Of a stretch of DNA of 64,000 nt, positions 1 through 64,000 are shown piece after piece; position 1 is the stretch's first letter, and every line of letters starts with the position of its first letter. The notes beneath the pieces are model-generated. The model was not told the origin of the DNA, ran no database searches, and saw only the letters and a program-made list of their open reading frames with translations. Both the position numbers and the translations under genes were made by a program. This DNA comes from a virus. Where the stretch lies: the IMG/VR virus record IMGVR_UViG_3300001798_000009, positions 1 through 64,000 of that record. One strand, given 5' to 3'.

Positions 1-29
1 GTGTCCCCGCCGCGCGCTGCCACGAATCT

Positions 30-1340
30 TTAGGCGACGAGGCCGACGATCCAGCGAGCGGTCTTGTTGCCCGTCGGCTTGTCGACGAACTTCACGACGA
101 GCTTGGCCTCGTCCTTCTGCGCCGTCTTCGCGGCCAGGTAGACGGCTTCCTGGTCGGTGTAGTACTTCACGACGGGGTCGCTGTCGTCCTTGATCGCGTA
201 GCAGTCTGGGTTGCCGTTGAAGTCCGCGGTGGCCGTTCCGGTCACCAGGAACGCCGCCTGCTGCTCCGTCGGCGCGGCCTCCGGGGCCTTGACCGCGAAG
301 ACGTCCACGGCCTTGGCCTCCTTGGCCGCGACCTTCTTCCAGGCGATCTCAGCCGCCGCCGCTTTGACCGCTTCGTCGCCGACCTGCAGGGCCAGCCAGG
401 CATCGAACTGTTCGTTTGAAACGCCCTGTTTCTTGGCGGCGTCGCGCGCCCACTTGATCTTCTCCGCCGGGAACGGCTGGTCCCCGCTCGGCGTCGGCGC
501 CGTGGCGTAGGTCTTCGGCTCGCCGGCCGGCTCGGCCGTCGTGTCGATGTAGCGCTTCGTTCCGTCCGCGCCGATGACGGCCTGGTCGTTGGCGACCATC
601 TCCTTGATGCGGGTTTCGAGCGGTCCCCAGGTTTGGAGTTCGTTCTTGACGATCGACTTGGCGCTCATGGCGTCGGCGCCGCTGCCCTCAGTCAAGAAAT
701 GCTCCTTGCCAGCGAGCCACGCCTTGACGGTCTTGACCTTCTCGAACTCCGGATCCTCGGCCCACTTCCCGCTGCCCTTCTGGAAGGACTTCGAGTAGCG
801 CAGGCCGTGCTCGACGCACTCCTTGGCCGACCAATAGAACTCGAAGGAGCCGCCGGTCAGGAGCTTGAAGTAGAAGTAGTAGCCCTGCACCCGACCGGAT
901 TTCTTTTTGCTCTCGTCCAGCTGGATGATGCCCTTGAACTTGTCGTAGCTGACGAGTTCGCCCTCGTAAACGTGCGCGAGGTGGATGCGCTCGTATTGGC
1001 CGGAGCGGTGCGCCAGCTGGATTAGGCCCTTCCACATGATCTGCCATTGCGCCACGAGGCGGTCGCCGTCCTTGTAGGGGACGACGCACGACTGCCCGAG
1101 GCTCGGCAGGATGCTCAGGTTAATCGACGCCGAGATTGCGCAGGCGGCGATGATGCTCTCGGGTTCGCATTCCTGGAGCGACTTGCTGCCGTTGTAGACG
1201 GTGAGGATGTTCTGCTGAAACGAACGCGCGTCCTTGCCGAGCATTTCCGCGAATCGCTGCTTGTTGTTCTCGTCGTTCAACAGTTCCGGCAGGGTCTTGC
1301 GCTTGGTCGTCAGGTCCTTCTTAGGCGCGTCGGTGGTCAT
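30..1340 (-). CDS. recT: RecT-family single-strand annealing protein
   Basis: 436 residues. Residues 30-230 have the RecT pattern: a leading segment with FQQN and SKSLQECEPESI, the helix AACAISASINLSILPSLGQ, then VVPYK and WQIMWKGLIQLA. RecT proteins bind single-stranded DNA and anneal homologous strands during phage recombination. The C-terminal 150 residues are Ala/Glu/Lys-rich and not part of the core. ATG at 1340 has GGAGA 7 bases upstream. No exonuclease partner (RecE, lambda Exo) lies beside it; the DUF2779 nuclease at 61.3-62.8 kb is a possible substitute. It is the last complete gene at the left edge, downstream of the HTH gene and promoter P1. Confidence 0.93.
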   Translation of the reverse strand: MTTDAPKKDLTTKRKTLPELLNDENNKQRFAEMLGKDARSFQQNILTVYNGSKSLQECEPESIIAACAISASINLSILPSLGQSCVVPYKDGDRLVAQWQIMWKGLIQLAHRSGQYERIHLAHVYEGELVSYDKFKGIIQLDESKKKSGRVQGYYFYFKLLTGGSFEFYWSAKECVEHGLRYSKSFQKGSGKWAEDPEFEKVKTVKAWLAGKEHFLTEGSGADAMSAKSIVKNELQTWGPLETRIKEMVANDQAVIGADGTKRYIDTTAEPAGEPKTYATAPTPSGDQPFPAEKIKWARDAAKKQGVSNEQFDAWLALQVGDEAVKAAAAEIAWKKVAAKEAKAVDVFAVKAPEAAPTEQQAAFLVTGTATADFNGNPDCYAIKDDSDPVVKYYTDQEAVYLAAKTAQKDEAKLVVKFVDKPTGNKTARWIVGLVA

Positions 1341-1384
1341 TGATGTCTCCTGGTGGCGGCGTGTCCGACAGAAAACGGCGCGGC

Positions 1385-1585
1385 TTACTTCGCCGGCTTG
1401 ACGACGCCGACCTCGACGAGCTTCTGCTTGAGCAGAGGCGACGGCGCGTGGTGGCGGTTGAGGATGCGGCTGAGGGTGCTCGAGTTGACTCCCCAGGATA
1501 CGCCGACCTTTTCTTGGCCTCCGTGGGCGTCGATGTATTTTTGAAGGCGTCCGATCTCGGGCGGTAACAGCTTCGGGCGGTTCAT
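1385..1585 (-). CDS. Small Cro/XRE-like helix-turn-helix protein
   Basis: 66 residues from ATG at 1585, which has AGGAG 6 bases upstream; a longer reading frame would run into the promoter. Residues 20-50 (GGQEKVGVSWGVNSSTLSRILNR) look like a Cro/CI-type DNA-binding helix-turn-helix. It is the first gene after promoter P1 and precedes recT. As the only tiny HTH regulator seen, sitting under one of six promoters with a shared palindrome, it is the best candidate to bind that palindrome. That assignment is inference. Confidence 0.75.
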   Translation of the reverse strand: MNRPKLLPPEIGRLQKYIDAHGGQEKVGVSWGVNSSTLSRILNRHHAPSPLLKQKLVEVGVVKPAK

Positions 1586-1613
1586 ATAATCTCCTAGTTT
1601 ACGGTATCGATGG

Positions 1614-1642
1614 AGTATGGCACTTGTGGGGGCATTTGTCAA
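1614..1642 (-). promoter_or_regulatory. Promoter P1 of the shared-operator family
   Basis: On the minus strand: TTGACA at 1642-1637, a 17-base spacer, CATACT at 1619-1614. The start of transcription would fall about 22 bases before the HTH gene's ATG. The spacer holds two TGCC half sites, the second overlapping the -10 box. Five other promoters in the window share this spacing. Confidence 0.75.
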
Positions 1643-2811
1643 CATGGCGCTCCGATAATGACGAGCTTCTGCTTGGCGCGGGTGACGGCGGTGTACAGCC
1701 AGCGGCGCTTTTCTTCGTCGGTTTTCATATGGTCGGTTTCCTCGATCACGACGACGTTTTCAAATTCAGCGCCTTGCGCCTTGTGCGTCGTGATCCCATA
1801 GGCCCAGTCGAACAAGCCGCCGAGTTCCTGCCACGGCATGTCCTCGGTCGCCTGCAATGTCTTGCCTGCGCCGAACTGCGCCCGCAACGCGTCGCCGGCC
1901 CAAGTCACGCCGGCGTCGGGGAAGTTTATAATCGCCTCGGCGTGCGTCGCGCGCTCCGCCTTCTTCCAAGAAGCCAGGATGCCCACCATTCCGTTATAGG
2001 TCCCGGCGTCGCGGTCGTTCTTGAGCGCGATGATCGGCTCGCCCACCTGCGGTTCCGCCTCGAGGTGGCCGCACCGCTTGCGCAGGAGGCGGTTGATGCG
2101 TCCGCGGGTGCGGTTGGTGGCGCACAGGACCACGCCGGCCTTTGGGTCGCGCAGGCGGTCGAGGATGCTGGCGTCGGTCGTTTTGTATACGCCGGGGCCG
2201 TACGCGCCGACCGGAATCTTGCCGTCGAGGCGGGCCATCATCGACAGGCGGATGATCGGGCTGTCCTCCGCTTGGCGGTGGATCTTCTCGAGGCGCAGGT
2301 CGGGGTTCTTCATGAGGTTGAGCGCGCCGTTAATCGGCGGCAGCTGGCCGTGGTCGCCAACGGCCAGGATCGGGATGCCATATGAAGATAGGTCCTTGAG
2401 CAACGGCTCGTCGACCATGCTGGCTTCGTCGAGGACGAACAGGCCGTAGGCCATCTCGCTGCGCGGGCGCCGCCGCCAACGCACTCCGCCGCTCGGGAGG
2501 CGTACGGCTTCATACAGGAGGCCGTGGAGGGTGCCGCAGTAGTCGCCGCCGTCTTCGTCCAAGACGCGAGCTGCCTCGAGCTTGAGGCGCAGTCCGTGCG
2601 CCGCCTTGCCCGTGAAGCAGGCGAAAGCGATCGCCAGATGCTCGTCGCGCTTCTTGAGCGTCCGCGCGATTGCGCCGAGGGTCGTGCTTTTGCCCGTGCC
2701 AGCGTAGCCGCCCAACGTCATCAGCTTGCCGCTCCGGCTTCGAAGCCAATCGACAACGGTGTCGTGGGCGCGCTTCTGGTCGGCGGACAGGTCGAGCGTC
2801 GTCCCGCTCAC
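1639..2811 (-). CDS. Dda/RecD-like SF1B DNA helicase
   Basis: 390 residues from GTG at 2811, preceded by GGAG and overlapping the stop of the upstream 51-residue gene (GTGA). Walker A GGYAGTGKST at 34-43, Walker B FVLDEAS at 125-131, motif III VGDHGQLPP near 151-159, and C-terminal motifs GITTHKAQG and YTAVTRAKQK. This set is diagnostic of 5'-3' helicases of the RecD/Dda group, which remodel forks and replication intermediates. The same frame stays open another 345 bases upstream, but that part is Arg-rich and overlaps two small genes, so GTG is preferred. It lies next to the recT unit, as expected for a replication/recombination block. Confidence 0.92.
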   Translation of the reverse strand: MSGTTLDLSADQKRAHDTVVDWLRSRSGKLMTLGGYAGTGKSTTLGAIARTLKKRDEHLAIAFACFTGKAAHGLRLKLEAARVLDEDGGDYCGTLHGLLYEAVRLPSGGVRWRRRPRSEMAYGLFVLDEASMVDEPLLKDLSSYGIPILAVGDHGQLPPINGALNLMKNPDLRLEKIHRQAEDSPIIRLSMMARLDGKIPVGAYGPGVYKTTDASILDRLRDPKAGVVLCATNRTRGRINRLLRKRCGHLEAEPQVGEPIIALKNDRDAGTYNGMVGILASWKKAERATHAEAIINFPDAGVTWAGDALRAQFGAGKTLQATEDMPWQELGGLFDWAYGITTHKAQGAEFENVVVIEETDHMKTDEEKRRWLYTAVTRAKQKLVIIGAPC

Positions 2812-2963
2812 GGATGCTCCACGAGTCCGTCGCGGTAGTAGTCGACGAGGCCGCACCGGCACCGGAGGCGCGTGCGCCAAGAGAGCTTTGGCGTCATCAC
2901 GATGTCGGTCGTCCGAAAGACGAAATGCCGACCCGTCAGCCAACAGATGAAGCGCATGATCAT
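2808..2963 (-). CDS. 51-residue hypothetical protein
   Basis: Small gene chained between the 75-residue membrane protein and the helicase: its ATG (2963) overlaps the upstream stop (ATGA) and its TGA overlaps the helicase GTG (GTGA). The product is basic and has three cysteines (ICWL, CRCG), perhaps a metal site. No family recognised. The case for it is the perfect double overlap in an operon built that way throughout. Confidence 0.6.
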   Translation of the reverse strand: MIMRFICWLTGRHFVFRTTDIVMTPKLSWRTRLRCRCGLVDYYRDGLVEHP

Positions 2964-3187
2964 AGCCGTTCCACGTAGAAGCCGTTACGCTTGCGTTCCA
3001 AGTTGAGCAGGAGTACGAGCGCGAATATGGCCGCGCCAGCGAGCGGGCGCGTGACAACGACGACGAGCCAAGTGATATACCAAGCCAGCCGCGCGGCGGT
3101 GCCGATCCGATGGTGGGCCTTGTGCTTGCGCGGCCGCACGAGCGGAGCGGGGCCACGACCGAACTTGGGGCCGCAGCTCGTTTTCAT
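2960..3187 (-). CDS. Small membrane protein, 75 residues
   Basis: A basic, Pro-rich N-terminus (about 30 residues) is followed by a long hydrophobic stretch, about residues 33-62, that could form one long or two short membrane segments (ITWLVVVV and AAIFALVLLL), ending in a basic tail. Start overlaps the stop of the upstream gene. Function unknown; it belongs to the small-gene string before the helicase. Confidence 0.65.
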   Translation of the reverse strand: MKTSCGPKFGRGPAPLVRPRKHKAHHRIGTAARLAWYITWLVVVVTRPLAGAAIFALVLLLNLERKRNGFYVERL

Positions 3188-3459
3188 TGCGCGCCCTCCG
3201 GGCTTATCGGAACGCTCGGCATGTCGCGCAGGAAGGCAAGGCGGCCGTATTCCATGGCGATCTGGCCGTCTACTTCCTGCAGGATGCTCAATGCGGCGAG
3301 GATGCTGTCGCGCTCGACGCCTGTTACGCTTTCGAGCTTGTCGTGCATGCGCAACACACCGAGGCGAGCGCTATGGAAGCTGGCGTGGGCGGCGCGGAGG
3401 TTCTTCATGGCCTGGCTCTCGACGGTCAGTTCTTCTGGGGCGACGGCGGGGTTGGTCAT
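3184..3459 (-). CDS. Hypothetical protein, 91 residues
   Basis: Start chosen at ATG 3459 because it has AGGAG 9 bases upstream; the frame is open further but that overlaps the upstream gene and looks like shadow sequence. The product is helical and acidic, with regular Leu/Ala spacing (residues 20-75) suggesting helical hairpins. No family recognised. It overlaps its neighbours by 4 bases on each side. Confidence 0.65.
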   Translation of the reverse strand: MTNPAVAPEELTVESQAMKNLRAAHASFHSARLGVLRMHDKLESVTGVERDSILAALSILQEVDGQIAMEYGRLAFLRDMPSVPISPEGAQ

Positions 3460-3668
3460 TTTTGGCTCCTTGATGTTCTGGTCTTTTTGGCTTCCGTCTT
3501 CATGGTGAGCGTGACGACTTCGTGGCCATGGACCTTGGCCCATCGTCGGGCCTCTGCGACCATGGTGAAGCCCAAGGCCTCGCCTCGTCCGGGGCCGGTT
3601 CCGACGCGGTAGATGCCCCACGTGGTCGGCGGGAGGCAATCGTTTTTTACGATGTAGACTTGGGCCAT
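3456..3668 (-). CDS. Hypothetical protein, 70 residues
   Basis: ATG at 3668, one base after the previous gene's stop. The sequence starts MAQVYIVKNDCLPPTTWGIYRV, looks like a small alpha/beta fold, and ends in a basic tail. No recognised family. Second gene of the operon read from promoter P2. Confidence 0.6.
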   Translation of the reverse strand: MAQVYIVKNDCLPPTTWGIYRVGTGPGRGEALGFTMVAEARRWAKVHGHEVVTLTMKTEAKKTRTSRSQK

Positions 3669-3669
3669 G

Positions 3670-3912
3670 TTAGCGGCCCGCCTTGGCCGCGTATTGGTGG
3701 GTGATGCGTTCGGCGGTGCCGCACGTCTTGTAGCCGCTCCGGTTGTTCGCGTGGCTGTTGAAGCCGGCGTGTCCGGCGGTTATGAACCACCGGCCGTTCG
3801 GGCCCTGCTTCACGGCCTGGTCGCAGGGCTTGCGACAGACGGCTTCGCAGGTGGACTTCAGGTGGTCGTTGGCTCGGTAGGCGGCGAGGTGCTGGTTGAT
3901 CTCGTTCTTCAT
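3670..3912 (-). CDS. Small Cys-rich protein, first gene after promoter P2
   Basis: 80 residues from ATG at 3912 (MKNEINQHL), with GAGAGG before a run of seven A. Four cysteines, three of them clustered as C-x3-C-x3-C near residues 22-30, and several histidines suggest a metal-binding fold. It is the first gene after a textbook promoter, and its leader resembles those after P3 and P4. Confidence 0.7.
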   Translation of the reverse strand: MKNEINQHLAAYRANDHLKSTCEAVCRKPCDQAVKQGPNGRWFITAGHAGFNSHANNRSGYKTCGTAERITHQYAAKAGR

Positions 3913-3954
3913 TTTTTTGTGACCTCTCAGGTGCGTCTTGATCCTTCTGAACAA

Positions 3955-3983
3955 AGTATAAAGGATGCCATGGCACTTGTCAA
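3955..3983 (-). promoter_or_regulatory. Promoter P2, near-consensus with palindromic operator
   Basis: TTGACA (3983-3978), exactly 17 bases, TATACT (3960-3955): nearly perfect sigma-70 boxes on the minus strand. The spacer holds the 10-base palindrome TGCCATGGCA. The leader between the -10 box and the next gene carries CAAGACGCACCTG, matching 12 of 13 bases in the P4 leader. Confidence 0.85.
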
Positions 3984-4023
3984 GTGCTATTTTCTTCGTC
4001 TGGGAAGTCGCGCGTGGCGCGGG

Positions 4024-4254
4024 TTATTTATTCAAGCGAGGTTGAAATCGACGGCGGTTGTGCTTGCTGGCCAGGTGCGCCGCCGCGCGGGCGGCGGGTT
4101 CGGTGGGCTGGGCCAACGCGGCCAGGAGGCCGACGGCGCCAGCGCTTAGGACGATCAGCTGGGCGGGCGTGTAGCGGGCCGGGATGCCGCGCTCCTCGCT
4201 GCCGACGTAGCGCGTCAAGTCGAAGGGGCGCAGGGGGCTGGGTCGTTTCTTCAT
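4024..4254 (-). CDS. Small protein with one membrane segment
   Basis: 76 residues. N-terminus MKKRPSPLRPFDLTRYVG, then a hydrophobic stretch at about 32-52 (AQLIVLSAGAVGLLAALA) and a basic C-terminus. ATG overlaps the phosphoesterase stop (ATGA). It is the last gene of the unit that begins upstream with the tail and lysis genes; promoter P2 lies just downstream. Function unknown. Confidence 0.6.
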   Translation of the reverse strand: MKKRPSPLRPFDLTRYVGSEERGIPARYTPAQLIVLSAGAVGLLAALAQPTEPAARAAAHLASKHNRRRFQPRLNK

Positions 4255-5171
4255 ATCTCGCAGGTTAGGTCAGCGCGGAAGTTTTGATTCGGATCCTCAA
4301 CACGGGATGACTTCCGGATATTGAAGTGGGCCTTGCCCCAGCCCATCGAGGTGGGCCGCATCATCTCCATCTCGACGTAGTCTGGCTCCTCCTCGCCGAT
4401 GACGTAGCCGCGCGTCATCGAGCCGATGTTGAGCAAGCCGATGGTAGAGGACTTCAGCGAACGCGTCATGCCGCTGCGTTGCATCCGGGGTCCAAGGCGG
4501 ACGATCTTGCCGGCGACCAGCTTGCAGTCGTGCGCGCGGATCAGCAGGTCAGCCTCGGCCCAGCGGGCGGTCGTCTCGAGCTTGTTGAGCGCCGAGGCCA
4601 GCGTCTGGCCGCCGCCGACGCCGTGCTGGATATGGATCATCTGCAGGACGCTCTGGTGATTGCTTTTCATCTCGATCACCAGCTGAATCCACGCGGACAT
4701 GATCCCGAGGTAGGGGACTTTTCGCTTGGTCATCCGCCCGAGCTCGTCGCAGATGTAGCGCGCTGAGTTGACGTACTTGACGCCCTTCTCATCCTCGACG
4801 CGGACGTAGCTCCAATGGTGGCCGGCCAGGACGCCGATGATGCCGTGCTTCGTGGACGCCAGCGGCAGGAGCATTGGGATCACCTTGTCGTCGACGAAGA
4901 ACTTCTTATCGCGGGCGTCGGCGTCGAGGACTTCAGGCCGGCCGGCAAAGGCGGCTTTGCGCATGATCCGGGTGGTCGGCCGGTCGTCGTCGGTCAGGTC
5001 GCCAAGGACGACGGACATGCCGCCGGTGGGATCGTCGACGATGTCCTTGAGCTTGCGCCGCATCAGCGTCTCGTCGGAAGACTTGGAGCCGTACTGCAAG
5101 TCAGCCAGCGCGTGCAGGGTGACGCGACCGGGACCGGGTATGGTCACGATGGATCGTCCGATGTCCGCCAT
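4251..5171 (-). CDS. Calcineurin-like metallophosphoesterase
   Basis: 306 residues. Motifs in order: H20-A-L-A-D24-L-Q26 (usual D-x-H), VVLGDLTD at 54-61 (GDxxD), GVLAGHHW at 113-120 (GNHD/E position), H180-I-Q-H183, and IRAH214DCK (GHxH position). This spacing is that of two-metal phosphoesterases; the His-for-Asn change in GNH and the weak last motif are unusual. Substrate unknown: a nucleotide, nucleic-acid end, or phosphosugar are possible. It sits at the junction of the lysis genes and the left early block. Confidence 0.7.
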   Translation of the reverse strand: MADIGRSIVTIPGPGRVTLHALADLQYGSKSSDETLMRRKLKDIVDDPTGGMSVVLGDLTDDDRPTTRIMRKAAFAGRPEVLDADARDKKFFVDDKVIPMLLPLASTKHGIIGVLAGHHWSYVRVEDEKGVKYVNSARYICDELGRMTKRKVPYLGIMSAWIQLVIEMKSNHQSVLQMIHIQHGVGGGQTLASALNKLETTARWAEADLLIRAHDCKLVAGKIVRLGPRMQRSGMTRSLKSSTIGLLNIGSMTRGYVIGEEEPDYVEMEMMRPTSMGWGKAHFNIRKSSRVEDPNQNFRADLTCEI

Positions 5172-5198
5172 AAAGGTGGCCTCCTTTCTTTGCGCGCG

Positions 5199-5747
5199 TT
5201 AAGCGGCAGGCGGCACGTCGGACTGCGTTTGCGGCACGATCGCGGCTATTTCCACTATTTCAGCGTTCAGTTGTAGGTCGATGGCGTCCCCGCCCTTGCG
5301 CGCGAGCGCGGCCCACTGCGCGGCGCTGCCGAGAGGCATGCCGCCGACCCGCGCGTGCGCGTTGGCCCAGGCCCCGAAGGCGTCGTAGACCTCCTGGCCC
5401 TCGCCGGCGTCCGGCACCTCGGCCTCAAGGAAGACGACAGCGGCGTGGAGGAACTTTGCGCGGTGCGGCTTCTCGCGCCACCAGGGCGACGCCTTGGCCT
5501 CCTCGAAGACCTTGCGCAGCTTGCCGACCACGATGCCGGGGACGAAGCGGCCGGCCAACATGAAGGAAATTCCGAATAGTACGGTTCCACCAAGGCCCAT
5601 GCCAACGGCAGCTACGTTGGCCTTGGCGACGTCCAACAGGCCGGTGGTGCCATCGGCAGCGTGCAGGATGATGGGAAGGAGCAGGAAGGCGAGCGCGGCC
5701 GGGGCGCGTAGGCCGAGCCAGGCGAGGGCTTTGAGCAGTCGGTTCAT
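5199..5747 (-). CDS. Two-segment membrane protein, holin candidate
   Basis: 182 residues. Hydrophobic segments at about 8-29 (ending HAADG, which could also be a signal peptide) and 45-72 (VGMGLGGTVLFGISFML...), then a soluble 110-residue Ala/Glu-rich domain. The gene lies two places downstream of the amidase, so a holin role is possible, but the soluble domain is large for a holin. No sequence family recognised. Confidence 0.5.
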   Translation of the reverse strand: MNRLLKALAWLGLRAPAALAFLLLPIILHAADGTTGLLDVAKANVAAVGMGLGGTVLFGISFMLAGRFVPGIVVGKLRKVFEEAKASPWWREKPHRAKFLHAAVVFLEAEVPDAGEGQEVYDAFGAWANAHARVGGMPLGSAAQWAALARKGGDAIDLQLNAEIVEIAAIVPQTQSDVPPAA

Positions 5748-5779
5748 GGCAGATGCTCCTTTACGAATTTTTACAATTT

Positions 5780-6295
5780 TTACTGCTTTGCGCCGAACCG
5801 GAGCTCACCACCCACGAAGACGCGGAAGTATCCTTTGAAGTTGTCCTGCGGCGCCAAGACCCACGCCGGCCCCATGGACACCGTGACGTCGTTCCCACTG
5901 AGCGCCACGGACCCAAGGCTCTGCTTGAGGTTCCCGAAGGAGCCCTCGGCCGTGACGGCCTGTAGGCCTTTGAGCAGGAGGCTCTTGGCGATCGGGGCGA
6001 CGTTGAAGACCGGCCCGACGGCCACCTTTATGCTGCCGCCGTTGAACAGGCCGCCCACGGCGAGCGGCGTCCAGTCCGTGCAGACGATGGACGGCAGGCC
6101 GCAGCCGTCCTCGGTGGAGTGGGTCAGGAGCGCGACGGCGGTGCCGCCCTCGCTCGAGCCGACTTCCTCGACGTCCAAGTAGCCGCCGGCGATGAAGTGC
6201 GGGCGGGACAGGTCGATCGGGCGCAGGTACGGGTTCGCGGCGGCGGGCAGGGCGACGGCGAGCATCAGCATCAGGGCGCGGGTGAGTCGGGTCAT
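5780..6295 (-). CDS. Exported protein of the lysis region
   Basis: 171 residues with a clear signal peptide (MTRLTRALMLMLAVALPAAA, cleavage near residue 20). The mature part is rich in Gly/Val beta strands and ends FRVFVGGELRFGAK, resembling an outer-membrane strand end. ATG overlaps the amidase stop. A spanin-like or periplasmic role would fit its place beside the endolysin, but no motif shows it. Confidence 0.6.
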   Translation of the reverse strand: MTRLTRALMLMLAVALPAAANPYLRPIDLSRPHFIAGGYLDVEEVGSSEGGTAVALLTHSTEDGCGLPSIVCTDWTPLAVGGLFNGGSIKVAVGPVFNVAPIAKSLLLKGLQAVTAEGSFGNLKQSLGSVALSGNDVTVSMGPAWVLAPQDNFKGYFRVFVGGELRFGAKQ

Positions 6296-6963
6296 GCGAT
6301 TCCTCCGGGGCGGCTCAGGTGTACAGCCAGCGACGTCCTAAAGAGTGGCCATGGGAAGTTGCGCGGGTCCGTCTTCCGGCCTGGGTCCACGTCCTCGTGG
6401 CCGACCACCTGCTCGGCGGTCATGTTGTTCTGGCGGCAGGTGCGCAGGGCCAGCCAGAGGCAGACGGACAGCTGCATGGGGGTGTAGGGGTCGAGGCCGT
6501 CGTTCTTGTTCTCGATCTCGACCCCGATGGACCGACCGTTGATGTTGCCGCGGCCACGCCAGGACGACGGCTTCTCCTTCGTCCCGCCGGCGTGGTAGGC
6601 GACGTCGTTGATCCCGACCGTCTGCACAACGTGGCCGGCCTTGCTGACCGTGTAGTGGGCGGAGACGAGCGTGTCGTCCTTGGCCGTGAGCCAGGCGACC
6701 GCGCTCAGGAACGAGCCCTCGGTGCAGTGCAGGACCATGAGGTCGATCTTGCGCGCGACGTCGCCGTTGCTACGGAAGTCGGGGCTCTGCTCAAAGCGCG
6801 ACGTGACCGGCGGCTTAGGATTGATGATGACGTATGCCTCTGGTGTCATAAAAGTGTGTACGTTTTTATGACTATCCGGAGCGACAGGAGGGTTGAGGGC
6901 GGCAAGGCGGCTGTCGCGCGTGCTGCCGAGCCACGCAGCCAGCCAGTTGAACATGGCCATCAA
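6292..6963 (-). CDS. N-acetylmuramoyl-L-alanine amidase (endolysin)
   Basis: 223 residues, Amidase_2 type. Zinc-site residues are H79 (VLHCTEG), H189 (VGHEDVDPGRKTDP) and D199 in the cysteine position of T7 lysozyme; SAHYTVSKAGHVVQTV (101-116) and YHAGG are also typical. It cleaves the bond between muramic acid and the stem peptide of peptidoglycan. There is no classical signal peptide, so release would depend on a holin. The N-terminal 65 residues before the catalytic domain are not recognised. Confidence 0.93.
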   Translation of the reverse strand: MMAMFNWLAAWLGSTRDSRLAALNPPVAPDSHKNVHTFMTPEAYVIINPKPPVTSRFEQSPDFRSNGDVARKIDLMVLHCTEGSFLSAVAWLTAKDDTLVSAHYTVSKAGHVVQTVGINDVAYHAGGTKEKPSSWRGRGNINGRSIGVEIENKNDGLDPYTPMQLSVCLWLALRTCRQNNMTAEQVVGHEDVDPGRKTDPRNFPWPLFRTSLAVHLSRPGGIA

Positions 6964-7232
6964 ATGAATGAGCCCTTGTCGTACGCCAACAGGTCAGCTT
7001 TTCCGTGCTGGATATTGCCGTCGACGTCCACCTTCGCTTCGCCGCCGTCCTTGAGAGGCACGGTGACGCCGCCGGAGTAGCGCATGGTCCCGTCTTCGAG
7101 ACGCTCGAAGACGCCGATGGCCAGCAGGGCGGCTTCGAACGCAGCGTCGTTGTCGATACGGAACGGCTGGCGACCGGTGTAGGTCACAGACTTGTCGCCT
7201 ATCTTGCAGGTCATCAGTTGGATAAATTTCAT
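6960..7232 (-). CDS. Hypothetical protein, 90 residues
   Basis: ATG at 7232 shares bases with the preceding TAA (TAATG). A small beta-rich protein (GDKSVTYTGRQPFRID) between the tail-fibre-region genes and the amidase. No family recognised; a minor structural or lysis-associated role is possible from position only. Confidence 0.6.
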   Translation of the reverse strand: MKFIQLMTCKIGDKSVTYTGRQPFRIDNDAAFEAALLAIGVFERLEDGTMRYSGGVTVPLKDGGEAKVDVDGNIQHGKADLLAYDKGSFI

Positions 7233-7924
7233 TAGGGTATCTTCGAGTAGCGCACACTGATGGCCCGGCTGTTTCCGTCGCCGGACGTCGCCTCGATCAG
7301 CAGCGTGGATGTGAAGCGTATCTCGAGCGGGTGGCCGGCATCGCCGGCGTCGGTGCTGGCGGTTGTTTCTATATTACCGTTGGCGCGCATAGCGTAGAAG
7401 CGGTTATTCGTTAGCGCGCCTGACGTGTCGTCGATGATCAGCGTGCCGTCGACAGTAACCTTGATCCGGCAGGTGCTGCTGCCGCCGGCGGTGTCGATCC
7501 AGATGGCGTGTACGACGCCGCGCGTCGTTGCGGACAAACTTAGGATGGTGGCGAAGGACCCGGTTAGGCCGCTGTTCACCGTCACGATCGCTTGGGACTG
7601 AAACATTTGGACTCCGTCGACGTACTGCTTGGTGGCGACCCCGAGCGCGTTCGAGGGGTCTGCCGGCACGCGCACCTCGGTCCCGCTCTCGCCGAGTTGG
7701 ACGACGTTGCTCGCGTCGAGCAAGATCAGCTTCTTGTACGTCGAGCCGGCGGCGATCTCGCCTTTGACGCCGAACGTGTTGTCGAACTGCAGGAAGTTCG
7801 GCATGTCCGCGGCCGCCGTGAGCAAGTTGTTGAAGACCTTGTCGTTCTCGGCGAGCTGGTCCATGAGCTGATGCGTCAGCAAGAGCCGGTAGACGAACGT
7901 GCTGCTAAGGTCGGTGTATGCTAT
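7232..7924 (-). CDS. Tail fibre/collar-type protein with apparent ATA start
   Basis: About 230 residues if read from ATA at 7924. The frame has no ATG, GTG or TTG near the upstream gene's stop, but GGAGG lies 8 bases before ATA, and the protein would begin (M)AYTDLSSTF, a typical phage structural start. ATA overlaps the preceding TAG (ATAG), mirroring the ATGA overlaps elsewhere. The first in-frame ATG encodes MDQLAEND, about 20 residues later, with no good binding site. The middle holds GVATKQYVDGVQ, common in collar and fibre proteins; the C-terminal half is beta-rich and Ser/Thr-rich. Confidence 0.7.
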   Translation of the reverse strand: MAYTDLSSTFVYRLLLTHQLMDQLAENDKVFNNLLTAAADMPNFLQFDNTFGVKGEIAAGSTYKKLILLDASNVVQLGESGTEVRVPADPSNALGVATKQYVDGVQMFQSQAIVTVNSGLTGSFATILSLSATTRGVVHAIWIDTAGGSSTCRIKVTVDGTLIIDDTSGALTNNRFYAMRANGNIETTASTDAGDAGHPLEIRFTSTLLIEATSGDGNSRAISVRYSKIP

Positions 7925-8271
7925 TGGAGTATCCTCCGCAGACGCGCCAGCCAGCCCGTGGGCTGCGGCTCGTGCGCGTCGACGCCTGGCACGCCGTCCT
8001 GCTGCAGTCGCTTGAGGAACGTGACGAGCGCGACGCGGTGCTCGCCGGTCAACTTGGCCATCTGCTTCTTGGCGACGGCGCCGTACCACGTGCAGTGCGA
8101 GCAGATGAGCGGGTCGAGCGCGGCCAGGCCAACGTGACACTCACGCGCGGGGTGGCCAGCAGGAAACTTGCTCTCGCGGTAGCAGGTGTTCGTCTCGAGC
8201 GTGATCGTGATCGCGGTCTCGGCCTTCGTCTTCGCGGGGCGGCACGCGGCGGCGGGAGGTTGCGGTTCCAT
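7921..8271 (-). CDS. Cys-rich hypothetical protein, 116 residues
   Basis: ATG at 8271, two bases after the stop of the large tail protein. Six cysteines, including C-x2-C in LICSHCTWYG, suggest a zinc site; the second half is helical and basic (GEHRVALVTFLKRLQQ). The much longer frame upstream is the Arg-rich shadow of the tail protein. Function unknown. Confidence 0.65.
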   Translation of the reverse strand: MEPQPPAAACRPAKTKAETAITITLETNTCYRESKFPAGHPARECHVGLAALDPLICSHCTWYGAVAKKQMAKLTGEHRVALVTFLKRLQQDGVPGVDAHEPQPTGWLARLRRILQ

Positions 8272-8273
8272 GG

Positions 8274-10058
8274 CTAAAGTGTAACCAAGTCCCGCGCGTG
8301 GCACAATAGGCACGCGAGCAGGCTGAACAAATAGTAGTCGGGGCCGGTAGAGCCGCTGCCCCCGGTCTGACTCAAGTAACAAAATTGTTTGTCGGCGTCC
8401 GTCGCGGTCAGGAAGCTCGTGGCCTGCGGGCTGGCGTCGTCGCCTTCGTCGTCGGTCGAGCCGAGGAAGACCCACTTGACGCCGGCGGTGCCGGTGTCCT
8501 CGGCCTCGAAGACGATGGCGGCGGGTCGCGCGGCGTAGTCGCCGTCCTTGCGCATGACCTCTACCTGATAATCCGTATAGCCGAGCTTCTCGTCCGTGAC
8601 GCCGATGACGTCGCCGATCTGTGTCTCGAGACCGTCCAGGCCGGTCTTGAAGGTGAAACGGCGCGGCGGGATCGCGTACTTGTCGACGAGGCGCGTGGCC
8701 GGGAAGCTCGCCTGGTCGGCAGCGGCGTTGTACCAGCGCGTCTCTAGGTTGAGCGTGAACCACTGGCCGAAGTCGTCGTAGGAGTCCTGGTTCTTGGCGA
8801 CGTACACTCCGTCCAGCGTGTCCTCCTCGCGCTCGTTGCTCCACGGCCACGAGTCGGCTTTCCGGTACTTGACGTTGACCCAGTTGATCATGTCCTGGGT
8901 GTCGCGCGTCAGGCTCATGGATCGGTTCTTCTTCGTGTCGGCGAAGGTTCGGACCAGGCCAAGCTCCGGCCGCCATATCTTCACGTAGAGGCGGCCGTTC
9001 GAGTCGACGTTGATCGAGCCGAGGAAGTGCATCATGATTTCCTCGATGACCTTCACGAGGTCGTAGTCCCACGGGACAAAGCCCTTGATGTCGAAGGTGG
9101 CGTTATCGACGGCCGAGGCAAAGCCGCCGTAGTTGAGGTCGACGTTCGCGCTGTTAAGCGTGCCGTCCAGTTGCGGCGTGCGCGCCTTCCAGTCCTCGTT
9201 GAGGCCGGTGTCCCAGTTGACCCCGGTCAGCAGCGACCATAGTATCTTGACGGGGTTGACGACGTTGTACTCCATCATCTTGAACGTCGAGAAGGTGAAG
9301 ACGTCGCCGATGACCCAGTTGATCGTGCCGCCGCGGATGGAGAGCTTGATGCCGCCGGTCGTGGCGTTCGAGAACTCGGTGCCGTCGGTCAGCGTGCCGA
9401 TGTTGCCGGAGACCGATCCGACGACGCTGAAGGTAGCGACGCCGGTGCCGCCGCCGAGGGTGCAGGTTACGGCCCACGTCTGCGAGACGTTTACGAATGG
9501 CTTCACGTCCACGTCAGAGCAGGTGCCGTTGCCGACGTTGGAGCCGCCGGCGACGGCGACTGCGGCCTCGGGCTTCCGGTTGATCGTCTCGGTCAGCAAG
9601 CGGCGTATGAGGTCGTAGATGCGGATCGTCACGCGCGACTTGTCCGAAGAAAGGGTTATTGATCGGACCTTCATCGTCGCGACCTTGACGTACTCGATGG
9701 TGCCGTCGTCGAGCTCCAAGCCAACCTCGATCGTCACGTTTCGGTTATGGTAGTTGACGTTGTAGAGGAAGCTCGAAGAGTCCGTCTCGGTGAAGGCGTC
9801 GTTGTAGTTACTGAACGTAAGCGTGGCGTCGCCGGCGGCCACGCGGTCGGGCGAGCGCTCCTTCTCCTGGTAGACGGACGACGCGCTCAGGAAATACGGA
9901 GTGATGTTCTGGTCGGCAGCGTCCAGCTCCCAGATGATGCGGCGATGGACGTGTAGGCCGTCCTTGCGGTCGAGGAGTTCTGTGAGCGCGGCGCTGTTGC
10001 TGCCGCCCCATAGGAATGTTCCCCAACGCGACGTTCCCCACTTCTGTGGCGTCGGCAT
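8274..10058 (-). CDS. Tail tip / baseplate hub protein
   Basis: 594 residues. N-terminus has the WGTSRWGTFLWGG repeat seen in phage tail-tip proteins; the rest is beta-rich (RVTIRIYDLIRRLLTE, GRLYVKIWRPELG, FTFKTGLDGLETQIGDVIGVTDEKLGY). The IGDVIGVTDE segment resembles domains of tail-tip hub proteins that attach to the distal tail ring. It is downstream of the tape measure and fibre genes, as expected for a distal tail component. Exact equivalent not assigned. Confidence 0.7.
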   Translation of the reverse strand: MPTPQKWGTSRWGTFLWGGSNSAALTELLDRKDGLHVHRRIIWELDAADQNITPYFLSASSVYQEKERSPDRVAAGDATLTFSNYNDAFTETDSSSFLYNVNYHNRNVTIEVGLELDDGTIEYVKVATMKVRSITLSSDKSRVTIRIYDLIRRLLTETINRKPEAAVAVAGGSNVGNGTCSDVDVKPFVNVSQTWAVTCTLGGGTGVATFSVVGSVSGNIGTLTDGTEFSNATTGGIKLSIRGGTINWVIGDVFTFSTFKMMEYNVVNPVKILWSLLTGVNWDTGLNEDWKARTPQLDGTLNSANVDLNYGGFASAVDNATFDIKGFVPWDYDLVKVIEEIMMHFLGSINVDSNGRLYVKIWRPELGLVRTFADTKKNRSMSLTRDTQDMINWVNVKYRKADSWPWSNEREEDTLDGVYVAKNQDSYDDFGQWFTLNLETRWYNAAADQASFPATRLVDKYAIPPRRFTFKTGLDGLETQIGDVIGVTDEKLGYTDYQVEVMRKDGDYAARPAAIVFEAEDTGTAGVKWVFLGSTDDEGDDASPQATSFLTATDADKQFCYLSQTGGSGSTGPDYYLFSLLACLLCHARDLVTL

Positions 10059-10059
10059 T

Positions 10060-10482
10060 TTAGCTTCTGGCCTCGACGTCAGAGACGCGCTTGGAGATCG
10101 CCTTCATGTCCTCTCGGATCTCGGAACTCAGCTTGTCGATGGAGTGGCCGATACGATCGCCGACCTTGTCCACGGTCGACAGCATCTCCGCGCGAAACTC
10201 GGCTTGATCGGTGCGCGTGATATGCTCGCGCTGTACCTCGCCCAGGCGCCGTTCGAGGTCACGGCGCAGGTTCTCGGCGTCGCGCATCTGGGAGTTGACG
10301 GACGAGTGGAAGCCGTCGATGCGGCGCGTCATCTCGTCTTTGGCCTCCTTGGCCGCGTCCTTGAGGTCCTTGATCTCCGCAGCCTGGCGGCGGTCGACGA
10401 CGGCGAGGTAGGCGCCGATCGCGCCTCCCACGACCACAATCACGGCACAAACTGCGGCGACGCCGTCGGCAGTGATATTCAT
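10060..10482 (-). CDS. Membrane-anchored coiled-coil protein
   Basis: 140 residues. One membrane segment at about 7-28 (GVAAVCAVIVVVGGAIGAYLAV), then a long charged coiled coil (residues 32-138) with regular Leu/Ile/Val spacing. This layout fits an inner-membrane spanin or a holin-like accessory, or a phage exclusion protein. Chosen start is ATG 10482. Its place among tail genes gives no decision. Confidence 0.6.
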   Translation of the reverse strand: MNITADGVAAVCAVIVVVGGAIGAYLAVVDRRQAAEIKDLKDAAKEAKDEMTRRIDGFHSSVNSQMRDAENLRRDLERRLGEVQREHITRTDQAEFRAEMLSTVDKVGDRIGHSIDKLSSEIREDMKAISKRVSDVEARS

Positions 10483-10483
10483 A

Positions 10484-11671
10484 TCAAGCCCCCGCTCCCA
10501 TGTAGTAGGCCAGCAAGAAATCTATGCGGCTTATGGCGACGCTCATCTCCTCGCCGCTGCCCTGTTCATATGGGTCGCGCTGCCAGAACACGTCGAAGCG
10601 CGGGCGCAGGTGCGCCGGCGTGGGGTAGACGTTCTTCGGCGCGATGGGCGTCATGGGCTTGCCGCCAACGGGGAACTCGGACAGCACCTGCGCGGCAACG
10701 CGCTGGTCCTCGGCGCGGACCGCGAGGCCGGCCGCGCCGCACGCGTTGATCAAGAAGGCGTTTCCGGTGGGCGCGTACTTCGTCAGAAGCGATCGTAGGC
10801 CGTCCTCCGCTTCCTTACGGCCGGGGTCGCCGGTGTGCGTCGCCGTGGCGTACGCCAGCGAAGCCAGCATGGCCAAGTGGGCGTTCACCCAGGACATCTT
10901 TCCGGGGATCTGCGTGTCGGGCGTGCGGAACTCTGGCGCGTGCGACTTGGCGATCTTGCGCCAGGCCTCACCGCCGGCCAGCAGGGACGGCAGGGCAGCC
11001 GCCAAGACGCGCACGGGGGCTTGGATGAGGCCAGGGCGGCAGTCGCCGTACTGCGTCGGCGTGCCGTCGCGCTTGACCAGGCGGAAGCCGTCGTCCTCGA
11101 AGCGCTTTGCGAGCGCGACCACCGCCGGCCGGAGCAGGCTCCACGTCTCGGCGTCTCCGTACCGCAGGACCGTGGCCGCGCCGAAGCAGAAGCCCAGGAG
11201 CGAGTCGAGGGACGCGTCGTCGCGGTAAGTATACCCGTCCGGGTCGTCCAGGTAGATTTTTGTCGCGTCTTTGTGAAACAAAACACCTTGGAGCGACGTT
11301 GGCATGGCTCCGCGGTGGAGTATCCCCGATCGGATATATTTTGCCAGCGCTTGCGCGGCCCAGACCATCTCGATGCGCAAGACATCGCTCTTGGTCACGC
11401 GCCAGCGGTGTACGCACATCGCGGTGTAGACGCCTTGCCAGATGCAGGCGTCGCCGAGGTCGTTGGGCTTCTGCGCCACAAAGTCGCCAGATCGGACGAA
11501 GGCAGAAATCTCCATCTCAGCAGACGCGCGGATGGCCTCGAGGCGGGTCGTGCCGTCGTGGATGCTCCACGCTTCGTCAAAGGACGGCGGGCGCGCGAAG
11601 GCCGGACGCTTGCCGTTGACCAGATCCACGGCAGACAGAAGCGTCGACTTGAGACGGGATAGGAAGCTCAC
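10484..11671 (-). CDS. Hypothetical protein with possible helical toroid fold
   Basis: 395 residues from GTG at 11671, overlapping a 19-codon reading frame (GTGA). Sequence is helical throughout, with repeated aromatic/Gly motifs (DACIWQGVYTAMCVHRWRV, DSLLGFCFGAATVLRYG, SWVNAHLAMLASLAYATAT) spaced about 60 residues apart, the pattern of an alpha/alpha toroid as in some glycan-degrading enzymes. A fibre-associated surface-glycan hydrolase is conceivable. No catalytic residues can be assigned. Confidence 0.6.
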   Translation of the reverse strand: MSFLSRLKSTLLSAVDLVNGKRPAFARPPSFDEAWSIHDGTTRLEAIRASAEMEISAFVRSGDFVAQKPNDLGDACIWQGVYTAMCVHRWRVTKSDVLRIEMVWAAQALAKYIRSGILHRGAMPTSLQGVLFHKDATKIYLDDPDGYTYRDDASLDSLLGFCFGAATVLRYGDAETWSLLRPAVVALAKRFEDDGFRLVKRDGTPTQYGDCRPGLIQAPVRVLAAALPSLLAGGEAWRKIAKSHAPEFRTPDTQIPGKMSWVNAHLAMLASLAYATATHTGDPGRKEAEDGLRSLLTKYAPTGNAFLINACGAAGLAVRAEDQRVAAQVLSEFPVGGKPMTPIAPKNVYPTPAHLRPRFDVFWQRDPYEQGSGEEMSVAISRIDFLLAYYMGAGA

Positions 11672-11727
11672 GCGCGCTCCGCCAGCTTAACCAGCCGGGG
11701 GTAGAGCAGGTGGAGGGGGGCGGTCAT
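11668..11727 (-). CDS. Possible 19-residue peptide
   Basis: ATG at 11727 follows the fibre gene's stop by one base and its TGA overlaps the GTG of the next gene (GTGA). The peptide would be MTAPLHLLYPRLVKLAERA. It may serve only to couple translation between the two large genes. No conservation evidence available. Confidence 0.3.
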   Translation of the reverse strand: MTAPLHLLYPRLVKLAERA

Positions 11728-11728
11728 T

Positions 11729-14374
11729 TTAGTTGGCGATGTACGAGATATTTATCCGCACGCTCTTAAGCCCTGATCCGGTGAAACTGGCGTAGGCCGA
11801 AGATGCGTAGCAAGTAAGAATGTTAGACGCGGCAGCTGTGTCGCAAACACCAATGACGTTGGTGCCATTGTCTACGACTTGCATCGGATAGCTTGTGGCC
11901 CGCTTTGCCGCGACGGGGAGTGTGACGGTGAGTGTGGTGGCGTTGCTTGTTCCATGCCCCGAAAGTTCAATTTCGGCCTTCACCATCTTCCCGATCTGCA
12001 AGACGGCGGTGGTTCCAGTGGGGTCGGCACTGAACCCGGTCCATGCCGGTGTCCAGGTCCCAGAGGATGAATAGACCTGGCCGCCGCCTCTAAAATTGAT
12101 ATGGAAGCCTTCGCGCGGGCTGATGTCCAGATTCCCATTCGAGTTGTACCTGATCCGTGCCCCTAAATCGACTGATGGTCCAATAGTTATCCCGTTGGTG
12201 ACGCCGCTGTTGGCATAGATCATTACAGAGCCGGAGCCGTTGGAGGCGTTGCCGACCGTTACCGTGGAGACTCCCGACCCGGCATCGATAATAGCCGACC
12301 CGGCGATAAGACCACCAACCCCAGTTCCAGCCGTTGACCCGAGCGTCATCCGGCCCGTGGTCTTATCCAGAATCCACAGAGTAGTGCCGCTTTCGGCGAG
12401 CGCAACTTCGCCAGACGACCCGCCCTTCGCGATAAGCTCCCATCTAGAAGCTGTGCCTCCTGTATTTGTCAGAGACAGGCTCGGGCCATTGTTCCCGGTT
12501 GAAATTTCAACCGTCTTCGACGCCCCCCAAGAAGACGCAGGAGCCGCTACGCCAAACCCGGCATGTCCATTCCCGCGAATCCGGAAATTCTCCTGCGCCA
12601 AAACGGAGGTTTTTGATCTAAATACAAAGTCGGCGTTGTCGTTGTTGTAGGTGTTATCGAGATAGAAGAACCCATTGGTGTTCCCCTGGTATTGAAGAAT
12701 GCCTCGCGCAACGGCGGCATTTCCAAGACCGATTGACCCGTTTAAATCGCTCGGGACACCGACGGCCATGCCGTAGAACTGCGCCTGGGTGCTGATTGAA
12801 TTGCGAAAGGATGAAGACGTGGAGTACAGCGCGGCGGTTTGCACGGTGCTGGTGAACGTCTTGGAGGAGGTGTAGGTGTTGGCCTCTGTCCCAGTCACTC
12901 CGACCAAGCCAGCCCCGTTTCCGTAGAAAGCCGACGCGGTGACTGAGCTATAAAACGTCAGGTTCCCAGTCTGCGACAGGCGCCCGCGCTCGATGCCGCT
13001 GGACAAGAAGGCGATGTATCCGGCGTTGGCCCCAGCGCCAGTTCCTCCGGCCAGGGTCAAGACGCCGCCGTCCCCGTTGTTGCCGCTTCCGGCAGTAATC
13101 GTCACGTCTCCACCGCCAGGCGTGGACGCGTTGTCGGCACCACCGCCTGTAATCGTGATGTCCCCGCCGTCCGCGTCATTGGCATTTGACCCGCCGCCAT
13201 TGATGACGATGTTGCCGCCTGCTCCGCCGGAAGATGAGCCGGTGCCGCCGGTAAGCGTGATTGAACCAGCAGGCGCGGCGGCCCCGTTGTTGGCGGTGAT
13301 GGCGATGCTGTTGCCGTTGCCGACCAGAGGTGTGTAGAGCGGCGAAAGCATCCGCACGGTCGCTGTTATGCTCGACGTGTTGGTCAGCTGGCCGGACATG
13401 TAGCCGCCAGCCAGGGGCAGGTAGACCCCGCTGATCGATGACGTGGATGGGATGCCTTTCAGTTGTGATCCGTCCCCAAAGAAGCCGGAGGCTGTGACAG
13501 ACGAGGCTCCGGAATATCTCCCAGCAGCTCCGTTCTGCGTGAAGTTCAGAGCGATTACCGCAAGGTCGGACGTGACGTTGCCAGACAAATAGAGGTCTCC
13601 AGCAGTTCCGCCGGCGGCCACTGGATCGGTGCCGATGTAGAGCGCCCCACCAGTCGAGAAGCCACCGCGATTGGACCCGGCGGAGTTAAAGCGCAGCGCA
13701 CCATCAGCAGTAATTGTGGTGTACGGATTGGCACCTGAGGAGGCGGTAAAAATGCCACCGCAGGTCGGTGTTCCGGTGACAGAGCAAACATCGATCTCGG
13801 CTATGACAGTTGAAGATATCTTTAGTCCCCTGGTCGTCGAGACGCCGGTTCCGAGCGCGAGCGTGCCAGTGAGCTCATTGAAATAGATTTTGTCGGTGCG
13901 TCCGAATAGACTGCCGCTCTTTACGAACTGAACAGCACCATCGCCGCCAACGCCTATTCCGGTCAAATGAGAGCCGTCGCCCCAGAACGAAGCAGCGTTT
14001 ACGGAGGACACCGAGGTGATGTATCCGGCGGCTCCGGTCTGATCGATGGTGATAAAAGATGCGCTCCGTCCAAACACGCCGGAGACGGTTGTAGAGGCCG
14101 GAAATACTGCGTTGGCCGACGCGCCGGACAGCGTCAGCGCGCCGGCCAGCGTGATGAAGCCGGTCGTGCCGTTGATGATCACCTTAGCCGTGGACAGCGT
14201 CATCGAACTCTGGGCGACCTTTATCTCTCCGGCGATCTGGATCGTAGACGTGCCTTTGACCGTGTCGTATTGCAGGCTGTAGTAGCCGGTCGTGGTGAGC
14301 GTGACGGCGGCGGAAGGCGCCGCCACGCAGGCGAGGAGTCCGATTGCCGTCAGGAGGTGTCGAAGTTTTTTCAT
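11729..14374 (-). CDS. Large secreted-type tail fibre / adhesin
   Basis: 881 residues from ATG at 14374 (a frame start 12 codons earlier would hide the signal peptide). The start MKKLRHLLTAIGLLACVAAPSAA is a clear signal peptide, odd for a virion fibre. The body is Gly/Ser/Thr-rich with repeated F-W/F/Y-G-D/N-G-x-x-L-x-G-I/V units (three seen) and a Gly/Asn-rich block near residues 385-475 (GGDITITGGG, GGNIVINGGG). The C-terminal 150 residues may be a head domain. Similar repeats occur in surface proteins of deep-branching diderm bacteria, as I recall. No Shine-Dalgarno before ATG. Confidence 0.75.
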   Translation of the reverse strand: MKKLRHLLTAIGLLACVAAPSAAVTLTTTGYYSLQYDTVKGTSTIQIAGEIKVAQSSMTLSTAKVIINGTTGFITLAGALTLSGASANAVFPASTTVSGVFGRSASFITIDQTGAAGYITSVSSVNAASFWGDGSHLTGIGVGGDGAVQFVKSGSLFGRTDKIYFNELTGTLALGTGVSTTRGLKISSTVIAEIDVCSVTGTPTCGGIFTASSGANPYTTITADGALRFNSAGSNRGGFSTGGALYIGTDPVAAGGTAGDLYLSGNVTSDLAVIALNFTQNGAAGRYSGASSVTASGFFGDGSQLKGIPSTSSISGVYLPLAGGYMSGQLTNTSSITATVRMLSPLYTPLVGNGNSIAITANNGAAAPAGSITLTGGTGSSSGGAGGNIVINGGGSNANDADGGDITITGGGADNASTPGGGDVTITAGSGNNGDGGVLTLAGGTGAGANAGYIAFLSSGIERGRLSQTGNLTFYSSVTASAFYGNGAGLVGVTGTEANTYTSSKTFTSTVQTAALYSTSSSFRNSISTQAQFYGMAVGVPSDLNGSIGLGNAAVARGILQYQGNTNGFFYLDNTYNNDNADFVFRSKTSVLAQENFRIRGNGHAGFGVAAPASSWGASKTVEISTGNNGPSLSLTNTGGTASRWELIAKGGSSGEVALAESGTTLWILDKTTGRMTLGSTAGTGVGGLIAGSAIIDAGSGVSTVTVGNASNGSGSVMIYANSGVTNGITIGPSVDLGARIRYNSNGNLDISPREGFHINFRGGGQVYSSSGTWTPAWTGFSADPTGTTAVLQIGKMVKAEIELSGHGTSNATTLTVTLPVAAKRATSYPMQVVDNGTNVIGVCDTAAASNILTCYASSAYASFTGSGLKSVRINISYIAN

Positions 14375-14378
14375 ATTT

Positions 14379-14711
14379 TTATAGGATCGGGAACCAGTTC
14401 GTGCCGTCACTGTATTCGAAGATTCCGAGATCGGTGCTCAGATAAAACGTGCCGGCGCTGGCAGCTGGACGAGCTGAGTTCGCGCCTCTCGGCACGCCGC
14501 CGGACGTATTGCTTAAAGTGTCCAATCGGGCAACGACCGTAGCATATCCCCCGGACGGCGCGATACCGAGCTCCGTCTCGATCGCGACAATGCACGCGGC
14601 CAAGTCGTTGGGGACCTGGATGCGCGCGTAGTCGGCGTTCGTTTCGAGCGTCGCGTCTGAGTCGATGGCGGCCGGGTACCCGCTGCCGCCCCCGCTTCCT
14701 ATTTCGGGCAT
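14379..14711 (-). CDS. Small fibre-associated structural protein
   Basis: 110 residues, starting with a Gly-rich stretch (PEIGSGGGSGYPA), then VPNDLAACIVAIETELGIAPSGGYATVVARLD, and ending in TFYLSTDLGIFEYSDGTNWFPIL, a beta-strand type end found in phage fibre and tail-spike connector proteins. It lies directly upstream of the large fibre gene, suggesting assembly or attachment of the fibre. Confidence 0.6.
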   Translation of the reverse strand: MPEIGSGGGSGYPAAIDSDATLETNADYARIQVPNDLAACIVAIETELGIAPSGGYATVVARLDTLSNTSGGVPRGANSARPAASAGTFYLSTDLGIFEYSDGTNWFPIL

Positions 14712-14721
14712 ATAGAAATCC

Positions 14722-15906
14722 TCATGTGTTTGCCGACTCCTCGTGCTCCACGTCGCCGACGAACAAGTCCTCGCGGCCGTGTGCCAGCGGCTCGAACGTC
14801 GGCCCCTTCGTGAATGCCACCTTGTAGATGTTCTCGACGACGTCCTGGCGGTTGTAGCTCAGGACCACGAGGTAGACGTCCTTGCGCTTGTTCGCAAAGC
14901 GTTCGATCTCCGTCTTCTGCTCGAGGGCTATGTACGTTTCGTTGAAGTCCAGCTTGATCAGCGCGCGCGTGGCGATGAACTCGGAGAGCAGGTCGCCGGA
15001 CAGGTTGCGCTCGAACGCCTTCTGCATTTGCACGGGGTCGGCCTTGGTCTTCGGGTTGCAGGCAAAGGTATAGGTGTCTGTGGTTTCGTCGGGGTCGATG
15101 TAGCTGTAGCGGCCGACGGCGTTCGACACGCTAGGCGTGAACGCGGCCTCAGCGGTCGAGTCCACCCAGAAGGACCACGTCGGCGACCAAGTCCCCCAGC
15201 CACCCTGGTACTGCGTATTGAAGACGTGGTCGAACGTGTTGGGCGCCGTCCAGGCCACGGAGCCGTCGTGTTGGAACGGCCCGCCGCGGCTGTAGTTGTT
15301 GGAGCCTGATGTCTCCCAAGTGGCGTAGTTCGCGGCGTCGATGGCGTTGTCTGCTTGCAGGACAACGTAGTAGGTCGTGCCGGCGACGACCGGGATGGGG
15401 AAGGTGAAGTCGAAGTTGTAGGAGGCGAAGCTGGTCGTGAGTGTGGCGATGTTCACGACGGCGCTATCGGCCAGCAGCTGGGCGCTGGGCGCGCCGGGCG
15501 AGTCGGTCCATATCTCCACCCAGATGTTCCCGGTCGGCGCGAGGGTCTTCTTTAGACTGAGCGCGATGCGCGCGATCGGCAGGGAGTATGTTGGCTTAAA
15601 GGACTGGGCCAGGCCGGTCCGCGCCGCCGCGTCACGCAGGGCGACTCCGACAGCGCCTTGTGTGGTCTGCGCCTGGTCGGTCGTGTAGGCCGCCGTGGTG
15701 CGCGTCCGGAAGCGCCAGTAGTACTTCTTGGCGTCGGTCAGCGAGGAGGCGATGGTGTGGGTGCTCGTCGCCAGGCCGGTCTTCTGCTGCGTGATCGTTC
15801 GGAAGCGCGGGTCCGTAGCGACCTGCACCCAGTACTCGAGCGCGCCAGAGACGTCGGCCCAGTCGAGGCTCGGGGTGAGGCTGGTGGTCAGGACTTGGTT
15901 CGCCAT
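14722..15906 (-). CDS. Tail protein with FnIII-like and jelly-roll domains
   Basis: 394 residues from ATG at 15906, sharing TGATG with the tape-measure stop. Residues 5-70 look like a fibronectin-III domain (TPSLDWADVSGALEYWVQVATDP...YYWRFRTRT). Residues 85-250 resemble a carbohydrate-binding-type beta sandwich (AQSFKPTYSLPIARIALSLKK, WVEIWTDSPG, GTTYYVVLQAD). The C-terminal 120 residues resemble phage tail domains (QKAFERNLSGDLL, YLVVLSYNRQD). Position right after the tape measure fits a distal tail or baseplate protein. Confidence 0.7.
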   Translation of the reverse strand: MANQVLTTSLTPSLDWADVSGALEYWVQVATDPRFRTITQQKTGLATSTHTIASSLTDAKKYYWRFRTRTTAAYTTDQAQTTQGAVGVALRDAAARTGLAQSFKPTYSLPIARIALSLKKTLAPTGNIWVEIWTDSPGAPSAQLLADSAVVNIATLTTSFASYNFDFTFPIPVVAGTTYYVVLQADNAIDAANYATWETSGSNNYSRGGPFQHDGSVAWTAPNTFDHVFNTQYQGGWGTWSPTWSFWVDSTAEAAFTPSVSNAVGRYSYIDPDETTDTYTFACNPKTKADPVQMQKAFERNLSGDLLSEFIATRALIKLDFNETYIALEQKTEIERFANKRKDVYLVVLSYNRQDVVENIYKVAFTKGPTFEPLAHGREDLFVGDVEHEESANT

Positions 15907-17606
15907 CAGCCCCTCGTCGGCCAGCGCCGGAAGTCGTTGGCACGGGTCTTGTCCTGGTAAGCGGCCAGGGCCGGGATGATGTGGCGGCGAGCGATGTTGT
16001 CCCACTTCGTCTCGTCGCCGTCCACGAGCGCGGCGCCGTCGAAGTGCAGGTGGACCTCGGTGGTCCCGCCGCCGCCCCCGCCGCCAAAGATGCCCATCTC
16101 CTTGCCCTTCTTGAGGGGGATGATGGCCTCCGGGCCGGCCTCGCCTACCAGGCCCAACGTCGGCCCGTTGACGATGCCGCCTTCGGCGAATTGGATGGCC
16201 CCGGCCAGGTAGGCCGCGATCGCGGCCGCAGCCGCCAAGCCCAGCGCGACGCCGACGAAAGGGATGGGCGCGTGCGCGGCCAGTGCGCCGGCGAACGCGA
16301 CGGCCTTATGGAAGGCGACCTTGGCCAGCGCGGCCGCGCGCTCCGCCGTGACGCTCATCAGGATCGCGGTGATCTGTTTGGCCAGGATGTCGGCGATCAC
16401 CTTGAACATGAGGTTGCGGAAGCTCGTGCCAAGGTTGGACATGATCTGCGTGAAGTTCTTGCCGCCCTCGGCCAGGTTGATGAACACCTGCTGGAAGGTC
16501 TGCGAGAGGACGCCGATCGTGCCGCTGATGAGGTCCTTGATGCCGTCGAATACAATCTTGCCGTCAGCAAAGATTTCGCTGTACGCCTGCTTCCACAGCT
16601 CGCTAAATTCGCTGGGGCTCCCTTTACCTTTTTTGTCGTCGTCCTTGGCGCCAGCAGACATACCAGCAGGCACAAGCGTTGCAGGCTTCGTATCGACGTG
16701 TGTGGGTGAGTTGCCAGGATCAGAAAAGTCATCCCATAATTTCTTTTGCTCTGGCGTCGTCTTCCCGAAGAATAGATTCGGGCTGCTTGCCATGAACGCT
16801 TTTAACTGGGCATATTTCGTCTTGAAGTACGTGAAGACAGTCGCAAAATCGTCTGCCCATTTCAGGATGCCGCGACCAATGTCTGCTGATGCTTTCATGA
16901 GCACGTCGCGGTTGTCGATCATGAACTGGACAAACCGCTTGACGGTCGGCACAAGGTTGCGACCGATTTCCTCGCCGAAATCTTCAATATCTTCCTTGGC
17001 GATTCCGATCATCCCGAAGAATGTTTTTCCTTTGGCAGCCGCAGACCCGCCGTATAACTTCTCCCACTGACGTAGGGCCTCTGCGAAGCGCAACGCCTTG
17101 GGGACCGCTTCGTCGATCGTGATCCCGTACTGTTTGAGTCGGCCGGTCTCGCCGAGGTAGGCTTTGCCGAGCGCTTCGGCCGCGCCTTCAAGGTCCTTCC
17201 CTTGTGCCGCAGCGTCAACAGCAGCGCGCGTCATGCGCTCAAGCTCTTTGCCGGTCGCGCCGAACGTGACGATTATTTTTTCAGCATTTTGGATGGCATC
17301 GTCGGAGATTCCACTGAGGTGTTGCAGCTCGGTCGAGAGCTTCAGCAGTTCCTCGAGCGCCTCGCGCGAGTGGATGCCTTGGTTTGCGAGCGCTTGGCTT
17401 AGGAGTGTTGCGTTCTTCTCGGCTTCCCCGAAGGCGTGGACGCTGGCGGTCAGGCCGACGACCACGGAGCCGAACAGTAAGGCCCCGTACCGCTTGAAGT
17501 CGGGGCCAGCCTTGTTGATGGCGTCGCGGGCATTGGCTATGCCGGCCGTGAGGCCGGAGGTGGTAGCCGTGATGACGACTTCAAGGATGCCCGCGTTCGT
17601 CGCCAC
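15906..17606 (-). CDS. Tail tape measure protein
   Basis: 566 residues. N-terminus LEVVITATTSGLTAGIANARDAI and the following helical stretch, a hydrophobic core (residues 395-475: Ala/Val-rich, likely membrane-active), and the C-terminal FAEGGIVNGPTLGLVGEAGPEAIIPL, a hallmark of tape measure proteins. It sets tail length and may aid DNA entry. At about 1.5 angstrom per residue the tail would be near 85 nm. It follows the tail chaperone pair, as in most siphoviruses. Confidence 0.95.
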   Translation of the reverse strand: MATNAGILEVVITATTSGLTAGIANARDAINKAGPDFKRYGALLFGSVVVGLTASVHAFGEAEKNATLLSQALANQGIHSREALEELLKLSTELQHLSGISDDAIQNAEKIIVTFGATGKELERMTRAAVDAAAQGKDLEGAAEALGKAYLGETGRLKQYGITIDEAVPKALRFAEALRQWEKLYGGSAAAKGKTFFGMIGIAKEDIEDFGEEIGRNLVPTVKRFVQFMIDNRDVLMKASADIGRGILKWADDFATVFTYFKTKYAQLKAFMASSPNLFFGKTTPEQKKLWDDFSDPGNSPTHVDTKPATLVPAGMSAGAKDDDKKGKGSPSEFSELWKQAYSEIFADGKIVFDGIKDLISGTIGVLSQTFQQVFINLAEGGKNFTQIMSNLGTSFRNLMFKVIADILAKQITAILMSVTAERAAALAKVAFHKAVAFAGALAAHAPIPFVGVALGLAAAAAIAAYLAGAIQFAEGGIVNGPTLGLVGEAGPEAIIPLKKGKEMGIFGGGGGGGTTEVHLHFDGAALVDGDETKWDNIARRHIIPALAAYQDKTRANDFRRWPTRG

Positions 17607-17896
17607 TAGCCCTCCGGTTCAGGTTTGATGCCGAGCTTGCTAAAAAAATCTGCTCCGTCGACCACGGAGACAGACCCGGATTTCATGCTTTCGAGCTTCC
17701 CGGTTTCGTCCTTGCCTTCGTTCAGGTGCTGCGACATCATGGCTACAAACATATTCGCCGTCGGCCACTTCATCAAGGTCCGATAGAGCGCCTTGATCTG
17801 CGGATACGTCAGGTCCAGCGCCTGGTCCAGCGTCCAGCCGTACGACGACATCAACAGATGCAGGATCTCCGTCAGTTCAACGGTGCGTCCGGGTTT
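17606..17896 (-). CDS. Tail assembly chaperone, frameshift (T) part
   Basis: The T frame adds about 94 residues (GRTVELTEILHLLMSSYGWTLDQALDLTYPQIKALY...) to the G protein if ribosomes slip -1 at the heptamer 17896-17890. Upstream of that point the frame is open to 18046 but encodes Arg/Gly-rich shadow sequence without a start. Lambda G/GT and most siphoviruses make a short chaperone and a frameshifted longer one that recruit tail-tube subunits to the tape measure. Position between tube protein and tape measure is exactly right. Confidence 0.75.
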   Translation of the reverse strand, partial: KPGRTVELTEILHLLMSSYGWTLDQALDLTYPQIKALYRTLMKWPTANMFVAMMSQHLNEGKDETGKLESMKSGSVSVVDGADFFSKLGIKPEPEG

Positions 17897-18318
17897 ACCT
17901 TCGTCAGCGCCTGGCGAAGGGCTCCGTCCATGTTCGCCCCCAGAAAGGCCTTCGCCTTTAGAAAAACGCCGTGCAACTCGTTCTGCTTCAGCACCGTCAT
18001 GAAGATAGCCCGGTAGTGCGCGTGCGTCATGTTTTCCTCGCACCACTCGTCCGTCATAAACTCGTGCGCGGACGCCGGCGAGACGACCAAGCGCACGAGC
18101 GCGTTGAGACGTTTGTAGATTTCTTTGTCGAGGAACGTCTCGACGCCGATCTGCAACACTTGCGGCAGCTTCTCCAGCAGGTCCTTGTGTCCTTCGACAG
18201 CGCGGATCAGTTCCTTGACGCGCCGCACCGGCAGCGGCGTGACGCGGATCTCGTGCGCCCCGAGCCGAAATACGACCGGCACAGGGATAAGAACGTCTTC
18301 GTCTGGCGTGCTCGTCAT
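17872..18318 (-). CDS. Tail assembly chaperone (G-type)
   Basis: 148 residues (MTSTPDEDVLIPVPVVFRLGAHEIRVTPLPVRRVKELIRAV...). The beta-rich N-terminus and helical rest resemble phage tail assembly chaperones. It ends inside the open T frame, and the pair lies between tail tube and tape measure. It probably acts in the infected cell and is absent from virions. Confidence 0.75.
   Translation of the reverse strand: MTSTPDEDVLIPVPVVFRLGAHEIRVTPLPVRRVKELIRAVEGHKDLLEKLPQVLQIGVETFLDKEIYKRLNALVRLVVSPASAHEFMTDEWCEENMTHAHYRAIFMTVLKQNELHGVFLKAKAFLGANMDGALRQALTKVNPDAPLN
17890..17896 (-). promoter_or_regulatory. Candidate -1 frameshift heptamer
   Basis: Minus-strand A AAC CCG sits in the zero frame of the G gene, five codons before its TGA, and fits X-XXY-YYZ. 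A -1 slip enters the T frame as AAA CCC GGA. The YYY=CCC tract is less slippery than the usual A or U runs. T-rich and G-rich stretches upstream are not properly phased. Confidence 0.6.
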
Positions 18319-18343
18319 TACGAATGGCCTCCTACGGTTTGGA

Positions 18344-19099
18344 TTACGACTCCTTCACGATGTGGAACAGGCGCCGACCCTCGGGCTGCGTGGTGTCAGC
18401 AAGCGCCGAGAACGAGATGTCGTATGCGGTGTACTCCTTCTCGCCCCACGGGATTGTGATGTCTCCCTCGATGTGGCAGCGCGGAATGATCAGGCTGATC
18501 ATCTTGCCGTTCTTCATCTTGTGGGTGAACATCAGGCTCATCACGGGCAGTGTCTTGTGGTCGCCGATGCGCACGCGCTTCGTGGTGCGGCGCGACGTGT
18601 AGTGCGCAAGGACGGTGAGGTTGCGGAACGCGGACGTCACCGGCTTGATCCCGCGGGCGGTGGGCATGGTGAAGTCGGTGCCCTGCACGTAGTCCGTGGC
18701 GCGGTCTAGGCTCGTGATATGAACTGAGGTCTTCGACTTGGCGGTCTGCGACAGCGTCTGCGTGTCGGTCGTGGAGATGCCTGTGATATGCTCCTCGACG
18801 CGGCGGATGGAGTTCGTCACCGTGAGGGCGGTCGTCGAGACGGTCAGGCCGAGCAACGGAATGAGCTGCTCGATCTTGAAGTCGCATATCTGGGCCTTAA
18901 GCATGGCCTCCTCATTGATACGGTCAGCGCGCGGCGCGCCCATGAGCTCGCCCACCTTCTGCTTGACGATCTCCTGCTTGTAGGTGAACTCTACCTTGTC
19001 CTTCAGCGCGCCGACCATGCGGTACTTGCCGTCGGTGTCGCCCTCGCGCTTGAGGTAAAGCTTGCCGAGGCCGAGCAACAGATTATTGGTTTCAACCAT
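18344..19099 (-). CDS. Major tail tube protein
   Basis: 251 residues. Starts MVETNNLLLGLGKLYLKREGD; the sequence alternates beta strands (KVEFTYKQEIVKQKVGELMGAPRADRI, MKNGKMISLIIPRCHIEGDITIPWGEKEYTAYDISFSAL), the pattern of tube proteins. It precedes the chaperone pair. It would form the tail tube and is one plausible acceptor of the glycosylation inferred for the neighbouring Maf-like gene. Confidence 0.82.
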   Translation of the reverse strand: MVETNNLLLGLGKLYLKREGDTDGKYRMVGALKDKVEFTYKQEIVKQKVGELMGAPRADRINEEAMLKAQICDFKIEQLIPLLGLTVSTTALTVTNSIRRVEEHITGISTTDTQTLSQTAKSKTSVHITSLDRATDYVQGTDFTMPTARGIKPVTSAFRNLTVLAHYTSRRTTKRVRIGDHKTLPVMSLMFTHKMKNGKMISLIIPRCHIEGDITIPWGEKEYTAYDISFSALADTTQPEGRRLFHIVKES

Positions 19100-19100
19100 A

Positions 19101-20129
19101 TTATCCCCCGAGCGCCTGACTAAGGAGGGTGCGTGCCTCCCCGGCGTTAAATTGTAACAGGCTTGTTACGACTTTTGACAGGGCCATCTGCGGAAGGTCG
19201 ACTAGGATGCCGCCCTCCGTCGCGTTGACCACGTCGAGATTCCAAAGTTTCACGATGTTATAAAGAGAATCACGATAGCCGAGGAACGGTGCGTAGGTCT
19301 GCACCTCACCGTCGATGCCTTTCGTCATCACCTTGCCTGTGCGCCGCTCGAGGTTGTAGGCGTGGTCGGGCACTTCGCGCCGCCAGCCGCTTTCCAAGAA
19401 CATCGATTGATGCTGGTAGACCCAGTCGTCGGCGCTCATCTTGCCGTCGGTGTAGCCGTAGTCCTGACCGACTAGGACGATCTTTCCGGCCCCCATCTCC
19501 GCCGCAAGCTGCACGGCCATGTTCCCGACGTTTCCTAGGCAGTAGAGCGCTGGCATGCCGGGGAACAGATGCGGCAGGCCGTGGTCGAAGAACTGCGTGC
19601 CTGGGTTCTCATGGCTCATGTAGCGCACGCGGCCGCGCCAGGCTTGGACCACGTCTGGGTGCAAGCAGACGGACGCGACGAGCGTCTGGCCCTTACTCTG
19701 CGGGTAGTCCAGCATCTTAGCGATGTGGTATGGCCGCGGGTCCACGGCGACCACAATGTCCGGACAAATGTCCCGCGCCGTGAGCGCCTTCGCCGCTCGG
19801 TCGCACGCGATGATGATGCCTGGGAAGTCTCGCAAGCTGTCCACGTTCTTGTCCAGGCTCGCGCCAGCGCCGACCACGGCAACGGGGCGGCCGCCGAGCC
19901 TGTTGAGCAGGGGGCCGATGTGGCCGGCGGCCAGGATGTCGTGGTAGTGCCAGGCGATGTTGCGCATGTAGGGGCCGACCCATCCCTGCATCTCCTGTTC
20001 GGCCTCCCAGTTGCGGTCGACGATGAGCGGGTGCTTGAGCGTCTTTACCTCGACGCCCATGGCGTGCATGCGCTCGAGGCCGCGCTCGATCTCCTCGTCC
20101 TTGTTGACTTCTGCGGCCACTTCGCTCAT
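19101..20129 (-). CDS. DUF115/Maf-like glycosyltransferase, copy 1
   Basis: 342 residues. Core motifs of the DUF115 (MAF_flag10) family: PVAVVGAGASLDKNVDSL (83-100), IIIACDRAAKAL, CPDIVVAVDP, GNVGNMAVQLAAEMGAGKIVLVGQDYGYTDGK, and the late VNATEGGI. Maf enzymes transfer pseudaminic or legionaminic acid to flagellin Ser/Thr. The C-terminal part carries the family's second domain. It is sandwiched between tail-completion and tail-tube genes with 1-base to 4-base junctions, so it is made with virion proteins. Role in virion or surface glycosylation is inferred. Confidence 0.88.
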   Translation of the reverse strand: MSEVAAEVNKDEEIERGLERMHAMGVEVKTLKHPLIVDRNWEAEQEMQGWVGPYMRNIAWHYHDILAAGHIGPLLNRLGGRPVAVVGAGASLDKNVDSLRDFPGIIIACDRAAKALTARDICPDIVVAVDPRPYHIAKMLDYPQSKGQTLVASVCLHPDVVQAWRGRVRYMSHENPGTQFFDHGLPHLFPGMPALYCLGNVGNMAVQLAAEMGAGKIVLVGQDYGYTDGKMSADDWVYQHQSMFLESGWRREVPDHAYNLERRTGKVMTKGIDGEVQTYAPFLGYRDSLYNIVKLWNLDVVNATEGGILVDLPQMALSKVVTSLLQFNAGEARTLLSQALGG

Positions 20130-20590
20130 GAGGTGACGTCCTCGCGGTACCAGACGCGGTAGGTCTCTGATCGGAAGTACGCCTTGGCCTCGTCGTCGAA
20201 CAGGTCCGGGCCGTAGCCGCCTGGCTCAGGCTTGAGGCCGGTCACGTTTGCGTCGGTCGTCGGGAGCGTGCAGCCGTAGAGGTCGGTGAGTAGGCGCCGG
20301 ATCCGCTTGTGCGCTGACTCGACGGTGTCTGGGTTGGCGCTCCACGCGGTCACGGTGAAAACCTTTTCTCCAAGGCGCATCTCAGGCCCGTTGGTCGATC
20401 CGTCGCCGCCGCCCCCGATGAACATCCAGGTGACGTAGGAACGGGCCGCGCCGGCCGCCGCGCTGAAGTCAGGCGTGGTTGGGAAGTGGCCCTCGTAGAC
20501 GCCGTATGGCGTGGCCGCGTGGGCCAGAAGCGTGCGCAAGGTCGCGTCGTCACGCATGGCCTTATGGACCATCTCCTTAAGGACCTTCAC
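20126..20590 (-). CDS. Tail terminator / completion protein candidate
   Basis: 154 residues. Sequence style (AMRDDATLRTLLAHAATPYGVYEGHFPTTPDFSAAAGAARSYVTWMFIGGGGDG, FTVTAWSANPDTVESAHKRIRRLL) fits the DUF3168-like tail completion group, which caps the tail and joins it to the head. It comes after the gp10-like gene in the usual neck order. Starts and stops overlap neighbours by 4 bases. Confidence 0.65.
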   Translation of the reverse strand: MKVLKEMVHKAMRDDATLRTLLAHAATPYGVYEGHFPTTPDFSAAAGAARSYVTWMFIGGGGDGSTNGPEMRLGEKVFTVTAWSANPDTVESAHKRIRRLLTDLYGCTLPTTDANVTGLKPEPGGYGPDLFDDEAKAYFRSETYRVWYREDVTS

Positions 20591-21081
20591 AAGCGCGCCG
20601 CCGCCCGTAGGAGTGCTTCGCGGACTAGGTACTGCCCTCGCGGTCCCTTGGCGATCAGAGCTGGCCGGAAGGCTGGGAAGGCGCGCCGGCCGGCCGTGCC
20701 GAACTCCAAATCATTCATGTGCTTCTGCGCGCTGTAGACCTTGCCGGAGATGCTCCGCGTGAAGCCGGTGCCTGAGACTTTGGCCTGCACCAGGAAGACC
20801 GAATTGCGCGACACTCCGGTATGTGTGAGCCAGCGCATCATTCCGCGGAACTCGCCGACCTCGCCGCCGGTGCGCACGCGGTAGGTGTCGAGCGAGTCGC
20901 GATCGCCGCGCGTTCGTTTTAAGGTCAGCTTGTTCACCTTAGGGTGGCCGTCGCGGATGTGGGCCTGGACCTCGCCGATGGTCACGTCGATCGCGTCAAT
21001 AATTAAGTCCTCGGCAGACAAGGCATACTTGTCGAACTTGAGGTTCTTCGCTGTCACAGAAATCTGGAACCCGTCAGCCAC
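20587..21081 (-). CDS. HK97 gp10-like neck protein
   Basis: 164 residues. C-terminal half contains YSAQKHMNDLEFGTAGRRAFPAFRPALIA, the signature of the HK97-gp10/tail-component family (Y-x-x-x-x-E-FGT-x-x-x-x-A-xPF-x-RPA). These proteins help join head and tail. Located between the head closure and tail completion genes. Confidence 0.78.
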   Translation of the reverse strand: MADGFQISVTAKNLKFDKYALSAEDLIIDAIDVTIGEVQAHIRDGHPKVNKLTLKRTRGDRDSLDTYRVRTGGEVGEFRGMMRWLTHTGVSRNSVFLVQAKVSGTGFTRSISGKVYSAQKHMNDLEFGTAGRRAFPAFRPALIAKGPRGQYLVREALLRAAARL

Positions 21082-21436
21082 CGTGCCCCCGGACGAGCGT
21101 CGCGTTGACGCGGACGTGGCTCGGTGTCTCAGCGATGAGCGCGCGGACCTCGTACTCGTCGTCGCCGGCGGCCCAGCCAGCAGGCTGCACGCGGTCGCCT
21201 CCGCGGATGTCGGTCCCGTTGGGGAAATAGATTTCGTGCGTGGTCAGCACGCGCTCGCCGAGTTCGATCCGCTTCTCGCTTCCGTCGATCGGCTGGATGT
21301 CGGCTGTGGCCGTCCCAACGGATGCCCAGACAGGAGTCGGCGCGCCACTATCGGAAAAAGTCGGCGTCTTGCGCATGATGGTCACGGTCTGGCCCCAGAC
21401 GGCGAGGATGGAGACCGTGTCCTGGGCGACGCTCAC
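21074..21436 (-). CDS. Head closure / head-tail adaptor protein
   Basis: 120 residues, beta-barrel style: TVTIMRKTPTFSDSGAPTPVWASVGTATADIQPIDGSEKRIELGERVLTTHEIYFPNGTDIRGGDRV. This matches the phage head-tail joining family (SPP1 gp16/HK97 gp7 type). Overlaps gp10-like gene by 8 bases. Closes the portal channel and docks the tail. Confidence 0.75.
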   Translation of the reverse strand: MSVAQDTVSILAVWGQTVTIMRKTPTFSDSGAPTPVWASVGTATADIQPIDGSEKRIELGERVLTTHEIYFPNGTDIRGGDRVQPAGWAAGDDEYEVRALIAETPSHVRVNATLVRGHGG

Positions 21437-21720
21437 TGATCGCCCTCGAGGTCCGAGTTGTCCGTGCCGTCGCGGTCCACGTCATAGCTCGCGTTGCGCG
21501 TGATCTCCTTCGGGTAGACGTCGAGCATGCCCTGGTACATCTTGCGGAGTTCTTGGAGTTGCGCCAGCTTCTGTGACGCACTGACGGACTTGTCGCCCAT
21601 CGTGTAGTCGACCCAAGCCGCCGACTCCGTGGCGCTGGACAGTGCAGTGACGCCGGCAGCGATCGCGGTGTCGATCGCGCTGATCTTGTCTTCGAGCTCC
21701 GTCTGGGTTAGCTCTGCCAT
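21433..21720 (-). CDS. gpW/DUF6148-like head-tail connector
   Basis: 95 residues: helical N-terminus (TELEDKISAIDTAIAAG), then SAAWVDYTMGDKSVSASQKLAQLQELRKMYQGML, which recalls gpW-like and DUF6148 small connector proteins that bind under the portal. It is the first of the four neck genes. The C-terminus is acidic. Confidence 0.65.
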   Translation of the reverse strand: MAELTQTELEDKISAIDTAIAAGVTALSSATESAAWVDYTMGDKSVSASQKLAQLQELRKMYQGMLDVYPKEITRNASYDVDRDGTDNSDLEGDQ

Positions 21721-21724
21721 AGTT

Positions 21725-22546
21725 TTATCCGAGTGCCTGTTCCGCCGACGCCCACGCCTTCACGAAGCCGGCACCGCCGTTCTCGTGCCCGAACCATATC
21801 TCTGGCACCGCCACGGCGTCGATGTCTCGCAGCCGTTGGAGCTCAGAGCCAAGGTCGAAGGTGTTGGCCGGGTCGTCGATCGCCAGGCCCTCACCGTCCA
21901 TGCCCTTCGCTCCTGAATAGTGTATGTGACGAACGTGTTCTTTCACCAGTGAAACAGCTTCGGAGACGTCGAACTTCATCGCCTGCGACGCGAGGTAGAG
22001 GTGGCAGAGGTCGAGGGTCATGCCGATCTTGTGAGTGGTGCAAATCTCGGCCATCTGTTTTACGTCCACGCCGAGGTTGGCGATCCAGTCACCGCCAAAG
22101 AACCAGCAGTGGCGAGGCACGTTCTCGATGAGGATGTCGGCCTCGTTGCCGGCAGCCGCGACCATGGACTCGATCGTCCTGCCAAGCTGAGAGCGAGCGT
22201 CGTCTATCTGCGACTGCGTGAACACGTCGACGTCCATGCCGCCAGGGTGGAAGACAATTTTCGGTTTGCAATTCGCGAAATGCGGAGCCCACTGGACGGC
22301 TTTGCGGACAGCCATGCAGTAGAGGTCTTCCGCCGCGCGTCGCTTGGTTTCGTTGAGGCTTGCTGCGTCAACCAGGTCGCCTTTGTCGTACTCAGGCAGG
22401 TGGACGGCGAGCGGCGCGTCGTAGGTGCTCGGCGGCGTCCAGAGCAGGTCGTCTACGGAGCAGTGCATCTCGACGAGCGACGGCTTGTGCGCCATCATCT
22501 CGTGCAGGTCACGCGGGCGCGCCTTAATGCCGCGAACGTTCAGCAT
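21725..22546 (-). CDS. TIM-barrel sugar isomerase/epimerase
   Basis: 273 residues from ATG at 22546 (MLNVRGIKARPRDLHEMM). Family pattern of xylose-isomerase-like barrels: VEMHCSVDD, KIVFHPGG, ILIENVPRHCWFFGG, IGMTLDLCHLYLASQAM, VRHIHYSGAKGMDGEGLAID, AVPEIWFGHE; E, D, H and E in these are probable metal ligands. Such enzymes interconvert sugars or sugar phosphates. It directly follows NeuB in transcription order, so it likely supplies or modifies the nonulosonate precursor. Confidence 0.75.
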   Translation of the reverse strand: MLNVRGIKARPRDLHEMMAHKPSLVEMHCSVDDLLWTPPSTYDAPLAVHLPEYDKGDLVDAASLNETKRRAAEDLYCMAVRKAVQWAPHFANCKPKIVFHPGGMDVDVFTQSQIDDARSQLGRTIESMVAAAGNEADILIENVPRHCWFFGGDWIANLGVDVKQMAEICTTHKIGMTLDLCHLYLASQAMKFDVSEAVSLVKEHVRHIHYSGAKGMDGEGLAIDDPANTFDLGSELQRLRDIDAVAVPEIWFGHENGGAGFVKAWASAEQALG

Positions 22547-22634
22547 CGCGTCACCATAAAACGAATGCCCCGCCCCTCCTCGCCGTGGGCACGCCCCCAC
22601 AGTCCGGAGGAACGGGACAAATTGTTTTGGTCGG

Positions 22635-23780
22635 TCAGCATGGGCCGGCCCCCACCGTCACCTTCTTGTCGATGTCCTGCGCGCTTAAGTGTACACCGGC
22701 CGCGACGTCGCGCGCCATAACTGCGTGCGTTCGGACGAGGTAGGTGGCGAGGAACGGCGACAGGCCGCGGCCGGGGGACCTCGCCTCGAGCATGTCCATG
22801 GTGACGGGCTCACCGGCCTTGATGTCGCGCCGCGCGCAGAGGCTCTTGCCGAGGATCTCCTGCGTCTGCGCCTCGCCGCGCGTCGGCACCTTCGTGGAGT
22901 ACGGGTCCCCGTAGGCGTCCTCGGTCGCGCGGATCCGCTCCACGAGCTTCTTGAGGCCGTCCGGCTCGAGCGAGGCCGCTTGGTCGGGGCCGGGCAGGGT
23001 CCGGTCGAGCGTGAAGTGGCGCTCGATGATGTCTGCGCCCAGCGCAGCCGCCGAGGTGCTGACGGCGACACCGCGCTCGTGGCCGGACCAGCCGACGGGG
23101 ACGCCGTGGTTGATCTTCATGCGCAGGATGCTGTGCAGCTGGCAGTCGCGGAAGGCCGTTGGGTAGCTCGACACCGTGTGCATAAGCGCGAGCCGGCCGG
23201 GGAACATCTCCTTCAGCGTCGGGATCACTTCGAACAGCGCGATCTCGTGTTGCATGCCTGTCGACACGATCACCGGCTTTCCGGTCGCCGCGATCTTCGC
23301 GTGCAGGAACGGGTTGTTGAAGTCGCACGACGCCACCTTGTAGGCATCGACGCAGAGCGCCTCGAGGAAGTCGACGGACGGCTCGTCGAACGGAGTGACC
23401 AAGAAGCCCAGGCCCAAGGCCTCGGCCAGCGCCTTCAGCCTGGGATAGTCCTTGTCCGGCAACTGCGTCTGCTTCAGCACGGGCAGGTAGTGGGCCAGGC
23501 CGTGCGCCGCGCGGTTGGGGTCGGCGAACGCCTCGGGCGTGTAGGTCGCCTGTAGGTCGCGCCGCTGGAATTTCACAACGTCCACGCCGGCGTCGGCCGC
23601 GGCGCGGACCATGTCCATGGCGCGGGCCGTGTCCCCGCCGTGGTTGATGCCGCACTCGGCCACGATCAGGCACGGGTGCGCGCCAGCGTTCGAAGCCTGC
23701 GCAAAGGTTACAGCTTCGTTGCCGACCTTCTTGCCAAATATCTCGATGGCGGCCGGCGCCGCTTGTGGAATGCGGCTCAT
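22635..23780 (-). CDS. neuB: Nonulosonic (sialic-type) acid synthase NeuB-like
   Basis: 381 residues. NeuB barrel motifs: IVAECGINHGGD (39-50), VVKFQ (68-72), YKVASCDFNN (147-156), STGM (173-176), HTVSSYPT (201-208), GWSGHERG (230-237), IERHFTLDRTLPGPDQAASLE (252-272). A C-terminal SAF antifreeze-like domain (about 300-375) completes the usual architecture. The enzyme condenses phosphoenolpyruvate with a hexosamine-type sugar to a nine-carbon acid (sialic, legionaminic or pseudaminic type). Which acid cannot be told. It overlaps the methyltransferase by 4 bases, and lies between structural genes. Confidence 0.93.
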   Translation of the reverse strand: MSRIPQAAPAAIEIFGKKVGNEAVTFAQASNAGAHPCLIVAECGINHGGDTARAMDMVRAAADAGVDVVKFQRRDLQATYTPEAFADPNRAAHGLAHYLPVLKQTQLPDKDYPRLKALAEALGLGFLVTPFDEPSVDFLEALCVDAYKVASCDFNNPFLHAKIAATGKPVIVSTGMQHEIALFEVIPTLKEMFPGRLALMHTVSSYPTAFRDCQLHSILRMKINHGVPVGWSGHERGVAVSTSAAALGADIIERHFTLDRTLPGPDQAASLEPDGLKKLVERIRATEDAYGDPYSTKVPTRGEAQTQEILGKSLCARRDIKAGEPVTMDMLEARSPGRGLSPFLATYLVRTHAVMARDVAAGVHLSAQDIDKKVTVGAGPC

Positions 23781-24460
23781 CCTGGCTTCCGTGCGCTGAG
23801 GAAGATGAAGCCGGGCAAGTCTTTCACCCAGATGTTCGTTGCATCGGAGAGCACCACGTCAACAAATCCGGCCGCCGTGACGAGCGCGATCATCTCATTC
23901 GGCGTGTACTCTTTCAGGTGAAACGTGGACGTCAGGCCGCGCTCGGCGTTAAATTCTGGCGTGGAGATAAGGAGCAGGCCGTTCTTGGCGATGACTCGGT
24001 GAAGCTCAGAGAGGAAGAACTGAGCGCCTTCCTCGGGCAAGTGCTCGATCGTTTCGATGGTCACGGCCGCGTCGAACTCCTCGGTGTTACCAGCGATAGT
24101 ATGGTTCAGGTCTGACCAACGGAAGGACAGGAGCGATCCGCCGAAGCGCTTGCGCGCGTGGTCAAGAGCTCCGTGGTCGCCGTCAAGTCCAACGACTTTG
24201 TTCGAGATGCCGAGGAGCAGGCTTGATCCGTACCCTGTCCCACAAGCTGCGTCGAGTACGCGTCCAGCGCGGCAGAAGCGCTTGGAGATTTCTGAGATTG
24301 ACCAGCAGTAGCGCTCGCGGTGGCGCTTGATCATATCCTCGGGATAAATGTCGGTGCGCTCGATGTCGATTCGCTCCTCGTGCTCTTTGGCCAGCACGCC
24401 GGCCTTCGGCTGCTCGAGCGTTGCGGTGACAGACTTTGACGACTTCTTCTTTGTAGTCAT
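23777..24460 (-). CDS. Class I SAM-dependent methyltransferase
   Basis: 227 residues. Motif I VLDAACGTGYGSSLLL (about 69-84), acidic GLDGDHGALDHA, IETIEHLPEE, and RVIAKNGLLLISTPEF. A Lys-rich N-terminus of about 25 residues precedes it. Closest in style to small-molecule and sugar methyltransferases of glycan clusters. It overlaps NeuB by 4 bases, so O- or N-methylation of the nonulosonate or its precursor is likely. It has no obvious DNA- or protein-recognition domain. Confidence 0.8.
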   Translation of the reverse strand: MTTKKKSSKSVTATLEQPKAGVLAKEHEERIDIERTDIYPEDMIKRHRERYCWSISEISKRFCRAGRVLDAACGTGYGSSLLLGISNKVVGLDGDHGALDHARKRFGGSLLSFRWSDLNHTIAGNTEEFDAAVTIETIEHLPEEGAQFFLSELHRVIAKNGLLLISTPEFNAERGLTSTFHLKEYTPNEMIALVTAAGFVDVVLSDATNIWVKDLPGFIFLSARKPG

Positions 24461-24678
24461 GGGCGAGCATGACCTCCTGTTTGATATTTTCCAAATCCAA
24501 GATTCACTTTCGTGCCTGGCGGAAATAATAGCATTGGTTCTTGTTCTCGCGGCACGCTGAACAGAACGGTGTAAATAAACGTGACCACCAACACCGCCAG
24601 GATGGTGATGCCGATGCGCGCCTGACGCTGAATCGACAACGCCCGTTTCTGCTCGAAGGTCAATCTCTTTTTTCTCAT
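24457..24678 (-). CDS. Small single-pass membrane protein
   Basis: 73 residues: basic N-terminus (RKKRLTFEQKRALSIQRQARIG), one membrane helix at 23-42 (ITILAVLVVTFIYTVLFSV), then a short Pro/Gly-rich periplasmic tail. Overlaps the methyltransferase start by 4 bases. Function unknown; it might anchor part of the glycan machinery. Confidence 0.6.
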   Translation of the reverse strand: MRKKRLTFEQKRALSIQRQARIGITILAVLVVTFIYTVLFSVPREQEPMLLFPPGTKVNLGFGKYQTGGHARP

Positions 24679-24679
24679 A

Positions 24680-25609
24680 TCAGTCTGAAGGCGACACCGG
24701 GTTCATGATGGTGTTGTAGCGGATCACCATGCCTTGCTTGTAGCCGCTGTCGTTCTGCATCGTCGTGGACATCACGCCGACGAAGTCTTCCTTTCCTGCA
24801 GCCGTCGGCGTGTCTGACAAAAGCGTCACGGACATCGGACCTCGGAACCCAAGCTCCGCGGACAGCGACAGAACGTCTGGCTCGTTCGTTGTCGAGAATG
24901 CACCGATAAATCTTTGCAAGCCCGAAGCCGTCAGCGCGTCCCCAGCGCATGCGACCGCCGCCGATCCTGAGAACGTCAAGAGGCCAGAGGCCGACGAGAT
25001 GTCTGATGCTGTCGCCGGCGATTCCGCCCCAGCAAAGTTTAGTTGAGCTGTCGCCTCCAACACGTCCGCGCCCAAGGTGGGACCGGAAGAACCGGAGAAG
25101 CTCATCACTCCTGCGGCGGCCATCGCGTCGTTCGCAGACGACGTCGACGCGGTCCCTGAGAACAGCAGCAACCCGGACGCTGCTTGTGCGTCGTCGTCGT
25201 TCGTAACCTCTAATGTTCCGTCGAAGCTCGAGCCAGCGGTCCCGGTAGCAGCCATTGCATCCGCTGTTTCCGTCTGCGCGGACGTGCCTGTGAAATTCAA
25301 CTTGCCGACCACTGCCGAGGAGTCGCCGGCTGAAGTAGCCGAAGCGCTCCCAGAGAAGACCTCTTTCCCGACTCCGGCCATGACGTCTGGGGATAATGTC
25401 GGTGCCGCTGATCCGGTAAATATTTCCTTGCCAGACGCCGATGACGTGTCGGCTGCCAGAGACACCGCCAACGTGCCGGTAATTGGCGGGGCTCCTCCGG
25501 TTGGCATGGAGTAGCCGAGGAACCACCCCTGCTCCGTCCACGGCGATGCAGGGGCTGAGAACTCTTGCCCAATCGATACCGGCGCGACGTCGTTTAGTTC
25601 CCAGGCCAT
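24680..25609 (-). CDS. Ser/Thr-rich protein of twelve 21-residue repeats
   Basis: 309 residues. After a 45-residue N-terminus, about twelve tandem units of 20-24 residues follow, consensus L-x-F-S/T-G-S/T-A-x-x-T-x-x-x-D-x-x-x-A-x-G, covering residues 45-290. This is the style of beta-solenoid or fibre-type surface repeats. The units are unusually rich in Ser, Thr, Ala and Gly with few Lys or Arg. It lies within the sugar-gene cluster, four junctions from NeuB. An Arg-rich frame of similar length on the same strand is its shadow. Virion location and glycan acceptor role are inference. Confidence 0.75.
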   Translation of the reverse strand: MAWELNDVAPVSIGQEFSAPASPWTEQGWFLGYSMPTGGAPPITGTLAVSLAADTSSASGKEIFTGSAAPTLSPDVMAGVGKEVFSGSASATSAGDSSAVVGKLNFTGTSAQTETADAMAATGTAGSSFDGTLEVTNDDDAQAASGLLLFSGTASTSSANDAMAAAGVMSFSGSSGPTLGADVLEATAQLNFAGAESPATASDISSASGLLTFSGSAAVACAGDALTASGLQRFIGAFSTTNEPDVLSLSAELGFRGPMSVTLLSDTPTAAGKEDFVGVMSTTMQNDSGYKQGMVIRYNTIMNPVSPSD

Positions 25610-25612
25610 TCA

Positions 25613-26293
25613 TCAGGCGATGTCGATCTCATCACAACTGATCTCGATATTGAACTTGCGCGTGTCCGAGGTAGTCCCGGCTACGTCCTGGTATATCACG
25701 AAGCCCTCGCCAGGACGGAATACTGGCCACGCGTCTTCTTCTGCCGCTGGGTCAATCATGTCCTTATCGCACGGCTCGTAGGCACCAACGGCGGTTATAG
25801 CACCAGCGAGAGCTGCATGGGCAAAGCCTATTCCGACATGAACTACGGTGCATCCAGTGTTCACCAACGAGAACAGCGCAGCGGGAGCAGTCTGCGTTGA
25901 GTCGTTTGTGTTTGGGGAAATCAACGACGTGTTGAGCGCCCCGGATGATGTGAATCGTCGGATGAGGAGGCGCGGTGCCGTCGGCGTGGCAAGAGCAGTT
26001 GAGTGCTGAGAGGACACGCCGATCCTTCGAATCCTCATCGCCTTGCCGCTGACAGCAGAGCCCATGTGACCGAACAGCATTCCGGCCGTCGTTCCGTTCT
26101 GCGCAGACGCAAGAACGGTCGCCTGGACGAGCGCGAGTCGATATGTCGTGATGACCTTCTTCGCCCTCTGCATCACGAAGTAATGCGTATGAACAGTGTT
26201 GGCTCCGACGACCTCGGTCTGCGTTCTGACTTTCTTTCCGGTGTTGCCAGAATCATCCGGCAGTGTGATTATTGCGTCGATAGGAGCAGCCAT
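25613..26293 (-). CDS. Phage structural protein, 226 residues
   Basis: Starts MAAPIDAIITLPDDSGNTGKKVRTQTEVVGANTVHTHYFV, a pattern I associate with minor virion proteins of siphoviruses, followed by a beta-rich body (RIRRIGVSSQHSTALATPTAPRLLIRRF). Three base pairs separate it from the repeat protein gene. Function in the virion not known. Confidence 0.65.
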   Translation of the reverse strand: MAAPIDAIITLPDDSGNTGKKVRTQTEVVGANTVHTHYFVMQRAKKVITTYRLALVQATVLASAQNGTTAGMLFGHMGSAVSGKAMRIRRIGVSSQHSTALATPTAPRLLIRRFTSSGALNTSLISPNTNDSTQTAPAALFSLVNTGCTVVHVGIGFAHAALAGAITAVGAYEPCDKDMIDPAAEEDAWPVFRPGEGFVIYQDVAGTTSDTRKFNIEISCDEIDIA

Positions 26294-26695
26294 TTATGGA
26301 TTCCCCTCAGTGATCGTAGCACTCGTGATGCTAACCTGCGCGCCGACCTGAATGGCCACGCTGTTAAGGTTGATGTCCGCGCCAGACGTGCCGACGGAGC
26401 AGTCGAGGACGAAGGCCCCGGTCGAGTCTACGATGCGCGCCCACGTCGCAGTGCCGGTCGCGTTCGCGCTCGAGTCTGCCGTGATGGCGCTGAGAGTTAG
26501 AACACCGCCAGAGGCCGCGCCAGCGGACGGATCCGACATGGTCAGTTCGGCGAGCAGCGTAGTGGCGGCGCCGCCGGTGGCCGGTCGAGACCCGTCATAG
26601 AAGCGCAGTAGGCCAGCCCCGGCCCCTGCGTCGATCGCCGTCTTGATCTGGTCGAGCCGTGCGTTGCGCAGCGTCGTCGCGTATCCTATCGCCAT
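26294..26695 (-). CDS. Phage structural protein, 133 residues
   Basis: MAIGYATTLRNARLDQIKTAIDAGAGAGLLRFYDGSRPATGG and the following Ala/Gly/Thr-rich beta segments match a common phage tail/head protein type. ATG is directly upstream of a shared border with the 226-residue structural gene. Probably a virion surface or connector component. Confidence 0.68.
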   Translation of the reverse strand: MAIGYATTLRNARLDQIKTAIDAGAGAGLLRFYDGSRPATGGAATTLLAELTMSDPSAGAASGGVLTLSAITADSSANATGTATWARIVDSTGAFVLDCSVGTSGADINLNSVAIQVGAQVSITSATITEGNP

Positions 26696-26937
26696 GCGGC
26701 CTCCTTGGCCTTCACGACCTTAACGGCTGCTGCGTAGGCCACCTTCTTGGCCTTCTCGTGCGATACCTCGAACCCTTCCAAAACTTCAACAGGCCCGGAG
26801 CCGACGCGTCCGTACACGCGGACGGTCCAGGGAAAGCGTCCGAACTTATCGGCGCCCGACTGGACCATGCACTCGTGGTAGTAGTTCGGCGACGGCCGGT
26901 CCGTTCCGAGCAGTCGTCCGACTATTTTCTTGATCAT
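26686..26937 (-). CDS. Hypothetical protein, 83 residues
   Basis: Basic N-terminus (MIKKIVGRLLGTDRP), a beta-rich middle (WTVRVYGRVGSGPVEVLEGFEV), and a helical Lys/Ala-rich end. Overlaps structural neighbours by 4 and 10 bases. No family recognised. Confidence 0.6.
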   Translation of the reverse strand: MIKKIVGRLLGTDRPSPNYYHECMVQSGADKFGRFPWTVRVYGRVGSGPVEVLEGFEVSHEKAKKVAYAAAVKVVKAKEAAWR

Positions 26938-27308
26938 ATGGGGTCCTCAACTTCAGTCAGTATGAATCGAAACGTAACGCCGAGCGTTGTCGACGAGCCG
27001 TGGTTGATGTAGAGGCCCTCGCCCTTGTTGGTTTGAAAGTGGCCGTCGTCGTCCTTGTTGAGGTTGAAGCCCTGGTTGACGATCAGCGGGTATGTGCCGC
27101 TTTTCTTTGATCCCTGAGCACCTGACGCAAAATAGACCGCGCACTCCCCCGACGACATCAGCAGGCCGGCCAGGATGCGGATGCACTTGCCGGGCACACC
27201 GGCCTGCAACAACTGCAAACCGGTTCCGGAGGTATCGGCATATGATCGATGGACGCGGCACCCCACGTTGGCCTCGTCGAATATGACGCCAGAGATGCGT
27301 TTGCTCAT
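26934..27308 (-). CDS. Hypothetical structural-type protein, 124 residues
   Basis: ATG at 27308 overlaps the radical-SAM stop by 4 bases. Beta-rich: MSKRISGVIFDEANVGCRVHRSYADTSGTGLQLLQAGVPGKCIRILAG, then LIVNQGFNLNKDDDGHFQTNKGEGLYINHGSSTTLGVTFRFILTEVE. The C-terminal strand pattern resembles small capsid-decoration or fibre-head proteins. Not assigned to a family. Confidence 0.62.
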   Translation of the reverse strand: MSKRISGVIFDEANVGCRVHRSYADTSGTGLQLLQAGVPGKCIRILAGLLMSSGECAVYFASGAQGSKKSGTYPLIVNQGFNLNKDDDGHFQTNKGEGLYINHGSSTTLGVTFRFILTEVEDPI

Positions 27309-28945
27309 AGGGACAGGATCTCCTCGGTCTTGCCGGCGTCTACCAGGTTGCGGCACTTCTCGAACTGCGCCATGGTCATGTCACCGTAGTAGACGTCGTC
27401 GCCGTTCTTGTCCTTGAGGACCTTTGTGGCGTCGTCGAGCTCAAGGCAGTAGGCGAGGAGGGCGTTGTCGCAGATCGGCTCGCCGGCGGCGTCGAAGGAC
27501 AGGCCGAAGCCGCGCGCGAGGCGCGCCTGCACCTTCTGGTTCTTGAACATCTCCGTGCCGGGGTAGGCGGTCGCGGTGAACATGCGGCTGTTGACGGCGG
27601 CCGGGTTGTTCAGGAGCGTCTTCTGCCAGGCGATGAAGGCGACGCTGTGCTGCAGTTCGCGCAGGCCCTCGCCGGGGTAGCCCATGATCCAGGTGCAGTT
27701 GCCGTGCAGGCCGGCCTCAACGGTGTTGCGGTAGCCCTCGAGCATGGTCTTGGGCAGGTCGTAGCCGCCGACGTTTTCGGTCCCGTTGGCCAGCATGAAG
27801 CCTCCCTTGCCCATGGCAAGGAGGACCGCAGGGCTGGCGCTCTCAGCGCCGAATCCAACGTAGACGCACCCGCTCTCCGCGAGGGCCTGAGTGCGCCGGC
27901 GCGCGGCTCGCACGAAGCCGCCGGAGCCGTTCGGTCGCAGGTCCGCGGCTTCATCCAGGCGTCCGTGCGTGCCCCAGCGCATGCCGCTGTCGCGGCAGAA
28001 GCGGCCGAGGGTCGGCACCATGTCCTCGAGGCGCTTGGCTTGGACCAAGCAGTTGTCGTCCAAGACGCCGAGGAAGTCGATGCCGTAGCGCTCGTGCAGG
28101 TACATCGCCTCATGGGTCAGGCTCGCGGCTGTACGTACGCCGTACTCACGCTCCCCCTGCGCGCCGCGGAAGCAGAACTTGCAGGCGTACGGGCACCCGC
28201 GCGAAGAAACGGTGTTGAGCGATCGCGTCATCTTGAACGGCGTGGCGCTCGAGTTGTTCGCCTCGAGGCCCCAGATTTGGTTCTTGATGTACGTCTCGAG
28301 GACCGGGAAGCCGTCGACGTCGGCGGCGAGCAGGTCCCAGGCCGGGAGCGGGAGCGCGTCGAGGTCGGCAGGGCGGTCGCCTGCGTACACTTTTGGCTCG
28401 AGCAGATTCAGCAAGCCTCGCCCGATCTTGTGGGATAGAAGCGCATCTTGACCTACCTGCAGGATGACGTCGTCTGCTTCGCTATGAACAATGGCATCCA
28501 GTTCAGGGATCCAGTTGAACAATCCGGCGCGGAACTCGGTCGCCAGGCCGGCGCCGCTGACGAGCATGGCGTCGGGAAATATCCGGCGCAGTTCCTTCGC
28601 CAGCATGCGCTGCCAGCGTAGCGTCGTGACCATGCCGCCCATACCGATCAGGTGCGGCGAGCCGTGCTTGTGGGCCGTCCGGACGATCAGCCCCATGGCT
28701 TCGCCGCCTGTCAAGTGTCGCTGAAAAGGTCCTACCCGGTATGCGTTGAGGTCCACAATGGAGCAGTCGGCCTCGTGCTGCAGGAGTCGTGCGGCGAGCA
28801 GGGCTGGCCCCAGCGGGGCGCAGTTGGGAGGGGCGTCCTCGCGCAGGGGCATGTTTATAATCATCGCTCTGAGGCCGCGCAGGCTCGAACTGATGGCCGA
28901 CTTAACGACTTGAGGTAAGTGATTAAGTTGGCCTGTATTGGTCAA
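27305..28945 (-). CDS. B12-binding radical SAM protein
   Basis: 546 residues. The N-terminal half resembles a cobalamin-binding domain (LGPALLAARLLQHEADCSIVDL, LIGMGGMVTTLRWQRML, IPELDAIVHSEAD). The radical-SAM cluster motif is C251-P-Y-A-C255-K-F-C258, followed by barrel motifs (FLGVLDDNCL, CVYVGFGAESASP, WIMGYPGEG). Such enzymes methylate or rearrange unreactive carbon atoms, often on sugars, lipids or peptides. ATG overlaps the NeuA stop (ATGA), so it is translated with the cytidylyltransferase. A tailoring step on the nonulosonate or glycan is inferred. Confidence 0.87.
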   Translation of the reverse strand: MTNTGQLNHLPQVVKSAISSSLRGLRAMIINMPLREDAPPNCAPLGPALLAARLLQHEADCSIVDLNAYRVGPFQRHLTGGEAMGLIVRTAHKHGSPHLIGMGGMVTTLRWQRMLAKELRRIFPDAMLVSGAGLATEFRAGLFNWIPELDAIVHSEADDVILQVGQDALLSHKIGRGLLNLLEPKVYAGDRPADLDALPLPAWDLLAADVDGFPVLETYIKNQIWGLEANNSSATPFKMTRSLNTVSSRGCPYACKFCFRGAQGEREYGVRTAASLTHEAMYLHERYGIDFLGVLDDNCLVQAKRLEDMVPTLGRFCRDSGMRWGTHGRLDEAADLRPNGSGGFVRAARRRTQALAESGCVYVGFGAESASPAVLLAMGKGGFMLANGTENVGGYDLPKTMLEGYRNTVEAGLHGNCTWIMGYPGEGLRELQHSVAFIAWQKTLLNNPAAVNSRMFTATAYPGTEMFKNQKVQARLARGFGLSFDAAGEPICDNALLAYCLELDDATKVLKDKNGDDVYYGDMTMAQFEKCRNLVDAGKTEEILSL

Positions 28946-29697
28946 GGAGCGTGCCCCATCGTTTCAATGCCTTCAGCCACGGTGAAGGTGTCCTTTAAGG
29001 CCAGCTTGGCGCGGCCAGAGGCGACCCAAGCGCGGGCCACTTCGAGGTCGAAGGGGGTGTCGATGTCCAGCGGTTCAATGCCGTATATCTCGTAAGGCAC
29101 TGTCTCCTTGCAGAACAGCTGGGTGTTCAGCTTGTCCAATACGCCGCGGCGCAGGATGAAAATGGCCCCGTTGGCGTGGTAGAGCTTTGGGGTGTCCTGC
29201 TTGCGGTAGAACGCCTCGGCCGACTCCGCGTACTCGAGCTTTCCGTTGACGATCATGACCCCGCCGTAGGGCCGGCCGTTGAAGGCGGTCACGCTCATCA
29301 GGCTTTCGTGCTCGGCGTGCAGCGGGCCGGACTCGAAGGCCGCGATCGCGTTCTTGATCGTTGAGGCCATTCGGAACGGGCAGGTGGGGTAGAGCAGGAC
29401 GACCTCGTGGGCGTCTTCGTGCATCCGGAAGAAGTCGCGGAGGACGCCAACCATGGACGCCTGGTCGTCGGCGAGGTGGGGCGGGCGCAGGTGCGGGACC
29501 GCGCCGTAGGACTCGGCCACGTCGAGAATCTTGCGGTCCTCGGACGTGACGTAGACGCGCGCGCCGTCGTAGGACTTGGCAGCTTCCTTGGCGGCGTGGA
29601 TCGTCCAGGCGACGAGAGGATGGCCACCTAGGTCGACCAGGTTCTTGTCGAGGATTGCTTTGCTGCCGGCGCGTGCTGGGATGACGAAATAGCGCAT
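28942..29697 (-). CDS. neuA: CMP-nonulosonate cytidylyltransferase NeuA-like
   Basis: 251 residues. IPARAGSKAILDKN at 6-19 (nucleotide-binding signature), VTSED at 50-54, LLYPTCPFR at 101-109, NGAIFI at 176-181, and IDTPFDLEVA at 212-221 with two Asp for metal. The family activates sialic, legionaminic or pseudaminic acid with CTP. No fused second domain. It is immediately upstream of the radical-SAM gene and 5 kb from NeuB; together they can make CMP-activated nonulosonate, the donor used by Maf-type transferases. Confidence 0.9.
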   Translation of the reverse strand: MRYFVIPARAGSKAILDKNLVDLGGHPLVAWTIHAAKEAAKSYDGARVYVTSEDRKILDVAESYGAVPHLRPPHLADDQASMVGVLRDFFRMHEDAHEVVLLYPTCPFRMASTIKNAIAAFESGPLHAEHESLMSVTAFNGRPYGGVMIVNGKLEYAESAEAFYRKQDTPKLYHANGAIFILRRGVLDKLNTQLFCKETVPYEIYGIEPLDIDTPFDLEVARAWVASGRAKLALKDTFTVAEGIETMGHAP

Positions 29698-29698
29698 T

Positions 29699-30061
29699 TT
29701 AGGCGTTGCCTCCTGGGGCGAGTTGGACGAAGCGCTGGGCCAGCGGCCGGCGCTGGATCACGCGCGGCGTGTCACCGGTCAGATCCGCTTGGAAGTAGTT
29801 GCCGCTGCCGGCGTAGCAGACGATGCCGCGGACCAGCAGGGCTTTGCGCGTGGCCTGGTCCACGGCCTCCTGCGGGGAGACGACAAAGCAGGCGCCGGTG
29901 CGGCCCAGGGCGGCGTCGCCGGCGACCGCGTCCGCGATCCACATCTCCACGAAGGCCTTCGCTGCGGTGACGCGCTCGGCCTCCTGGCTGGCCGTGGAGT
30001 AGTCCTGCAGGGCGCGACGCATATACGACGGTCGGAATCCATTCACCTTGGGCGTCTTCAC
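29699..30061 (-). CDS. Hypothetical protein, 120 residues
   Basis: GTG at 30061 overlaps the preceding stop (GTGA). The sequence (VKTPKVNGFRPSYMRRALQDYSTASQEAERVTAAKAFVEMWIADAVAGDAA...) is helical at first, then a beta-rich half. Located between two HD-GYP-N-like proteins and NeuA. No family recognised. Confidence 0.6.
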   Translation of the reverse strand: MKTPKVNGFRPSYMRRALQDYSTASQEAERVTAAKAFVEMWIADAVAGDAALGRTGACFVVSPQEAVDQATRKALLVRGIVCYAGSGNYFQADLTGDTPRVIQRRPLAQRFVQLAPGGNA

Positions 30062-30459
30062 GCGTCGACCTCCGTCATCTGGCCGTCCACCATACGGTAA
30101 ACCTTCCGCGCGCTCGAGGGTTGTGCCGCCGCCTGCGGGCCGGCCGCGCTCATGCCCTTCTTCCACACGCGCTGCACGCTGAAAGCCTCGTAAGGATTGG
30201 TCTCGCAGGCCGGCTTCTCGTCGCCGGACGCGTCGGTCGCCTGCGCCCACACCTCTCTGGTGTAGTTCAGCAGGCAACCGACGCCGGGCCGCTCGATGAC
30301 CTTCTTAAGCTGGGCGACGTGCTTCACGGATAGGACCTCGCCGGCGCAGACAAGGACCTTGCCTCGCAAACCCACGATGGGGTCGATGAGCGCCATGCCG
30401 GGCTGCAGGTCCTTAACGTGAACCTTCCGGGCGATGCCGATGTAGCGCGTCGCGCGCAT
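30058..30459 (-). CDS. Small protein like the N-terminal domain of HD-GYP proteins, copy B
   Basis: 133 residues: VKDLQPGMALIDPIVGLRGKVLVCAGEVLSVKHVAQLKKVIERPGV resembles the short beta domain (V-x-D-L-x-x-G-M-x-L ... L-x-x-G-x-x-L-x-x-x-x-x-x-x-L) in front of many HD-GYP domains. No HD-GYP residues follow. Related to the next gene upstream. Role unknown; possibly a minor head protein, judged by its place after the capsid gene. Confidence 0.6.
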   Translation of the reverse strand: MRATRYIGIARKVHVKDLQPGMALIDPIVGLRGKVLVCAGEVLSVKHVAQLKKVIERPGVGCLLNYTREVWAQATDASGDEKPACETNPYEAFSVQRVWKKGMSAAGPQAAAQPSSARKVYRMVDGQMTEVDA

Positions 30460-30462
30460 GCC

Positions 30463-30927
30463 CTACGCTTTGACGGGGGTCTTCGCGTCGTCGTTGACGA
30501 GCTCGATGCGCTCAACCTGGACGGCGGGGTTGAACTCCGAGACGTTCGACTTCTCGGTCCACGGCTGCGACTTGTGGAACATCTTCGAGCCGGACTCCAT
30601 GAGGTCGACGACCGCGAATCCTTCCTTCAGCAGGGGAGCCAACACAGCCTCCTCAACCACGGTTCCGCGGGCCACGAGGAGCACGCCGGCCTTCGTGCGG
30701 ATGTCGCCGATGGCTTTGACGTTGGTTCGGTACTTGATGCTCGGGCGGACGGGAGCGTTCTCGGCGAGCTTCTTCTTCAGCCACGTCACCTCGCGAGCGG
30801 AGATCGTCACGCCGCGATGGATGAGGACGTTGCCCTTGTAGCCGACGAGGTCGGCGAGCAGCTTGTCGCCGACGATGATGTCCTTGACTTCGACGACCTT
30901 GATGACGGCAGCGGTTCTGGGAGGCAT
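30463..30927 (-). CDS. Small protein like the N-terminal domain of HD-GYP proteins, copy A
   Basis: 154 residues: VKDIIVGDKLLADLVGYKGNVLIHRGVTISAREVTWLKKKLAENAPV aligns with the domain of the downstream copy (VKD, L, G-x-K-G-x-V-L-x-x-x-G, Leu-Lys-Lys helix). It is followed by a basic-acidic C-terminus. The pair probably arose by duplication. SD AAGGAG before ATG 30927. First gene after the capsid gene and hairpin. Confidence 0.6.
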   Translation of the reverse strand: MPPRTAAVIKVVEVKDIIVGDKLLADLVGYKGNVLIHRGVTISAREVTWLKKKLAENAPVRPSIKYRTNVKAIGDIRTKAGVLLVARGTVVEEAVLAPLLKEGFAVVDLMESGSKMFHKSQPWTEKSNVSEFNPAVQVERIELVNDDAKTPVKA

Positions 30928-30984
30928 TGGCGTGTTGCTCCTTGTTTTTGAGATGTTGCGAACGAGCGACTTTTATACGACATC

Positions 30985-31021
30985 GCCACCGACTCGCGCA
31001 AGAGTCACGCGAGTCGGCGGC
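30985..31021 (-). terminator. Strong hairpin after the capsid gene
   Basis: Perfect 10-base arms (CCGACTCGCG at 30989-30998, CGCGAGTCGG at 31008-31017) with a 9-base loop, extended by three more pairs beyond one mismatch. It lies 11 bases after the capsid stop. There is no T-run downstream, so it may attenuate, protect a 3' end or block RNase rather than terminate. Confidence 0.6.
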
Positions 31022-31031
31022 TTATGATCGT

Positions 31032-32042
31032 TTAGCTGACGAGGACGAAGCCGCGCCAGTTCACAATCTTGGCGCCGAAGCGTTCCTCGGTGCGGGTGCG
31101 GTGCATCCCGTTCTCGAAGTGCATCCCGGTGCCGAGGCCTTCCTGCATGATCTCGAGACCCTTGCGCTTCTGGTGCATCAGGCCGGGGAAGTTCGTCTTC
31201 ACGTACCAGTCCGTCAAGGACGCGCGGTCCAGGCGGTGGCTGGCGATGACGCCGATCTTCTTGAGGCCCAAGGCGTTGGGCATGAGGCCGTTGTTCGTCG
31301 CCGGCCCGAGCGCGCCGGCAGCGTAGCCGACGGGCAGCAGGTCCGCGCGCGTCAAGCCGAAGGCGACCGGCTGCAGCGTGACGGGCACGACGAGCGCGTC
31401 GACCATGATGTCGAGGTCCTGGTCGGCATCGGCGCCTTCCCAGATCGCGATCTTGCCGAGCACCGTCGCCAGGGCGTTAGCCGAGAGCGTCACGGCGGTG
31501 TAGATGTTGTCGTTGCTGCCGCGCGCCGCGCCGCCAGTGTAGCCGGGGTGGTCGAGCGCGAACAGGTCCCCGCCGTCGTAGATCGGGGGATTGTCCGTCA
31601 GGATGGAGAAGAAGGCCTTGTCCTTGTAGCGGGCGTGGCCGGAGCCGAGCGCCGCGGCCTGCTTGGACAGGGTCTTGCCGGGGGTCTGGTCGTCTTCGGA
31701 GGCCTCGCTGGTCAGCTCGATGATGCCGCCGTACTTGAAGTTCGTGACCTTGACGGTGTCCGGCGAGCCGGGGTTCAGGGTCTTGAACTTCTCGCCCTCG
31801 AGCACCTTGCGGGGCAGCTCGGTCGCGCCCATCGTCGGGTAGGTCTCCTCGTTGGACTCGCTCGTCTCGTCGACGGTGAGCTGCTCGAAGTTCGTCTGCG
31901 CCTGCGCGCGGGAGTACGCGTCGATGATCGTGCCCTTGAGCCCTTTGGCCATGAAGGCAGCGAAGTCGGAGCGGGTCATGGCCTCGCGGAGGGCCTTGCC
32001 GTCGCCGTTCTTGATTACGGCTTCCATCTCTTGAATCGTCAT
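31032..32042 (-). CDS. Major capsid protein, Mu gpT-like
   Basis: 336 residues. HK97-fold sequence style: MTRSDFAAFMAKGLKGTIIDAYSRA, VDETSESNEETYPTMGATELPRK, FKYGGIIELTSEASEDDQTPGK, AFFSILTDNP (typical of Mu gpT group), ADLLPVGYAAGALG, RNWRGFVLVS end. It assembles the head shell. It is followed by a strong hairpin and preceded by two Maf-like genes with junctions of 1 and 4 bases. No protease-cleavage site assigned. Confidence 0.9.
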   Translation of the reverse strand: MTIQEMEAVIKNGDGKALREAMTRSDFAAFMAKGLKGTIIDAYSRAQAQTNFEQLTVDETSESNEETYPTMGATELPRKVLEGEKFKTLNPGSPDTVKVTNFKYGGIIELTSEASEDDQTPGKTLSKQAAALGSGHARYKDKAFFSILTDNPPIYDGGDLFALDHPGYTGGAARGSNDNIYTAVTLSANALATVLGKIAIWEGADADQDLDIMVDALVVPVTLQPVAFGLTRADLLPVGYAAGALGPATNNGLMPNALGLKKIGVIASHRLDRASLTDWYVKTNFPGLMHQKRKGLEIMQEGLGTGMHFENGMHRTRTEERFGAKIVNWRGFVLVS

Positions 32043-32043
32043 A

Positions 32044-32895
32044 TCAGTTTCCTCCGAGGGATAATATTGTCGTCGGCGTGCGAGACTCGAGCAGACCGGG
32101 CATGGTGCGGGCGATGTCGGAGTACCAGGACGCGAACGCCAATAGGCTCCCCGTCGTCTTCACCGGCTTACCGCGGCTGTCGGGCACAGTCATGACCGTG
32201 CCTGCGTCGGCTTCGGTCTTGATGCGAATATCCGCCAGGTCCTTCTGGACGCCGCCCGCGTAGAACTCGGCGTCGTCGGTCCAACAAAAATCGTGTCCGT
32301 AGAGCAGTATCTTCGCAACGGCCCGGACGGAGCCGAGGAAGCTGACGCCGAGGCTGGAGACGTTGCCGCCGGGGACAAGAAACGAGGAGACTCCGGATTT
32401 CTTCGCGTGGTCGTGTTGCATCCAGTCGTTGGCTTCCTTGTCGCGGTAGTTCGACATCATGCAGAACCAGAAGATGTCGCCGACCCAGTCCTTCGCGGTG
32501 TCAGGGTGGACCACGACGTTCAGCAAGAGCGCGACCTCGGGAGGCGCCGCGACCAGCGTCCGCGCGATCTCCTCGGAGGCGTCGGCGCAGATCACGTAGT
32601 CGGGCACCAAGCCGTTGTCGAGGAGGAACTTGAGCGCCATGTCGACGCACACGATCTCGTGCGTGTTCCTATCGATCGCCTTGAGCTCCGCGAGGCTGTC
32701 CTTGAGGCTCGGGCCGGCGGCGATCAGCACGCCGGTCTTCGGGTTGACGTCGCACCAGAGGCGCGACACCTGGAAGACAATTCGGCCCTTGTTCGCCGCG
32801 GCGTGACGCGACCAGCGGTCCTTGTGGGCCGCAGCAGATGCGTGGCCACGATTGGCCAGGACCTCTTTTACGTCAGGGGCGATCATGGGGCTCAT
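32044..32895 (-). CDS. DUF115/Maf-like glycosyltransferase, copy 2
   Basis: 283 residues from ATG at 32895, which overlaps the stop of copy 3 (ATGA). Family motifs: TGVLIAAGPSLKDSLAELKAID, EIVCVDMALKFLLDNGLVPDYVICADASEEI, GGNVSSLGVSFLGSVRAVAKILLYGHDFCWTDDAEFYAGG, and a late LLAFASWYSDIAR. Compared with copy 1 it lacks most of the C-terminal part. It is transcribed just before the capsid gene, one base away, which makes capsid protein a candidate acceptor. Donor specificity unknown. Confidence 0.85.
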   Translation of the reverse strand: MSPMIAPDVKEVLANRGHASAAAHKDRWSRHAAANKGRIVFQVSRLWCDVNPKTGVLIAAGPSLKDSLAELKAIDRNTHEIVCVDMALKFLLDNGLVPDYVICADASEEIARTLVAAPPEVALLLNVVVHPDTAKDWVGDIFWFCMMSNYRDKEANDWMQHDHAKKSGVSSFLVPGGNVSSLGVSFLGSVRAVAKILLYGHDFCWTDDAEFYAGGVQKDLADIRIKTEADAGTVMTVPDSRGKPVKTTGSLLAFASWYSDIARTMPGLLESRTPTTILSLGGN

Positions 32896-33878
32896 GCCGT
32901 GACAGCTTCCCGCGCGCAGGTGGGCGCATACTTCGCGACCGCGTCCGCCAGAGACAAGTGTTCCCAGCCAACGAGGGTGTTGCCTTTCTTGCCGACGCCC
33001 AAGATCCCGCCCTCGGTCGCGTTGACGCAGTGGCCGGGGTGCGCGGAGGCGATCTCCTCGTGCCACGACTTCAGGTGAAAGAGAGTGAAGTTCGTCGCGT
33101 TCTCTGCGCCGCCGAGGCCGCTGTGGGAGAGAATCTGTTCGCCGGACATGCGCTCTGCGGCTAGCTTCTGGTGGGCGCCGCCGGCGTAGAAGTCGTTGTC
33201 GTCGAGCCACGCGTAGTCGGCGCCGACGAAGACTACCTTCGTGGCCCGGAGCAGCGAGAGGGCGAAGACATGCGCGTAGGACGTCACGTTGCCGCCGCAG
33301 GCGAGCGCGTCGTTGAGGCCGGCAAACACCACCTCGACGTCTGCGACAGGGTCGATCTCCTCGCCGGGGAGCATGGCGCGCTTTGCCTTGACGATTCGGT
33401 GCGCCGCGTGCAGCTTGTCGTCGAGCTCCCTAGAGCCGCCGGTGGCGCGCAGGAAATACTTCGGGCCGCGCCACGCGTTGATGAGGGCCGGGCTCGCGGA
33501 GGCTTGCGCGACAAGAGTAGTCTTGGACGTATCCACTCCTTCAATCATCGTTACCATGCGCGTGTCGGCGTCAATCGTGGCGCAGTAGTCGGGCGTGACG
33601 CCCTGCTCAACCAGATATCGGTAGGCGGCGTCCACGCATACGATGACGCCCATGCGGCCGATGGTCTTGAGCGCCTTGACGTTCTTGCGGAGAGAGGGGC
33701 CGGCCGCGACCACGAAGGCGGTCAGGCCGAGCAGGGGCGGGTTGGGGGTGAGGAAGTGAGGCCGATTGGCCGTCACGTTGGCGAGCCAAGAATCGGCGCG
33801 CGCCTCGATCGTCTTTTCGTTGGCGCACGAGTCCATGAACGAGGACACCTGCTTCGCCTTCTCGGAGAGATCAGACAT
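32892..33878 (-). CDS. DUF115/Maf-like glycosyltransferase, copy 3
   Basis: 328 residues from ATG at 33878 (MSDLSEKA); another in-frame ATG lies 24 bases upstream. Motifs: TAFVVAAGPSLRKNVKALKTIG, VIVCVDAAYRYLVEQGVTPDYCATIDADTRMV, CGGNVTSYAHVFALSLLRATKVVFVGADYAWLDDNDFYAGGA, and VNATEGGILG like copy 1. Sequence divergence between the three copies is high, so they may have different acceptors. It follows the decoration gene and a hairpin. Confidence 0.86.
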   Translation of the reverse strand: MSDLSEKAKQVSSFMDSCANEKTIEARADSWLANVTANRPHFLTPNPPLLGLTAFVVAAGPSLRKNVKALKTIGRMGVIVCVDAAYRYLVEQGVTPDYCATIDADTRMVTMIEGVDTSKTTLVAQASASPALINAWRGPKYFLRATGGSRELDDKLHAAHRIVKAKRAMLPGEEIDPVADVEVVFAGLNDALACGGNVTSYAHVFALSLLRATKVVFVGADYAWLDDNDFYAGGAHQKLAAERMSGEQILSHSGLGGAENATNFTLFHLKSWHEEIASAHPGHCVNATEGGILGVGKKGNTLVGWEHLSLADAVAKYAPTCAREAVTA

Positions 33879-33917
33879 TTCCGTTTTTCCTTTTCGTCGC
33901 ATCGTCGATACGAAGAC

Positions 33918-33949
33918 CTGGGGGCGGCAGGATAACCCGCCGCCCCCAG
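33918..33949 (-). terminator. GC-rich hairpin after the decoration gene
   Basis: Perfect 11-base stem, CTGGGGGCGGC / GCCGCCCCCAG, with a 10-base loop, 13 bases after the decoration gene stop. No T-tract follows on the minus strand. Like the one after the capsid gene, it separates an abundant structural gene from a downstream cistron, so partial termination or RNA stabilisation is likely. Confidence 0.6.
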
Positions 33950-33962
33950 TTACGGGTAATGC

Positions 33963-34910
33963 TTAGATGCCCCAAGAACCGACGCGGGGCACGACGCCGA
34001 GGCCGCGGATGTTCTTGATGCGCGCCGCCGACTGGGTTGCCGCGCTGAACTGGATCAGCAGGGCGATCGGAATCTCCCCGGCAGTCATCGTGACAGGCGC
34101 GAGCAGGCCCGCCGTCACGCCGGCCACCGTGTAGGAGGCCAACGCGGCTTTGCTTCCGGATCCGGAGCGGATGGCGAATGATCCGGAGCGCGCCACGACC
34201 CACTTGAACCGGATGGTGGACGCCGCTGCAGAGCCGACGCCGCCGAACGCGAGCGTCACGTCCTGGGCGATCGACTTGATGGCGTTCTGGATCAGCACGA
34301 GGTTCTTATGGACGACCGTGCCGGTGTTGTGGCCGACCTTAACCTGCGATCCGGGCGCGGCGTGCAGCAAGACCTCGCAGCCGTTGACCACTCGGTTCTC
34401 GAGCCAGTGCGCGACGTCAGGCCCGCCGGTGGGCTTGAGGATCAACTCGCACAGCTGCAGGTCGCCGGACGAGGCGCCCGAGAAGTCGCTGACCACGCGC
34501 GCCACCGCATAGCCCTGGCGCATGTTGTCGATCGCGAACAGCTGCGCGCCGGACGCGCCGGACGCGTAGACGACCGCGTCGCCGGCCTTGCCAGCCGCAG
34601 TGGAGAGGGCTAGGTAGAACTGCCCCTCGCGCAGGACGTTGATCTTGTTGTCCGCGTCCGGGGTGGCGTAGTCCGTCGCGCCGACCACGGCCGAGGTGAA
34701 GACGTTATCGGCCACGCCGACGCACCACTGGCCCTGGCGGGCCGCGGCGATCGGGCTGACGCGCCCGGCCGGCCCGAGAGCCGAGAGGCTGATCGGGTCG
34801 TTCTTGCGAGCCATGACCACGACGTCGCCCGACGAGATGTCGGTCGACGCCTTGGGGATGAGTTGGATGCTGTCCGCCGAGCAGGCGCGGTTCTCTTTCT
34901 TCTGGGCCAT
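33963..34910 (-). CDS. Head decoration / capsid stabilisation protein
   Basis: 315 residues. The first 150 residues (ISSGDVVVMARKNDPISLSALGPAGRVSPIAAARQGQWCVGVADN, KINVLREGQFYLALSTAAGKAGDAVVYASGASGAQLF) resemble DUF2190-like capsid decoration proteins. The rest is Ala/Ser/Gly-rich beta sequence. SD GGAGGAA before ATG 34910. Lies between scaffold/protease and capsid genes, the usual place for a head-decorating protein. Confidence 0.7.
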   Translation of the reverse strand: MAQKKENRACSADSIQLIPKASTDISSGDVVVMARKNDPISLSALGPAGRVSPIAAARQGQWCVGVADNVFTSAVVGATDYATPDADNKINVLREGQFYLALSTAAGKAGDAVVYASGASGAQLFAIDNMRQGYAVARVVSDFSGASSGDLQLCELILKPTGGPDVAHWLENRVVNGCEVLLHAAPGSQVKVGHNTGTVVHKNLVLIQNAIKSIAQDVTLAFGGVGSAAASTIRFKWVVARSGSFAIRSGSGSKAALASYTVAGVTAGLLAPVTMTAGEIPIALLIQFSAATQSAARIKNIRGLGVVPRVGSWGI

Positions 34911-34987
34911 AAATCAGATTCCTCCGTACTTCAGATGTCCCCGGCGGCGTGACTCGGGGGGGACGCCTTGCAGCTGCGGATTGATCT

Positions 34988-36232
34988 TTACGCGGTCTTT
35001 GCGGCGGCGTCCTTCTTCTTCTGCTCGCGGAACTGCTCGAGCGTGAGAACGTGTCCGAGCACCCGGTTGTTGAAAAGGATTTGCTCCTCCTCAACCGTCA
35101 GTACTTCAGACTCGGCGATCTTGGTCTCGCCAGAGACGCTGGTGCGCACCGCGCCGAACTCGGACGTGGTGAGCTTGAGCTGCTCGGCTATCTCGGCGTC
35201 CACCTGCTCGGCGACGGTGATGACCTTGTCGCCTTCTTTGCGCTCTGCGACGGCGTAGCAGCGAGCCAGGAAGCGCTCGGTCTTCGCCTCGGGGGCCAGC
35301 TTGGACTCCTTGAGCTTTGCCTCGATGAGGGCTTTCTTCTCGGCCAGGCGGGTCTTGACCTCGGCGGCGTCGAGCTTGCGGTCGGACTCGTCGAGCTTCT
35401 TGCGCATCTCGTCGAGAGAGGCGTTGAAGGAATCTTTCACGCCCTTGACCTCGGCGGCAACGGCGGCCGCGAAGGTGGCGGGGGTCGGTGCAGCTTCGGC
35501 GATCTTCGTCGCCTTGGCCTCGGCCTCGATCAGCTTGGCCTTGTACGACGCCTCAACGCTCGCGACAATCGCGGCGACGAGGTCCGGGCGGTGCTCCTTC
35601 AGGAGCGCTTCGGTCAAAGCTTTCAGGTCCATGGGTGTTTCCTCCGGAGATTCCTCGGTGGCGCTTTCGACGAGGTCGGCCCCCATCTTTGCGTTGCCGG
35701 GATAAGTCACGAACTTCGTGGCGTTCAGCGACCAAATCTTCTCGATGACCATGTAGGTCTCGCCTTCAACAACGGCCTCTTTGCCGGCGCCGCTGCCTTC
35801 GATGGACAGCGCGATTTCCTCGGGGGCCTCAAGGCAGCGCGTCCACAGCCACTCCTCATGAATCTTAAGGCGCACCTTGCGCGCGACCTTCCCGCTCGGG
35901 AGGTTTTCGATCCAGGTCTCTTTGAGCGTGGCACACCAGTTGCGCAGGTCCTCGGAGGACGACGGCTTGCCCTCCTCGAGGTGGTTGACGAAAAGTTTAC
36001 GGCGCGCCTTGAAGACGCCTTCCGCGCCGACGACCGCTTCGCGCGTGTAGTAGCGGCGGTCGCGCTCGTTTCCTCGCCCTTCCTGCAGAGCGGTCAACAC
36101 GATCTCGTGCTTCGGCTTGCCGTCGTCGCCGGCGGAGTCGTCGGTCTTCGCTTCGCTGAGGCCAAAGAAAAGCGTGAAGACGCCTTGGTCGGCGAGCTTG
36201 TTCTTCGACGTCTTGACTAAAGGTTTGGCCAC
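34988..36232 (-). CDS. Prohead protease/scaffold fusion
   Basis: 414 residues from GTG at 36232, with GGAG 7 bases upstream. The first 190 residues (ERDRRYYTREAVVGA, KLFVNHLEEGKPSSSEDLRNW, ARKVRLKIHEEWLWTRCLEAPEEIALSIEGSGAG) look like a prohead protease, with a His in FVNH and a Ser in ALSIEG as candidate catalytic pair. The remaining part is a Lys/Glu/Ala-rich coiled coil ending KKKDAAAKTA, typical of a scaffold that guides shell assembly. The protease assignment is from pattern only. Confidence 0.7.
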   Translation of the reverse strand: MAKPLVKTSKNKLADQGVFTLFFGLSEAKTDDSAGDDGKPKHEIVLTALQEGRGNERDRRYYTREAVVGAEGVFKARRKLFVNHLEEGKPSSSEDLRNWCATLKETWIENLPSGKVARKVRLKIHEEWLWTRCLEAPEEIALSIEGSGAGKEAVVEGETYMVIEKIWSLNATKFVTYPGNAKMGADLVESATEESPEETPMDLKALTEALLKEHRPDLVAAIVASVEASYKAKLIEAEAKATKIAEAAPTPATFAAAVAAEVKGVKDSFNASLDEMRKKLDESDRKLDAAEVKTRLAEKKALIEAKLKESKLAPEAKTERFLARCYAVAERKEGDKVITVAEQVDAEIAEQLKLTTSEFGAVRTSVSGETKIAESEVLTVEEEQILFNNRVLGHVLTLEQFREQKKKDAAAKTA

Positions 36233-36239
36233 AGGGCTC

Positions 36240-37235
36240 CTAAGCAGGCTCCGGAATCTTCGACCCTGTGGCGTGCAGTGTCGATCGCCAATACTGTAGC
36301 AGGTCGGCCAAAGTTCGCGCAAGCGGAATGCTCGGCTCCCATCCAAAAGCAAGACGGGCTTTCATCCCGTTGCCGACCAAACGCGCAACGTCCGACGGAC
36401 GCATGCGCTTCGGGTCCTGCACCTTCGTCACATTGACGTGCGCGAGCGCGCAGAGGTTGTCGAGAACTTGGCGCATGGTCGGGGACGCATCGGATCCTGA
36501 GCAGAGATTGTAGACCTCACCGGTCTGTCCGTTGTCGATCGCCATGACGTAGCCGCGCACAATGTCGCGGACGTCGGTGTAGTCGCGGATCGCGTCAAGA
36601 TTTCCGTGCATAATGGCAGGCTCTTGCAAGCCTGCCTCGATGAGCGCGACCTGCCTCGCCCAGTCGCTTTCGGCGAAGACCTTCCCGCGGCGCGGGCCGG
36701 TGTGGTTAAACGACCGTGTGACGATCACATGTAAATTGTAGCTGGCGGCGTATTGCAGCGCGAACATCTCAGCCCCGACCTTCGACACGCCGTAAGGCGA
36801 GAGCGGGCGCAGCGGCTGCGATTCCGCGATGGGTACTTCGTGCGCTTCGACGCGGCCATACTCCTCGCTGGACCCGGCCACCTGGACTCGCGCCCCAGGT
36901 GCGCTGCGGCGCACCGCCTCAAGAAGATTTAGCGTCCCTTTGATGTTCGCGTCGATCGTTGCGTGCGGCGCGTCCCAAGACGTCGGCACGTAGGAGTGCG
37001 CGGCCAGGTGAAAGATGTGCGTGGGCATCAATCGCGCGACGAGATCAGTGATCGCCACTTCGTCGGTGATGTCACAAAAATGAATCGTATACGTGACGGG
37101 ATCGATGTGCGCCAGGTTGGAGAGGTCACTGCGGAATGATCTGATCGTGCCGTGGACTTCAGCGCCGATTGAAATCAGATGCTCAATGAGGTGGGAACCA
37201 ACGAATCCGTTTGCTCCGGTGATCAGCGCACGCAT
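36240..37235 (-). CDS. NAD(P)-dependent sugar epimerase/dehydratase
   Basis: 331 residues of the extended SDR family: GANGFVGSH at 7-15, S122-S-E-E-Y126, Y148-G-V-S-K152, RSFNHTGPRRG near 193-203, and AIRDYTDVRDIVRGYVMAI. The RSFNHTGPR and SEEYG segments are closest to GDP-mannose 4,6-dehydratase / GDP-6-deoxy-lyxo-hexulose reductase and related 4-epimerases. It could make a 6-deoxy sugar precursor for a nonulosonate or for a second sugar. Inserted between gpF-like and protease/scaffold genes; the start follows a short leader TGATG. Confidence 0.88.
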   Translation of the reverse strand: MRALITGANGFVGSHLIEHLISIGAEVHGTIRSFRSDLSNLAHIDPVTYTIHFCDITDEVAITDLVARLMPTHIFHLAAHSYVPTSWDAPHATIDANIKGTLNLLEAVRRSAPGARVQVAGSSEEYGRVEAHEVPIAESQPLRPLSPYGVSKVGAEMFALQYAASYNLHVIVTRSFNHTGPRRGKVFAESDWARQVALIEAGLQEPAIMHGNLDAIRDYTDVRDIVRGYVMAIDNGQTGEVYNLCSGSDASPTMRQVLDNLCALAHVNVTKVQDPKRMRPSDVARLVGNGMKARLAFGWEPSIPLARTLADLLQYWRSTLHATGSKIPEPA

Positions 37236-37308
37236 CAGCTGGCTTTGTAGATCATGTTGGGAAGTTTATACCATGCGGGCAGTTCGCAACGCAAATATAT
37301 TTTTGTCA

Positions 37309-37512
37309 TCACTCGTCAACTCTCTCGCCTTCGCGTGCAAATCGCGCTGGGTCCGGCGGCTCCATCATCCCCTTGCAGTGGCAGTCGCCGGCCACGCCAA
37401 CAGCGAAGGTCACGCCGAAGCATTTCCCATTGCCGTGCTCGCGGCGAGTGTGGCCGCACACTGGTCGCTGACGTGCGCACTTGACCAACGGGTCGCGCTC
37501 GTAGCCGGTCAT
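37309..37512 (-). CDS. Small Cys/His-rich protein
   Basis: 67 residues, ATG at 37512 one base after the upstream stop. Cysteines at CARQRPVCGHTRREHGNGKCFG and CHCKGMMEPPDP suggest a zinc-binding fold. No recognised family. An AT-rich stretch with a possible promoter (TTGCGT, 18 bases, TATAAA) lies after it, 37250-37300. Confidence 0.6.
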   Translation of the reverse strand: MTGYERDPLVKCARQRPVCGHTRREHGNGKCFGVTFAVGVAGDCHCKGMMEPPDPARFAREGERVDE

Positions 37513-37513
37513 G

Positions 37514-37681
37514 TCATGATCGAGATGTCATGCTCGAGGTCGTATGCCAGTGGTGGCAGTAGCCGCAACGGTAGGCCGTGCCGCGTTCTCGCTTGCCGCC
37601 TCTCCGCGGAATATGGCGGTGCGCAGCCGCTGCGGTCGCGTGCATGATCTTACCGCTGACTTGGCATATGCTGTTGTTCAT
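37514..37681 (-). CDS. 55-residue zinc-finger-like protein
   Basis: ATG at 37681; the product ends YRCGYCHHWHTTSSMTSRS, where C-x2-C-x3-H resembles a small phage zinc finger type (A-Y-x-C-x-x-C-x-x-W-H). Its N-terminus is Arg/His-rich. Weak ribosome site (AAAAAAG). It is the first gene after the second origin-like element, which is thus in its upstream region. Confidence 0.6.
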   Translation of the reverse strand: MNNSICQVSGKIMHATAAAAHRHIPRRGGKRERGTAYRCGYCHHWHTTSSMTSRS

Positions 37682-37715
37682 CTTTTTTCTAAAAAGCGGG
37701 GGCGGTTGTCTACCA

Positions 37716-37845
37716 TGTCTTTACAAATTGTCTTTAAGTACCTTATAGGGGGCGGCGAAATATCCAACCCATTGGACTGTTTGTCCAACCCATTGGATAT
37801 CCAACCCATTGGAACTCGCGTATATGCGACTTCCAATCCATTAGA
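37716..37845. other. Second iteron/core element (ori-like copy B)
   Basis: A 37-base core at 37716-37752 matches the core inside the O-like gene (55102-55138) in 35 of 37 bases. Three TCCAACCCATTGGA copies follow at 37763-37776, 37784-37797 and 37800-37813, plus a degenerate fourth at 37832-37845 with two changes. In copy A the palindromes read in the opposite orientation relative to the core. The stretch 37682-37865 has no convincing gene; a 63-codon frame across it is an accident of the repeat. Possible second origin, initiator titration site or operator. Confidence 0.75.
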
Positions 37846-37865
37846 CCTGACTGCTTTTTGACGCA

Positions 37866-39029
37866 TCATTCGGGGTCCGCCGGCGTGTCCGAAAGCGGGC
37901 TATCGAACTCCGTTTTCGGCGCGAGAATTGAATAGCACAAGCACTGCGGATGTTGCGGATAATTGTCAGCGAACTCCTCCGGGGTCATCTCCTTGCCACC
38001 CAAGTCGTCGCACTCGTCCTCCTCGCGCTGGCCGGCGCTGACCTGCCAGATCAGATTCCAGCCCTTCTTGTCGGCGAAGATCGTGTCGGATAGGATGTAG
38101 GCGCGGTTGGTCTCGGTGCGCGTGAGGCGCATGGCGTTGGCGTAGGCTGACCTGTATGAACCAGCGCCTGGCGTCGCATCAGCGCGCGCCGCGCCGCGCA
38201 GGGTCTTCGGTTGGACGAGTAGGCCCCGAATGGCGCGGCTGATCGTGGCCGGGTCTTCGCCGCGGGCGATGCCGCCGGACACGAGTCGCTTCATCTGCGC
38301 CATGTTCTGGCCGCGCAGGTCCCAGACCCTGCTCGAAACGCGCTTGCTCTTGCCGAACAGCCCTGCCGTCATCGTGTCCTTGAGCGCGCCTTTGAACAGC
38401 TTTTTGAAAACGTTGCTGCTCGGCGCGTAGGTCAGTTGCTGGTTCAGAGGGTCGGCCTCGTCAAGCGGAACGTAGACGTAGCAGCCGGATCGGTACACAA
38501 GCTCCAGGTCAGCCCATTCCTGCTCAGTGGTTTTGCCTCTGGCGTGGGCTACAACGGCCTCCGCGTTCTGCATGGAGTGGGAGAGGCCCACTTTGACGGC
38601 GGCCCGGAGAGCGGCCTGGAAGCCCTGAGCAATGGTCGCGTAGGCCTCTTTGTTCCGATCGGATAGGTCTCTTACGATCGACGGATATCGGTTCGAAGGA
38701 ATGGCGCCGGTTTTCCCGTATCGGTTTAAGATCGTGTCCGCGCGGTCGGCCAGCGTGCGCAGCGCGTCCGCCGTGACATGCTCATCGCGCTTCTGCTGGA
38801 CTAGGAAGGCACGGCGCATAACGCGCTTGCGGAGAGCGCCGATGTGTAGCGCGCGCGTTCGCGTAGTCCTCGAGGTGCAAGCTTTGGCCAGGTCCTCGGC
38901 CGCGGACACGCTGGCTTCGTCGCCTTTCCGACAGAGAGCAATGATCCGCTTCCACACCGAGCGGTCGCACTTCATGACCGGGTAGAGGTTGCGGATTCTT
39001 ATCGCGTCGTCTGGCAGATCAGCGGGCAT
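37866..39029 (-). CDS. Mu gpF-like head morphogenesis protein
   Basis: 387 residues. C-terminal half has the family signature: AYANAMRLTRTETNRAYILSDTIFADKKGWNLIWQVSAGQREEDECDDLGG ... NYPQHPQCLCY (an E near RTETNRA, C-x-D and PxHPxCxC). These proteins are minor head components that act during early capsid assembly, and may carry a fold related to ADP-ribosyltransferases in other members. Start at ATG 39029 overlaps the next gene upstream by 11 bases. Confidence 0.88.
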   Translation of the reverse strand: MPADLPDDAIRIRNLYPVMKCDRSVWKRIIALCRKGDEASVSAAEDLAKACTSRTTRTRALHIGALRKRVMRRAFLVQQKRDEHVTADALRTLADRADTILNRYGKTGAIPSNRYPSIVRDLSDRNKEAYATIAQGFQAALRAAVKVGLSHSMQNAEAVVAHARGKTTEQEWADLELVYRSGCYVYVPLDEADPLNQQLTYAPSSNVFKKLFKGALKDTMTAGLFGKSKRVSSRVWDLRGQNMAQMKRLVSGGIARGEDPATISRAIRGLLVQPKTLRGAARADATPGAGSYRSAYANAMRLTRTETNRAYILSDTIFADKKGWNLIWQVSAGQREEDECDDLGGKEMTPEEFADNYPQHPQCLCYSILAPKTEFDSPLSDTPADPE

Positions 39030-39249
39030 ATTGACCGCCGGGAGGCTGCGGCTCCCATTGCCAGACGTGCTGGCCGTTTGGTAGGCGGTAGACGTGCATC
39101 ACCCTTGGCTTCGGCGTCCAGCACGAAAGCGCCGCGACGCGGTCGCAGGACGGCGGGTTGTTCTTGGCGCGCGGCACGCCCTGCTCGGTCTCGCGGTCCC
39201 AGACCAGGCCGTGCGCGTACTGGAAGCGACTATCCTCTGGGGGATTCAT
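39019..39249 (-). CDS. Hypothetical protein, 76 residues
   Basis: ATG at 39249, overlapping the cupin stop by 4 bases. Sequence MNPPEDSRFQYAHGLVWDRETEQGVPRAKNNP, two cysteines, and VMHVYRLPNGQHVWQWEPQPPGG. Small, beta-rich, basic. The longer frame upstream is cupin shadow sequence. No family recognised. Confidence 0.6.
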   Translation of the reverse strand: MNPPEDSRFQYAHGLVWDRETEQGVPRAKNNPPSCDRVAALSCWTPKPRVMHVYRLPNGQHVWQWEPQPPGGQYAR

Positions 39250-39746
39250 TCCCAGTTCCTTCCGCCAGGGTGCTTTTCGATGTGCTTCGTCTCCTTGAGC
39301 GGGACAACGTGCTCCTTCTCGCCGTTGCCGATCTTGATGTCTTTGGGGGGGCCACTGATCACGCCACCTTTGGCGAACTCGACGCGTCCGTAGTCGTCCT
39401 CGAGGCGCTCGATGTCGTCCTCGCGCAGGTCGTTGCCGAGCCAGACCTCGACAACCATGAGCGGCTCTTTGGCGGGGTTGGCCAGGCGGTGCGCGGCACC
39501 ACGCGGGATCACAACCGAGTCTCCGGCAGCGAGCGCGTGTTTCACCCCTGAAACAGTGGCGACCGCGTTCCCCATGGCAACGGTCCAGCGCTCCTCGCGA
39601 TGCGTGTGCCGTTGCAGACTCAGGCGCTGCTCGCCTTTGACCAGCATGGCTTTGACGATGAAGCCGGGGCCTTGGTCGAGCAGTCGGAAGTGGCCCCACG
39701 GCCGCGTGGTCTTCGTCGTGTAGTCCGGCGCTTTATCGTTCGGCAT
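39246..39746 (-). CDS. Cupin, ManC-type mannose-6-phosphate isomerase domain
   Basis: 166 residues: RPWGHFRLLDQGPGFIVKAMLVKGEQRLSLQRHTHREERWTVAMGNAVATV ... VVIPRGAAHRLANP ... VEVWLGNDLREDDIERLEDDYGR. The two H of QRHTH, the E of REERW and the H of AAHR form the metal site of type II mannose-6-phosphate isomerases. It lacks the nucleotidyltransferase half normally fused in ManC. It would make mannose 6-phosphate, the root of GDP-mannose and 6-deoxy sugars, matching the nearby epimerase/dehydratase. The C-terminal 45 residues are extra. Confidence 0.85.
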   Translation of the reverse strand: MPNDKAPDYTTKTTRPWGHFRLLDQGPGFIVKAMLVKGEQRLSLQRHTHREERWTVAMGNAVATVSGVKHALAAGDSVVIPRGAAHRLANPAKEPLMVVEVWLGNDLREDDIERLEDDYGRVEFAKGGVISGPPKDIKIGNGEKEHVVPLKETKHIEKHPGGRNWE

Positions 39747-39760
39747 GCAGTCCTCCCAGT

Positions 39761-39985
39761 TTAATAGGTCGTCGTGTCTGTTGACCAGGTAAATCGTATT
39801 TCAGCGGCTCCATTTTGATACGACCATTGGACTCCATCTCCTGTTTTTTCAGGTGGATAGATTCGCTCAAGCTTGGAGGCCATCGCTCGAGCGGTGTCGC
39901 GCTCGGCATGCGTCGCGCCGGATCCGGCCGCGGCCAGCTTGTTCAGAGACGCGATCTTGCGCAGGACGTTCTCGCGAGTCATCAT
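39761..39985 (-). CDS. Small DUF2786-like protein
   Basis: 74 residues: RENVLRKIASLNKLAAAGSGATHAERDTARAMASKLERIYP fits the DUF2786 pattern (I-x-K-I-x-x-L-x-x-L-A-x-x-x-x-x-x-x-E-A-x-x-A-x-x-x-A-x-x-L). The C-terminal part (VQWSYQNGAAEIRFTWS) is a beta extension. Phage DUF2786 proteins have no known function. Confidence 0.6.
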   Translation of the reverse strand: MMTRENVLRKIASLNKLAAAGSGATHAERDTARAMASKLERIYPPEKTGDGVQWSYQNGAAEIRFTWSTDTTTY

Positions 39986-39988
39986 GTT

Positions 39989-40198
39989 TCAGTTCAGGTG
40001 ACACCGATGGACGTGCTTGACCATGAAGCCGCCCCAGGCTCGGCTCTTGATCAGAGGCAGCTGCAGGAATATCTCTTGAAAGTTTAGGCCGAGCTTGGCC
40101 ACGCCCTGCGTCGTTGGCCCGGCCAAGTTCTCACGGCACACTGGGCACAACAGGTCCAAGTGGAGCGTGATCTTTTCCTGCGGCATCTGCGAGGCCAT
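39989..40198 (-). CDS. Small zinc-finger-like protein, 69 residues
   Basis: MASQMPQEKITLHLDLLCPVCRENL ... WGGFMVKHVHRCHLN. A C-P-V-C pair at 18-21 and a C-terminal H-x-H-R-C-H suggest a single metal site. Sits between cupin and portal genes in a run of small genes. No family recognised. Confidence 0.55.
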   Translation of the reverse strand: MASQMPQEKITLHLDLLCPVCRENLAGPTTQGVAKLGLNFQEIFLQLPLIKSRAWGGFMVKHVHRCHLN

Positions 40199-40204
40199 GG
40201 CGGT

Positions 40205-40498
40205 TTAGAGCGTGATCATCCGGTACGACATTTCGTTCTCGATCCGTCGGATGAGCTCGTTGTAGTAGTTCATGTCGCGCATGTACTCGTTGCCCTCGGG
40301 CGAGGAGTAGCGTTGGTCGCCGAGGTCGGAGAAGCCCTTGAGCACCTTGCCGTGCTTCTTTATCATCATGTCGCGTAGCTTGCGCAGGTCGTCGTCGGTG
40401 CCTACAGACAGGTCGACGTAGGCTTCGGTGCAAAGGGCGCGAAGGTCCGCGGCCCCGATCTTGTTCTTCTCGGCTTCTTCGATGTCGATGGTCTTCAT
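40205..40498 (-). CDS. Hypothetical protein, 97 residues, next to portal
   Basis: ATG at 40498, two bases after the portal stop. The helical, charged sequence (MKTIDIEEAEKNKIGAADLRALCTEAYVDLSVGTDDDLRKLRDMMIKKHGKVLKGFSDLGDQRY...) suggests a helical bundle. Possibly a small head protein or scaffold helper, from position. The longer frame upstream is portal shadow. Confidence 0.62.
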   Translation of the reverse strand: MKTIDIEEAEKNKIGAADLRALCTEAYVDLSVGTDDDLRKLRDMMIKKHGKVLKGFSDLGDQRYSSPEGNEYMRDMNYYNELIRRIENEMSYRMITL

Positions 40499-40499
40499 G

Positions 40500-42218
40500 T
40501 TATTCGGCTCCCTTGTCTTTTTTGGTTTTCGCGGGCGGGTTCTGCTCGTCGCCGTCCTCGGCGTCGATCTCCTCGTCCCGAGCCGCGGCCATGGCGTCCT
40601 GGCCCTGTTCGCGGTCGCGCTCGAGGCGTTTCTCCTCGACCTCGTCGTCGTAGCCGCGCTTGCCGCGCATCGTCTCGACAGACACGAGGCCCAGGCTGGC
40701 GTCGATCGCCAGCGTCTGCGCTTCCTTGAGCGCGTCCTTCTGGATGAGGGTCGGCCAGTCAATGTCGACAGCCGTGCTGGTAGGCACAGCCTTTGTGGTC
40801 TTGCCGGGCTTCTCAATCGCGGCGGCCGCCTCGGCGAATCCGATCTTGCGCAACGCGCGCGCGGTCGTGCGTCTCATGGCCCCGGCCTCAGTGAGCACGG
40901 TCTCGGTGCTTGTCTTCGGGATCTTGCCGGTGGCGATGCCCTGCTCGATGACGCGCTTGAACATCTCGCCGAAGACGTCCTCGAAGTAGTCCTGATAAAA
41001 CTCGACCTTGCGCACGAACGGGTTGTCGGCGACGAGGCTGTTGTCCTGGTTGGCCTGGGAGGCGTCGCCGAGCAGGAACTCGGGGACCATCGCGCCGGCG
41101 GCGATGTATGATTTGATCATCTTGCCGTCGGCCTGGCCGTCGATCGCGCCGGTTTGCGGGGACTTCCACTCGTACTCGATGCCGCTGTTATGGACGACCA
41201 CCGTGCCCGGCTTCGGCAGGCGCTTCTGCGGCTGGCCGTTCTTGCCGGTTGCCGTCGCGTTGCTCGCCGCGTTGTCCACCGTGCTCACGCGACTCGGCCC
41301 TGCAGCCGTGATCTTTTTGAACAGCACGAAGGCGGTACGGTAGCGGTTGAGGGTGACGCGGTTGAGGATGAAGTCGGCGTACCACTTGCAGGCTCGCATG
41401 GCGACGAGAAACGGCGGCTCGCCGCGGCCGCCGCTGTTCTCGGAATGTACAAGATATTGTACGTCGTCGGCGGCCAGCTCCTCGGCGGGACCGCTGCTGA
41501 AGCCTTCGACGTTGTAGTTGTTCAGCTTAAATCCTTTGAGCGTCTCTGGATCCACGGCGTCGACGCTCATGGTGTCGATGCGCCAGAACGGAACGAGGCG
41601 CACGCGCGGCGTCTTGGCCAGGCCGCCGCCGGCACCGGTCTTGAAGTAGCGGATGAGGACCTCGCCGTACTTGAAGAAGCGGCGGACGATGTCGGCGTCG
41701 CGGCCGTCCATCTTAGACTCCTTCCAGAAGGCGTCGAGGTGTTCCTGCACCGCCGGGTTCTCGTCGCGCGCCTTAAACTTCAGGCCCTTGCCGATGACGA
41801 AATATGTGAAGCCGTCAATGATGGCGCGATACATGGGGTCGTCGCGGTACATGATCAGCGACTGGCGCATGGCGACGACGCGCGCTTCGTTGGTCAGGTA
41901 TCCTTCGGACAAGCCTCCCTCGCTGTAGAGCGTGCGGTTGAAGGTGTCACCGGCCTCAGCCTCCGTCAGCTTCTTCCCGGCCTTGATGATCTTCGTTTGT
42001 CCGCCCTCCGTCACCTTCACGCCGCCGCCGGGGATGGTCTCGACGAGCGTCCTGCGCGGCGCGCCTTCCTCGAACTCATCGCTGTTCGACGTCGCCACGG
42101 CCCACGGCTGTGCAGCGAGCTCGTCGCGGATGCTGTTGAGCACCGAACCGTACTCCTCGAGAACTGGCGCGTTGTCGTCAGGCTTCGGAGCAGCGGACGT
42201 CGTTTTCTTAGGGGGCAT
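40500..42218 (-). CDS. Portal protein
   Basis: 572 residues. After an acidic N-terminus come MRQSLIMYRDDPMYRAIIDGFTYFVIGKGLKFKARDENPAVQEHLDAFWKESKMD, RRFFKYGEVLIRYFK, VRLVPFWRIDTMSVDAVDPETLKGFKLNNYNV and LNRVTLNRYRTAFVLFKKI, the DUF935/SPP1-like portal pattern. The C-terminus is helical and highly charged. It forms the dodecameric ring for DNA entry and head-tail joining. It follows the large terminase gene by 15 bases, as usual. Confidence 0.88.
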   Translation of the reverse strand: MPPKKTTSAAPKPDDNAPVLEEYGSVLNSIRDELAAQPWAVATSNSDEFEEGAPRRTLVETIPGGGVKVTEGGQTKIIKAGKKLTEAEAGDTFNRTLYSEGGLSEGYLTNEARVVAMRQSLIMYRDDPMYRAIIDGFTYFVIGKGLKFKARDENPAVQEHLDAFWKESKMDGRDADIVRRFFKYGEVLIRYFKTGAGGGLAKTPRVRLVPFWRIDTMSVDAVDPETLKGFKLNNYNVEGFSSGPAEELAADDVQYLVHSENSGGRGEPPFLVAMRACKWYADFILNRVTLNRYRTAFVLFKKITAAGPSRVSTVDNAASNATATGKNGQPQKRLPKPGTVVVHNSGIEYEWKSPQTGAIDGQADGKMIKSYIAAGAMVPEFLLGDASQANQDNSLVADNPFVRKVEFYQDYFEDVFGEMFKRVIEQGIATGKIPKTSTETVLTEAGAMRRTTARALRKIGFAEAAAAIEKPGKTTKAVPTSTAVDIDWPTLIQKDALKEAQTLAIDASLGLVSVETMRGKRGYDDEVEEKRLERDREQGQDAMAAARDEEIDAEDGDEQNPPAKTKKDKGAE

Positions 42219-42233
42219 AATCGGTTCTCCTCG

Positions 42234-43796
42234 CTAGAGTCCGTCGGTGATGTCGCCGTCGGCCTGCTCGACCTCCTCGGTCGGCGGGGCGTTCAGGTTG
42301 AGGCGGGACAAGTAGCGCACGCCGTGGACGCCGGCGTCGACGCGGTCCTTAAGGCCTTTGGGAAAAGACGCAAACTCGGCGATCATGTCGGCGGCGCCTT
42401 CCATGTTCGGATCATAGGACACTCGGCCAGCGGCCCACAAGGGTTGAACGAGTTGGGCGCGCGCGTACTTGTCCATCTTGAACCAGGCTTTCCAAGCCTC
42501 GGCCTCGGGCCCCTCGTCGTCGGGGTTGAACACGACGAGCGGCATGTTCACCTGGCGGTCGTCTTGGAACTCCTGGATCAGTTGCTGGCCGCTGGACTTG
42601 TCCTCGATGAAGACGGCGTCGGGGCGGTCGAGGTCAAACCTCTCGCGCACGGCGAGTTTCAATTCCGAGAAGCGCATATGCCCGTGCGTGACGCCTTTGC
42701 AGAAATGGAAGCCACCCTCGTGGAGGACGATGCAAAGGCCGGCGCTCGGGTCGTTTTCCTCGCGCTCCTTGACGGCGGTGTCCCAGGCGTTAAGGATGAA
42801 TAGCGGCGTGGGCATCTCCGTCATCTTCTTCCAGCTGTTGCGCGGGAACAGGTTTCCGCTCGCCGCTTCCGGTTCCTGGTCCAGCTGCGCGGCCGCGCGG
42901 TTGCTGAGTGCCTTGCGCAGGGCGTCGACGCCCTTCTGCGACTTGCGGGCCGGGCAGAGCAGTTCGCCGGCCTCGTAGACCTTCTCCGTCTTGGAAATCG
43001 GGAAGATGTACACCGTGCGGCTCTTGGCCTGGATCGGGATCTTCAGGACCGTCCAGCCGTCCTTCTCGTTGACGAACTTGCCCTGCAGGTCGTCGACGTC
43101 GGTGCGCTGGGCGACCATGATGATCGCGCTGTGGTGCTCGTCGTCGAGGCGGGTGGAGAGGGTGCCGCGGTAGTAGTCGTGGGCGGCCTCGCGCTGCACC
43201 TTCGAGCTCGCCTGCTTCGGGTTGAGCGGGTCGTCGATGACCAGGCGCCGGCCGCCGGACCCCGTGCCGCTCGAGCCGAACGGGGCCGTGATCATGTGCC
43301 CGCGCGCGGTGTTTTGAAACTCCGTTTTGAGGTTCTGGTCGGGGGCTAGGGTGACGAACTCGCCCCACTTCTTCTGGTACCACGCGCTCGAGATCACGGC
43401 GCGGCGGTCGAGGCTGTGGCGGTTGCAGAGCTTCTGGTTGTACGACGAGAACAGGAAGCGCTCGCCGGCGTCCTCGGTCCACTCCCAGGCCGGGAAGGCG
43501 ACCGAGACGTGGAAGCTCTTGCCCATGCGGGGGGGCATCTCGATGTCGAGGAGCTTGATCTGGCCCAGGTGGACGGCCTCGAGATGCTCGGCGATCAGGT
43601 CGTTGTGCCAGTTCGGGACGTACTGCACGCCGGGGTTGACGATGCCCCAGGCGGGCCGGAAGAAGTCGCGCAGGCGCACGTGCTCGGAGTCGATGCCGCG
43701 CGCCAGGGTGCGCATGCTGCTGGCGACCAGGGCGGCAAACGGGAGGCGGGCGATGGCGGCTTGGTCGAAGGCGGGCGCGGCGCTTTGCAGGATCAC
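42234..43796 (-). CDS. terL: Terminase large subunit
   Basis: 520 residues from GTG at 43796, overlapping the upstream zinc-finger stop (GTGA). Walker-A-like PPRMGKS (about 90-96), Walker-B-like LVIDDPL, ATPase motif IIMVAQRTDVDDLQGKF, and nuclease signs LNAWDTAVKEREENDPSAGLCI, DAVFIEDKSSGQQLIQEF and a late D near EGAADMIAEFASFPKGLKDRVDAGVHGVRYL. It powers DNA packaging and cuts the concatemer. A longer frame upstream is shadow sequence. Confidence 0.93.
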   Translation of the reverse strand: MILQSAAPAFDQAAIARLPFAALVASSMRTLARGIDSEHVRLRDFFRPAWGIVNPGVQYVPNWHNDLIAEHLEAVHLGQIKLLDIEMPPRMGKSFHVSVAFPAWEWTEDAGERFLFSSYNQKLCNRHSLDRRAVISSAWYQKKWGEFVTLAPDQNLKTEFQNTARGHMITAPFGSSGTGSGGRRLVIDDPLNPKQASSKVQREAAHDYYRGTLSTRLDDEHHSAIIMVAQRTDVDDLQGKFVNEKDGWTVLKIPIQAKSRTVYIFPISKTEKVYEAGELLCPARKSQKGVDALRKALSNRAAAQLDQEPEAASGNLFPRNSWKKMTEMPTPLFILNAWDTAVKEREENDPSAGLCIVLHEGGFHFCKGVTHGHMRFSELKLAVRERFDLDRPDAVFIEDKSSGQQLIQEFQDDRQVNMPLVVFNPDDEGPEAEAWKAWFKMDKYARAQLVQPLWAAGRVSYDPNMEGAADMIAEFASFPKGLKDRVDAGVHGVRYLSRLNLNAPPTEEVEQADGDITDGL

Positions 43797-43996
43797 GGGA
43801 GCATCACCTTTTTCTGCAGGTCGTGGTCGAACCGCGACAACGCGCGCCGGCCGTGCGCTGCGGCCAGGTGCTGTTGGACGCGGTGTTCTACGAGCTCCAC
43901 CGTGCGCGCCTTGCTCGTCCAGGCGCAGAGGCCGCACCAGATCGTTCCGTCCTGGTCGTTGCCGGCGAGCGCCTTCGGGTCGCGCAGGGAGTTCAC
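43793..43996 (-). CDS. 67-residue C2H2-like zinc protein between terminase genes
   Basis: Starts at GTG 43996 (overlapping the small terminase stop, GTGA) and ends by GTGA overlap with the large terminase. W-C-G-L-C (20-24) followed by VEHRVQQHLAAAH gives a plausible C-x2-C-x(n)-H-x(5)-H zinc site. The long Arg-rich frame around it is the small terminase shadow. Position suggests a packaging accessory factor; function unknown. Confidence 0.65.
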   Translation of the reverse strand: MNSLRDPKALAGNDQDGTIWCGLCAWTSKARTVELVEHRVQQHLAAAHGRRALSRFDHDLQKKVMLP

Positions 43997-44643
43997 TCCG
44001 GCCCCGCTTCGTCGGGGTTCTCGGCGCGGCCCACGGAGCCCGCTAACGGCACCGGAACGGCGGCGGCGGCGTCGGCCGCCAGGCCGGAGGCGGCTTCGAT
44101 GAGCTTCATGCTGATGCGCCCCGGCAGGCCGCCCAGGTCGGCGCGGCAGTTCGGGCAACAGGTCGGAAGCTCGCGGCGCAGGGTGGCACCCACCATGGCG
44201 AGCAGGGCGTCGGTGAAGCCTGAGCCCATCGTGATGTCGGTGCGGCTCGTGGCCCCGCCTCCCAATACGATCTGCAACTGGGCGGCGCGGACCGCGTCGG
44301 CCGCAGTCGGCTCGTACTGCGTGACGCCGTGCTGGTCGCGCACCGCAGGGTCTTTGAGCAGGCGGGCGGCGTAGCGCGCCATGGTGGCCTGCATCACGTT
44401 GATGATGTTGGAGCGCTGCTTGACCGCCTCGGCGTCGTTCTTGTTGGCGAGGTCTGTCTTGATCTTTTTCTCGCGTTCCTCGGCGCGTTCCTCCCACCGA
44501 TATTTTGCGTGCCAGACGCGCACGATCGAGGAGGTGACTTTCAAGCCTTCCGCCAACTTATCGAACGAGCGCGGGTGCATCCAGAACCAGGTCTCGAAGG
44601 CCTCGTATTGTTGGATTCCCTCGCCCGATTTCTTCCTCGGCAT
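43993..44643 (-). CDS. terS: Terminase small subunit
   Basis: 216 residues. N-terminal HTH (QQYEAFETWFWMHPRSFDKLAEGLKVTSSIVRVWHAKYRWEERAEEREKKIK), a central oligomerisation stretch, and a C-terminal segment with CCPNCRADLGGLP that may bind zinc. It recognises the packaging site and loads the large subunit. First gene of the late unit; the non-coding stretch upstream (44644-44742) contains possible -10 elements but no clear promoter. Confidence 0.82.
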   Translation of the reverse strand: MPRKKSGEGIQQYEAFETWFWMHPRSFDKLAEGLKVTSSIVRVWHAKYRWEERAEEREKKIKTDLANKNDAEAVKQRSNIINVMQATMARYAARLLKDPAVRDQHGVTQYEPTAADAVRAAQLQIVLGGGATSRTDITMGSGFTDALLAMVGATLRRELPTCCPNCRADLGGLPGRISMKLIEAASGLAADAAAAVPVPLAGSVGRAENPDEAGPE

Positions 44644-44742
44644 GCGTCATATGGTAACAGGGCTTATACGCCTGACGCAAATAGTGGGAGGAGTTGACTC
44701 CGGTCAAGGACCGCGGCCGGGGGGCTACGCTAAGATGAGCGC

Positions 44743-44856
44743 ATGAAAAACACCGCGATCGTCGTGTTGCTCCTGCTCGCCTGGGCCGCGCTCCGGCCCG
44801 CGCCGGCGGCCGCTCAGTTTAAGCCTTGCGTCTGGCCGAACACCTGCGCGCAGTAG
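44743..44856 (+). CDS. Plus-strand secreted mini-peptide
   Basis: The one plausible plus-strand gene: 37 residues, MKNTAIVVLLLLAWAALRPAPAAA then QFKPCVWPNTCAQ. A textbook signal peptide with an AAA-Q cleavage site would release a 13-residue peptide containing C-x6-C. It is oppositely oriented between the early and late blocks, right next to the small terminase start, and overlaps the end of a small minus-strand frame by 38 bases. Ribosome site weak (AAGATGAG). Not recognised. Confidence 0.5.
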   Translation: MKNTAIVVLLLLAWAALRPAPAAAQFKPCVWPNTCAQ

Positions 44857-44950
44857 GGCCGCGTTTCGCCAGATTCGTGTAGGCCTCGCGCTCTGGGGCC
44901 AGTTGTTCTTTCCAGGCGCTTTCGTGCATCGCCTCGGCATTCTCGTCCAT
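44819..44950 (-). CDS. Small charged protein, 43 residues or more
   Basis: ATG at 44950 gives MDENAEAMHESAWKEQLAPEREAY...; the frame stays open to the previous gene's stop at 45001, where CTG overlaps TGA. That upstream part (LTRDTDRWVAALNKLARD) also looks coding, so a non-canonical CTG start is possible. Amphipathic helical sequence. No family. Its stop lies inside the plus-strand mini-gene. Confidence 0.45.
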   Translation of the reverse strand: MDENAEAMHESAWKEQLAPEREAYTNLAKRGPTARRCSARRKA

Positions 44951-45000
44951 ATCTCGGGCGAGCTTGTTCAGCGCGGCCACCCATCGATCTGTGTCGCGCG

Positions 45001-45153
45001 TCAGTTGCCCGCGCCCTTGGGGGAGACGCGGCGACAGCGCAGGCAGGTTACTTTAATTCTGCCATTGCGGCCTCGGCACCACACTCTCCCGCATTTCTTC
45101 CCGCAAACCGTGCGGTAGTCTCCACGGCATTTATGAACTTTATCTTGGCTCAT
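45001..45153 (-). CDS. 50-residue zinc-ribbon protein
   Basis: ATG at 45153 overlaps the upstream stop (ATGA). Cysteines at C-x7-C-x3-C-x5-C ... C-x2-C (KCRGDYRTVCGKKCGRVWC, VTCLRC) form a plausible zinc ribbon. Very basic, so a nucleic-acid-binding role is plausible. Belongs to a run of at least five chained small genes. Confidence 0.6.
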   Translation of the reverse strand: MSQDKVHKCRGDYRTVCGKKCGRVWCRGRNGRIKVTCLRCRRVSPKGAGN

Positions 45154-45380
45154 GGCTTGCCCCCGGTGTGCTTGGCGAGGACCGCGCGGGCAATGTGTCC
45201 AATATCGCTGACACAAGCCTGAGAGTCATCGCCTTCATTGTTCACGCGGTCGTCGATCTTCATCAGCGCGGCCCTTGCGGCGGCGAGATCGGCACACATC
45301 GGGATATGGTGAATCCGAATATAACGCGGGACAATCGCCTGTTTGCAATGCGGGCAGAACGGATCCAAGTTTTCGCTCAT
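45150..45380 (-). CDS. Small zinc-finger-like protein, 76 residues
   Basis: MSENLDPFCPHCKQAIVPRYIRIHHIPMC: C-P-H-C at 9-12 with H24-H25 and C29 make a probable zinc site. The rest is an Ala/Asp-rich helical part. ATG overlaps the upstream stop (ATGA), and its own stop overlaps the next start. No function known. Confidence 0.62.
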   Translation of the reverse strand: MSENLDPFCPHCKQAIVPRYIRIHHIPMCADLAAARAALMKIDDRVNNEGDDSQACVSDIGHIARAVLAKHTGGKP

Positions 45381-45595
45381 CGCTGCGGTGCGCCGCTCTC
45401 GAGCTTGTCGGCCATCTCGCGCAGGGCCTTGATCATGTCGGGCCGCTGGCAGTTGCTGAGGTAGGTGCTGTAGCCGTTGTCGCCGAAGCTGGTCAGGATG
45501 AGGGTGAAGCCCCAGCCGGCGGGCATGTCCTTGCCGATGAGCGTGCCGATGCGGCGGCACTTGACCTCGGCTTCCTCGAGCGTGGCGCGGTTCAT
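45377..45595 (-). CDS. Hypothetical protein, 72 residues
   Basis: MNRATLEEAEVKCRRIGTLIGKDMPAGWGFTLILTSFGDNGYSTYLSNCQRPDMIKALREMADKLE. A small alpha/beta fold, with the WGFTLILTSFG...GYSTYLSN...M-I-K-A-L-R-E-M pattern found in several phage hypothetical proteins that I cannot name. Chained by ATGA to both neighbours. Confidence 0.65.
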   Translation of the reverse strand: MNRATLEEAEVKCRRIGTLIGKDMPAGWGFTLILTSFGDNGYSTYLSNCQRPDMIKALREMADKLESGAPQR

Positions 45596-45834
45596 CTGAT
45601 CTCCTTGACGGCGTGGGCGCTGTGGGTGCATGGATCCTTTTTGCGCGTCCAGGCGGCGGCTTCCTGGCGGCACTCCGCGAGGATCTGGTACTGGTCCTTC
45701 ATGAAGCCGCTGGCCGTGACGTTGTATGGGTTTATCGTCTGGTAGAAGCGTTTCGAGCGCGTGACCCAACGGCCGCAGGCGCACTTGTAGTGCTTGCGGA
45801 CGGTCATGCCGATCTCGGGGAAGCGCGTCTTCAT
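45592..45834 (-). CDS. Small Cys-containing protein, 80 residues
   Basis: MKTRFPEIGMTVRKHYKCACGRWVTRSKRFYQTINPYNVTASGF ... ECRQEAAAWTRKKDPCTHSAHA. C-A-C at 18-20 with later Cys and His may bind metal. Likely DNA- or RNA-interacting by its basic charge. ATGA overlaps on both sides. Confidence 0.6.
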   Translation of the reverse strand: MKTRFPEIGMTVRKHYKCACGRWVTRSKRFYQTINPYNVTASGFMKDQYQILAECRQEAAAWTRKKDPCTHSAHAVKEIR

Positions 45835-46148
45835 CGTCGTTCGATCACCCAGGTGACGAGCCGGCCGCCGCAGTAGGTCAGGTAGTAGTCGTTGACGGGG
45901 GCCATGCCGGCCAGGCCGTAGATTCGGGTGTAGCGCGCGGTGGTGCAACTGCGGCGCGCGGTCGCCAGGACGGTGACGGGGCCCGTGGATGTCCCGAGCT
46001 GCGCCTCCGCCTGAGCGACGGTCAGCCCGGCGCGCAGGAAGGCCTCGTCGGCGCGGCGGAGGTCGTCACGGGTGGCGACGCACCCGCTCAAGGTTGCGGC
46101 GGCGGCGGCAACCAACAGGCAGGCCAGGCTTTGGCTGATATGTCTCAC
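45831..46148 (-). CDS. BamE/SmpA-like lipoprotein
   Basis: 105 residues with a lipoprotein signal (MRHISQSLACLLVAAAAATLSGC), cysteine at 23. The mature part has the helix-then-strands plan of OmlA/SmpA/BamE proteins: GLTVAQAEAQLGTSTGP, then RYTRIYGLAGMAPVNDYYLTYCGGRLVTWVIE. Host BamE helps insert outer-membrane proteins. A phage copy placed in the early region could exclude competing phages or alter the envelope. This role is inferred. Confidence 0.72.
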   Translation of the reverse strand: MRHISQSLACLLVAAAAATLSGCVATRDDLRRADEAFLRAGLTVAQAEAQLGTSTGPVTVLATARRSCTTARYTRIYGLAGMAPVNDYYLTYCGGRLVTWVIERR

Positions 46149-46339
46149 TGTCCCTCCTGCGATTTTTTTCTGTCAAGGGATGCCAACTCTCGGCATAATC
46201 GGTCGGCCTGTTGGTTTAATCGATCAGCGGACGCCTGCATCTGCGCCACGCGTGTCGTGATAACTACTATCTGGTCGCGGAGATGCTTGATGTCCTTGAG
46301 CAATAGGCGGCGACGAAGCATGTAGTCGGCGGCGATCAT
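46145..46339 (-). CDS. Small coiled-coil protein, 64 residues
   Basis: MIAADYMLRRRLLLKDIKHLRDQIVVITTRVAQMQASADRLNQQADRLCRELASLDRK: heptad Leu/Ile/Val spacing over most of the length. ATG at 46339 chosen because it overlaps the upstream stop. SD and function uncertain. Precedes the lipoprotein gene, overlapping by 4 bases. Confidence 0.6.
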   Translation of the reverse strand: MIAADYMLRRRLLLKDIKHLRDQIVVITTRVAQMQASADRLNQQADRLCRELASLDRKKSQEGQ

Positions 46340-46584
46340 GAGAGCGGCCCCGCGCCGGCGAGCTTGTTCCAGTTGCAAAATTCTCGGAAGACGGGGCTTT
46401 GGTCGTAGCCCTCGCATGTGCGGACGTACTCGATCCACATGGCCCAGATGTCGTCCGCCGTGCGTTCGTTGTTGGCGGCGGTCATAACGATGCTCTCTAC
46501 GAATGAACCGTCGAGCGTGGCCTTGTCCGGGTCAGCGACGCGTTGCGCGAACGTTTGCTTATGTTTGGCTTGGTGCCTGGTCAT
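46336..46584 (-). CDS. Hypothetical protein, 82 residues
   Basis: ATG at 46584 (MTRHQAKHKQTFAQRVADPDKATLDGSFVESIVMTAANNERTADDIWAMWIEYVRTCEGYDQSPVFREFCNWNKL), one base after the preceding stop; an in-frame ATG 12 bases earlier is also possible. Helical, with a W-rich C-terminal region. No family recognised. Confidence 0.62.
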   Translation of the reverse strand: MTRHQAKHKQTFAQRVADPDKATLDGSFVESIVMTAANNERTADDIWAMWIEYVRTCEGYDQSPVFREFCNWNKLAGAGPLS

Positions 46585-46585
46585 G

Positions 46586-46918
46586 TCAGCGGCCATCCGT
46601 CGTCGGGATGACGTAGCCGAGGCGCGCGCAGACGCTCTTGATGTAGTCCGCCTGGGCGGCGGCGTCGTGCGGTCCGTCCTCGGGCATGTCGCCGCAGTCG
46701 CCCGGTTGCCCGGTCGCGTCGTCAAACTCGCTATGGCCGAGCGGGCCCTGGGCGTAGCCGAACGTGAGCGTGACGTCTTGTTTGGTCGGGTGCGCGAACA
46801 CGAACCCGACGAGGCCGCCGCCGAGTTCGTCGTGGCCGTTCACGCCGAGCAGGGCGGAGATTTGTTCGATCTGGTCTTCGGCTTCTTCGCAGGTCACCTT
46901 CGTAATCTCGCTTTTCAT
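46586..46918 (-). CDS. Hypothetical protein under promoter P3, 110 residues
   Basis: ATG at 46918 after AGAGAGG and seven A. MKSEITKVTCEEAEDQIEQISALLGVNGHDELGGGLVGFVFAHPTKQDVTLTFGYAQGPLGHSEF..., ending TRL-type helix. Small alpha/beta protein with no recognised family. First gene of the P3 unit; the start context is nearly the same as for the first gene of P2. Confidence 0.65.
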   Translation of the reverse strand: MKSEITKVTCEEAEDQIEQISALLGVNGHDELGGGLVGFVFAHPTKQDVTLTFGYAQGPLGHSEFDDATGQPGDCGDMPEDGPHDAAAQADYIKSVCARLGYVIPTTDGR

Positions 46919-46960
46919 TTTTTTGCTACCTCTCTTTGGTTCGTCCTTGCTTCTTGCTTT

Positions 46961-46989
46961 AGTATGGCATATGCCATGCGGTATGTCAA
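46961..46989 (-). promoter_or_regulatory. Promoter P3 with perfect 14-base palindrome
   Basis: TTGACA (46989-46984), 17 bases, CATACT (46966-46961). ATGGCAT-ATGCCAT, a perfect 14-base palindrome, runs from the spacer into the -10 box, so a bound dimer would block RNA polymerase. This is the clearest operator in the family. It reads into the 110-residue gene and the chain down to 44.8 kb. Confidence 0.88.
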
Positions 46990-47024
46990 TGGCATAGGGC
47001 CTATTTTTGTATGGGTCTTTAGGC

Positions 47025-47348
47025 CTACCTCGTTTTGAGCCAGGCCAGGAAGCAGAAGGCGGCAATGCCGAGAAATAAGAACGTGTCGACCTTGCTCCAC
47101 GAATAGGCCCGGATGACCGGACTATCGTCTTCGCGTAGCCGACCCTCTAACGTCTCATTGTCGGTTGTTGGGTTTGGCAGTGGCCGCGCGCCTGGGTCCC
47201 ATTGCCCACCTCCGCTTTTTTCCTCGAGCATTCGTTCGAGTGTTCGTGCGTAGGCAACTATTGCCTTCACGCGATCGAAGTCTGTCGGTTGGCGCTTTGT
47301 GATCGGAGACAGCTGTTCGGCCCAAATCAATAAATCCTCGCTCATCAT
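47025..47348 (-). CDS. C-terminally membrane-anchored protein
   Basis: 107 residues. MMSEDLLIWAEQLSPITKRQPTDFDRVKAIVAYARTLERMLEEK is helical; then a flexible middle; then a tail anchor VDTFLFLGIAAFCFLAWLKTR. SD AAAGGAGT lies 5 bases before ATG. Function unknown; ends 36 bases upstream of promoter P3. Confidence 0.62.
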   Translation of the reverse strand: MMSEDLLIWAEQLSPITKRQPTDFDRVKAIVAYARTLERMLEEKSGGGQWDPGARPLPNPTTDNETLEGRLREDDSPVIRAYSWSKVDTFLFLGIAAFCFLAWLKTR

Positions 47349-47611
47349 CGTCGGACTCCTTTGCGGCCGGCGCATCGCAGGCCGTCTACGGCGAACTTGG
47401 GGCGCCCGCACTTCCGACATCGTTGCGTGTTGCTGACGACGTCGGCGCGGCTGTAGACGTTCTCCCAGTAGTGGTTGCCGCGGGCCGCCGCCGGCGCGCC
47501 TGAGTAGAGGTCGCGCTCGCGGTTCTTATTGGGCTTACGCAGGCCCCGTGCGGCGAAGGAGCGCACGTCGGCCTGCACTCCGAGCTCGCGGTAAGGGGAT
47601 GGCTCGCTCAA
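47345..47611 (-). CDS. Small zinc-finger-like protein with TTG start
   Basis: 88 residues from TTG at 47611, which has GGAGAGG upstream and overlaps the previous stop (TTGA); no ATG or GTG fits. C65-R-K-C68 and C80 with nearby His suggest a zinc site. Basic. The longer frame through the upstream gene is Arg-rich shadow sequence. Confidence 0.6.
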   Translation of the reverse strand: MSEPSPYRELGVQADVRSFAARGLRKPNKNRERDLYSGAPAAARGNHYWENVYSRADVVSNTQRCRKCGRPKFAVDGLRCAGRKGVRR

Positions 47612-47958
47612 TTGCCTCTCCGCTTGGTCGAGCACCCGCCGGGGCCGTCGCAACCGCACGAGGCGGGGTGCGGGTCGCCGGGGAGCCACGTGCCGCCGCT
47701 GTCCTTGTGGAGCTTGTCCTTGAGCCAGCAGGGATAGCAGAGGAGCAGGCGATTTAGTTGCCGCATCTGCTCGCACATCTTGCACGGGCCTTCGGCCGGC
47801 GGCTTGCGGGCGCGCTTCTTGAGCTCCTCCGGCGTTTCCTTCTCGTCTTCCTTCGGCTTGTCGGCCGACGGCGCCGCTGGGGCATCCGCAGGGGCTTCCG
47901 GCGTGGCCACCTCCGACGCGCACACAGCCATGAGCGCGACGAGTATCCATATTTTCAT
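47608..47958 (-). CDS. Exported Cys-rich protein
   Basis: 116 residues. Signal-like N-terminus (MKIWILVALMAVCASEVA), a Pro/Ala/Glu/Lys-rich linker, then C-x2-C and C-x2-C (PCKMCEQM, LLCYPCW) plus CGCDGPGGC. A secreted or periplasmic metal- or disulfide-rich domain is likely; the cysteine in the signal region could also be a lipobox-like site. Function unknown. Confidence 0.62.
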   Translation of the reverse strand: MKIWILVALMAVCASEVATPEAPADAPAAPSADKPKEDEKETPEELKKRARKPPAEGPCKMCEQMRQLNRLLLCYPCWLKDKLHKDSGGTWLPGDPHPASCGCDGPGGCSTKRRGN

Positions 47959-48575
47959 TTTGATTTTAACTCCTTGGCGATCATCTCAACTGCTTTTTTT
48001 ATTCTAGCGGCGCGTTCTTTGCTCTCGTAATCAGGCGAGTAGCTCATCGTCGGCCCCCCGAGAAGATTGGCGAGATCGCGCAGGACCTGATCTTTCTTTT
48101 CCAGGGCATCCTTCTCCTCCCAATCGTCGCACTGCAGACAGGTGATGCCCTCCTCCCTCCACATCTTTACAACCTTGGCTCGGTCGTCGACGACGAACAG
48201 GATGCGCTCCTTGCCGTACTTGTTCAGCCAGGCGCGCTTGAGTTCCTGGTCGGGGGTGCTGTCGTCGGTGGGGCGCAACAGGTGGAGTTCGTCGTACTGG
48301 ATCTCGTTCAACATCAGCCAGACGCGAGTTTCTTCTACGACTGATTCTGGCCGTGCGCTGACGATGACGACTTTATAGATGCTATCGGTGTATTGGCTTC
48401 GTCCGTAGAACGCCATCCCGCTCATCAGCATAGCGACGGGCGTGTTGACAGGATCCTGCTTGAGCAAGGCATGGAAGGCCTCGTAGTTGCGCTTCTTTCC
48501 GGCGACCAAGTGCCGGCGGTGCTTCACGTCGGCCAGGGTGCCGTCGAGGTCGATCACGATCGTGTCTTTTTTCAT
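47955..48575 (-). CDS. HAD-family phosphatase (PNK 3'-phosphatase type)
   Basis: 206 residues from ATG at 48575. D9-L-D11-G-T13 (HAD motif I), IVSARPE at 71-77 (motif II), VVDDR at 128-132 (motif IV). The order and the segment LLRPTDDSTPDQELKRAWLNKYG are typical of the 3'-phosphatase domain of T4 polynucleotide kinase. It removes phosphates from nucleic-acid ends or small molecules. No kinase P-loop domain is present. A C-terminal coiled tail follows. Confidence 0.85.
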   Translation of the reverse strand: MKKDTIVIDLDGTLADVKHRRHLVAGKKRNYEAFHALLKQDPVNTPVAMLMSGMAFYGRSQYTDSIYKVVIVSARPESVVEETRVWLMLNEIQYDELHLLRPTDDSTPDQELKRAWLNKYGKERILFVVDDRAKVVKMWREEGITCLQCDDWEEKDALEKKDQVLRDLANLLGGPTMSYSPDYESKERAARIKKAVEMIAKELKSK

Positions 48576-48826
48576 CGCCGGCGCACCGCCTTTAGGAAGT
48601 AGGCAACCTCGGGATGAGCCTTGGCCAGCCGTCGTACGTCGCCGCGCAGGCGCAACCAGCCGCCGGAAGCCTTGACCCACCGCGCGGCCTGCTCGGCGTC
48701 GGGCGGAGCGCCTTCACCGTCGACGCGCATGCCGTAGCCGGGGTCGTAGGTCACGGACGCGGCCGGACGACCGGGACGGCGCAACTTGCCGATCTGGATG
48801 ACGTCGTCGTCTTGCTCTTGGATCAT
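48572..48826 (-). CDS. Hypothetical protein, 84 residues
   Basis: ATG at 48826 overlaps the upstream stop. MIQEQDDDVIQIGKLRRPGRPAASVTYDPGYGMRVDGEGAPPDAEQAARWVKASGGWLRLRGDVRRLAKAHPEVAYFLKAVRRR. A short acidic start and a strongly basic, helical C-terminus. No family recognised. Confidence 0.6.
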   Translation of the reverse strand: MIQEQDDDVIQIGKLRRPGRPAASVTYDPGYGMRVDGEGAPPDAEQAARWVKASGGWLRLRGDVRRLAKAHPEVAYFLKAVRRR

Positions 48827-49032
48827 GATGGGTCCTCGCGGCGCTCGGCGTCCATCTCGAGCGCTTCGTCGTGTATCTGGTCGAGGTGCGGCCCGACGTC
48901 CCAACCGCATCGGTCGCAGAGCGGGATGCTCTCCGACATCGCGCGAAAGGAGTCGCACGGGAACGGGTCGCGGTGCAGGCGCGCCTGCTCGGCGATTTTG
49001 TTAATCGCTAAGTCTTCGCGCGTGTCGCTCAT
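48823..49032 (-). CDS. Small CxxC protein, 69 residues
   Basis: MSDTREDLAINKIAEQARLHRDPFPCDSF ... LCDRCGWDVGPHLDQIHDEALEMD. C-D-R-C with H49 and H54 is a likely zinc site. Chained by ATGA overlaps to both neighbours. No function known. Confidence 0.6.
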   Translation of the reverse strand: MSDTREDLAINKIAEQARLHRDPFPCDSFRAMSESIPLCDRCGWDVGPHLDQIHDEALEMDAERREDPS

Positions 49033-49223
49033 AGGATCGTGCCGTCGACCAGCTTTATGCGCCGACCTGCGTCGAGGACCTTCTTGTGCGCGGCGCAGAG
49101 GCCTTTGATGACCTTCGTGGTCATCGGCGTCGGGGCCCAACGGACGACCTTGACGCCGCGCGGGTACTCGCAGGGGCCGGGGCGGCCGTACATGCGCTTT
49201 TCTACGTAGGTCATGCACTTCAC
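49029..49223 (-). CDS. Small Cys-containing protein, 64 residues
   Basis: GTG at 49223 overlaps the preceding stop (GTGA); ATG at 49214 is the alternative. KCMTYVEKRMYGRPGPCEYPRGVKVVRWAPTPMTTKVIKGLCAAHKKVLDAGRRIKL. Cysteine/histidine content suggests weak metal binding. Basic. No family recognised. Confidence 0.55.
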   Translation of the reverse strand: MKCMTYVEKRMYGRPGPCEYPRGVKVVRWAPTPMTTKVIKGLCAAHKKVLDAGRRIKLVDGTIL

Positions 49224-49474
49224 TCGCCGCGCTCCCACGACGTCAGGCGGTGTTGCTCGCCATACGCCAGAGGCTCCACCTGAGCCGCGTTGGCTTCGGC
49301 CGAGGCGAATGTGAACCGTTGCAGGGGCGACGGGCGCGCGGCGTTGGCGCGAACCTGGGCCAGGCGATCTACGTTGAGCAACGGGCAGGCGCCGCAGGGC
49401 TTGGCGGGAAGTTTAGCCAACGCGCGACGGGCGCATCTTAGGCACATCTTCGGTGCGGATTCGACGTCGGACAT
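49220..49474 (-). CDS. Cys-rich protein under promoter P4, 84 residues
   Basis: ATG at 49474 has AAAGGAG 8 bases upstream. MSDVESAPKMCLRCARRALAKLPAKPCGACPLLNVDRLAQVRANAARP: C-x2-C and C-x2-C suggest one zinc or an iron-sulfur site. First gene of the P4 unit, which runs through the HAD phosphatase. Confidence 0.65.
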   Translation of the reverse strand: MSDVESAPKMCLRCARRALAKLPAKPCGACPLLNVDRLAQVRANAARPSPLQRFTFASAEANAAQVEPLAYGEQHRLTSWERGE

Positions 49475-49541
49475 TGTTCGGCTCCTTTGCGTTCTGCGTC
49501 TTAGGTCCGACCGTTTCTGGCCTCGGTCCAGGTGCGTTTTG

Positions 49542-49570
49542 ATTTTGGCATGTGCCGTTGCGTTTGTCAA
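49542..49570 (-). promoter_or_regulatory. Promoter P4 of the shared-operator family
   Basis: TTGACA (49570-49565), 17 bases, CAAAAT (49547-49542). GGCA-CA-TGCC spans the end of the spacer. The -10 box is weak. The leader CAAAACGCACCTG (49541-49529) matches the P2 leader in 12 of 13 bases. Confidence 0.7.
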
Positions 49571-49579
49571 CATATATTT

Positions 49580-49759
49580 TCAACAAAAATAATACCCGGC
49601 GACAATCCAGGTCCGCGGTATCAGCGCGGACGCTACGCCCAACTGGATCGCGGCGTGGAGTCCTTGTCGAGGCGAGCCGATCCTGTCGAAGCAGGAGCGG
49701 ACCCCGGAGCGTTCCACCGCCGGCGCTTGCGCGACCGGCCGCCGGTTAGAGCTTTTCAC
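49580..49759 (-). CDS. Possible small protein, 59 residues
   Basis: Starts at GTG 49759, sharing TAGTG with the MazG-like stop. VKSSNRRPVAQAPAVERSGVRSCFDRIGSP ... IPRTWIVAGYYFC. No ribosome site distinct from the upstream gene. It ends 10 bases before promoter P4. May be fortuitous. Confidence 0.35.
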   Translation of the reverse strand: MKSSNRRPVAQAPAVERSGVRSCFDRIGSPRQGLHAAIQLGVASALIPRTWIVAGYYFC

Positions 49760-50100
49760 TAGCGCAGAGCCTCGTCGGCCTTCGCCTGTTGCGAAGCAGG
49801 CGTCCATCCGTTCGGATGTCGGGCGCGGAGCTTCTCCACGTTCAGACGTTGCACTTCTTCGGTCGTCGTTCCGAGCGTCGCTGCGAGATATTCGAGGTAC
49901 CAGTGGACGTCGCCCATCTCTTTGATCAGCTTTTCTCGCACCGACATGATCGGCACTTCGTGGTGCAGGACCTTCTTTATGATGTCGGCAACTTCACCGG
50001 CCTCGCCTGCGACGCCGAGTCCGCTCAGGCTCAACTTCTGCATCAACGTGTCGGTGCTGAAGTTGGGACAGTTTCGTAAGACTTCTTCTCGGTAGTTCAT
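49759..50100 (-). CDS. MazG-like nucleotide pyrophosphohydrolase
   Basis: 113 residues from ATG at 50100. The alpha-helical NTP-PPase pattern is E33-x2-E36 (GEAGEVADIIKKV) and E61-x2-D64 (EKLIKEMGDVHWYLEYLA), binding magnesium. It probably hydrolyses (d)NTPs to NMPs, shaping the nucleotide pool or removing alarmones, as proposed for phage MazG. Nearby nucleotide enzymes are ThyX and the dATP/dGTP diphosphohydrolase. Confidence 0.85.
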   Translation of the reverse strand: MNYREEVLRNCPNFSTDTLMQKLSLSGLGVAGEAGEVADIIKKVLHHEVPIMSVREKLIKEMGDVHWYLEYLAATLGTTTEEVQRLNVEKLRARHPNGWTPASQQAKADEALR

Positions 50101-50101
50101 T

Positions 50102-50911
50102 CTACTCTCCTTGAATTTGCGTCTCGTCGTCTTTATCGTGGAACTCTTCCGATCGGACCTCATGGGTAACAGGGTTGTCCAGGGTGCGCCCCTCCTTGTC
50201 CGAGCATTTCATGCAAGCCCACTTGTCGGGTGCCACGGGACCTCTGGCCTGACACGTCTTGGCGGTGTGGCCCAGGACGCCGCAACGCGAGCACTTGCGT
50301 TGGCCGCGACTCATGACGGATGGCTCCTGCTGCGGAACCTTGCGTTGAATCACGCCGAGCAACTCTCCAAACATGTGGCCGATTTCTTCGCGGATCAGGG
50401 ACCGAATCGGGCCAGAGTTGTTTGGATCAAGCAGCGACCGCTGAAGGCGTTCGTCCGCTATTCCCTCGACGACCTCTCGAATGTTTTTAAGCGAGTCCAT
50501 GAATCTCCTCCTCACGACTCCGTCTAAAATTATGAGCGCGGCCAGGTGGTCCCAGAAGTTCGCCTCGGGCGCCGCCTTCGCCACCTGCTCCAACGTCCAC
50601 GGCTTTGCCAGACGCGTGGACACTCTCAGCAGGCCGCTTGCCGTCAAGCGACCCCCGGCACGCCACGAGTTCAGCTTGCGCTTCTCCCAGAGGTCCACTG
50701 ATCGACGAGAACGCGCTGTATCGGCTCCAATTCCATCCATGGTACCGAAGTCGCCTCGAGCCTTGTGCGGGCCGCAGTTGCCACGGGCTGACGATCGCTC
50801 CATGAATGTTCGCTTGACCGCATACGATTCTGAGGCATCGCCCTTGTCGCGCAGATAGATCAGGTAGTCGCGCAGGCCATTCTCGGCGCGTTGCTTCATG
50901 TCCTGCTGCAT
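50102..50911 (-). CDS. Zinc-knuckle protein, 269 residues
   Basis: The N-terminal 195 residues are helical and basic. Then comes C-S-R-C-G-V-L-G-H-T-A-K-T-C (C-x2-C-x4-H-x4-C, a retroviral-type zinc knuckle) near residues 207-220, and a second C-M-K-C near 234-237 in an acidic tail. Zinc knuckles usually bind single-stranded nucleic acids. The N-terminal domain is unrecognised. ATG at 50911 is six bases after the stop of the preceding small membrane protein. Confidence 0.7.
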   Translation of the reverse strand: MQQDMKQRAENGLRDYLIYLRDKGDASESYAVKRTFMERSSARGNCGPHKARGDFGTMDGIGADTARSRRSVDLWEKRKLNSWRAGGRLTASGLLRVSTRLAKPWTLEQVAKAAPEANFWDHLAALIILDGVVRRRFMDSLKNIREVVEGIADERLQRSLLDPNNSGPIRSLIREEIGHMFGELLGVIQRKVPQQEPSVMSRGQRKCSRCGVLGHTAKTCQARGPVAPDKWACMKCSDKEGRTLDNPVTHEVRSEEFHDKDDETQIQGE

Positions 50912-50917
50912 GATGCG

Positions 50918-51085
50918 TCACCACCACCCTAACACTCGCCCGCATAGCGCCAGGACTATCAAGAAATCCCAGATGGCCATGACCGTGTGTCCAGACGTTT
51001 TTATTTCCGCCTTGCCTTGATTTCCGGGCGCAGATGTGGCGCTAAGGAACCAAAATAAAATAGCTATGTAGGCGAGCAGGCTCAT
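50918..51085 (-). CDS. Small two-segment membrane protein, 55 residues
   Basis: MSLLAYIAILFWFLSATSAPGNQGKAEIKTSGHTVMAIWDFLIVLALCGRVLGWW. Membrane segments about 3-19 and 36-52 with a short polar loop. ATG shares TGATG with the DUF5131 stop. Possible small holin or exclusion protein. No family recognised. Confidence 0.6.
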   Translation of the reverse strand: MSLLAYIAILFWFLSATSAPGNQGKAEIKTSGHTVMAIWDFLIVLALCGRVLGWW

Positions 51086-52065
51086 CACGCTGGCACCGGG
51101 TATTCGTCGTAGGTTTTTCCAAGCAGAAGACGGCCAGCAACTTTTTTACCTACCTTCCTTCCGTTCTCGCCGTATTCCCCCCACTGCTTGAACAGAAACG
51201 GCACGTTGGTTTTATTGCACTGGTCCTTGAGCTCCCAGGCCCACGCTACGTCCATCGGCCTAGCTCCTGGCCCACTCTCGCCGCCGGCCACAACCCATTT
51301 GATTGACGCCACGCTGCCGGTCCAGTAGTGGCGCTTGCCGCACCGCGGACACGGCACCGCATCGCAGGACCTGCCGCTCGGGTCCTGGCAGTAGCCGTAA
51401 CATCGACCGACGCTCCCTCTCTCTCGGTATCCGCATCCGGAGCAACCCCATCCGCCGGGCGTAAACTGCGAGATGTCTAAAGGCCCAAGCAGCGGCTCGG
51501 CGCTGATCCAACGTACGGCGGCCGGCGTTCGTAGCAGGAGCGGGATCCTCTTGTCGGCATTTCCCTGCGTCTCGACGCTGACGCCGAGCCAGACGTTTGG
51601 AAGCGGCCACTGGAAGTCTCGGTCTCGTAGTGTCCCACGATCAATCTCTTGGAACCATCTCAGCATTCTCTCAGGTCTTTTTGTGAGCACCTGAAACGTG
51701 TGCCAATGCGCGCGGCGCATCACGTTGAATATTTGCCAGATCACGCCGTCGCTTACCTTCTCATGGAACAGATCGCTCATGCTGTTCACGAAGATTTTTC
51801 TAGGACGTTTCCATTTTAGCGGCTGATCCATCGCTTCTCGAATAAGTCGAACCTCACCGGTCCAACGCGGTTCATAGTCGATCGTGTTGGCCACGGTGTC
51901 GTTCTCGTAGTGGCGATAGGCCAAGCCTTCGTATGCCTGTCCTTTGCCGATGAATCGCGCGGCCACGCGCTCGGCGTAGCAGTTGCGGCACCCCTCGCTC
52001 ACGCGCGAGCAACCACGGAGCGGGTTCCACGTCGCATCTGTCCATTCGATTTTCGTGCGGTCCAT
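51085..52065 (-). CDS. DUF5131 (phage Gp37/Gp68) family protein
   Basis: 326 residues: TKIEWTDATWNPLRGCSRVSEGCRNCYAE (conserved start with C-x(6)-C-x2-C), RKIFVNSMSDLFHEKV, RPERML, WLGVSVETQ, and VVAGGESGPGARPMDVAWAWELKDQC, all of the DUF5131 family, which has a radical-SAM-like layout. An extra insert (CSGCGYRERGSVGRCYGYC ... CPRCGKRHYW) adds two zinc-type CxxC pairs. Function unknown; often carried by phages. Confidence 0.9.
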   Translation of the reverse strand: MDRTKIEWTDATWNPLRGCSRVSEGCRNCYAERVAARFIGKGQAYEGLAYRHYENDTVANTIDYEPRWTGEVRLIREAMDQPLKWKRPRKIFVNSMSDLFHEKVSDGVIWQIFNVMRRAHWHTFQVLTKRPERMLRWFQEIDRGTLRDRDFQWPLPNVWLGVSVETQGNADKRIPLLLRTPAAVRWISAEPLLGPLDISQFTPGGWGCSGCGYRERGSVGRCYGYCQDPSGRSCDAVPCPRCGKRHYWTGSVASIKWVVAGGESGPGARPMDVAWAWELKDQCNKTNVPFLFKQWGEYGENGRKVGKKVAGRLLLGKTYDEYPVPA

Positions 52066-52587
52066 CTACTTCTCCTCCCAGCCCAGCGACGGTGTCTTCC
52101 CGGTTACGTAGGCGCTTTCGATTTGGCTTATAATCATCTGGCCTACGGTCTTTCCCTTCTGGCCTGGTACCACGAGGTGGCTAAGAAACTCCTCCTCGAA
52201 CGTCGTGATGCCGCACTCGACGGCCTCGAGCTTGGCTTTGATCGCCAGCGCCAGCGCGCGCCACCGTTGTCGGCAGGCCTGCTCCCAGAGTCGCGCGGAA
52301 ACTTCCGGCGGCCGCGGCGCGAAGCACCCGCGCGAGTGGGACAGGTGCGTCGGGTCCTCGTCGTGCCACCCGGCCCGGATGCACCCGCCCTTGGCGAACT
52401 CGTCGTCGCGCTGGTCGGGCAACGGGAGGTTGAATCGGACCATCTTGCTCTTTATTCTAAATTGAATAGCCGCGCGGCCGTCCTCCCACATCGATCCAAA
52501 CTGGTCGGCGCCGTAGCGTCGAAGCGTGGCCTCGATCTCGCCTTTGGACTTCTCGCTGCTGACGCTGGTTTCGGCGGCGTATCGCAT
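52066..52587 (-). CDS. Conserved phage protein, 173 residues
   Basis: MRYAAETSVSSEKSKGEIEATLRRYGADQFGSMWEDGRAAIQFRIKSKMVRFNLPLPDQRDDEFAK ... LWEQACRQRWRALALAIKAKLEAVECGITTFEEEFLSHLVVPGQKG. This ordered sequence is found in many tailed phages and prophages by my recall, without known function. One base between this gene and the methyltransferase; usually near replication genes. Confidence 0.78.
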   Translation of the reverse strand: MRYAAETSVSSEKSKGEIEATLRRYGADQFGSMWEDGRAAIQFRIKSKMVRFNLPLPDQRDDEFAKGGCIRAGWHDEDPTHLSHSRGCFAPRPPEVSARLWEQACRQRWRALALAIKAKLEAVECGITTFEEEFLSHLVVPGQKGKTVGQMIISQIESAYVTGKTPSLGWEEK

Positions 52588-54030
52588 TTAAGCTCCTTTT
52601 TCGACAAACGCTTTGCGGCCCGTCAGGTCCTGCCACCGCTCCACCGCAACCCAGGCGTACGTGGGGTCGAGGTCCATCACCCGGCCGCGCCGGCCGGTCG
52701 CCTCGCACCCGAGCAGGGTGGATCCGCTTCCGCTGAACGTGTCGAGGACGATCTCGCCCGGCTTCGTGCTGTTGGCGATCGCCACCATCGACAGGGCTAC
52801 CGGCTTCTGGGTCGGATGCTTGTAGCCGTCCAGGTCGCGGCCGACCTCGAGAACGTCCACACTGTTGCTGGGTATCTCGATCCGCATCGTCTGGCCCTCT
52901 ACGAGCCTCGCCGTGCGTGTTTTCTTGCCCTTGGGCATGCGCGGGGTCAAAGCGATCTGCCCGCCCTTGCCGTCGGTCAGCAGGAGGGCTTGGCCGAGGG
53001 TGGTCGCCAGGCCGTCCCGCTTCTTGAGCGTGGCGCGCCAGACGGTCGACTGGGTGCGGTCGCCGTGAAAGGCGACCTTCTGGCCTTCCTTGCCGGCGTA
53101 GAAGCACGGCTCGTGGGTCCAGTGGTAGTCGGCGTGGCCGAGGACGATCGAGTTCTTAACCCAGATCAGGTACTGCTTCTCGATTAGGCCGGCGTCGCGC
53201 ATGGCGTCCTCGAACTCGCGGCGCGTGCTGCTGGCGTGCCAGATGTAGAAGGCGGCGCCGGGCGTCGTGTGGGCGACGGCCTGCTTCAGCGCGCCGGTGA
53301 CCAGGTTGTAGAGGTCGTCGTCGCGCTTGTGGTCGCCCTTGATCACGTCGAAGCCTCCGCCCTCGTAGGACACGCCGTATGGCGGGTCGGAGAAGTATAG
53401 CGCGGCCCGGTCGTCTCCCATCAGGCGTGAGATGTCGGCGGCGCTCGTGCTGTCGCCGCACATGACCCGGTGGTCGCCGCATATCCAGACGTCGCCGCGC
53501 TTGGTCTTAGATTGCGCCATGGGGGGGGGTAAGTCGTCCACGTTCTCCGGAATCGCCGCGCCTTCCTCGGCGAGCATCTCGGCCAGGTCGTCGGCGTCGA
53601 ATCCGGTGAGCTCGAGCGGTATCTCGGCGGCCTGAATTTCAACAAGGATGTCCTTGAGCTTCGGAATGTCGAACGCGCCGCCGTGCTTGTTCGCCGCGAT
53701 GTTCGCCGCCTTTTCCTTGGCCTCGGGCCAGTCGACCTCGCGGTATGCCCACCGGCCTCGGGGCGTTTCGACGTAGCCTAGCGCGACGGTTCCGGTCTTG
53801 TCCGTGTAGGATTTTTTAACGACAGGCCAGGACGGATCGAGCTGCTTCAGCCGCTGGTGGCCGCCAACAACGCGGCCGGTCTTGACGTTGACCACCAGAC
53901 CGCCAAGATCGCCGAACTCGGTCATGGCTGCGGCCAACATCTTTTCCTGCGCCGGCGTGATCGTGCGTGGGTTGTACGGTGCCGCTTTGGCGCGTATGGC
54001 CTGGACGGTTTCGGGGGCTTCATTTTTCAT
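52588..54030 (-). CDS. ParB-like domain plus DNA methyltransferase
   Basis: 480 residues. Residues 1-160 are ParB/Spo0J-N-like (VQAIRAKAAPYNPRTITPAQEKMLAAAMTEFGDLGGLVVNVKTGRVVGGHQRLKQL). The methyltransferase domain has DPPY at 215-218 and, far downstream, EIVLDTFSGSGSTLLGCEATGR (SAM-binding), i.e. beta-class order. Such enzymes modify adenine N6 or cytosine N4 of a short site. Phage versions often protect DNA or act as orphan methyltransferases. No restriction gene is adjacent. Confidence 0.88.
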   Translation of the reverse strand: MKNEAPETVQAIRAKAAPYNPRTITPAQEKMLAAAMTEFGDLGGLVVNVKTGRVVGGHQRLKQLDPSWPVVKKSYTDKTGTVALGYVETPRGRWAYREVDWPEAKEKAANIAANKHGGAFDIPKLKDILVEIQAAEIPLELTGFDADDLAEMLAEEGAAIPENVDDLPPPMAQSKTKRGDVWICGDHRVMCGDSTSAADISRLMGDDRAALYFSDPPYGVSYEGGGFDVIKGDHKRDDDLYNLVTGALKQAVAHTTPGAAFYIWHASSTRREFEDAMRDAGLIEKQYLIWVKNSIVLGHADYHWTHEPCFYAGKEGQKVAFHGDRTQSTVWRATLKKRDGLATTLGQALLLTDGKGGQIALTPRMPKGKKTRTARLVEGQTMRIEIPSNSVDVLEVGRDLDGYKHPTQKPVALSMVAIANSTKPGEIVLDTFSGSGSTLLGCEATGRRGRVMDLDPTYAWVAVERWQDLTGRKAFVEKGA

Positions 54031-54383
54031 ATTAGGTTTGGCTCCAAAGCGTCGGCGGCGGGCTGCAGGTCGATCTCGATGCGGTCCTTGTCGGCTTTAA
54101 ACTTACGGATACGTGCGTCGACTATCAGGCGGTCGTCGGTCATAATGCCGCGCTTGACGAGGCAGTCCTGCGTGATCTTGATGAGATTGTCGTAGTCCGT
54201 GAGCGCGAAGTTGACCAGGTGGAAGTCGAAGGCGATCCGGTAGTACGGGCCCGGCGCCACGCGCACGTTCGGAAGCGCGTAGCGCAGGGCCGTCTCGTAC
54301 TGCGTCTTTTCCTTCGTCGGGTAGTGGGCGCCGCGGTACGCGTCGTTGATCGACAGCGGCTTCACGTGGATGGTCAACTTCAT
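54027..54383 (-). CDS. rusA: RusA-type Holliday junction resolvase
   Basis: 118 residues: LSINDAYRGAHYPTKEK, then FALTDYDNLIKITQDCLVKRGIMTDDRLIVDA. Acidic residues D63, D65, D73, D83/D84 match the family's catalytic cluster, and the N-terminal SIN-x-x-Y is characteristic. It cuts four-way junctions during phage recombination and before packaging. Stop overlaps the methyltransferase start. Confidence 0.9.
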   Translation of the reverse strand: MKLTIHVKPLSINDAYRGAHYPTKEKTQYETALRYALPNVRVAPGPYYRIAFDFHLVNFALTDYDNLIKITQDCLVKRGIMTDDRLIVDARIRKFKADKDRIEIDLQPAADALEPNLI

Positions 54384-54389
54384 GTCGCT

Positions 54390-54683
54390 TTAGGCGTCGG
54401 CGGCGCTGTCGTGCTTGACGACCTTCACGTCGAGCAGTTTGCTGTGGCGGACGGCCGCTTTGCTCTCGAAGGCGAACGTGTGCATGAATCCGTCCTCGTC
54501 GCGGACCTTGACGAAGTCCTCGCCGATCCTGTTCGCCATCGTGATCATCTCCTCCTTGCGCTTGCCGGCGCGCGTCTTCAGGTTCGCGGCCTCCTGCTCC
54601 GCTTCGAGGTAGATCCGAGCGGCTTCCTGCAGGGGCGTGAGCGGCGGCAGGACGTCCTTGAGTACTTCTTGTCGGTGGGTCAT
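54390..54683 (-). CDS. Hypothetical helical protein, 97 residues
   Basis: ATG at 54683 has AGGAG at good distance (the ATG 24 bases upstream overlaps the initiator stop). MTHRQEVLKDVLPPLTPLQEAARIYLEAEQEAANLKTRAGKRKEEMITMANRIGEDFVKVRDEDGFMHTFAFESKAAVRHSKLLDVKVVKHD: a coiled-coil half and a beta half. Possibly a replication accessory by position. No family recognised. Confidence 0.6.
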   Translation of the reverse strand: MTHRQEVLKDVLPPLTPLQEAARIYLEAEQEAANLKTRAGKRKEEMITMANRIGEDFVKVRDEDGFMHTFAFESKAAVRHSKLLDVKVVKHDSAADA

Positions 54684-54703
54684 GGCGTGTCGTCTCCTGT
54701 CCG

Positions 54704-55525
54704 TCATTTGTTTTTAACGCAGCGGAGGCACCAAGCCGTCTTGGTCCCGTCCGGCCGCTTGCCGATCTTTAAGTTGGGGGTACTCTCGCCGCACTTCTTG
54801 CATCGGGCGCAGGATACGCAGACGGTCGCGCCCTTCTCCATCTGGTTCTTGTCGCAGATCGGACAGACCTTTCCATCGAGGACTGCGGTGCGGCCGTTGC
54901 CGGGGTACTGCGTGCGCTCCCAGTAGCAGACGGCGGACTTCCAGTTGGTCATCTTCGTGCGGCCCATGTACCAGCCGTTCGCCTCGAAGTGGTGGAAGAA
55001 CTTGTCGGGGTCCACCACGCTTTTCCGTTCCGTGCAGTAAGCTTTGACCGCTGAAAGAGAGGGGGGGCTGAAAATAGCCGTTGGGCGTTCGTGTCCACCT
55101 TTGTCTTTACTAATTGTCTTTAAGTTCCTTATAGGGGGACGCTGTAGGTCCAATGGGTTGGAATCTATTCCAATGGGTTGGATATCCAATGGGTTGGACC
55201 TAAGCGGTAGCATGTCGGATCCGGTCACGATCCACTCCTCGTAGTTCTTGTTGAGGCGGTAGGTCAAGTCCTTGCTCCGCACCAGTACGCCGCTGCCCAC
55301 CAGTTGCTGAATCGTCCAACTGAGGGTGGAACGCGGGATGGTGGTGATCGACGTCAATCCGTCGAGAGTGATGGACTGCGTTTCCTTACGCCGCCAGCCG
55401 TAGGAGTATCGCATTACCCAAATCACGAGCCGCAACTGCGGGCCGCTGAATGGGAAAAGGAATATCGCGTCGGCTAGTTCGTTGGCGACTTTGAAGTAGC
55501 CGTTTTCGGTTTGCGGAGAGGCCAT
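54704..55525 (-). CDS. Replication initiator, phage O-type
   Basis: 273 residues. The N-terminal 95 residues match phage replication protein O winged helix (GYFKVANELADAIFLFPFSGPQLRLVIWVMRYSYGWRRKE ... IPRSTLSWTIQQLVGSGVLVRSKDLTYRLNKNYEEW). A central linker rich in SNPLD and PIG repeats is encoded by the origin iterons. The C-terminal part has two C-x2-C pairs (CPICDKNQ, CVSCARCKKCG...CLRC), a zinc ribbon not in lambda O. It likely binds the iterons in its own gene and loads the host or phage helicase. Confidence 0.88.
   Translation of the reverse strand: MASPQTENGYFKVANELADAIFLFPFSGPQLRLVIWVMRYSYGWRRKETQSITLDGLTSITTIPRSTLSWTIQQLVGSGVLVRSKDLTYRLNKNYEEWIVTGSDMLPLRSNPLDIQPIGIDSNPLDLQRPPIRNLKTISKDKGGHERPTAIFSPPSLSAVKAYCTERKSVVDPDKFFHHFEANGWYMGRTKMTNWKSAVCYWERTQYPGNGRTAVLDGKVCPICDKNQMEKGATVCVSCARCKKCGESTPNLKIGKRPDGTKTAWCLRCVKNK
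55102..55198. other. Putative replication origin inside the initiator gene (copy A)
   Basis: A 37-base AT-rich core at 55102-55138 is followed by three exact TCCAATGGGTTGGA palindromes (55149-55162, 55169-55182, 55185-55198). This recalls lambda ori, where the O initiator binds iterons inside its own gene next to an AT-rich segment. The core matches the intergenic copy B at 37.7 kb in 35 of 37 bases. Confidence 0.78.
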
Positions 55526-55534
55526 TGCCGCAGG

Positions 55535-55783
55535 CTATTTCTTGTTCGTAGCAGTGGCGGTCTTCTTCGGTTTAATCTGCGGGGCGACGGGGACGGCCTC
55601 GCCGTCGGTCCACTTGACGCTGCCGTCCGCGAGGAAGCACATGTTGATGACCGCCGACGAGGCGGCGTTTATCTGACGCGTGTACTGGGTCGGGCCGCAG
55701 CCGACGGCCAGCGGGGCCTTTACGGGCGCGCTGGAGCAAGCGGCGACGGAGGCGACGACGGCGACGAGGACGAGGCGTTTCAT
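55535..55783 (-). CDS. Small lipoprotein
   Basis: 82 residues. Signal and lipobox: MKRLVLVAVVASVAAC with cysteine at 16. Mature part: VGCGPTQYTRQINAASSAVINMCFLADGSVKWTDGEAVPVAPQIKPKKTA. SD AAGGAG is strong, so this gene is real even though the dATP/dGTP hydrolase frame runs through most of it. May modify or protect the envelope; family unknown. Confidence 0.72.
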   Translation of the reverse strand: MKRLVLVAVVASVAACSSAPVKAPLAVGCGPTQYTRQINAASSAVINMCFLADGSVKWTDGEAVPVAPQIKPKKTATATNKK

Positions 55784-56171
55784 GGGGGTCTCCTTTTTTG
55801 TTACGCGCGGATCGTGCGTACGGCTCCAAATCGTCTAGGTGGTGCATGCCGCGGATGTCGTAGGCGCACAAGAACACGGCGTTGCAAAGCAACAGGGCGG
55901 TCGACCGCTGTTTCGTGCCCGACGGGTCGATCATCCGCCCGAGCTTAACGTCGAGCAGGTGGCGCTCGAGTGACGCCACGACGTCGCTCCACTTCATGCC
56001 GCGCTCCCAGTTGCGGGGCGGGTATGGCGGGACGCGCTCGGTGCAGGCGTGGCCCAGGACGCCCGCCAGAGCTTCGATCACGTCAGATGGGACCAAGTCC
56101 ACGCGGAGCTTACCTGTGTTGAAGCGCAGGCCTCCGCCGTCGGGTGCGGTGGGTAACTTCTTATGCGGCAC
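55572..56171 (-). CDS. dATP/dGTP diphosphohydrolase-like protein with overlapping basic tail
   Basis: The recognised domain is residues 1-125: GLRFNTGKLRVDLVPSDVIEALAGVLGHACTERVPPYPPRNWERGMKWSDVVASLERHLLDVKLGRMIDPSGTKQRSTALLLCNAVFLCAYDIRGMHHLDD, the dGTP_diPhyd_N / DUF5664 pattern with conserved E, H and D. The remaining 75 residues are Arg-rich and lie in another frame over the lipoprotein gene. A -1 shift near the end would meet TAA, so an indel or readthrough is possible. It begins at GTG 56171, 11 bases inside ThyX. It could free dNTPs or deplete dATP/dGTP. Confidence 0.7.
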   Translation of the reverse strand: MPHKKLPTAPDGGGLRFNTGKLRVDLVPSDVIEALAGVLGHACTERVPPYPPRNWERGMKWSDVVASLERHLLDVKLGRMIDPSGTKQRSTALLLCNAVFLCAYDIRGMHHLDDLEPYARSARNKKGDPHETPRPRRRRRLRRRLLQRARKGPAGRRLRPDPVHASDKRRLVGGHQHVLPRGRQRQVDRRRGRPRRPAD

Positions 56172-56898
56172 GGGAGGCCTTGGGGATCGAGTCGAGGTTG
56201 GGGCCGGCGAGGCCGTCCATGGACTGGTAGCGTGCCAGCGGGAGCGTGCCGAGGAATGCCTCGGCCGTCCATGGCATCGTCTTGGCGAACAATGTCCAGA
56301 GCGCGTTGCTGTACTGGCGCGTCTCCCATTGGGCGTGGTGTTCGGAGCGGAGCTTTATAAATGCCATGAGCGAGCGCGCGTTGCAGGTGAAATACATCTC
56401 GCTGTAGAGGTTGACGGGCAGGTGGAAGCGGGCCATCTCGCGGGCGGCGCCGGCCTTCAGCGCGCGGCGGTAACGCGCCATCTGCTCCTTGCACCCGGCG
56501 CGCATGTCTCGCGTCAGGGCGGCGTGCGGCAGGTCGCCGGCGATGCTGTTCTGCTTATCCTTTACGTCCTGCTTGCGCCATTTCTTTGGAAAGTAGAACT
56601 CGTCCTTCATCTCGGCATAGCGCGCCGACAGTTCGTTGTAGCTGATGCCGATCCGGGTCCGGTGCCATTGGCGGAAAACGAAGATCGGGGCCTTGACGTG
56701 GAAGGTGAACAGGTTGTGCTCGAACGGCGTCCCGTGCTCGTGCTCGAGCATGTAGCGGATGAGCTTGCGATCGGCCTCCGCCGTCTTGGACTTCGATCCG
56801 TAGCTGACGCGTGCCGCACGGACAACGCTTGGGTCCTCGCCGCTGTGCTTCTCAAGGCGAACGAAGCCTTTGTCCAACACGGGGATTGCGTCGTTCAT
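56161..56898 (-). CDS. thyX: FAD-dependent thymidylate synthase ThyX
   Basis: 245 residues from ATG at 56898. The signature RQWHRTRIGISYNELSARY at 76-94 matches the ThyX motif (RHR-x(7)-S-x-R), with Thr in the middle of the usual RHR. FEHNLFTFHVKAPIFVFRQ and a C-terminal CNARSLMAFIKLRSEHHAQWETRQY also match. It makes dTMP from dUMP using FAD and methylene-THF. Chained to a 58-residue gene by ATGA; this unit supplies DNA precursors. Confidence 0.93.
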   Translation of the reverse strand: MNDAIPVLDKGFVRLEKHSGEDPSVVRAARVSYGSKSKTAEADRKLIRYMLEHEHGTPFEHNLFTFHVKAPIFVFRQWHRTRIGISYNELSARYAEMKDEFYFPKKWRKQDVKDKQNSIAGDLPHAALTRDMRAGCKEQMARYRRALKAGAAREMARFHLPVNLYSEMYFTCNARSLMAFIKLRSEHHAQWETRQYSNALWTLFAKTMPWTAEAFLGTLPLARYQSMDGLAGPNLDSIPKASRAA

Positions 56899-57071
56899 CG
56901 GGCCCTCTTGACGAGGCGGTATCGGCGCAGGAGCGCGCGGGCCATCTCGTGGTCCTGGCCACAACAAATCTTGGGGCCGGCGCACTTCACTGTTCCGTAT
57001 TTGTAGCGCGGGAAGCGAGCCTGATGGAGCAGGTTGGCGACGACTTGAATCTGCTCTGGATTAATAGTCAT
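56895..57071 (-). CDS. 58-residue Cys-containing protein
   Basis: MTINPEQIQVVANLLHQARFPRYKYGTVKCAGPKICCGQDHEMARALLRRYRLVKRAR. Cysteines C30, C36 and C37, and H41, suggest a metal site; a helix precedes it. ATGA overlaps on both sides (with a 23-residue gene and with ThyX), which supports it. Confidence 0.65.
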   Translation of the reverse strand: MTINPEQIQVVANLLHQARFPRYKYGTVKCAGPKICCGQDHEMARALLRRYRLVKRAR

Positions 57072-57139
57072 CGGACGTTCAATCCTAGGACATAATTACG
57101 CAACATCGAAGGCCGAAAAAAAAGCTCGACGTCGTTCAT
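57068..57139 (-). CDS. 23-residue mini-gene
   Basis: MNDVELFFRPSMLRNYVLGLNVR, ATG at 57139 with GGAG 6 bases upstream, sharing ATGA with both neighbours. Its coupling is exact on both sides, so it is likely translated even if it mainly passes ribosomes on. Confidence 0.45.
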   Translation of the reverse strand: MNDVELFFRPSMLRNYVLGLNVR

Positions 57140-57276
57140 GGTTTCTCCGCGTCGAGGTATTGGAATTTGTCGGTTGCGACCACCAGGTTGGGGTCGCCGA
57201 ATCCGGTCATCAACCGCATTCGGGTGGCGCCGTCTTTGTCGAAAAAAATCTCTGCTTCGATCACGATCTTGCGCAT
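57136..57276 (-). CDS. 46-residue protein, first gene after promoter P5
   Basis: ATG at 57276 after AAAAGGAG. MRKIVIEAEIFFDKDGATRMRLMTGFGDPNLVVATDKFQYLDAEKP: one beta-rich small domain. Starts a four-gene chain through ThyX. No family recognised. Confidence 0.62.
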   Translation of the reverse strand: MRKIVIEAEIFFDKDGATRMRLMTGFGDPNLVVATDKFQYLDAEKP

Positions 57277-57305
57277 CGGGCTGCTCCTTTTACGGCTCCG
57301 CGCGT

Positions 57306-57334
57306 ATACTACTACGCGCCATGGCATATGTCAA
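57306..57334 (-). promoter_or_regulatory. Promoter P5 of the shared-operator family
   Basis: TTGACA (57334-57329), 17 bases, TAGTAT (57311-57306). The spacer holds TGCCATGGC, close to the P2 palindrome. It starts transcription about 20 bases before the binding site for the 46-residue gene and drives the ThyX unit. Confidence 0.8.
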
Positions 57335-57338
57335 GCAA

Positions 57339-58793
57339 TTATTTTTTATTTAAATCTTCCACCATCTGTATCCGTTCCCCGATCCACCGCATGACCGGGA
57401 CCGCCATGGAATTGCCGAGTGCCTTGTATCGCGGACCGTCGGTCGTGTCTTTCCCGTTGCGCGCGATGTTCGTGTAGTCGTCTGGGAAACCCTGAAGGCG
57501 TTCGCATTCGCGCGGCGTGAGACGACGCACGGCGGTTCGAGCCGTCGCCTGTCCCGGCGCAGGTATCCCCCCCCCTGCGGCTATGTAGTTCTGTTGTTGG
57601 GCACCCGGCTCCGCCGCCAGAGCGCCGACGATCTGGCCGTCGCCTCCTATCTCACGGACCTCTGATCGGCTGTTCTGTGTGAAAGCCACGACGGGCGCGG
57701 CGTCGCCCTTGCCCGTCTCGCCGCTCTGCGCTTTGAGCGGGGGACATACGGTGTCCGGAGCTCCTCTCCCGTTGCGCGCAAAGCGTGTTTCAAACACGAG
57801 AGGATCCTGGTCGCCTTTGTCGGCGTCGGCGGACAGCGGCGGCGAAACCTCGCTCGGCGCGCCGTCCTTACCGCGCGTGTAGTGCGACGGTTTAAACATT
57901 ACTGGCGCAGGCGTGATCGTCAGCGGCAGGTTCCCGCCGCCAGTGCCGGCCTTGGCATTGATCTGCGGGCTGACGTCGCACTCCTTAACGCGCGAGTCCT
58001 GGCCATGGTTTTCATATACGACATGAGCCCTGTGTCCATCTAAATCTGTTGTCCTCCGGCCGCCTGTTTCAGAGCAAGCTCCAAGCGGGCCGGCAACGTT
58101 TTCCCCCTTGTTGCGGCTCGGCGGAGGATTCCCATACAAGCTGTGGCGCTCAAAAAGAACCGCCGCGGCAGGTCGCCAGTCTCCAAGATAGCCGATAACG
58201 AAGACGCGACGCCGGCGCTGGGGAACTCCGAAATACTGAGCGTCAAGCACTCGCCAGGCGAGACCATACCCGAGTTCCCGAAGGCCGCAGGTGAAGGTGT
58301 CAAAATCACTGGACTGCTCGACGACGCTTCCTCGTCGTCCGTCTCCGGGGTCGGGTTGTCCGGCGGCGTCGTAGTCCCCGGCGGTCGCAGGACGCTCCGC
58401 CGCATCCGACCAGGAGGATAGGACGCCGGGGACGTTCTCCCAGACCACCCAGCGGGGGCGTTTATGGTCAAGAAGCCTAAGAAAGACGAGTGCCAAGTTG
58501 CCGCGCGGGTCCGCCAGTCCCGCTCTAAGTCCTGCGACGCTGAAGGATTGGCAGGGGGTTCCTCCGACGAGAACATCGATATCTGCTCCATTGAAAACCT
58601 CCGACTCGTGGATCTTGGTCATGTCCCCGAGGTTCGGCACGTCGGGGTAGCGGTGCTTCAGGACGGCGGCGGGGAATTTATCGATCTCGGCCAACCACGC
58701 CGCACGCCAGCCGAGCGGATGCCAGGCGACGCTGGCGGCCTCGATGCCCGAGCAGACGCTACCGAACGTCATCGGGGGCCTCCGCTTACTCAT
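57339..58793 (-). CDS. DNA cytosine-5 methyltransferase (Dcm type)
   Basis: 484 residues. FGSVCSGIEAASVAWHPLGWRAAW (motif I), VLVGGTPCQSFS with catalytic C81, WENVPG (119-123), QYFGVPQRRRRVFVIGYLG (motif VIII), and the C-terminal LTPRECERLQGFPDDYT and YKALGNSMAVPVMRWIGERI. It methylates C5 of cytosine in a target set by the long variable middle. It shares ATGA with the N4/N6 methyltransferase. A separate gene overlaps its centre in another frame on the same strand. Confidence 0.93.
   Translation of the reverse strand: MSKRRPPMTFGSVCSGIEAASVAWHPLGWRAAWLAEIDKFPAAVLKHRYPDVPNLGDMTKIHESEVFNGADIDVLVGGTPCQSFSVAGLRAGLADPRGNLALVFLRLLDHKRPRWVVWENVPGVLSSWSDAAERPATAGDYDAAGQPDPGDGRRGSVVEQSSDFDTFTCGLRELGYGLAWRVLDAQYFGVPQRRRRVFVIGYLGDWRPAAAVLFERHSLYGNPPPSRNKGENVAGPLGACSETGGRRTTDLDGHRAHVVYENHGQDSRVKECDVSPQINAKAGTGGGNLPLTITPAPVMFKPSHYTRGKDGAPSEVSPPLSADADKGDQDPLVFETRFARNGRGAPDTVCPPLKAQSGETGKGDAAPVVAFTQNSRSEVREIGGDGQIVGALAAEPGAQQQNYIAAGGGIPAPGQATARTAVRRLTPRECERLQGFPDDYTNIARNGKDTTDGPRYKALGNSMAVPVMRWIGERIQMVEDLNKK
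58040..58591 (-). CDS. Gene overprinted on the Dcm gene
   Basis: 183 residues in the +1/+2 frame inside the Dcm coding region: MEQISMFSSEEPPANPSASQDLERDWRTRAATWHSSFLGFLTINAPAGWSGRTSPASY ... GECLTLSISEFPSAGVASSLSAILETGDLPRRFFLSATACMGILRRAATRGKTLPARLELAL. I recognise the start and the FFLSATACMGILRRAATRGK end from overlapping genes seen with phage Dcm enzymes, so I take it as coding. Function is unknown; it covers the motif IV-VIII region of the methyltransferase. Confidence 0.72.
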   Translation of the reverse strand: MEQISMFSSEEPPANPSASQDLERDWRTRAATWHSSFLGFLTINAPAGWSGRTSPASYPPGRMRRSVLRPPGTTTPPDNPTPETDDEEASSSSPVILTPSPAAFGNSGMVSPGECLTLSISEFPSAGVASSLSAILETGDLPRRFFLSATACMGILRRAATRGKTLPARLELALKQAAGGQQI

Positions 58794-59911
58794 AGCATTT
58801 TCTCTTGCGCGGATTCGTTCGCCACGCGCGCGTCGGCTATGGACTTATATTCCGGGTTCAATTCGCACCCGATATATTGGCGATCATGTGTGGCGGCGAC
58901 GAGGGCCGTGGTCCCCGCGCCCATGAATGGGTCCAATACGACCCCCCCACGTGGCGCGCCGGCCAATACGCACGGGGAGATCAGGTCCGGAGGGAAAGTT
59001 GCGAAGTGTGCTTCGTTGAAAGGTTTAAGCGCGACGTTCCACACCGATCGTTTGTTCCTTCGTCCGTCCGCCGGCACCATCGCCGCGATGTCAAGCGTCT
59101 GTTCGGCCTGCGTGCTATCGCGCTTGCGGTCGGTGTTGAGCACTGGCCGTCCGTCATTTTGCGCCACGCGCGCGATGGACGATTCTGTGATCGCCTCCTT
59201 GATCGCCTCCGCGTCGTAAAAATATTTCTCCGACTTCGACAACAGAAAAATATACTCGTGCGCCTTCGTGGGCCGGTCCGTAACGCTCTCCGGCATGCAG
59301 TTCTTCTTGGCCCATATAATGTCGCATCGCAGGTACCAGCCGTCGGCGCGCAGAGCGAGTGCGACCATCCACGGGATCCCGATGAGGTCCTTGGGCTTGA
59401 GCCCTTTCGCCATGAGGCCATGGCCAGCCGGGAACGCCGGCTCCATGGCGTTGCGCTTGCCGGCGTACTCGCTCTCGGTGCCCCGGTTGCCGTTGTAGGC
59501 GTTATATGAGTCGCCGAGGTTGAGCCAGAGCGTACCGTCATCGCGGAGAACGCGTCGGACCTCGCGGAACAATTCGACGAGGCGTGCGACGTAGGCCTCT
59601 GGCGTGGCCTCGAGGCCGATCTGTTGGTCGATGCGTTTCGCTCCGCACTTGCGGCACTTGCTGGCGTCTACCCCGGGGCGGACGCCGGCAGAGATCGCGC
59701 CCGGTGCCTTTCCGTCCGGCACCTGTCCTCCGACGCTGTGCGCGCACGAGGCGTCTCCGCCTTCCCACGATGCCGTGCCGTAGTCGCGGAGCGCGAAATA
59801 AGGCGGCGAGGTGACGCAGGTGTGGACGAAGGCGTCCGGCCACGTCTTCATGGTGGCGAGGTTGTCGCCTAGGTATATCCGGTTGAGTTCCGGCGTCACG
59901 CCGGCTTCCAA
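58790..59911 (-). CDS. DNA methyltransferase, SPPY type
   Basis: 373 residues. CVTSPPYFALRDYG with SPPY at 35-38, and GGVVLDPFMGAGTTALVAATHDRQYIGCELNP near 330-360. SPPY favours cytosine-N4 methylation, though some are adenine-N6. A C-x2-C insert near 85 (CRKCGAKR) may bind zinc. It overlaps the HNH endonuclease gene by 16 bases at its start and Dcm by 4 at its end. Confidence 0.88.
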   Translation of the reverse strand: MEAGVTPELNRIYLGDNLATMKTWPDAFVHTCVTSPPYFALRDYGTASWEGGDASCAHSVGGQVPDGKAPGAISAGVRPGVDASKCRKCGAKRIDQQIGLEATPEAYVARLVELFREVRRVLRDDGTLWLNLGDSYNAYNGNRGTESEYAGKRNAMEPAFPAGHGLMAKGLKPKDLIGIPWMVALALRADGWYLRCDIIWAKKNCMPESVTDRPTKAHEYIFLLSKSEKYFYDAEAIKEAITESSIARVAQNDGRPVLNTDRKRDSTQAEQTLDIAAMVPADGRRNKRSVWNVALKPFNEAHFATFPPDLISPCVLAGAPRGGVVLDPFMGAGTTALVAATHDRQYIGCELNPEYKSIADARVANESAQEKML

Positions 59912-60480
59912 ACGCCGCGGGCAAACCGGCCTTTACTATCATGGTGACGCGGGCTTGTGATATGACTTCGCGAGCTGTTTTCTTGCTTAGTGATCCACTC
60001 GCAATTTTCTGGCGCGTAATGAGAGCGCGGGTTTTTTCGCTCGATGGTCAATCCAGGCGCGAATCCGTTGCGCTCTGCCCATTCTCCAAAGACGCGCGGA
60101 TCTCGCCATTCCACGCAGACGACAATGCCATCGTAACATCTCTTTTTTCCGTCTGTGGTCCTAGAGATCATCCCTTCCCAGCATCTGTACCAAGGCTTAT
60201 CTGAACATCCATGCCAAATCTTCTCTCGTATCATGGCCCATCGACCTTTCCATTTCCTAGAGGAACGTGCCGAATATCCGCTTTTTGTTACGACCCTTCC
60301 GGTGGCTGTGTCTAAAAAGCGGTGTTGCTTATCGAATCCAGTCCATTCGTCGAGCAGTTTATAGCGTGGCAGGAAACGTTCGATGGCCTGCTCTTGGTTT
60401 AATCTTCCGTTCCCGATGTGCGGCGTCAGCCAGACGTTGGTCGCGCCCTGGCGTGGTGTTTCATGGGTGAAACCTTTCAC
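59896..60480 (-). CDS. Dam-like N-terminal remnant fused to an HNH homing endonuclease
   Basis: 194 residues from GTG at 60480 (GTGA overlap). The first 20 residues (KGFTHETPRQGATNVWLTP) resemble the start of phage Dam (PF05869) methyltransferases, but no catalytic DPPY follows. From about residue 95 comes the DNA-binding and HNH-like end: KRCYDGIVVCVEWRDPRVFGEWAERNGFAPGLTIERKNPRSHYAPENCEWITKQENSSRSH. Base use in 59.95-60.35 kb is more AT-rich than around it. I read it as a homing gene that replaced most of a dam gene. Confidence 0.65.
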   Translation of the reverse strand: MKGFTHETPRQGATNVWLTPHIGNGRLNQEQAIERFLPRYKLLDEWTGFDKQHRFLDTATGRVVTKSGYSARSSRKWKGRWAMIREKIWHGCSDKPWYRCWEGMISRTTDGKKRCYDGIVVCVEWRDPRVFGEWAERNGFAPGLTIERKNPRSHYAPENCEWITKQENSSRSHITSPRHHDSKGRFARGVWKPA

Positions 60481-60665
60481 AAGTTTGCCCTGATCGTGTC
60501 GAAGTAAATGCTGGCGATCTTCGTCCGTTGCAAAGGCGTTACGGCCTTTAAGCTGCACTGGATCAGCAACGCGACGGCCGTCAGCTGGTCGGCCGGCTCG
60601 GCACCGTCGTTGGCCATTTTGATGGCGAAGTCGATCGTGTGCGCCTTGATCTGGTCGTTGGTCAT
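60477..60665 (-). CDS. Hypothetical protein, 62 residues
   Basis: MTNDQIKAHTIDFAIKMANDGAEPADQLTAVALLIQCSLKAVTPLQRTKIASIYFDTIRANL: all-helical, one Cys, with no family known. Overlaps the next gene (ATGA) and the endonuclease start (GTGA). Confidence 0.6.
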   Translation of the reverse strand: MTNDQIKAHTIDFAIKMANDGAEPADQLTAVALLIQCSLKAVTPLQRTKIASIYFDTIRANL

Positions 60666-61054
60666 ATCGCTCGGCTCAGGGTGCTCTCAAGCTCCGCGAC
60701 GCGCGCCTCGAGGCGTTTGATCTTCTGGTCCTTGGTCTCGCGCACCGCCGCACCGAGCGCGTCGTGGCCCAGGACCCAGACCGTCTCCGGGTTGCCGCGC
60801 GCGTTCGGGCGCGTCATCTTGGTGGGCTTGAGCTCGCCGGCCTTCCAAAGGTCCACGAAGCGCCGGCGCACCGTGTTGATGAGCGCCCCGGTTTCCCGCG
60901 CGAACTCGTCGGGGGTCAATCCGTTCTCCCCGGCGTTCGTCGCCCAGGCCATGATACGTGTCTTGATGCGCTTGAGGTGCGGCGCGACCTTGGCCAGTGC
61001 CTCGGCCTCGGCGCGGCGCGGATCGGCGTGGACCATTCCCGTCGTGTCGCTCAT
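60662..61054 (-). CDS. Winged-helix DNA-binding protein
   Basis: 130 residues from ATG at 61054 (AGGAG upstream; an ATG 18 bases earlier lacks one). The central part is HTH-like: GLTPDEFARETGALINTVRRRFVDLWKAGELKPTKMTRPNARGNPETVWVLG, with a wing. A coiled coil ends the chain (KDQKIKRLEARVAELESTLS). Probable early regulator or replication helper. First gene under promoter P6. Confidence 0.75.
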   Translation of the reverse strand: MSDTTGMVHADPRRAEAEALAKVAPHLKRIKTRIMAWATNAGENGLTPDEFARETGALINTVRRRFVDLWKAGELKPTKMTRPNARGNPETVWVLGHDALGAAVRETKDQKIKRLEARVAELESTLSRAI

Positions 61055-61097
61055 GGCTCTCCTGTCCGTCAATTCGTCCGGATTTTATCCGTTGCGT

Positions 61098-61126
61098 ATG
61101 ATGGCAAACGCCATGTTACTTGTCAA
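61098..61126 (-). promoter_or_regulatory. Promoter P6 of the shared-operator family
   Basis: TTGACA (61126-61121), 17 bases, CATCAT (61103-61098). The spacer-to-minus-ten segment is ATGGCG-TT-TGCCAT, an imperfect palindrome as in P3. It abuts the stop of the upstream 60-residue gene and reads into the winged-helix gene 45 bases away. Confidence 0.75.
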
Positions 61127-61309
61127 CTAAAATCCAATCGGTAATGGGGGCAGGTCTTGCGCCTGCTTCGGCCAAGGTTTAACCTCGCCTTCATTTCTTG
61201 GGTACCACAAGTTTGCAGGAAACGAACCTCGCGCCCGCCATGCCCGAAGGCACCGGCCTTTCGAAGTCCGTTCCGGTCCGGGGTCTCCCGGCAGCCCCAT
61301 CAAAGTCAT
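61127..61309 (-). CDS. Hypothetical protein, 60 residues
   Basis: ATG at 61309 shares TAATG with the DUF2779 stop. MTLMGLPGDPGPERTSKGRCLRAWRARGSFPANLWYPRNEGEVKPWPKQAQDLPPLPIGF. Basic, Pro-rich, little fold predicted. Evidence is the tight coupling only. Confidence 0.5.
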   Translation of the reverse strand: MTLMGLPGDPGPERTSKGRCLRAWRARGSFPANLWYPRNEGEVKPWPKQAQDLPPLPIGF

Positions 61310-62808
61310 TACGCCGCTACGCCGACCTGCGCCCATAGGTGTTCGAGGATTTTAACCATGGCCATCGTGTCCTGGCCGCAGTAGACCTTGAGCGCCTCGG
61401 TGAGCATGGCGCGGCGCGCCGGGTCGAGCTTCGGGTCGCGGAGTTCGGCGTACGCGGCCATCGCAGCCGTGCCGTCGCGGATGACGAGGCCGGCGTAGGT
61501 CATCGTCGGGACGAGGATAGGCAGGACGTTCTTGATCGACCACTTGCCCTTGAAGCCGGGATGCGTGTACCAGTTCTTGCTGAACGGGTCTGCCAGGTCG
61601 ACGAGGCGCGCGGCCATGTCGAGGAGCTGCGGCCCTCGGTTGCCGACGCCGGGGCCCTGCGCGAGTTCCTTCAGGCGCCCGCCTTCGAAGCTCTTGTAGT
61701 AGGCCAGGACGTGGCCCTGCTCGGGAACGTGTTCGGAGAGGAAGCCGATCAGGTCGCGGCGCGGATCCTCCAAGCCGTCGCCTAGGTAGCCGTACTCGGT
61801 GAGCGGCCCGCCGCGCTCCTGCTGGACGCGCACGGAAGCCTGGAACGGCATCTGCTGGTAGGGCTTGAGGCCGTCGTACGGTGGGATGACCGGGTTGTCC
61901 GTCTCGAAGTCCAGGTGCGCGATCGGGTAGCGCAGGCCGTTGAGGAAGGAGCCGATGGCCTCGAGGTCCACGTACGGCTTGCCCAGGCGCGCGATCTGGA
62001 CCTGTTTGATCGTGCGCTTGTCGGTAAGGTTGTCGAAGTCTGGGTTGACCTGATGGACCAGCTGGACGCCGCGGTTGAACAGGTCCAGCTTCGTTTCCAT
62101 CTTCGCGTAGGCCAGGTTAAAGACGGAGTACTCGGGAACGTGCGCCCAGCAGTTCCCCTCGAAGTCGCAGGGGTACGGGTTGGCGCAATGGCTCCCGATG
62201 CCGATCTCGGGCGCGGCCGGCGCGTCGGCGAAGACCTTCATGCGCCCCAGGCGCTGGGGGACCTCGCTCAGGGCCGGCTCGGACGCCTCCGTGACGTCTA
62301 CGACCACGAACAGCTTGTCGAGGTCGAGCTCGCCGTAGCGGACGTATCCGGGGTTGGCGTGCGCCACGCGCGCGTGCGCAACCGGGAAGCCAGCGCCGCT
62401 CATAACATGGCGCTGCACGGCGACGTCGAGGAGGTAGACGTCGTTCATCTTCGTGGCGCTCTTGACCTCGGTCAGGTCCCAGGTTCCGTTGTCGTTCTTC
62501 GTGACGACGTCGGCGCGCACCAGGACGTCCTCGAACAAGAACGCGGCCTCGTAGATGATCTTGGTGCCGCTGGCGACGGCGTCGGCCGTTTGGGCCAGAG
62601 CGTCCTCGGGATGCGCGTGGTCGGCATGGATGAGGACGCCGCCGGCGAACCGTTTCATGGCCAGGAGGCCGAAGGCGGTGCCGGAGTGGAAGATCGACTG
62701 CTGGAACGGGTCGACGGGGTCCTGTAAATCTTTTCTGTTTCTATACAACCACAGGCTCTTGAGGCATTGGTTGCCGCGCACGTACTGGCTCTTGCTCAGT
62801 GATTTCAT
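61309..62808 (-). CDS. DUF2779 nuclease/exonuclease-like protein
   Basis: 499 residues from ATG at 62808 (AAGGAG upstream). N-terminal half is Cas4/PD-(D/E)xK-like: SLSKSQYVRGNQCLKSLWLYRN (conserved Cys), FLFEDVLVRADVVTKNDNGTWDLTEVKSATKMND, and C-x(5)-C-x(5)-C (HCANPYPCDFEGNC), an iron-sulfur set. C-terminal part is DUF2779 RNase-H-like: IAHLDFETDNPVIPPYDGLKPYQQMPFQASV, and D/E/H motifs to the end. Together a probable DNA-end processing enzyme that could work with RecT. Confidence 0.82.
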   Translation of the reverse strand: MKSLSKSQYVRGNQCLKSLWLYRNRKDLQDPVDPFQQSIFHSGTAFGLLAMKRFAGGVLIHADHAHPEDALAQTADAVASGTKIIYEAAFLFEDVLVRADVVTKNDNGTWDLTEVKSATKMNDVYLLDVAVQRHVMSGAGFPVAHARVAHANPGYVRYGELDLDKLFVVVDVTEASEPALSEVPQRLGRMKVFADAPAAPEIGIGSHCANPYPCDFEGNCWAHVPEYSVFNLAYAKMETKLDLFNRGVQLVHQVNPDFDNLTDKRTIKQVQIARLGKPYVDLEAIGSFLNGLRYPIAHLDFETDNPVIPPYDGLKPYQQMPFQASVRVQQERGGPLTEYGYLGDGLEDPRRDLIGFLSEHVPEQGHVLAYYKSFEGGRLKELAQGPGVGNRGPQLLDMAARLVDLADPFSKNWYTHPGFKGKWSIKNVLPILVPTMTYAGLVIRDGTAAMAAYAELRDPKLDPARRAMLTEALKVYCGQDTMAMVKILEHLWAQVGVAA

Positions 62809-62816
62809 GGTTCTCC

Positions 62817-63158
62817 TTACTTCATCCACGGAGGCAGTTCGGCCTCCGGTTCCGGCGTGTCGTCGGTCGTGCGCGGGTCGACGGCGGTTCCTTTCGGGAT
62901 CTGAAGCAACGGCTCGACTTCCTTCCAGGCGGCGTGGACGGTTTTGAAGTCGCCTTCATCGAGGCCGTCTTTGGGCAGGACCTTCTCGCCAGTCACCTTG
63001 TCCGGCCGGTACATGCCGGCGCGGACCTGAATCTTAAAGCTCTTGTCGTCCTTGACGGTCTGCACCACCCAAACGCCGAAGCCTTTCCCATCCTTCCATT
63101 CCTTCTCGCGGATCGTCTTGAGGATGATTTCTTTATAAACGGCTCCACCTTCGGCCAT
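62817..63158 (-). CDS. Hypothetical protein, 113 residues
   Basis: MAEGGAVYKEIILKTIREKEWKDGKGFGVWVVQTVKDDKSFKIQVRAGMYRPDKVTGEKVLPKDGLDEGDFKTVHAAWKEVEPLLQ: beta-rich, with a disordered Pro/Asp/Glu tail. Resembles small single-strand-binding or DUF-type early phage proteins in length, but no motif confirms it. It precedes the DUF2779 gene by 8 bases. Confidence 0.6.
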   Translation of the reverse strand: MAEGGAVYKEIILKTIREKEWKDGKGFGVWVVQTVKDDKSFKIQVRAGMYRPDKVTGEKVLPKDGLDEGDFKTVHAAWKEVEPLLQIPKGTAVDPRTTDDTPEPEAELPPWMK

Positions 63159-63160
63159 GG

Positions 63161-63637
63161 TTAGCGTCTCCCTTTACGATATTTTCTTGCCCTATCATTA
63201 ATGCATGTTCGGCATATTCTTCCTTCACCGTCGGGGCGTTTTTCTTCAGTGAACAGATGCCCGTTTTTGCAATGTGTCCTATGGCGATATGGTGAGAAGT
63301 GTCTTCCGCGAACGACGCAATCACCAATGTTCTTGCTTCGCGTCCCTTGCACGAGGTGTGTTCCGCGTACGCAGGGGCGATTGTCGCACTCATGCATTAC
63401 GTCCAGATTGGTGTCGATCGTCCCGTTCTGAATCTCAAATGCGACATGATGGGCATAATCGATGCGGTGGTCACCGCGATTGATCTGGCCGTATCCATTC
63501 GTGGAACGATATCCTGTCCACAACCAGCACGCTCCGATCTTTTGGTTGTGCTTTGGCGCTGGACCGTTCTTATCAACCATGGCCCAGAATCTTTCCGGGA
63601 GAGATTTTATGGTGCGAGCGTAGACGCCTCGTGGCAT
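63161..63637 (-). CDS. HNH homing endonuclease
   Basis: 158 residues from ATG at 63637. ACWLWTGYRSTNGYGQINRGDHRIDYAHHVAFEIQNGTIDTNLDVMHECDNRPCVRGTHLVQGTRSKNIGDCVVRGR is a classic HNH homing endonuclease (H-H, D/N, H residues). A C-terminal C-x2-... zinc-like segment (HCKNGHLFTEEKRPDGEGRICRTCI) binds DNA. It is a mobile-gene type that spreads by cutting intron- or gene-free relatives. The DNA here is more AT-rich than its flanks. Confidence 0.88.
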   Translation of the reverse strand: MPRGVYARTIKSLPERFWAMVDKNGPAPKHNQKIGACWLWTGYRSTNGYGQINRGDHRIDYAHHVAFEIQNGTIDTNLDVMHECDNRPCVRGTHLVQGTRSKNIGDCVVRGRHFSPYRHRTHCKNGHLFTEEKRPDGEGRICRTCINDRARKYRKGRR

Positions 63638-63638
63638 T

Positions 63639-64000
63639 CTAACGTCTCCCACCTACGGTGCGACGTTTTAGTTGTTCATCAGCTTGTGGATAAGCCTTCC
63701 AGCCAGGGCAAAAAAATCTATCCTTTTTTTCTGCTGCCTGCTTGACGACCCAAGACGGCCTAAAATCCTCTGGGTGGTTCTCATCGAATCCCATGGCCTC
63801 GATGGGCGCACGGCCTTCCACGATCGCCTTGAGTAGCGTCATGACTGCGGCGCGGTCTCCGTCCACCGTCCCGTCGCTGGCTAAGTCGACCTTCCATCTG
63901 GTCACGCTTACGGTACGGGAGTCGGTCGTTGTGGCGATCGATGTCGCCGCTGCGGCGGCGGCCGCGCTGGTCGCGGCGGCGGTGGCCGTGGCCAGCTCCT
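63639..64000 (-). CDS. Partial gene cut by the window edge
   Basis: The frame is open from the right edge to TAG at 63639. Visible residues: an Ala/Thr-rich stretch, then VSVTRWKVDLASDGTVDGDRAAVMTLLKAIVEGRAPIEAMGFDENHPEDFRPSWVVKQAAEKKDRFFCPGWKAYPQADEQLKRR. A GTG at 63905 could be an internal start, but the frame upstream looks coding. No family recognised. Confidence 0.55.
   Translation of the reverse strand, partial: ELATATAAATSAAAAAAATSIATTTDSRTVSVTRWKVDLASDGTVDGDRAAVMTLLKAIVEGRAPIEAMGFDENHPEDFRPSWVVKQAAEKKDRFFCPGWKAYPQADEQLKRRTVGGRR

What the first reader, a model, noticed from the sequence alone, without database searches (positions are those of the whole stretch)
19101..39746. Phage-encoded nonulosonic-acid synthesis and transfer set woven into the virion genes
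NeuB (22635-23780), NeuA (28942-29697), a sugar isomerase, a methyltransferase, a B12/radical-SAM protein, an NDP-sugar dehydratase/epimerase, a ManC-type cupin and three Maf-like DUF115 proteins lie inside the head and tail genes, several joined to each other or to structural genes by 4-base overlaps. Known: NeuB makes a nonulosonic acid, NeuA activates it with CMP, and Maf transfers it to flagellin. Inference: the phage sugar-coats its own virion (or the cell surface) with a sialic-like acid, timed with late expression. A complete chain in a phage, mixed among virion genes, is to my knowledge unusual.
Basis: partly seen in the sequence, partly recalled or inferred. Interest (0 to 1): 0.9.

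Follow-up and report, generated by a model that had tools for sequence, protein, structure and literature searches.

The report
Phage sugar-acid kit for its shell
A family of bacterial viruses carries, wedged between its shell and tail genes in a conserved order, enzymes that appear to make a sialic-acid-like sugar and fix it onto the virus's own particle; this looks like a new form of virus self-glycosylation.

Summary
NeuB, NeuA, a TIM-barrel isomerase, a methyltransferase, a B12/radical-SAM protein and three DUF115 proteins lie among the head and tail genes of a phage contig that looks circular. Six distinct, divergent relatives in IMG/VR (proteins mostly 27-49% identical to the window's, GC 37-46% against 63%) keep the order. 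A scan with the capsid protein alone found 6 contigs (4 phages); each carries the cassette as far as it reaches. One DUF115 gene directly precedes the major capsid gene (7 of 7 phages), another the major tail gene (5 of 5). Two modelled DUF115 proteins match the Maf flagellin glycosyltransferase best (Z 24.9, 21.6). Bacteria with the most similar NeuB type carry the same TIM barrel beside or fused to it, and NeuA nearby. Best reading: a phage-made, CMP-activated nonulosonic-type acid is attached to capsid and tail proteins by Maf-like enzymes. Corrections: the chain is incomplete; cupin and reductase are accessory; NeuB is common in viral contigs; a supposed active-site acid of NeuB varies among relatives and two lack its SAF domain. 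Product and acceptors are inferred.

The parts
42234..43937 (-). terminase large subunit (context)
   Evidence: phrog_38 7.1e-64
40500..42218 (-). portal (context)
   Evidence: phrog_10963 1.6e-13; found in 7 of 9 relative contigs
39246..39746 (-). mannose-6-P isomerase-type cupin, accessory
   Evidence: PF01050 7e-30; no match in the 9 relative contigs
37866..39029 (-). minor head protein (context)
   Evidence: phrog_1657 4.4e-17
36240..37235 (-). SDR, GDP-6-deoxy-lyxo-4-hexulose reductase-like, accessory
   Evidence: 2pk3 2e-76; same slot in one relative, 43.5% identity
34988..36352 (-). conserved head-region gene; 'protease' in my tables is a label by position only
   Evidence: no family match; found in 8 of 9 relative contigs, the ninth does not reach it
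33963..34910 (-). conserved head-region gene; 'deco' is a label by position only
   Evidence: no PHROGs match; 39-44% identical in relatives
32892..33902 (-). DUF115c, Maf-like glycosyltransferase domain
   Evidence: PF01973 1.3e-24; orthologues 37-43%
32044..32895 (-). DUF115b, Maf-like, directly upstream of MCP
   Evidence: PF01973 2e-20 for the longer ORF; predicted fold Maf Z 21.6; 4-bp overlap with DUF115c, 1 nt before MCP
31032..32042 (-). major capsid protein, proposed acceptor
   Evidence: phrog_133/371; orthologue in L123 Phage_capsid_4 1.4e-21 and Mu gpT-like
30058..30459 (-). small conserved protein after MCP, unknown
   Evidence: found in 6 of 7 relative contigs that span it; no family
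28942..29697 (-). NeuA/PseF-like CMP-sugar-acid synthetase
   Evidence: PF02348 3.4e-19, PseF 7.5e-35 but below cut-off, PDB 6ifd 2.2e-23
27305..28945 (-). radical-SAM protein with B12-type N-terminal part (CPYACKFC motif)
   Evidence: PF04055 5.6e-12, B12-binding 0.0098 below cut-off; motif
24680..27266 (-). block of four genes between rSAM and MT, one a virion structural protein
   Evidence: phrog_3758 5.1e-33 for 26294-26695, the other three without a named match; rSAM and MT are neighbours in L123, L124, L126
23777..24460 (-). SAM-dependent methyltransferase
   Evidence: PF08241 1.7e-13
22635..23780 (-). NeuB-family synthase with SAF domain, divergent subfamily
   Evidence: PF03102 2.7e-69; signature and tree
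21725..22546 (-). TIM-barrel isomerase-like partner of NeuB
   Evidence: PF01261 3.1e-10; fused to NeuB in bacteria
20126..20590 (-). tail terminator (context)
   Evidence: phrog_123 0.001; conserved
19101..20129 (-). DUF115a, Maf-like, directly upstream of MTP
   Evidence: PF01973 2.3e-31; predicted fold Maf Z 24.9 over 251 residues
18344..19099 (-). major tail protein, proposed acceptor
   Evidence: phrog_807 6.8e-11
15906..17606 (-). tape measure (context)
   Evidence: phrog_1535 1.9e-12

Best explanation
A virion self-glycosylation cassette. Expressed with the virion genes, the phage NeuB-type synthase, with its TIM-barrel partner, makes a nonulosonic-type keto-sugar acid from PEP and a host-derived sugar; NeuA activates it with CMP; the methyltransferase and the radical-SAM enzyme probably tailor it; the Maf-like transferases attach it in the cytoplasm to virion proteins before assembly, DUF115b/c most likely to the major capsid protein and DUF115a to the major tail protein. 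Shown: homology, domain content, predicted folds, conserved order and coupling. Inferred: timing, exact sugar, tailoring, acceptors, purpose (surface charge, shielding, adsorption or decoy).
For: Enzyme families. Predicted folds of DUF115a and b (pLDDT 85.4, 90.0) match Maf 5mu5 at Z 24.9 (251 residues, rmsd 2.8) and 21.6 (225, 2.6), ahead of HPPK (15.3, 15.7) and sialyltransferases (about 7-11); the DUF115 profile finds 5mu5 at 4.1e-16. Capsid-only scan, 6 contigs = 4 distinct phages: 6 of 6 carry DUF115b, NeuA and rSAM (one of them cut within rSAM); 5 of 5 that reach further carry MT, NeuB and iso; 3 of 3 that reach the tail carry DUF115a before MTP. DUF115b directly precedes MCP in 7 of 7 phages, window included (gaps 1-29 nt, taking the first start codon after the stop), and DUF115a MTP in 5 of 5 (gaps 1-22 nt). 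Sugar and virion genes diverged in parallel; the five phage NeuBs are one clade, 99/97. In bacteria, 6 of 6 loci with the window's NeuB signature have iso and NeuA, 0 of 31 others have iso (iso sought mostly within 1.5 kb; two of the six are near-copies). More distant phages have NeuA, NeuB and DUF115 near head or packaging genes. Maf acts in the cytoplasm on flagellin (PMC4065374, passages).
Against: No biochemistry or virion mass data. Upstream sugar enzymes are missing, and the binned genome has no other NeuB, so the precursor is unknown. The position of the NeuB active-site Glu (E134 of Neisseria NeuB, role recalled) is Asp in the window and one relative but Leu, Cys and Ser in the other three full relatives, and two relatives lack the SAF part; activity as a NeuB is therefore uncertain there. 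DUF115b lacks the conserved NATEGG motif of the others. Phage DUF115s lack Maf's outer domains. rSAM is only 25-28% identical, and shorter, in two relatives. Acceptors rest on position alone. Outside the lineage, 11 of 14 viral DUF115 loci show no NeuB or NeuA in the fetched stretch, and four viral NeuB+iso contigs (L127-L130) have neither DUF115 nor this capsid. All relatives are metagenomic contigs. Confidence was lowered from 0.70 to 0.65 for the NeuB residues.
Confidence: 0.65

Rival explanations
1. The sugar acid is put on the host cell surface (LPS, capsule or flagellin) to block superinfection or change the host serotype, not on the virion.
For: NeuB/NeuA commonly feed cell-surface glycans (recalled); Maf proteins act on flagellin; 0 of 36 congeners of the binned host have NeuB, so it would be a new surface sugar.
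Against: No flippase, polymerase or membrane transferase was seen among the scanned ORFs. Transferases sit directly before capsid and tail genes. Phage DUF115s lack the extra Maf domains. A place among virion genes suits late rather than early use (inference).
Confidence: 0.17
2. The DUF115 proteins are virion-assembly or nucleotide-binding proteins of the MptE/HPPK branch, and the NeuB/NeuA set is metabolic cargo unrelated to them.
For: Pfam names the family after MptE diphosphokinase; HPPK is the second-best fold (Z about 15). Several viral DUF115 loci have no NeuB/NeuA nearby.
Against: Maf is clearly the best fold and covers the domain (Z 24.9 and 21.6); all 6 contigs found by capsid have both DUF115 and NeuA; 10 of 80 viral NeuB loci (four of them with weak DUF115 scores, 1e-5 to 1e-9) and 24 of 80 cellular DUF115 loci pair DUF115 with NeuB and/or NeuA.
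Confidence: 0.12
3. The cassette makes a peptide or small-molecule modification other than glycosylation (the rSAM and the TIM barrel weakly resemble the RiPP enzymes ApyD and ApyH).
For: Weak NCBIfam matches: ApyD 1.5e-10, ApyH 6.7e-5, far below cut-offs. NeuB active-site position not conserved in relatives.
Against: The TIM barrel is fused or adjacent to this NeuB type in bacteria, with NeuA nearby, which ties it to sugar-acid synthesis.
Confidence: 0.06

Closest known systems
Maf flagellin glycosyltransferases with NeuB/NeuA (Aeromonas caviae, Campylobacter, Clostridium; 5mu5 of Magnetospirillum)
   Same: CMP-nonulosonate logic; central PF01973 domain of the same fold; cytoplasmic modification of a polymerising subunit
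   Different: Proposed acceptors are capsid and tail proteins; transferase is the central domain only; three paralogues; phage-encoded
Virion glycosylation of mycobacteriophages Che8, Corndog, Myrna (Freeman 2023, not read; seen as cited in passages of PMC12363180 and PMC12619734)
   Same: Phage-encoded transferases modify capsid and tail tube subunits
   Different: Here the phage also carries synthesis and CMP activation of a sugar acid, and the transferases are Maf-like; kinship with the mycobacteriophage enzymes was not tested here
Bacterial NeuB-SAF proteins with a fused or adjacent TIM barrel, and NeuA nearby, in the class of the binned host (six loci)
   Same: NeuB signature of the window's protein (AS-x-D, SGHE, SPG), TIM partner, NeuA neighbour
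   Different: Separate genes in the phages; relatives share SGHE but vary at the other two places; no DUF115 by tblastn in the six 8-18 kb regions; product unknown in both
Self-encoded capsid glycosylation of chloroviruses and mimiviruses (recalled)
   Same: Virus makes activated sugar and decorates its capsid
   Different: Eukaryotic viruses, other sugars and transferases

Membership tests
NeuB family (PF03102 + SAF) | NeuB barrel over the curated cut-off, C-terminal SAF domain | tested here: met
   233.7 vs 22.1 bits; SAF 24 vs 21. Two relatives have the barrel only
Canonical N-acetylneuraminate or pseudaminate synthase | NCBIfam equivalog cut-off; Glu in SGE motif, Asp in SDH, Arg before PG | tested here: not met
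   280.7 vs 399.65 and 210.9 vs 340.25 bits; window has D, G and S there; relatives L, C, D or S at the first place
NeuB-TIM subfamily of bacteria | AS-x-D / SGHE / SPG signature with TIM partner and NeuA in the same cluster | tested here: met
   Window protein; genes split, and NeuA in the same module but not adjacent. Relatives: SGHER in all five distinct NeuBs, the rest only in part
CMP-nonulosonate synthetase (NeuA/PseF) | CTP_transf_3 domain and ARxGSK...KN motif (motif recalled) | tested here: met
   69.9 vs 22.6 bits; motif
PseF equivalog | curated cut-off | tested here: not met
   120.6 vs 205.7 bits
Maf glycosyltransferase | central PF01973 domain with Maf/sialyltransferase fold | tested here: met
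   folds predicted for two of three paralogues
Maf glycosyltransferase | N-terminal Rossmann-like and C-terminal helical domains | tested here: not met
   283-342 aa against 632 in 5mu5; PseD cut-off 670 not reached
Maf glycosyltransferase | transfers nonulosonate to Ser/Thr of a protein | not testable with these tools
   needs biochemistry
Complete nonulosonate pathway | dehydratase, aminotransferase, acetyltransferase and hydrolase/epimerase present | tested here: not met
   None among scanned ORFs; small ORFs and the plus strand not scanned
Phage virion glycosylation system | glycan on purified virion proteins | not testable with these tools
   needs mass spectrometry

The most novel reading that the evidence does not exclude
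A phage lineage builds its own, perhaps undescribed, CMP-activated keto-sugar acid (NeuB-TIM pair plus radical-SAM and methyl tailoring) and uses acceptor-dedicated minimal Maf enzymes, a pair for the capsid and one for the tail tube, as a fixed part of virion maturation, and the same idea recurs in phages with other capsid types.
Probability: 0.5. Interest if true: 0.9.

Novelty: new variant of a known kind. Interest (0 to 1): 0.8.

Why it matters
It would show that phages can carry sialic-acid-type synthesis and transfer as part of the virion gene block, held through divergence to about 40% identity and large GC shifts. It offers minimal, soluble, acceptor-paired Maf-like transferases that could be studied without flagella, a way into a NeuB-TIM sugar acid also expected in bacteria, and a testable cause for surface charge, adsorption and recognition of environmental phages.

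Tried and rejected
LegB-like dehydratase: the SDR scored with LegB and GMD models below their cut-offs, but its closest solved relative is a GDP-6-deoxy-lyxo-4-hexulose reductase at 2e-76, so it was moved out of the nonulosonate chain.

Single-sequence scans with NeuB in viral and genome contigs and with TerL confirmed no relative; alignment queries were needed. Phages CRP-901/902 share TerL and MCP weakly; no sugar gene matched by tblastn in the stretches fetched, which leave out their first 8 kb.

Host: only binning links the phage to the 3.09-Mb assembly. GC is similar (0.626 against 0.641 in 11 sampled contig stretches), but the tetranucleotide correlation (0.54) is not decisive, since three other genomes reach 0.54-0.65. 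The host was left unnamed.

Counting distinct phages: I first took the relatives as seven; one search showed that 3300025009_001980 and 3300025117_001047 overlap at 99% over 411 bp, so they are six.

Papers: 10 searches; in the rows listed I saw no report of a phage NeuB/NeuA/Maf-like virion cassette. Only open-licence PMC papers are held and not all matching papers were listed. PMC6292376 looked relevant in a listing, but its hits are author names and a KDNase reference. Freeman 2023 is not held. PMC7439481 (passages) on the B. subtilis Leg route did not bear on the TIM barrel.

Ser/Thr candidates: MTP has seven conserved S/T columns at 86-97 and all five MCPs compared end in Ser; not tested as sites, so not used as evidence.
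Full report
WHERE IT IS. The window is nearly all of a 65,649-bp contig (G000:C72) of a 3.09-Mb, 247-contig assembly. The contig has an exact 58-bp direct repeat at its ends, so it is probably a complete circular or permuted phage genome that was binned with the bacterium. All genes discussed are on the minus strand. RecT, a Dda-like helicase and DNA methyltransferases, replication protein O and Thy1 and an amidase complete the phage picture.

WHAT IS THERE. Transcription order: portal, cupin, minor head, SDR, two conserved head-region genes, DUF115c, DUF115b, major capsid, small genes, NeuA, rSAM, four further genes (one a virion structural protein), MT, NeuB, iso, head closure, tail terminator, DUF115a, major tail, tape measure. 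Four junctions of interest are 4-base overlaps, and DUF115b and DUF115a each end 1 nt before MCP and MTP.

IT IS A CONSERVED MODULE. An alignment query with NeuB brought in 80 viral loci, of which four (L123-L126) share NeuB, NeuA, rSAM, MT, iso, DUF115 and MCP with the window. A scan with the capsid alone, which does not select for sugar genes, returned 6 contigs: 6 of 6 have DUF115b, NeuA and rSAM (one 5.5-kb contig ends within rSAM); 5 of 5 that reach further have MT, NeuB and iso (iso cut in one); 3 of 3 that reach the tail have DUF115a before MTP. Two pairs of these contigs are the same phage (MCP 100%), so they are 4 distinct phages. The DUF115c scan found 8 contigs of the lineage; the nine contigs in all amount to six distinct relatives, because two more are overlapping pieces (99% over 411 bp). 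In 3300002460_000040 (49.9 kb) even the SDR sits in the same slot; the cupin matched in none of the nine. GC of the retrieved stretches is 37-46% against 62.6%. Identities of sugar and virion genes run in parallel (MCP 60.5 and 70.7, NeuB 58.9 and 73.4 for the same two pairs); rSAM falls to 25-28% between the two subgroups. In the presence list the DUF115a entries of the shorter contigs, and the DUF115b entry of 3300025117_001047, are cross-matches between paralogues and were not counted.

THE TRANSFERASES. AlphaFold models of DUF115a (pLDDT 85.4) and DUF115b (90.0) have Maf 5mu5 as best fold (Z 24.9, 251 residues, rmsd 2.8; Z 21.6, 225 residues, rmsd 2.6). HPPK follows at about 15, sialyltransferases at about 7-11. 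Foldseek (DUF115a only, 2.4e-9) and the profile search agree. PMC11339370 (one passage, and the start of the abstract) says that the pfam01973 domain of Maf resembles the sialyltransferase Cst-II. The phage proteins are this domain alone. DUF115c was not folded. DUF115b lacks the NATEGG motif that the other two share with cellular members. DUF115b directly precedes MCP in 7 of 7 phages, and DUF115a MTP in 5 of 5. Maf glycosylates flagellin in the cytoplasm before export (PMC4065374, passages), so a soluble Maf-like enzyme could act on virion subunits before assembly (inference).

THE SUGAR. The window's NeuB matches solved sialic acid synthases (2.6e-40) but has Asp for the SGE glutamate, Gly for the SDH aspartate and Ser for the arginine before PG (roles of E134 and R314 of Neisseria NeuB recalled). 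Of 37 cellular loci compared, the best hits and not a random sample, 6 share this signature; all 6 have a homologue of the phage isomerase beside or fused to NeuB, and NeuA nearby; 0 of the other 31 have the isomerase (mostly 1.5-kb flanks; two of the six are near-copies). Two were read in full and are single ORFs of 635 and 773 aa. So the isomerase is very likely a NeuB partner. The five phage NeuBs form one clade (99/97) inside a group with the fused proteins and four other viral ones (92/92), apart from 20 canonical rows (100/97). Against a simple story, the glutamate position is Leu, Cys, Asp or Ser in the four full relatives, and two of these lack the SAF part, though all keep SGHER. The product, if NeuB is active, is a nonulosonic-type acid of unknown structure. 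No aminotransferase, acetyltransferase or hydrolysing epimerase was seen, so precursors must come from the host or another route. In the assembly NeuB occurs only on this contig; 0 of 36 congeners and 20 of 24 other genomes of the order match the NeuB model.

HOW COMMON. In phage records NeuB was found in 3 of 50,697, one of them labelled as a bacterium, and DUF115a and c in 0, by single-sequence tblastn, which is insensitive. In IMG/VR NeuB is frequent: 552 of 600 candidate stretches, limit reached. In the best 80, profile searches find NeuA in 62, DUF115 in 10 (four of these the lineage's contigs, four weak) and iso in 8. Of 24 viral loci fetched with DUF115c, 10 belong to the lineage; of the other 14, 3 carry NeuB or NeuA in the fetched stretch and 11 do not. 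Of 80 cellular DUF115 loci, 24 carry NeuB and/or NeuA. Outside the lineage, L334 (related capsid, GC 32%) has MCP, one gene, DUF115, NeuA, NeuB; L330 has another major head family, then DUF115, NeuA, rSAM, NeuB; L227 and L167 have the three genes within about 11 kb of terminase and portal genes. Some of these may be prophages.

VERDICT. A real, conserved virion-linked cassette; enzyme classes well supported, activity, acceptors and sugar inferred. Known relatives: Maf/NeuB flagellin glycosylation, and mycobacteriophage capsid and tail-tube glycosylation (passages in PMC12363180 and PMC12619734). I did not find the combination in print in the searches listed under Tried and rejected. I file it as a new variant of virion glycosylation.

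Noticed in passing
L103-L106, L111, L112: Bacterial NeuB-SAF proteins with a fused or adjacent TIM barrel, and NeuA nearby (the two read in full are fused; N-terminal CBS-like stretches by eye, not by a search), with a divergent active-site signature: possibly an uncharacterised sugar-acid route.
   Followed up: partly
L330 (IMGVR 3300005253_001119), L334 (3300024259_000061), L227, L167: Other phages or prophages with NeuA, NeuB and DUF115 near head or packaging genes of different families.
   Followed up: partly
L127-L130: Viral contigs with NeuB and the TIM-barrel partner, but without DUF115 or this capsid in the fetched stretch.
   Followed up: no
L174, L179: Viral contigs with two (L174) and three (L179) NeuB-like ORFs.
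   Followed up: no
window 52588-59911: Three DNA methyltransferase genes, one with a ParB-like N-terminal part.
   Followed up: no
window 18344-19099 (MTP residues 86-97) and MCP C-terminus: Cluster of conserved Ser/Thr in the major tail protein; all five MCPs compared end in Ser. Candidate acceptor sites only.
   Followed up: no
window 24680-27266: Block of four genes between rSAM and MT, absent in L123, L124 and L126; may be a place for insertions.
   Followed up: no
L020 (LR756508) and L021 (MH319754): NeuB with an SDR, plus NeuA (L020) or cupin (L021), in two unannotated large phage records.
   Followed up: partly
window 61309-62829: DUF2779 protein in a phage (1.1e-32).
   Followed up: no
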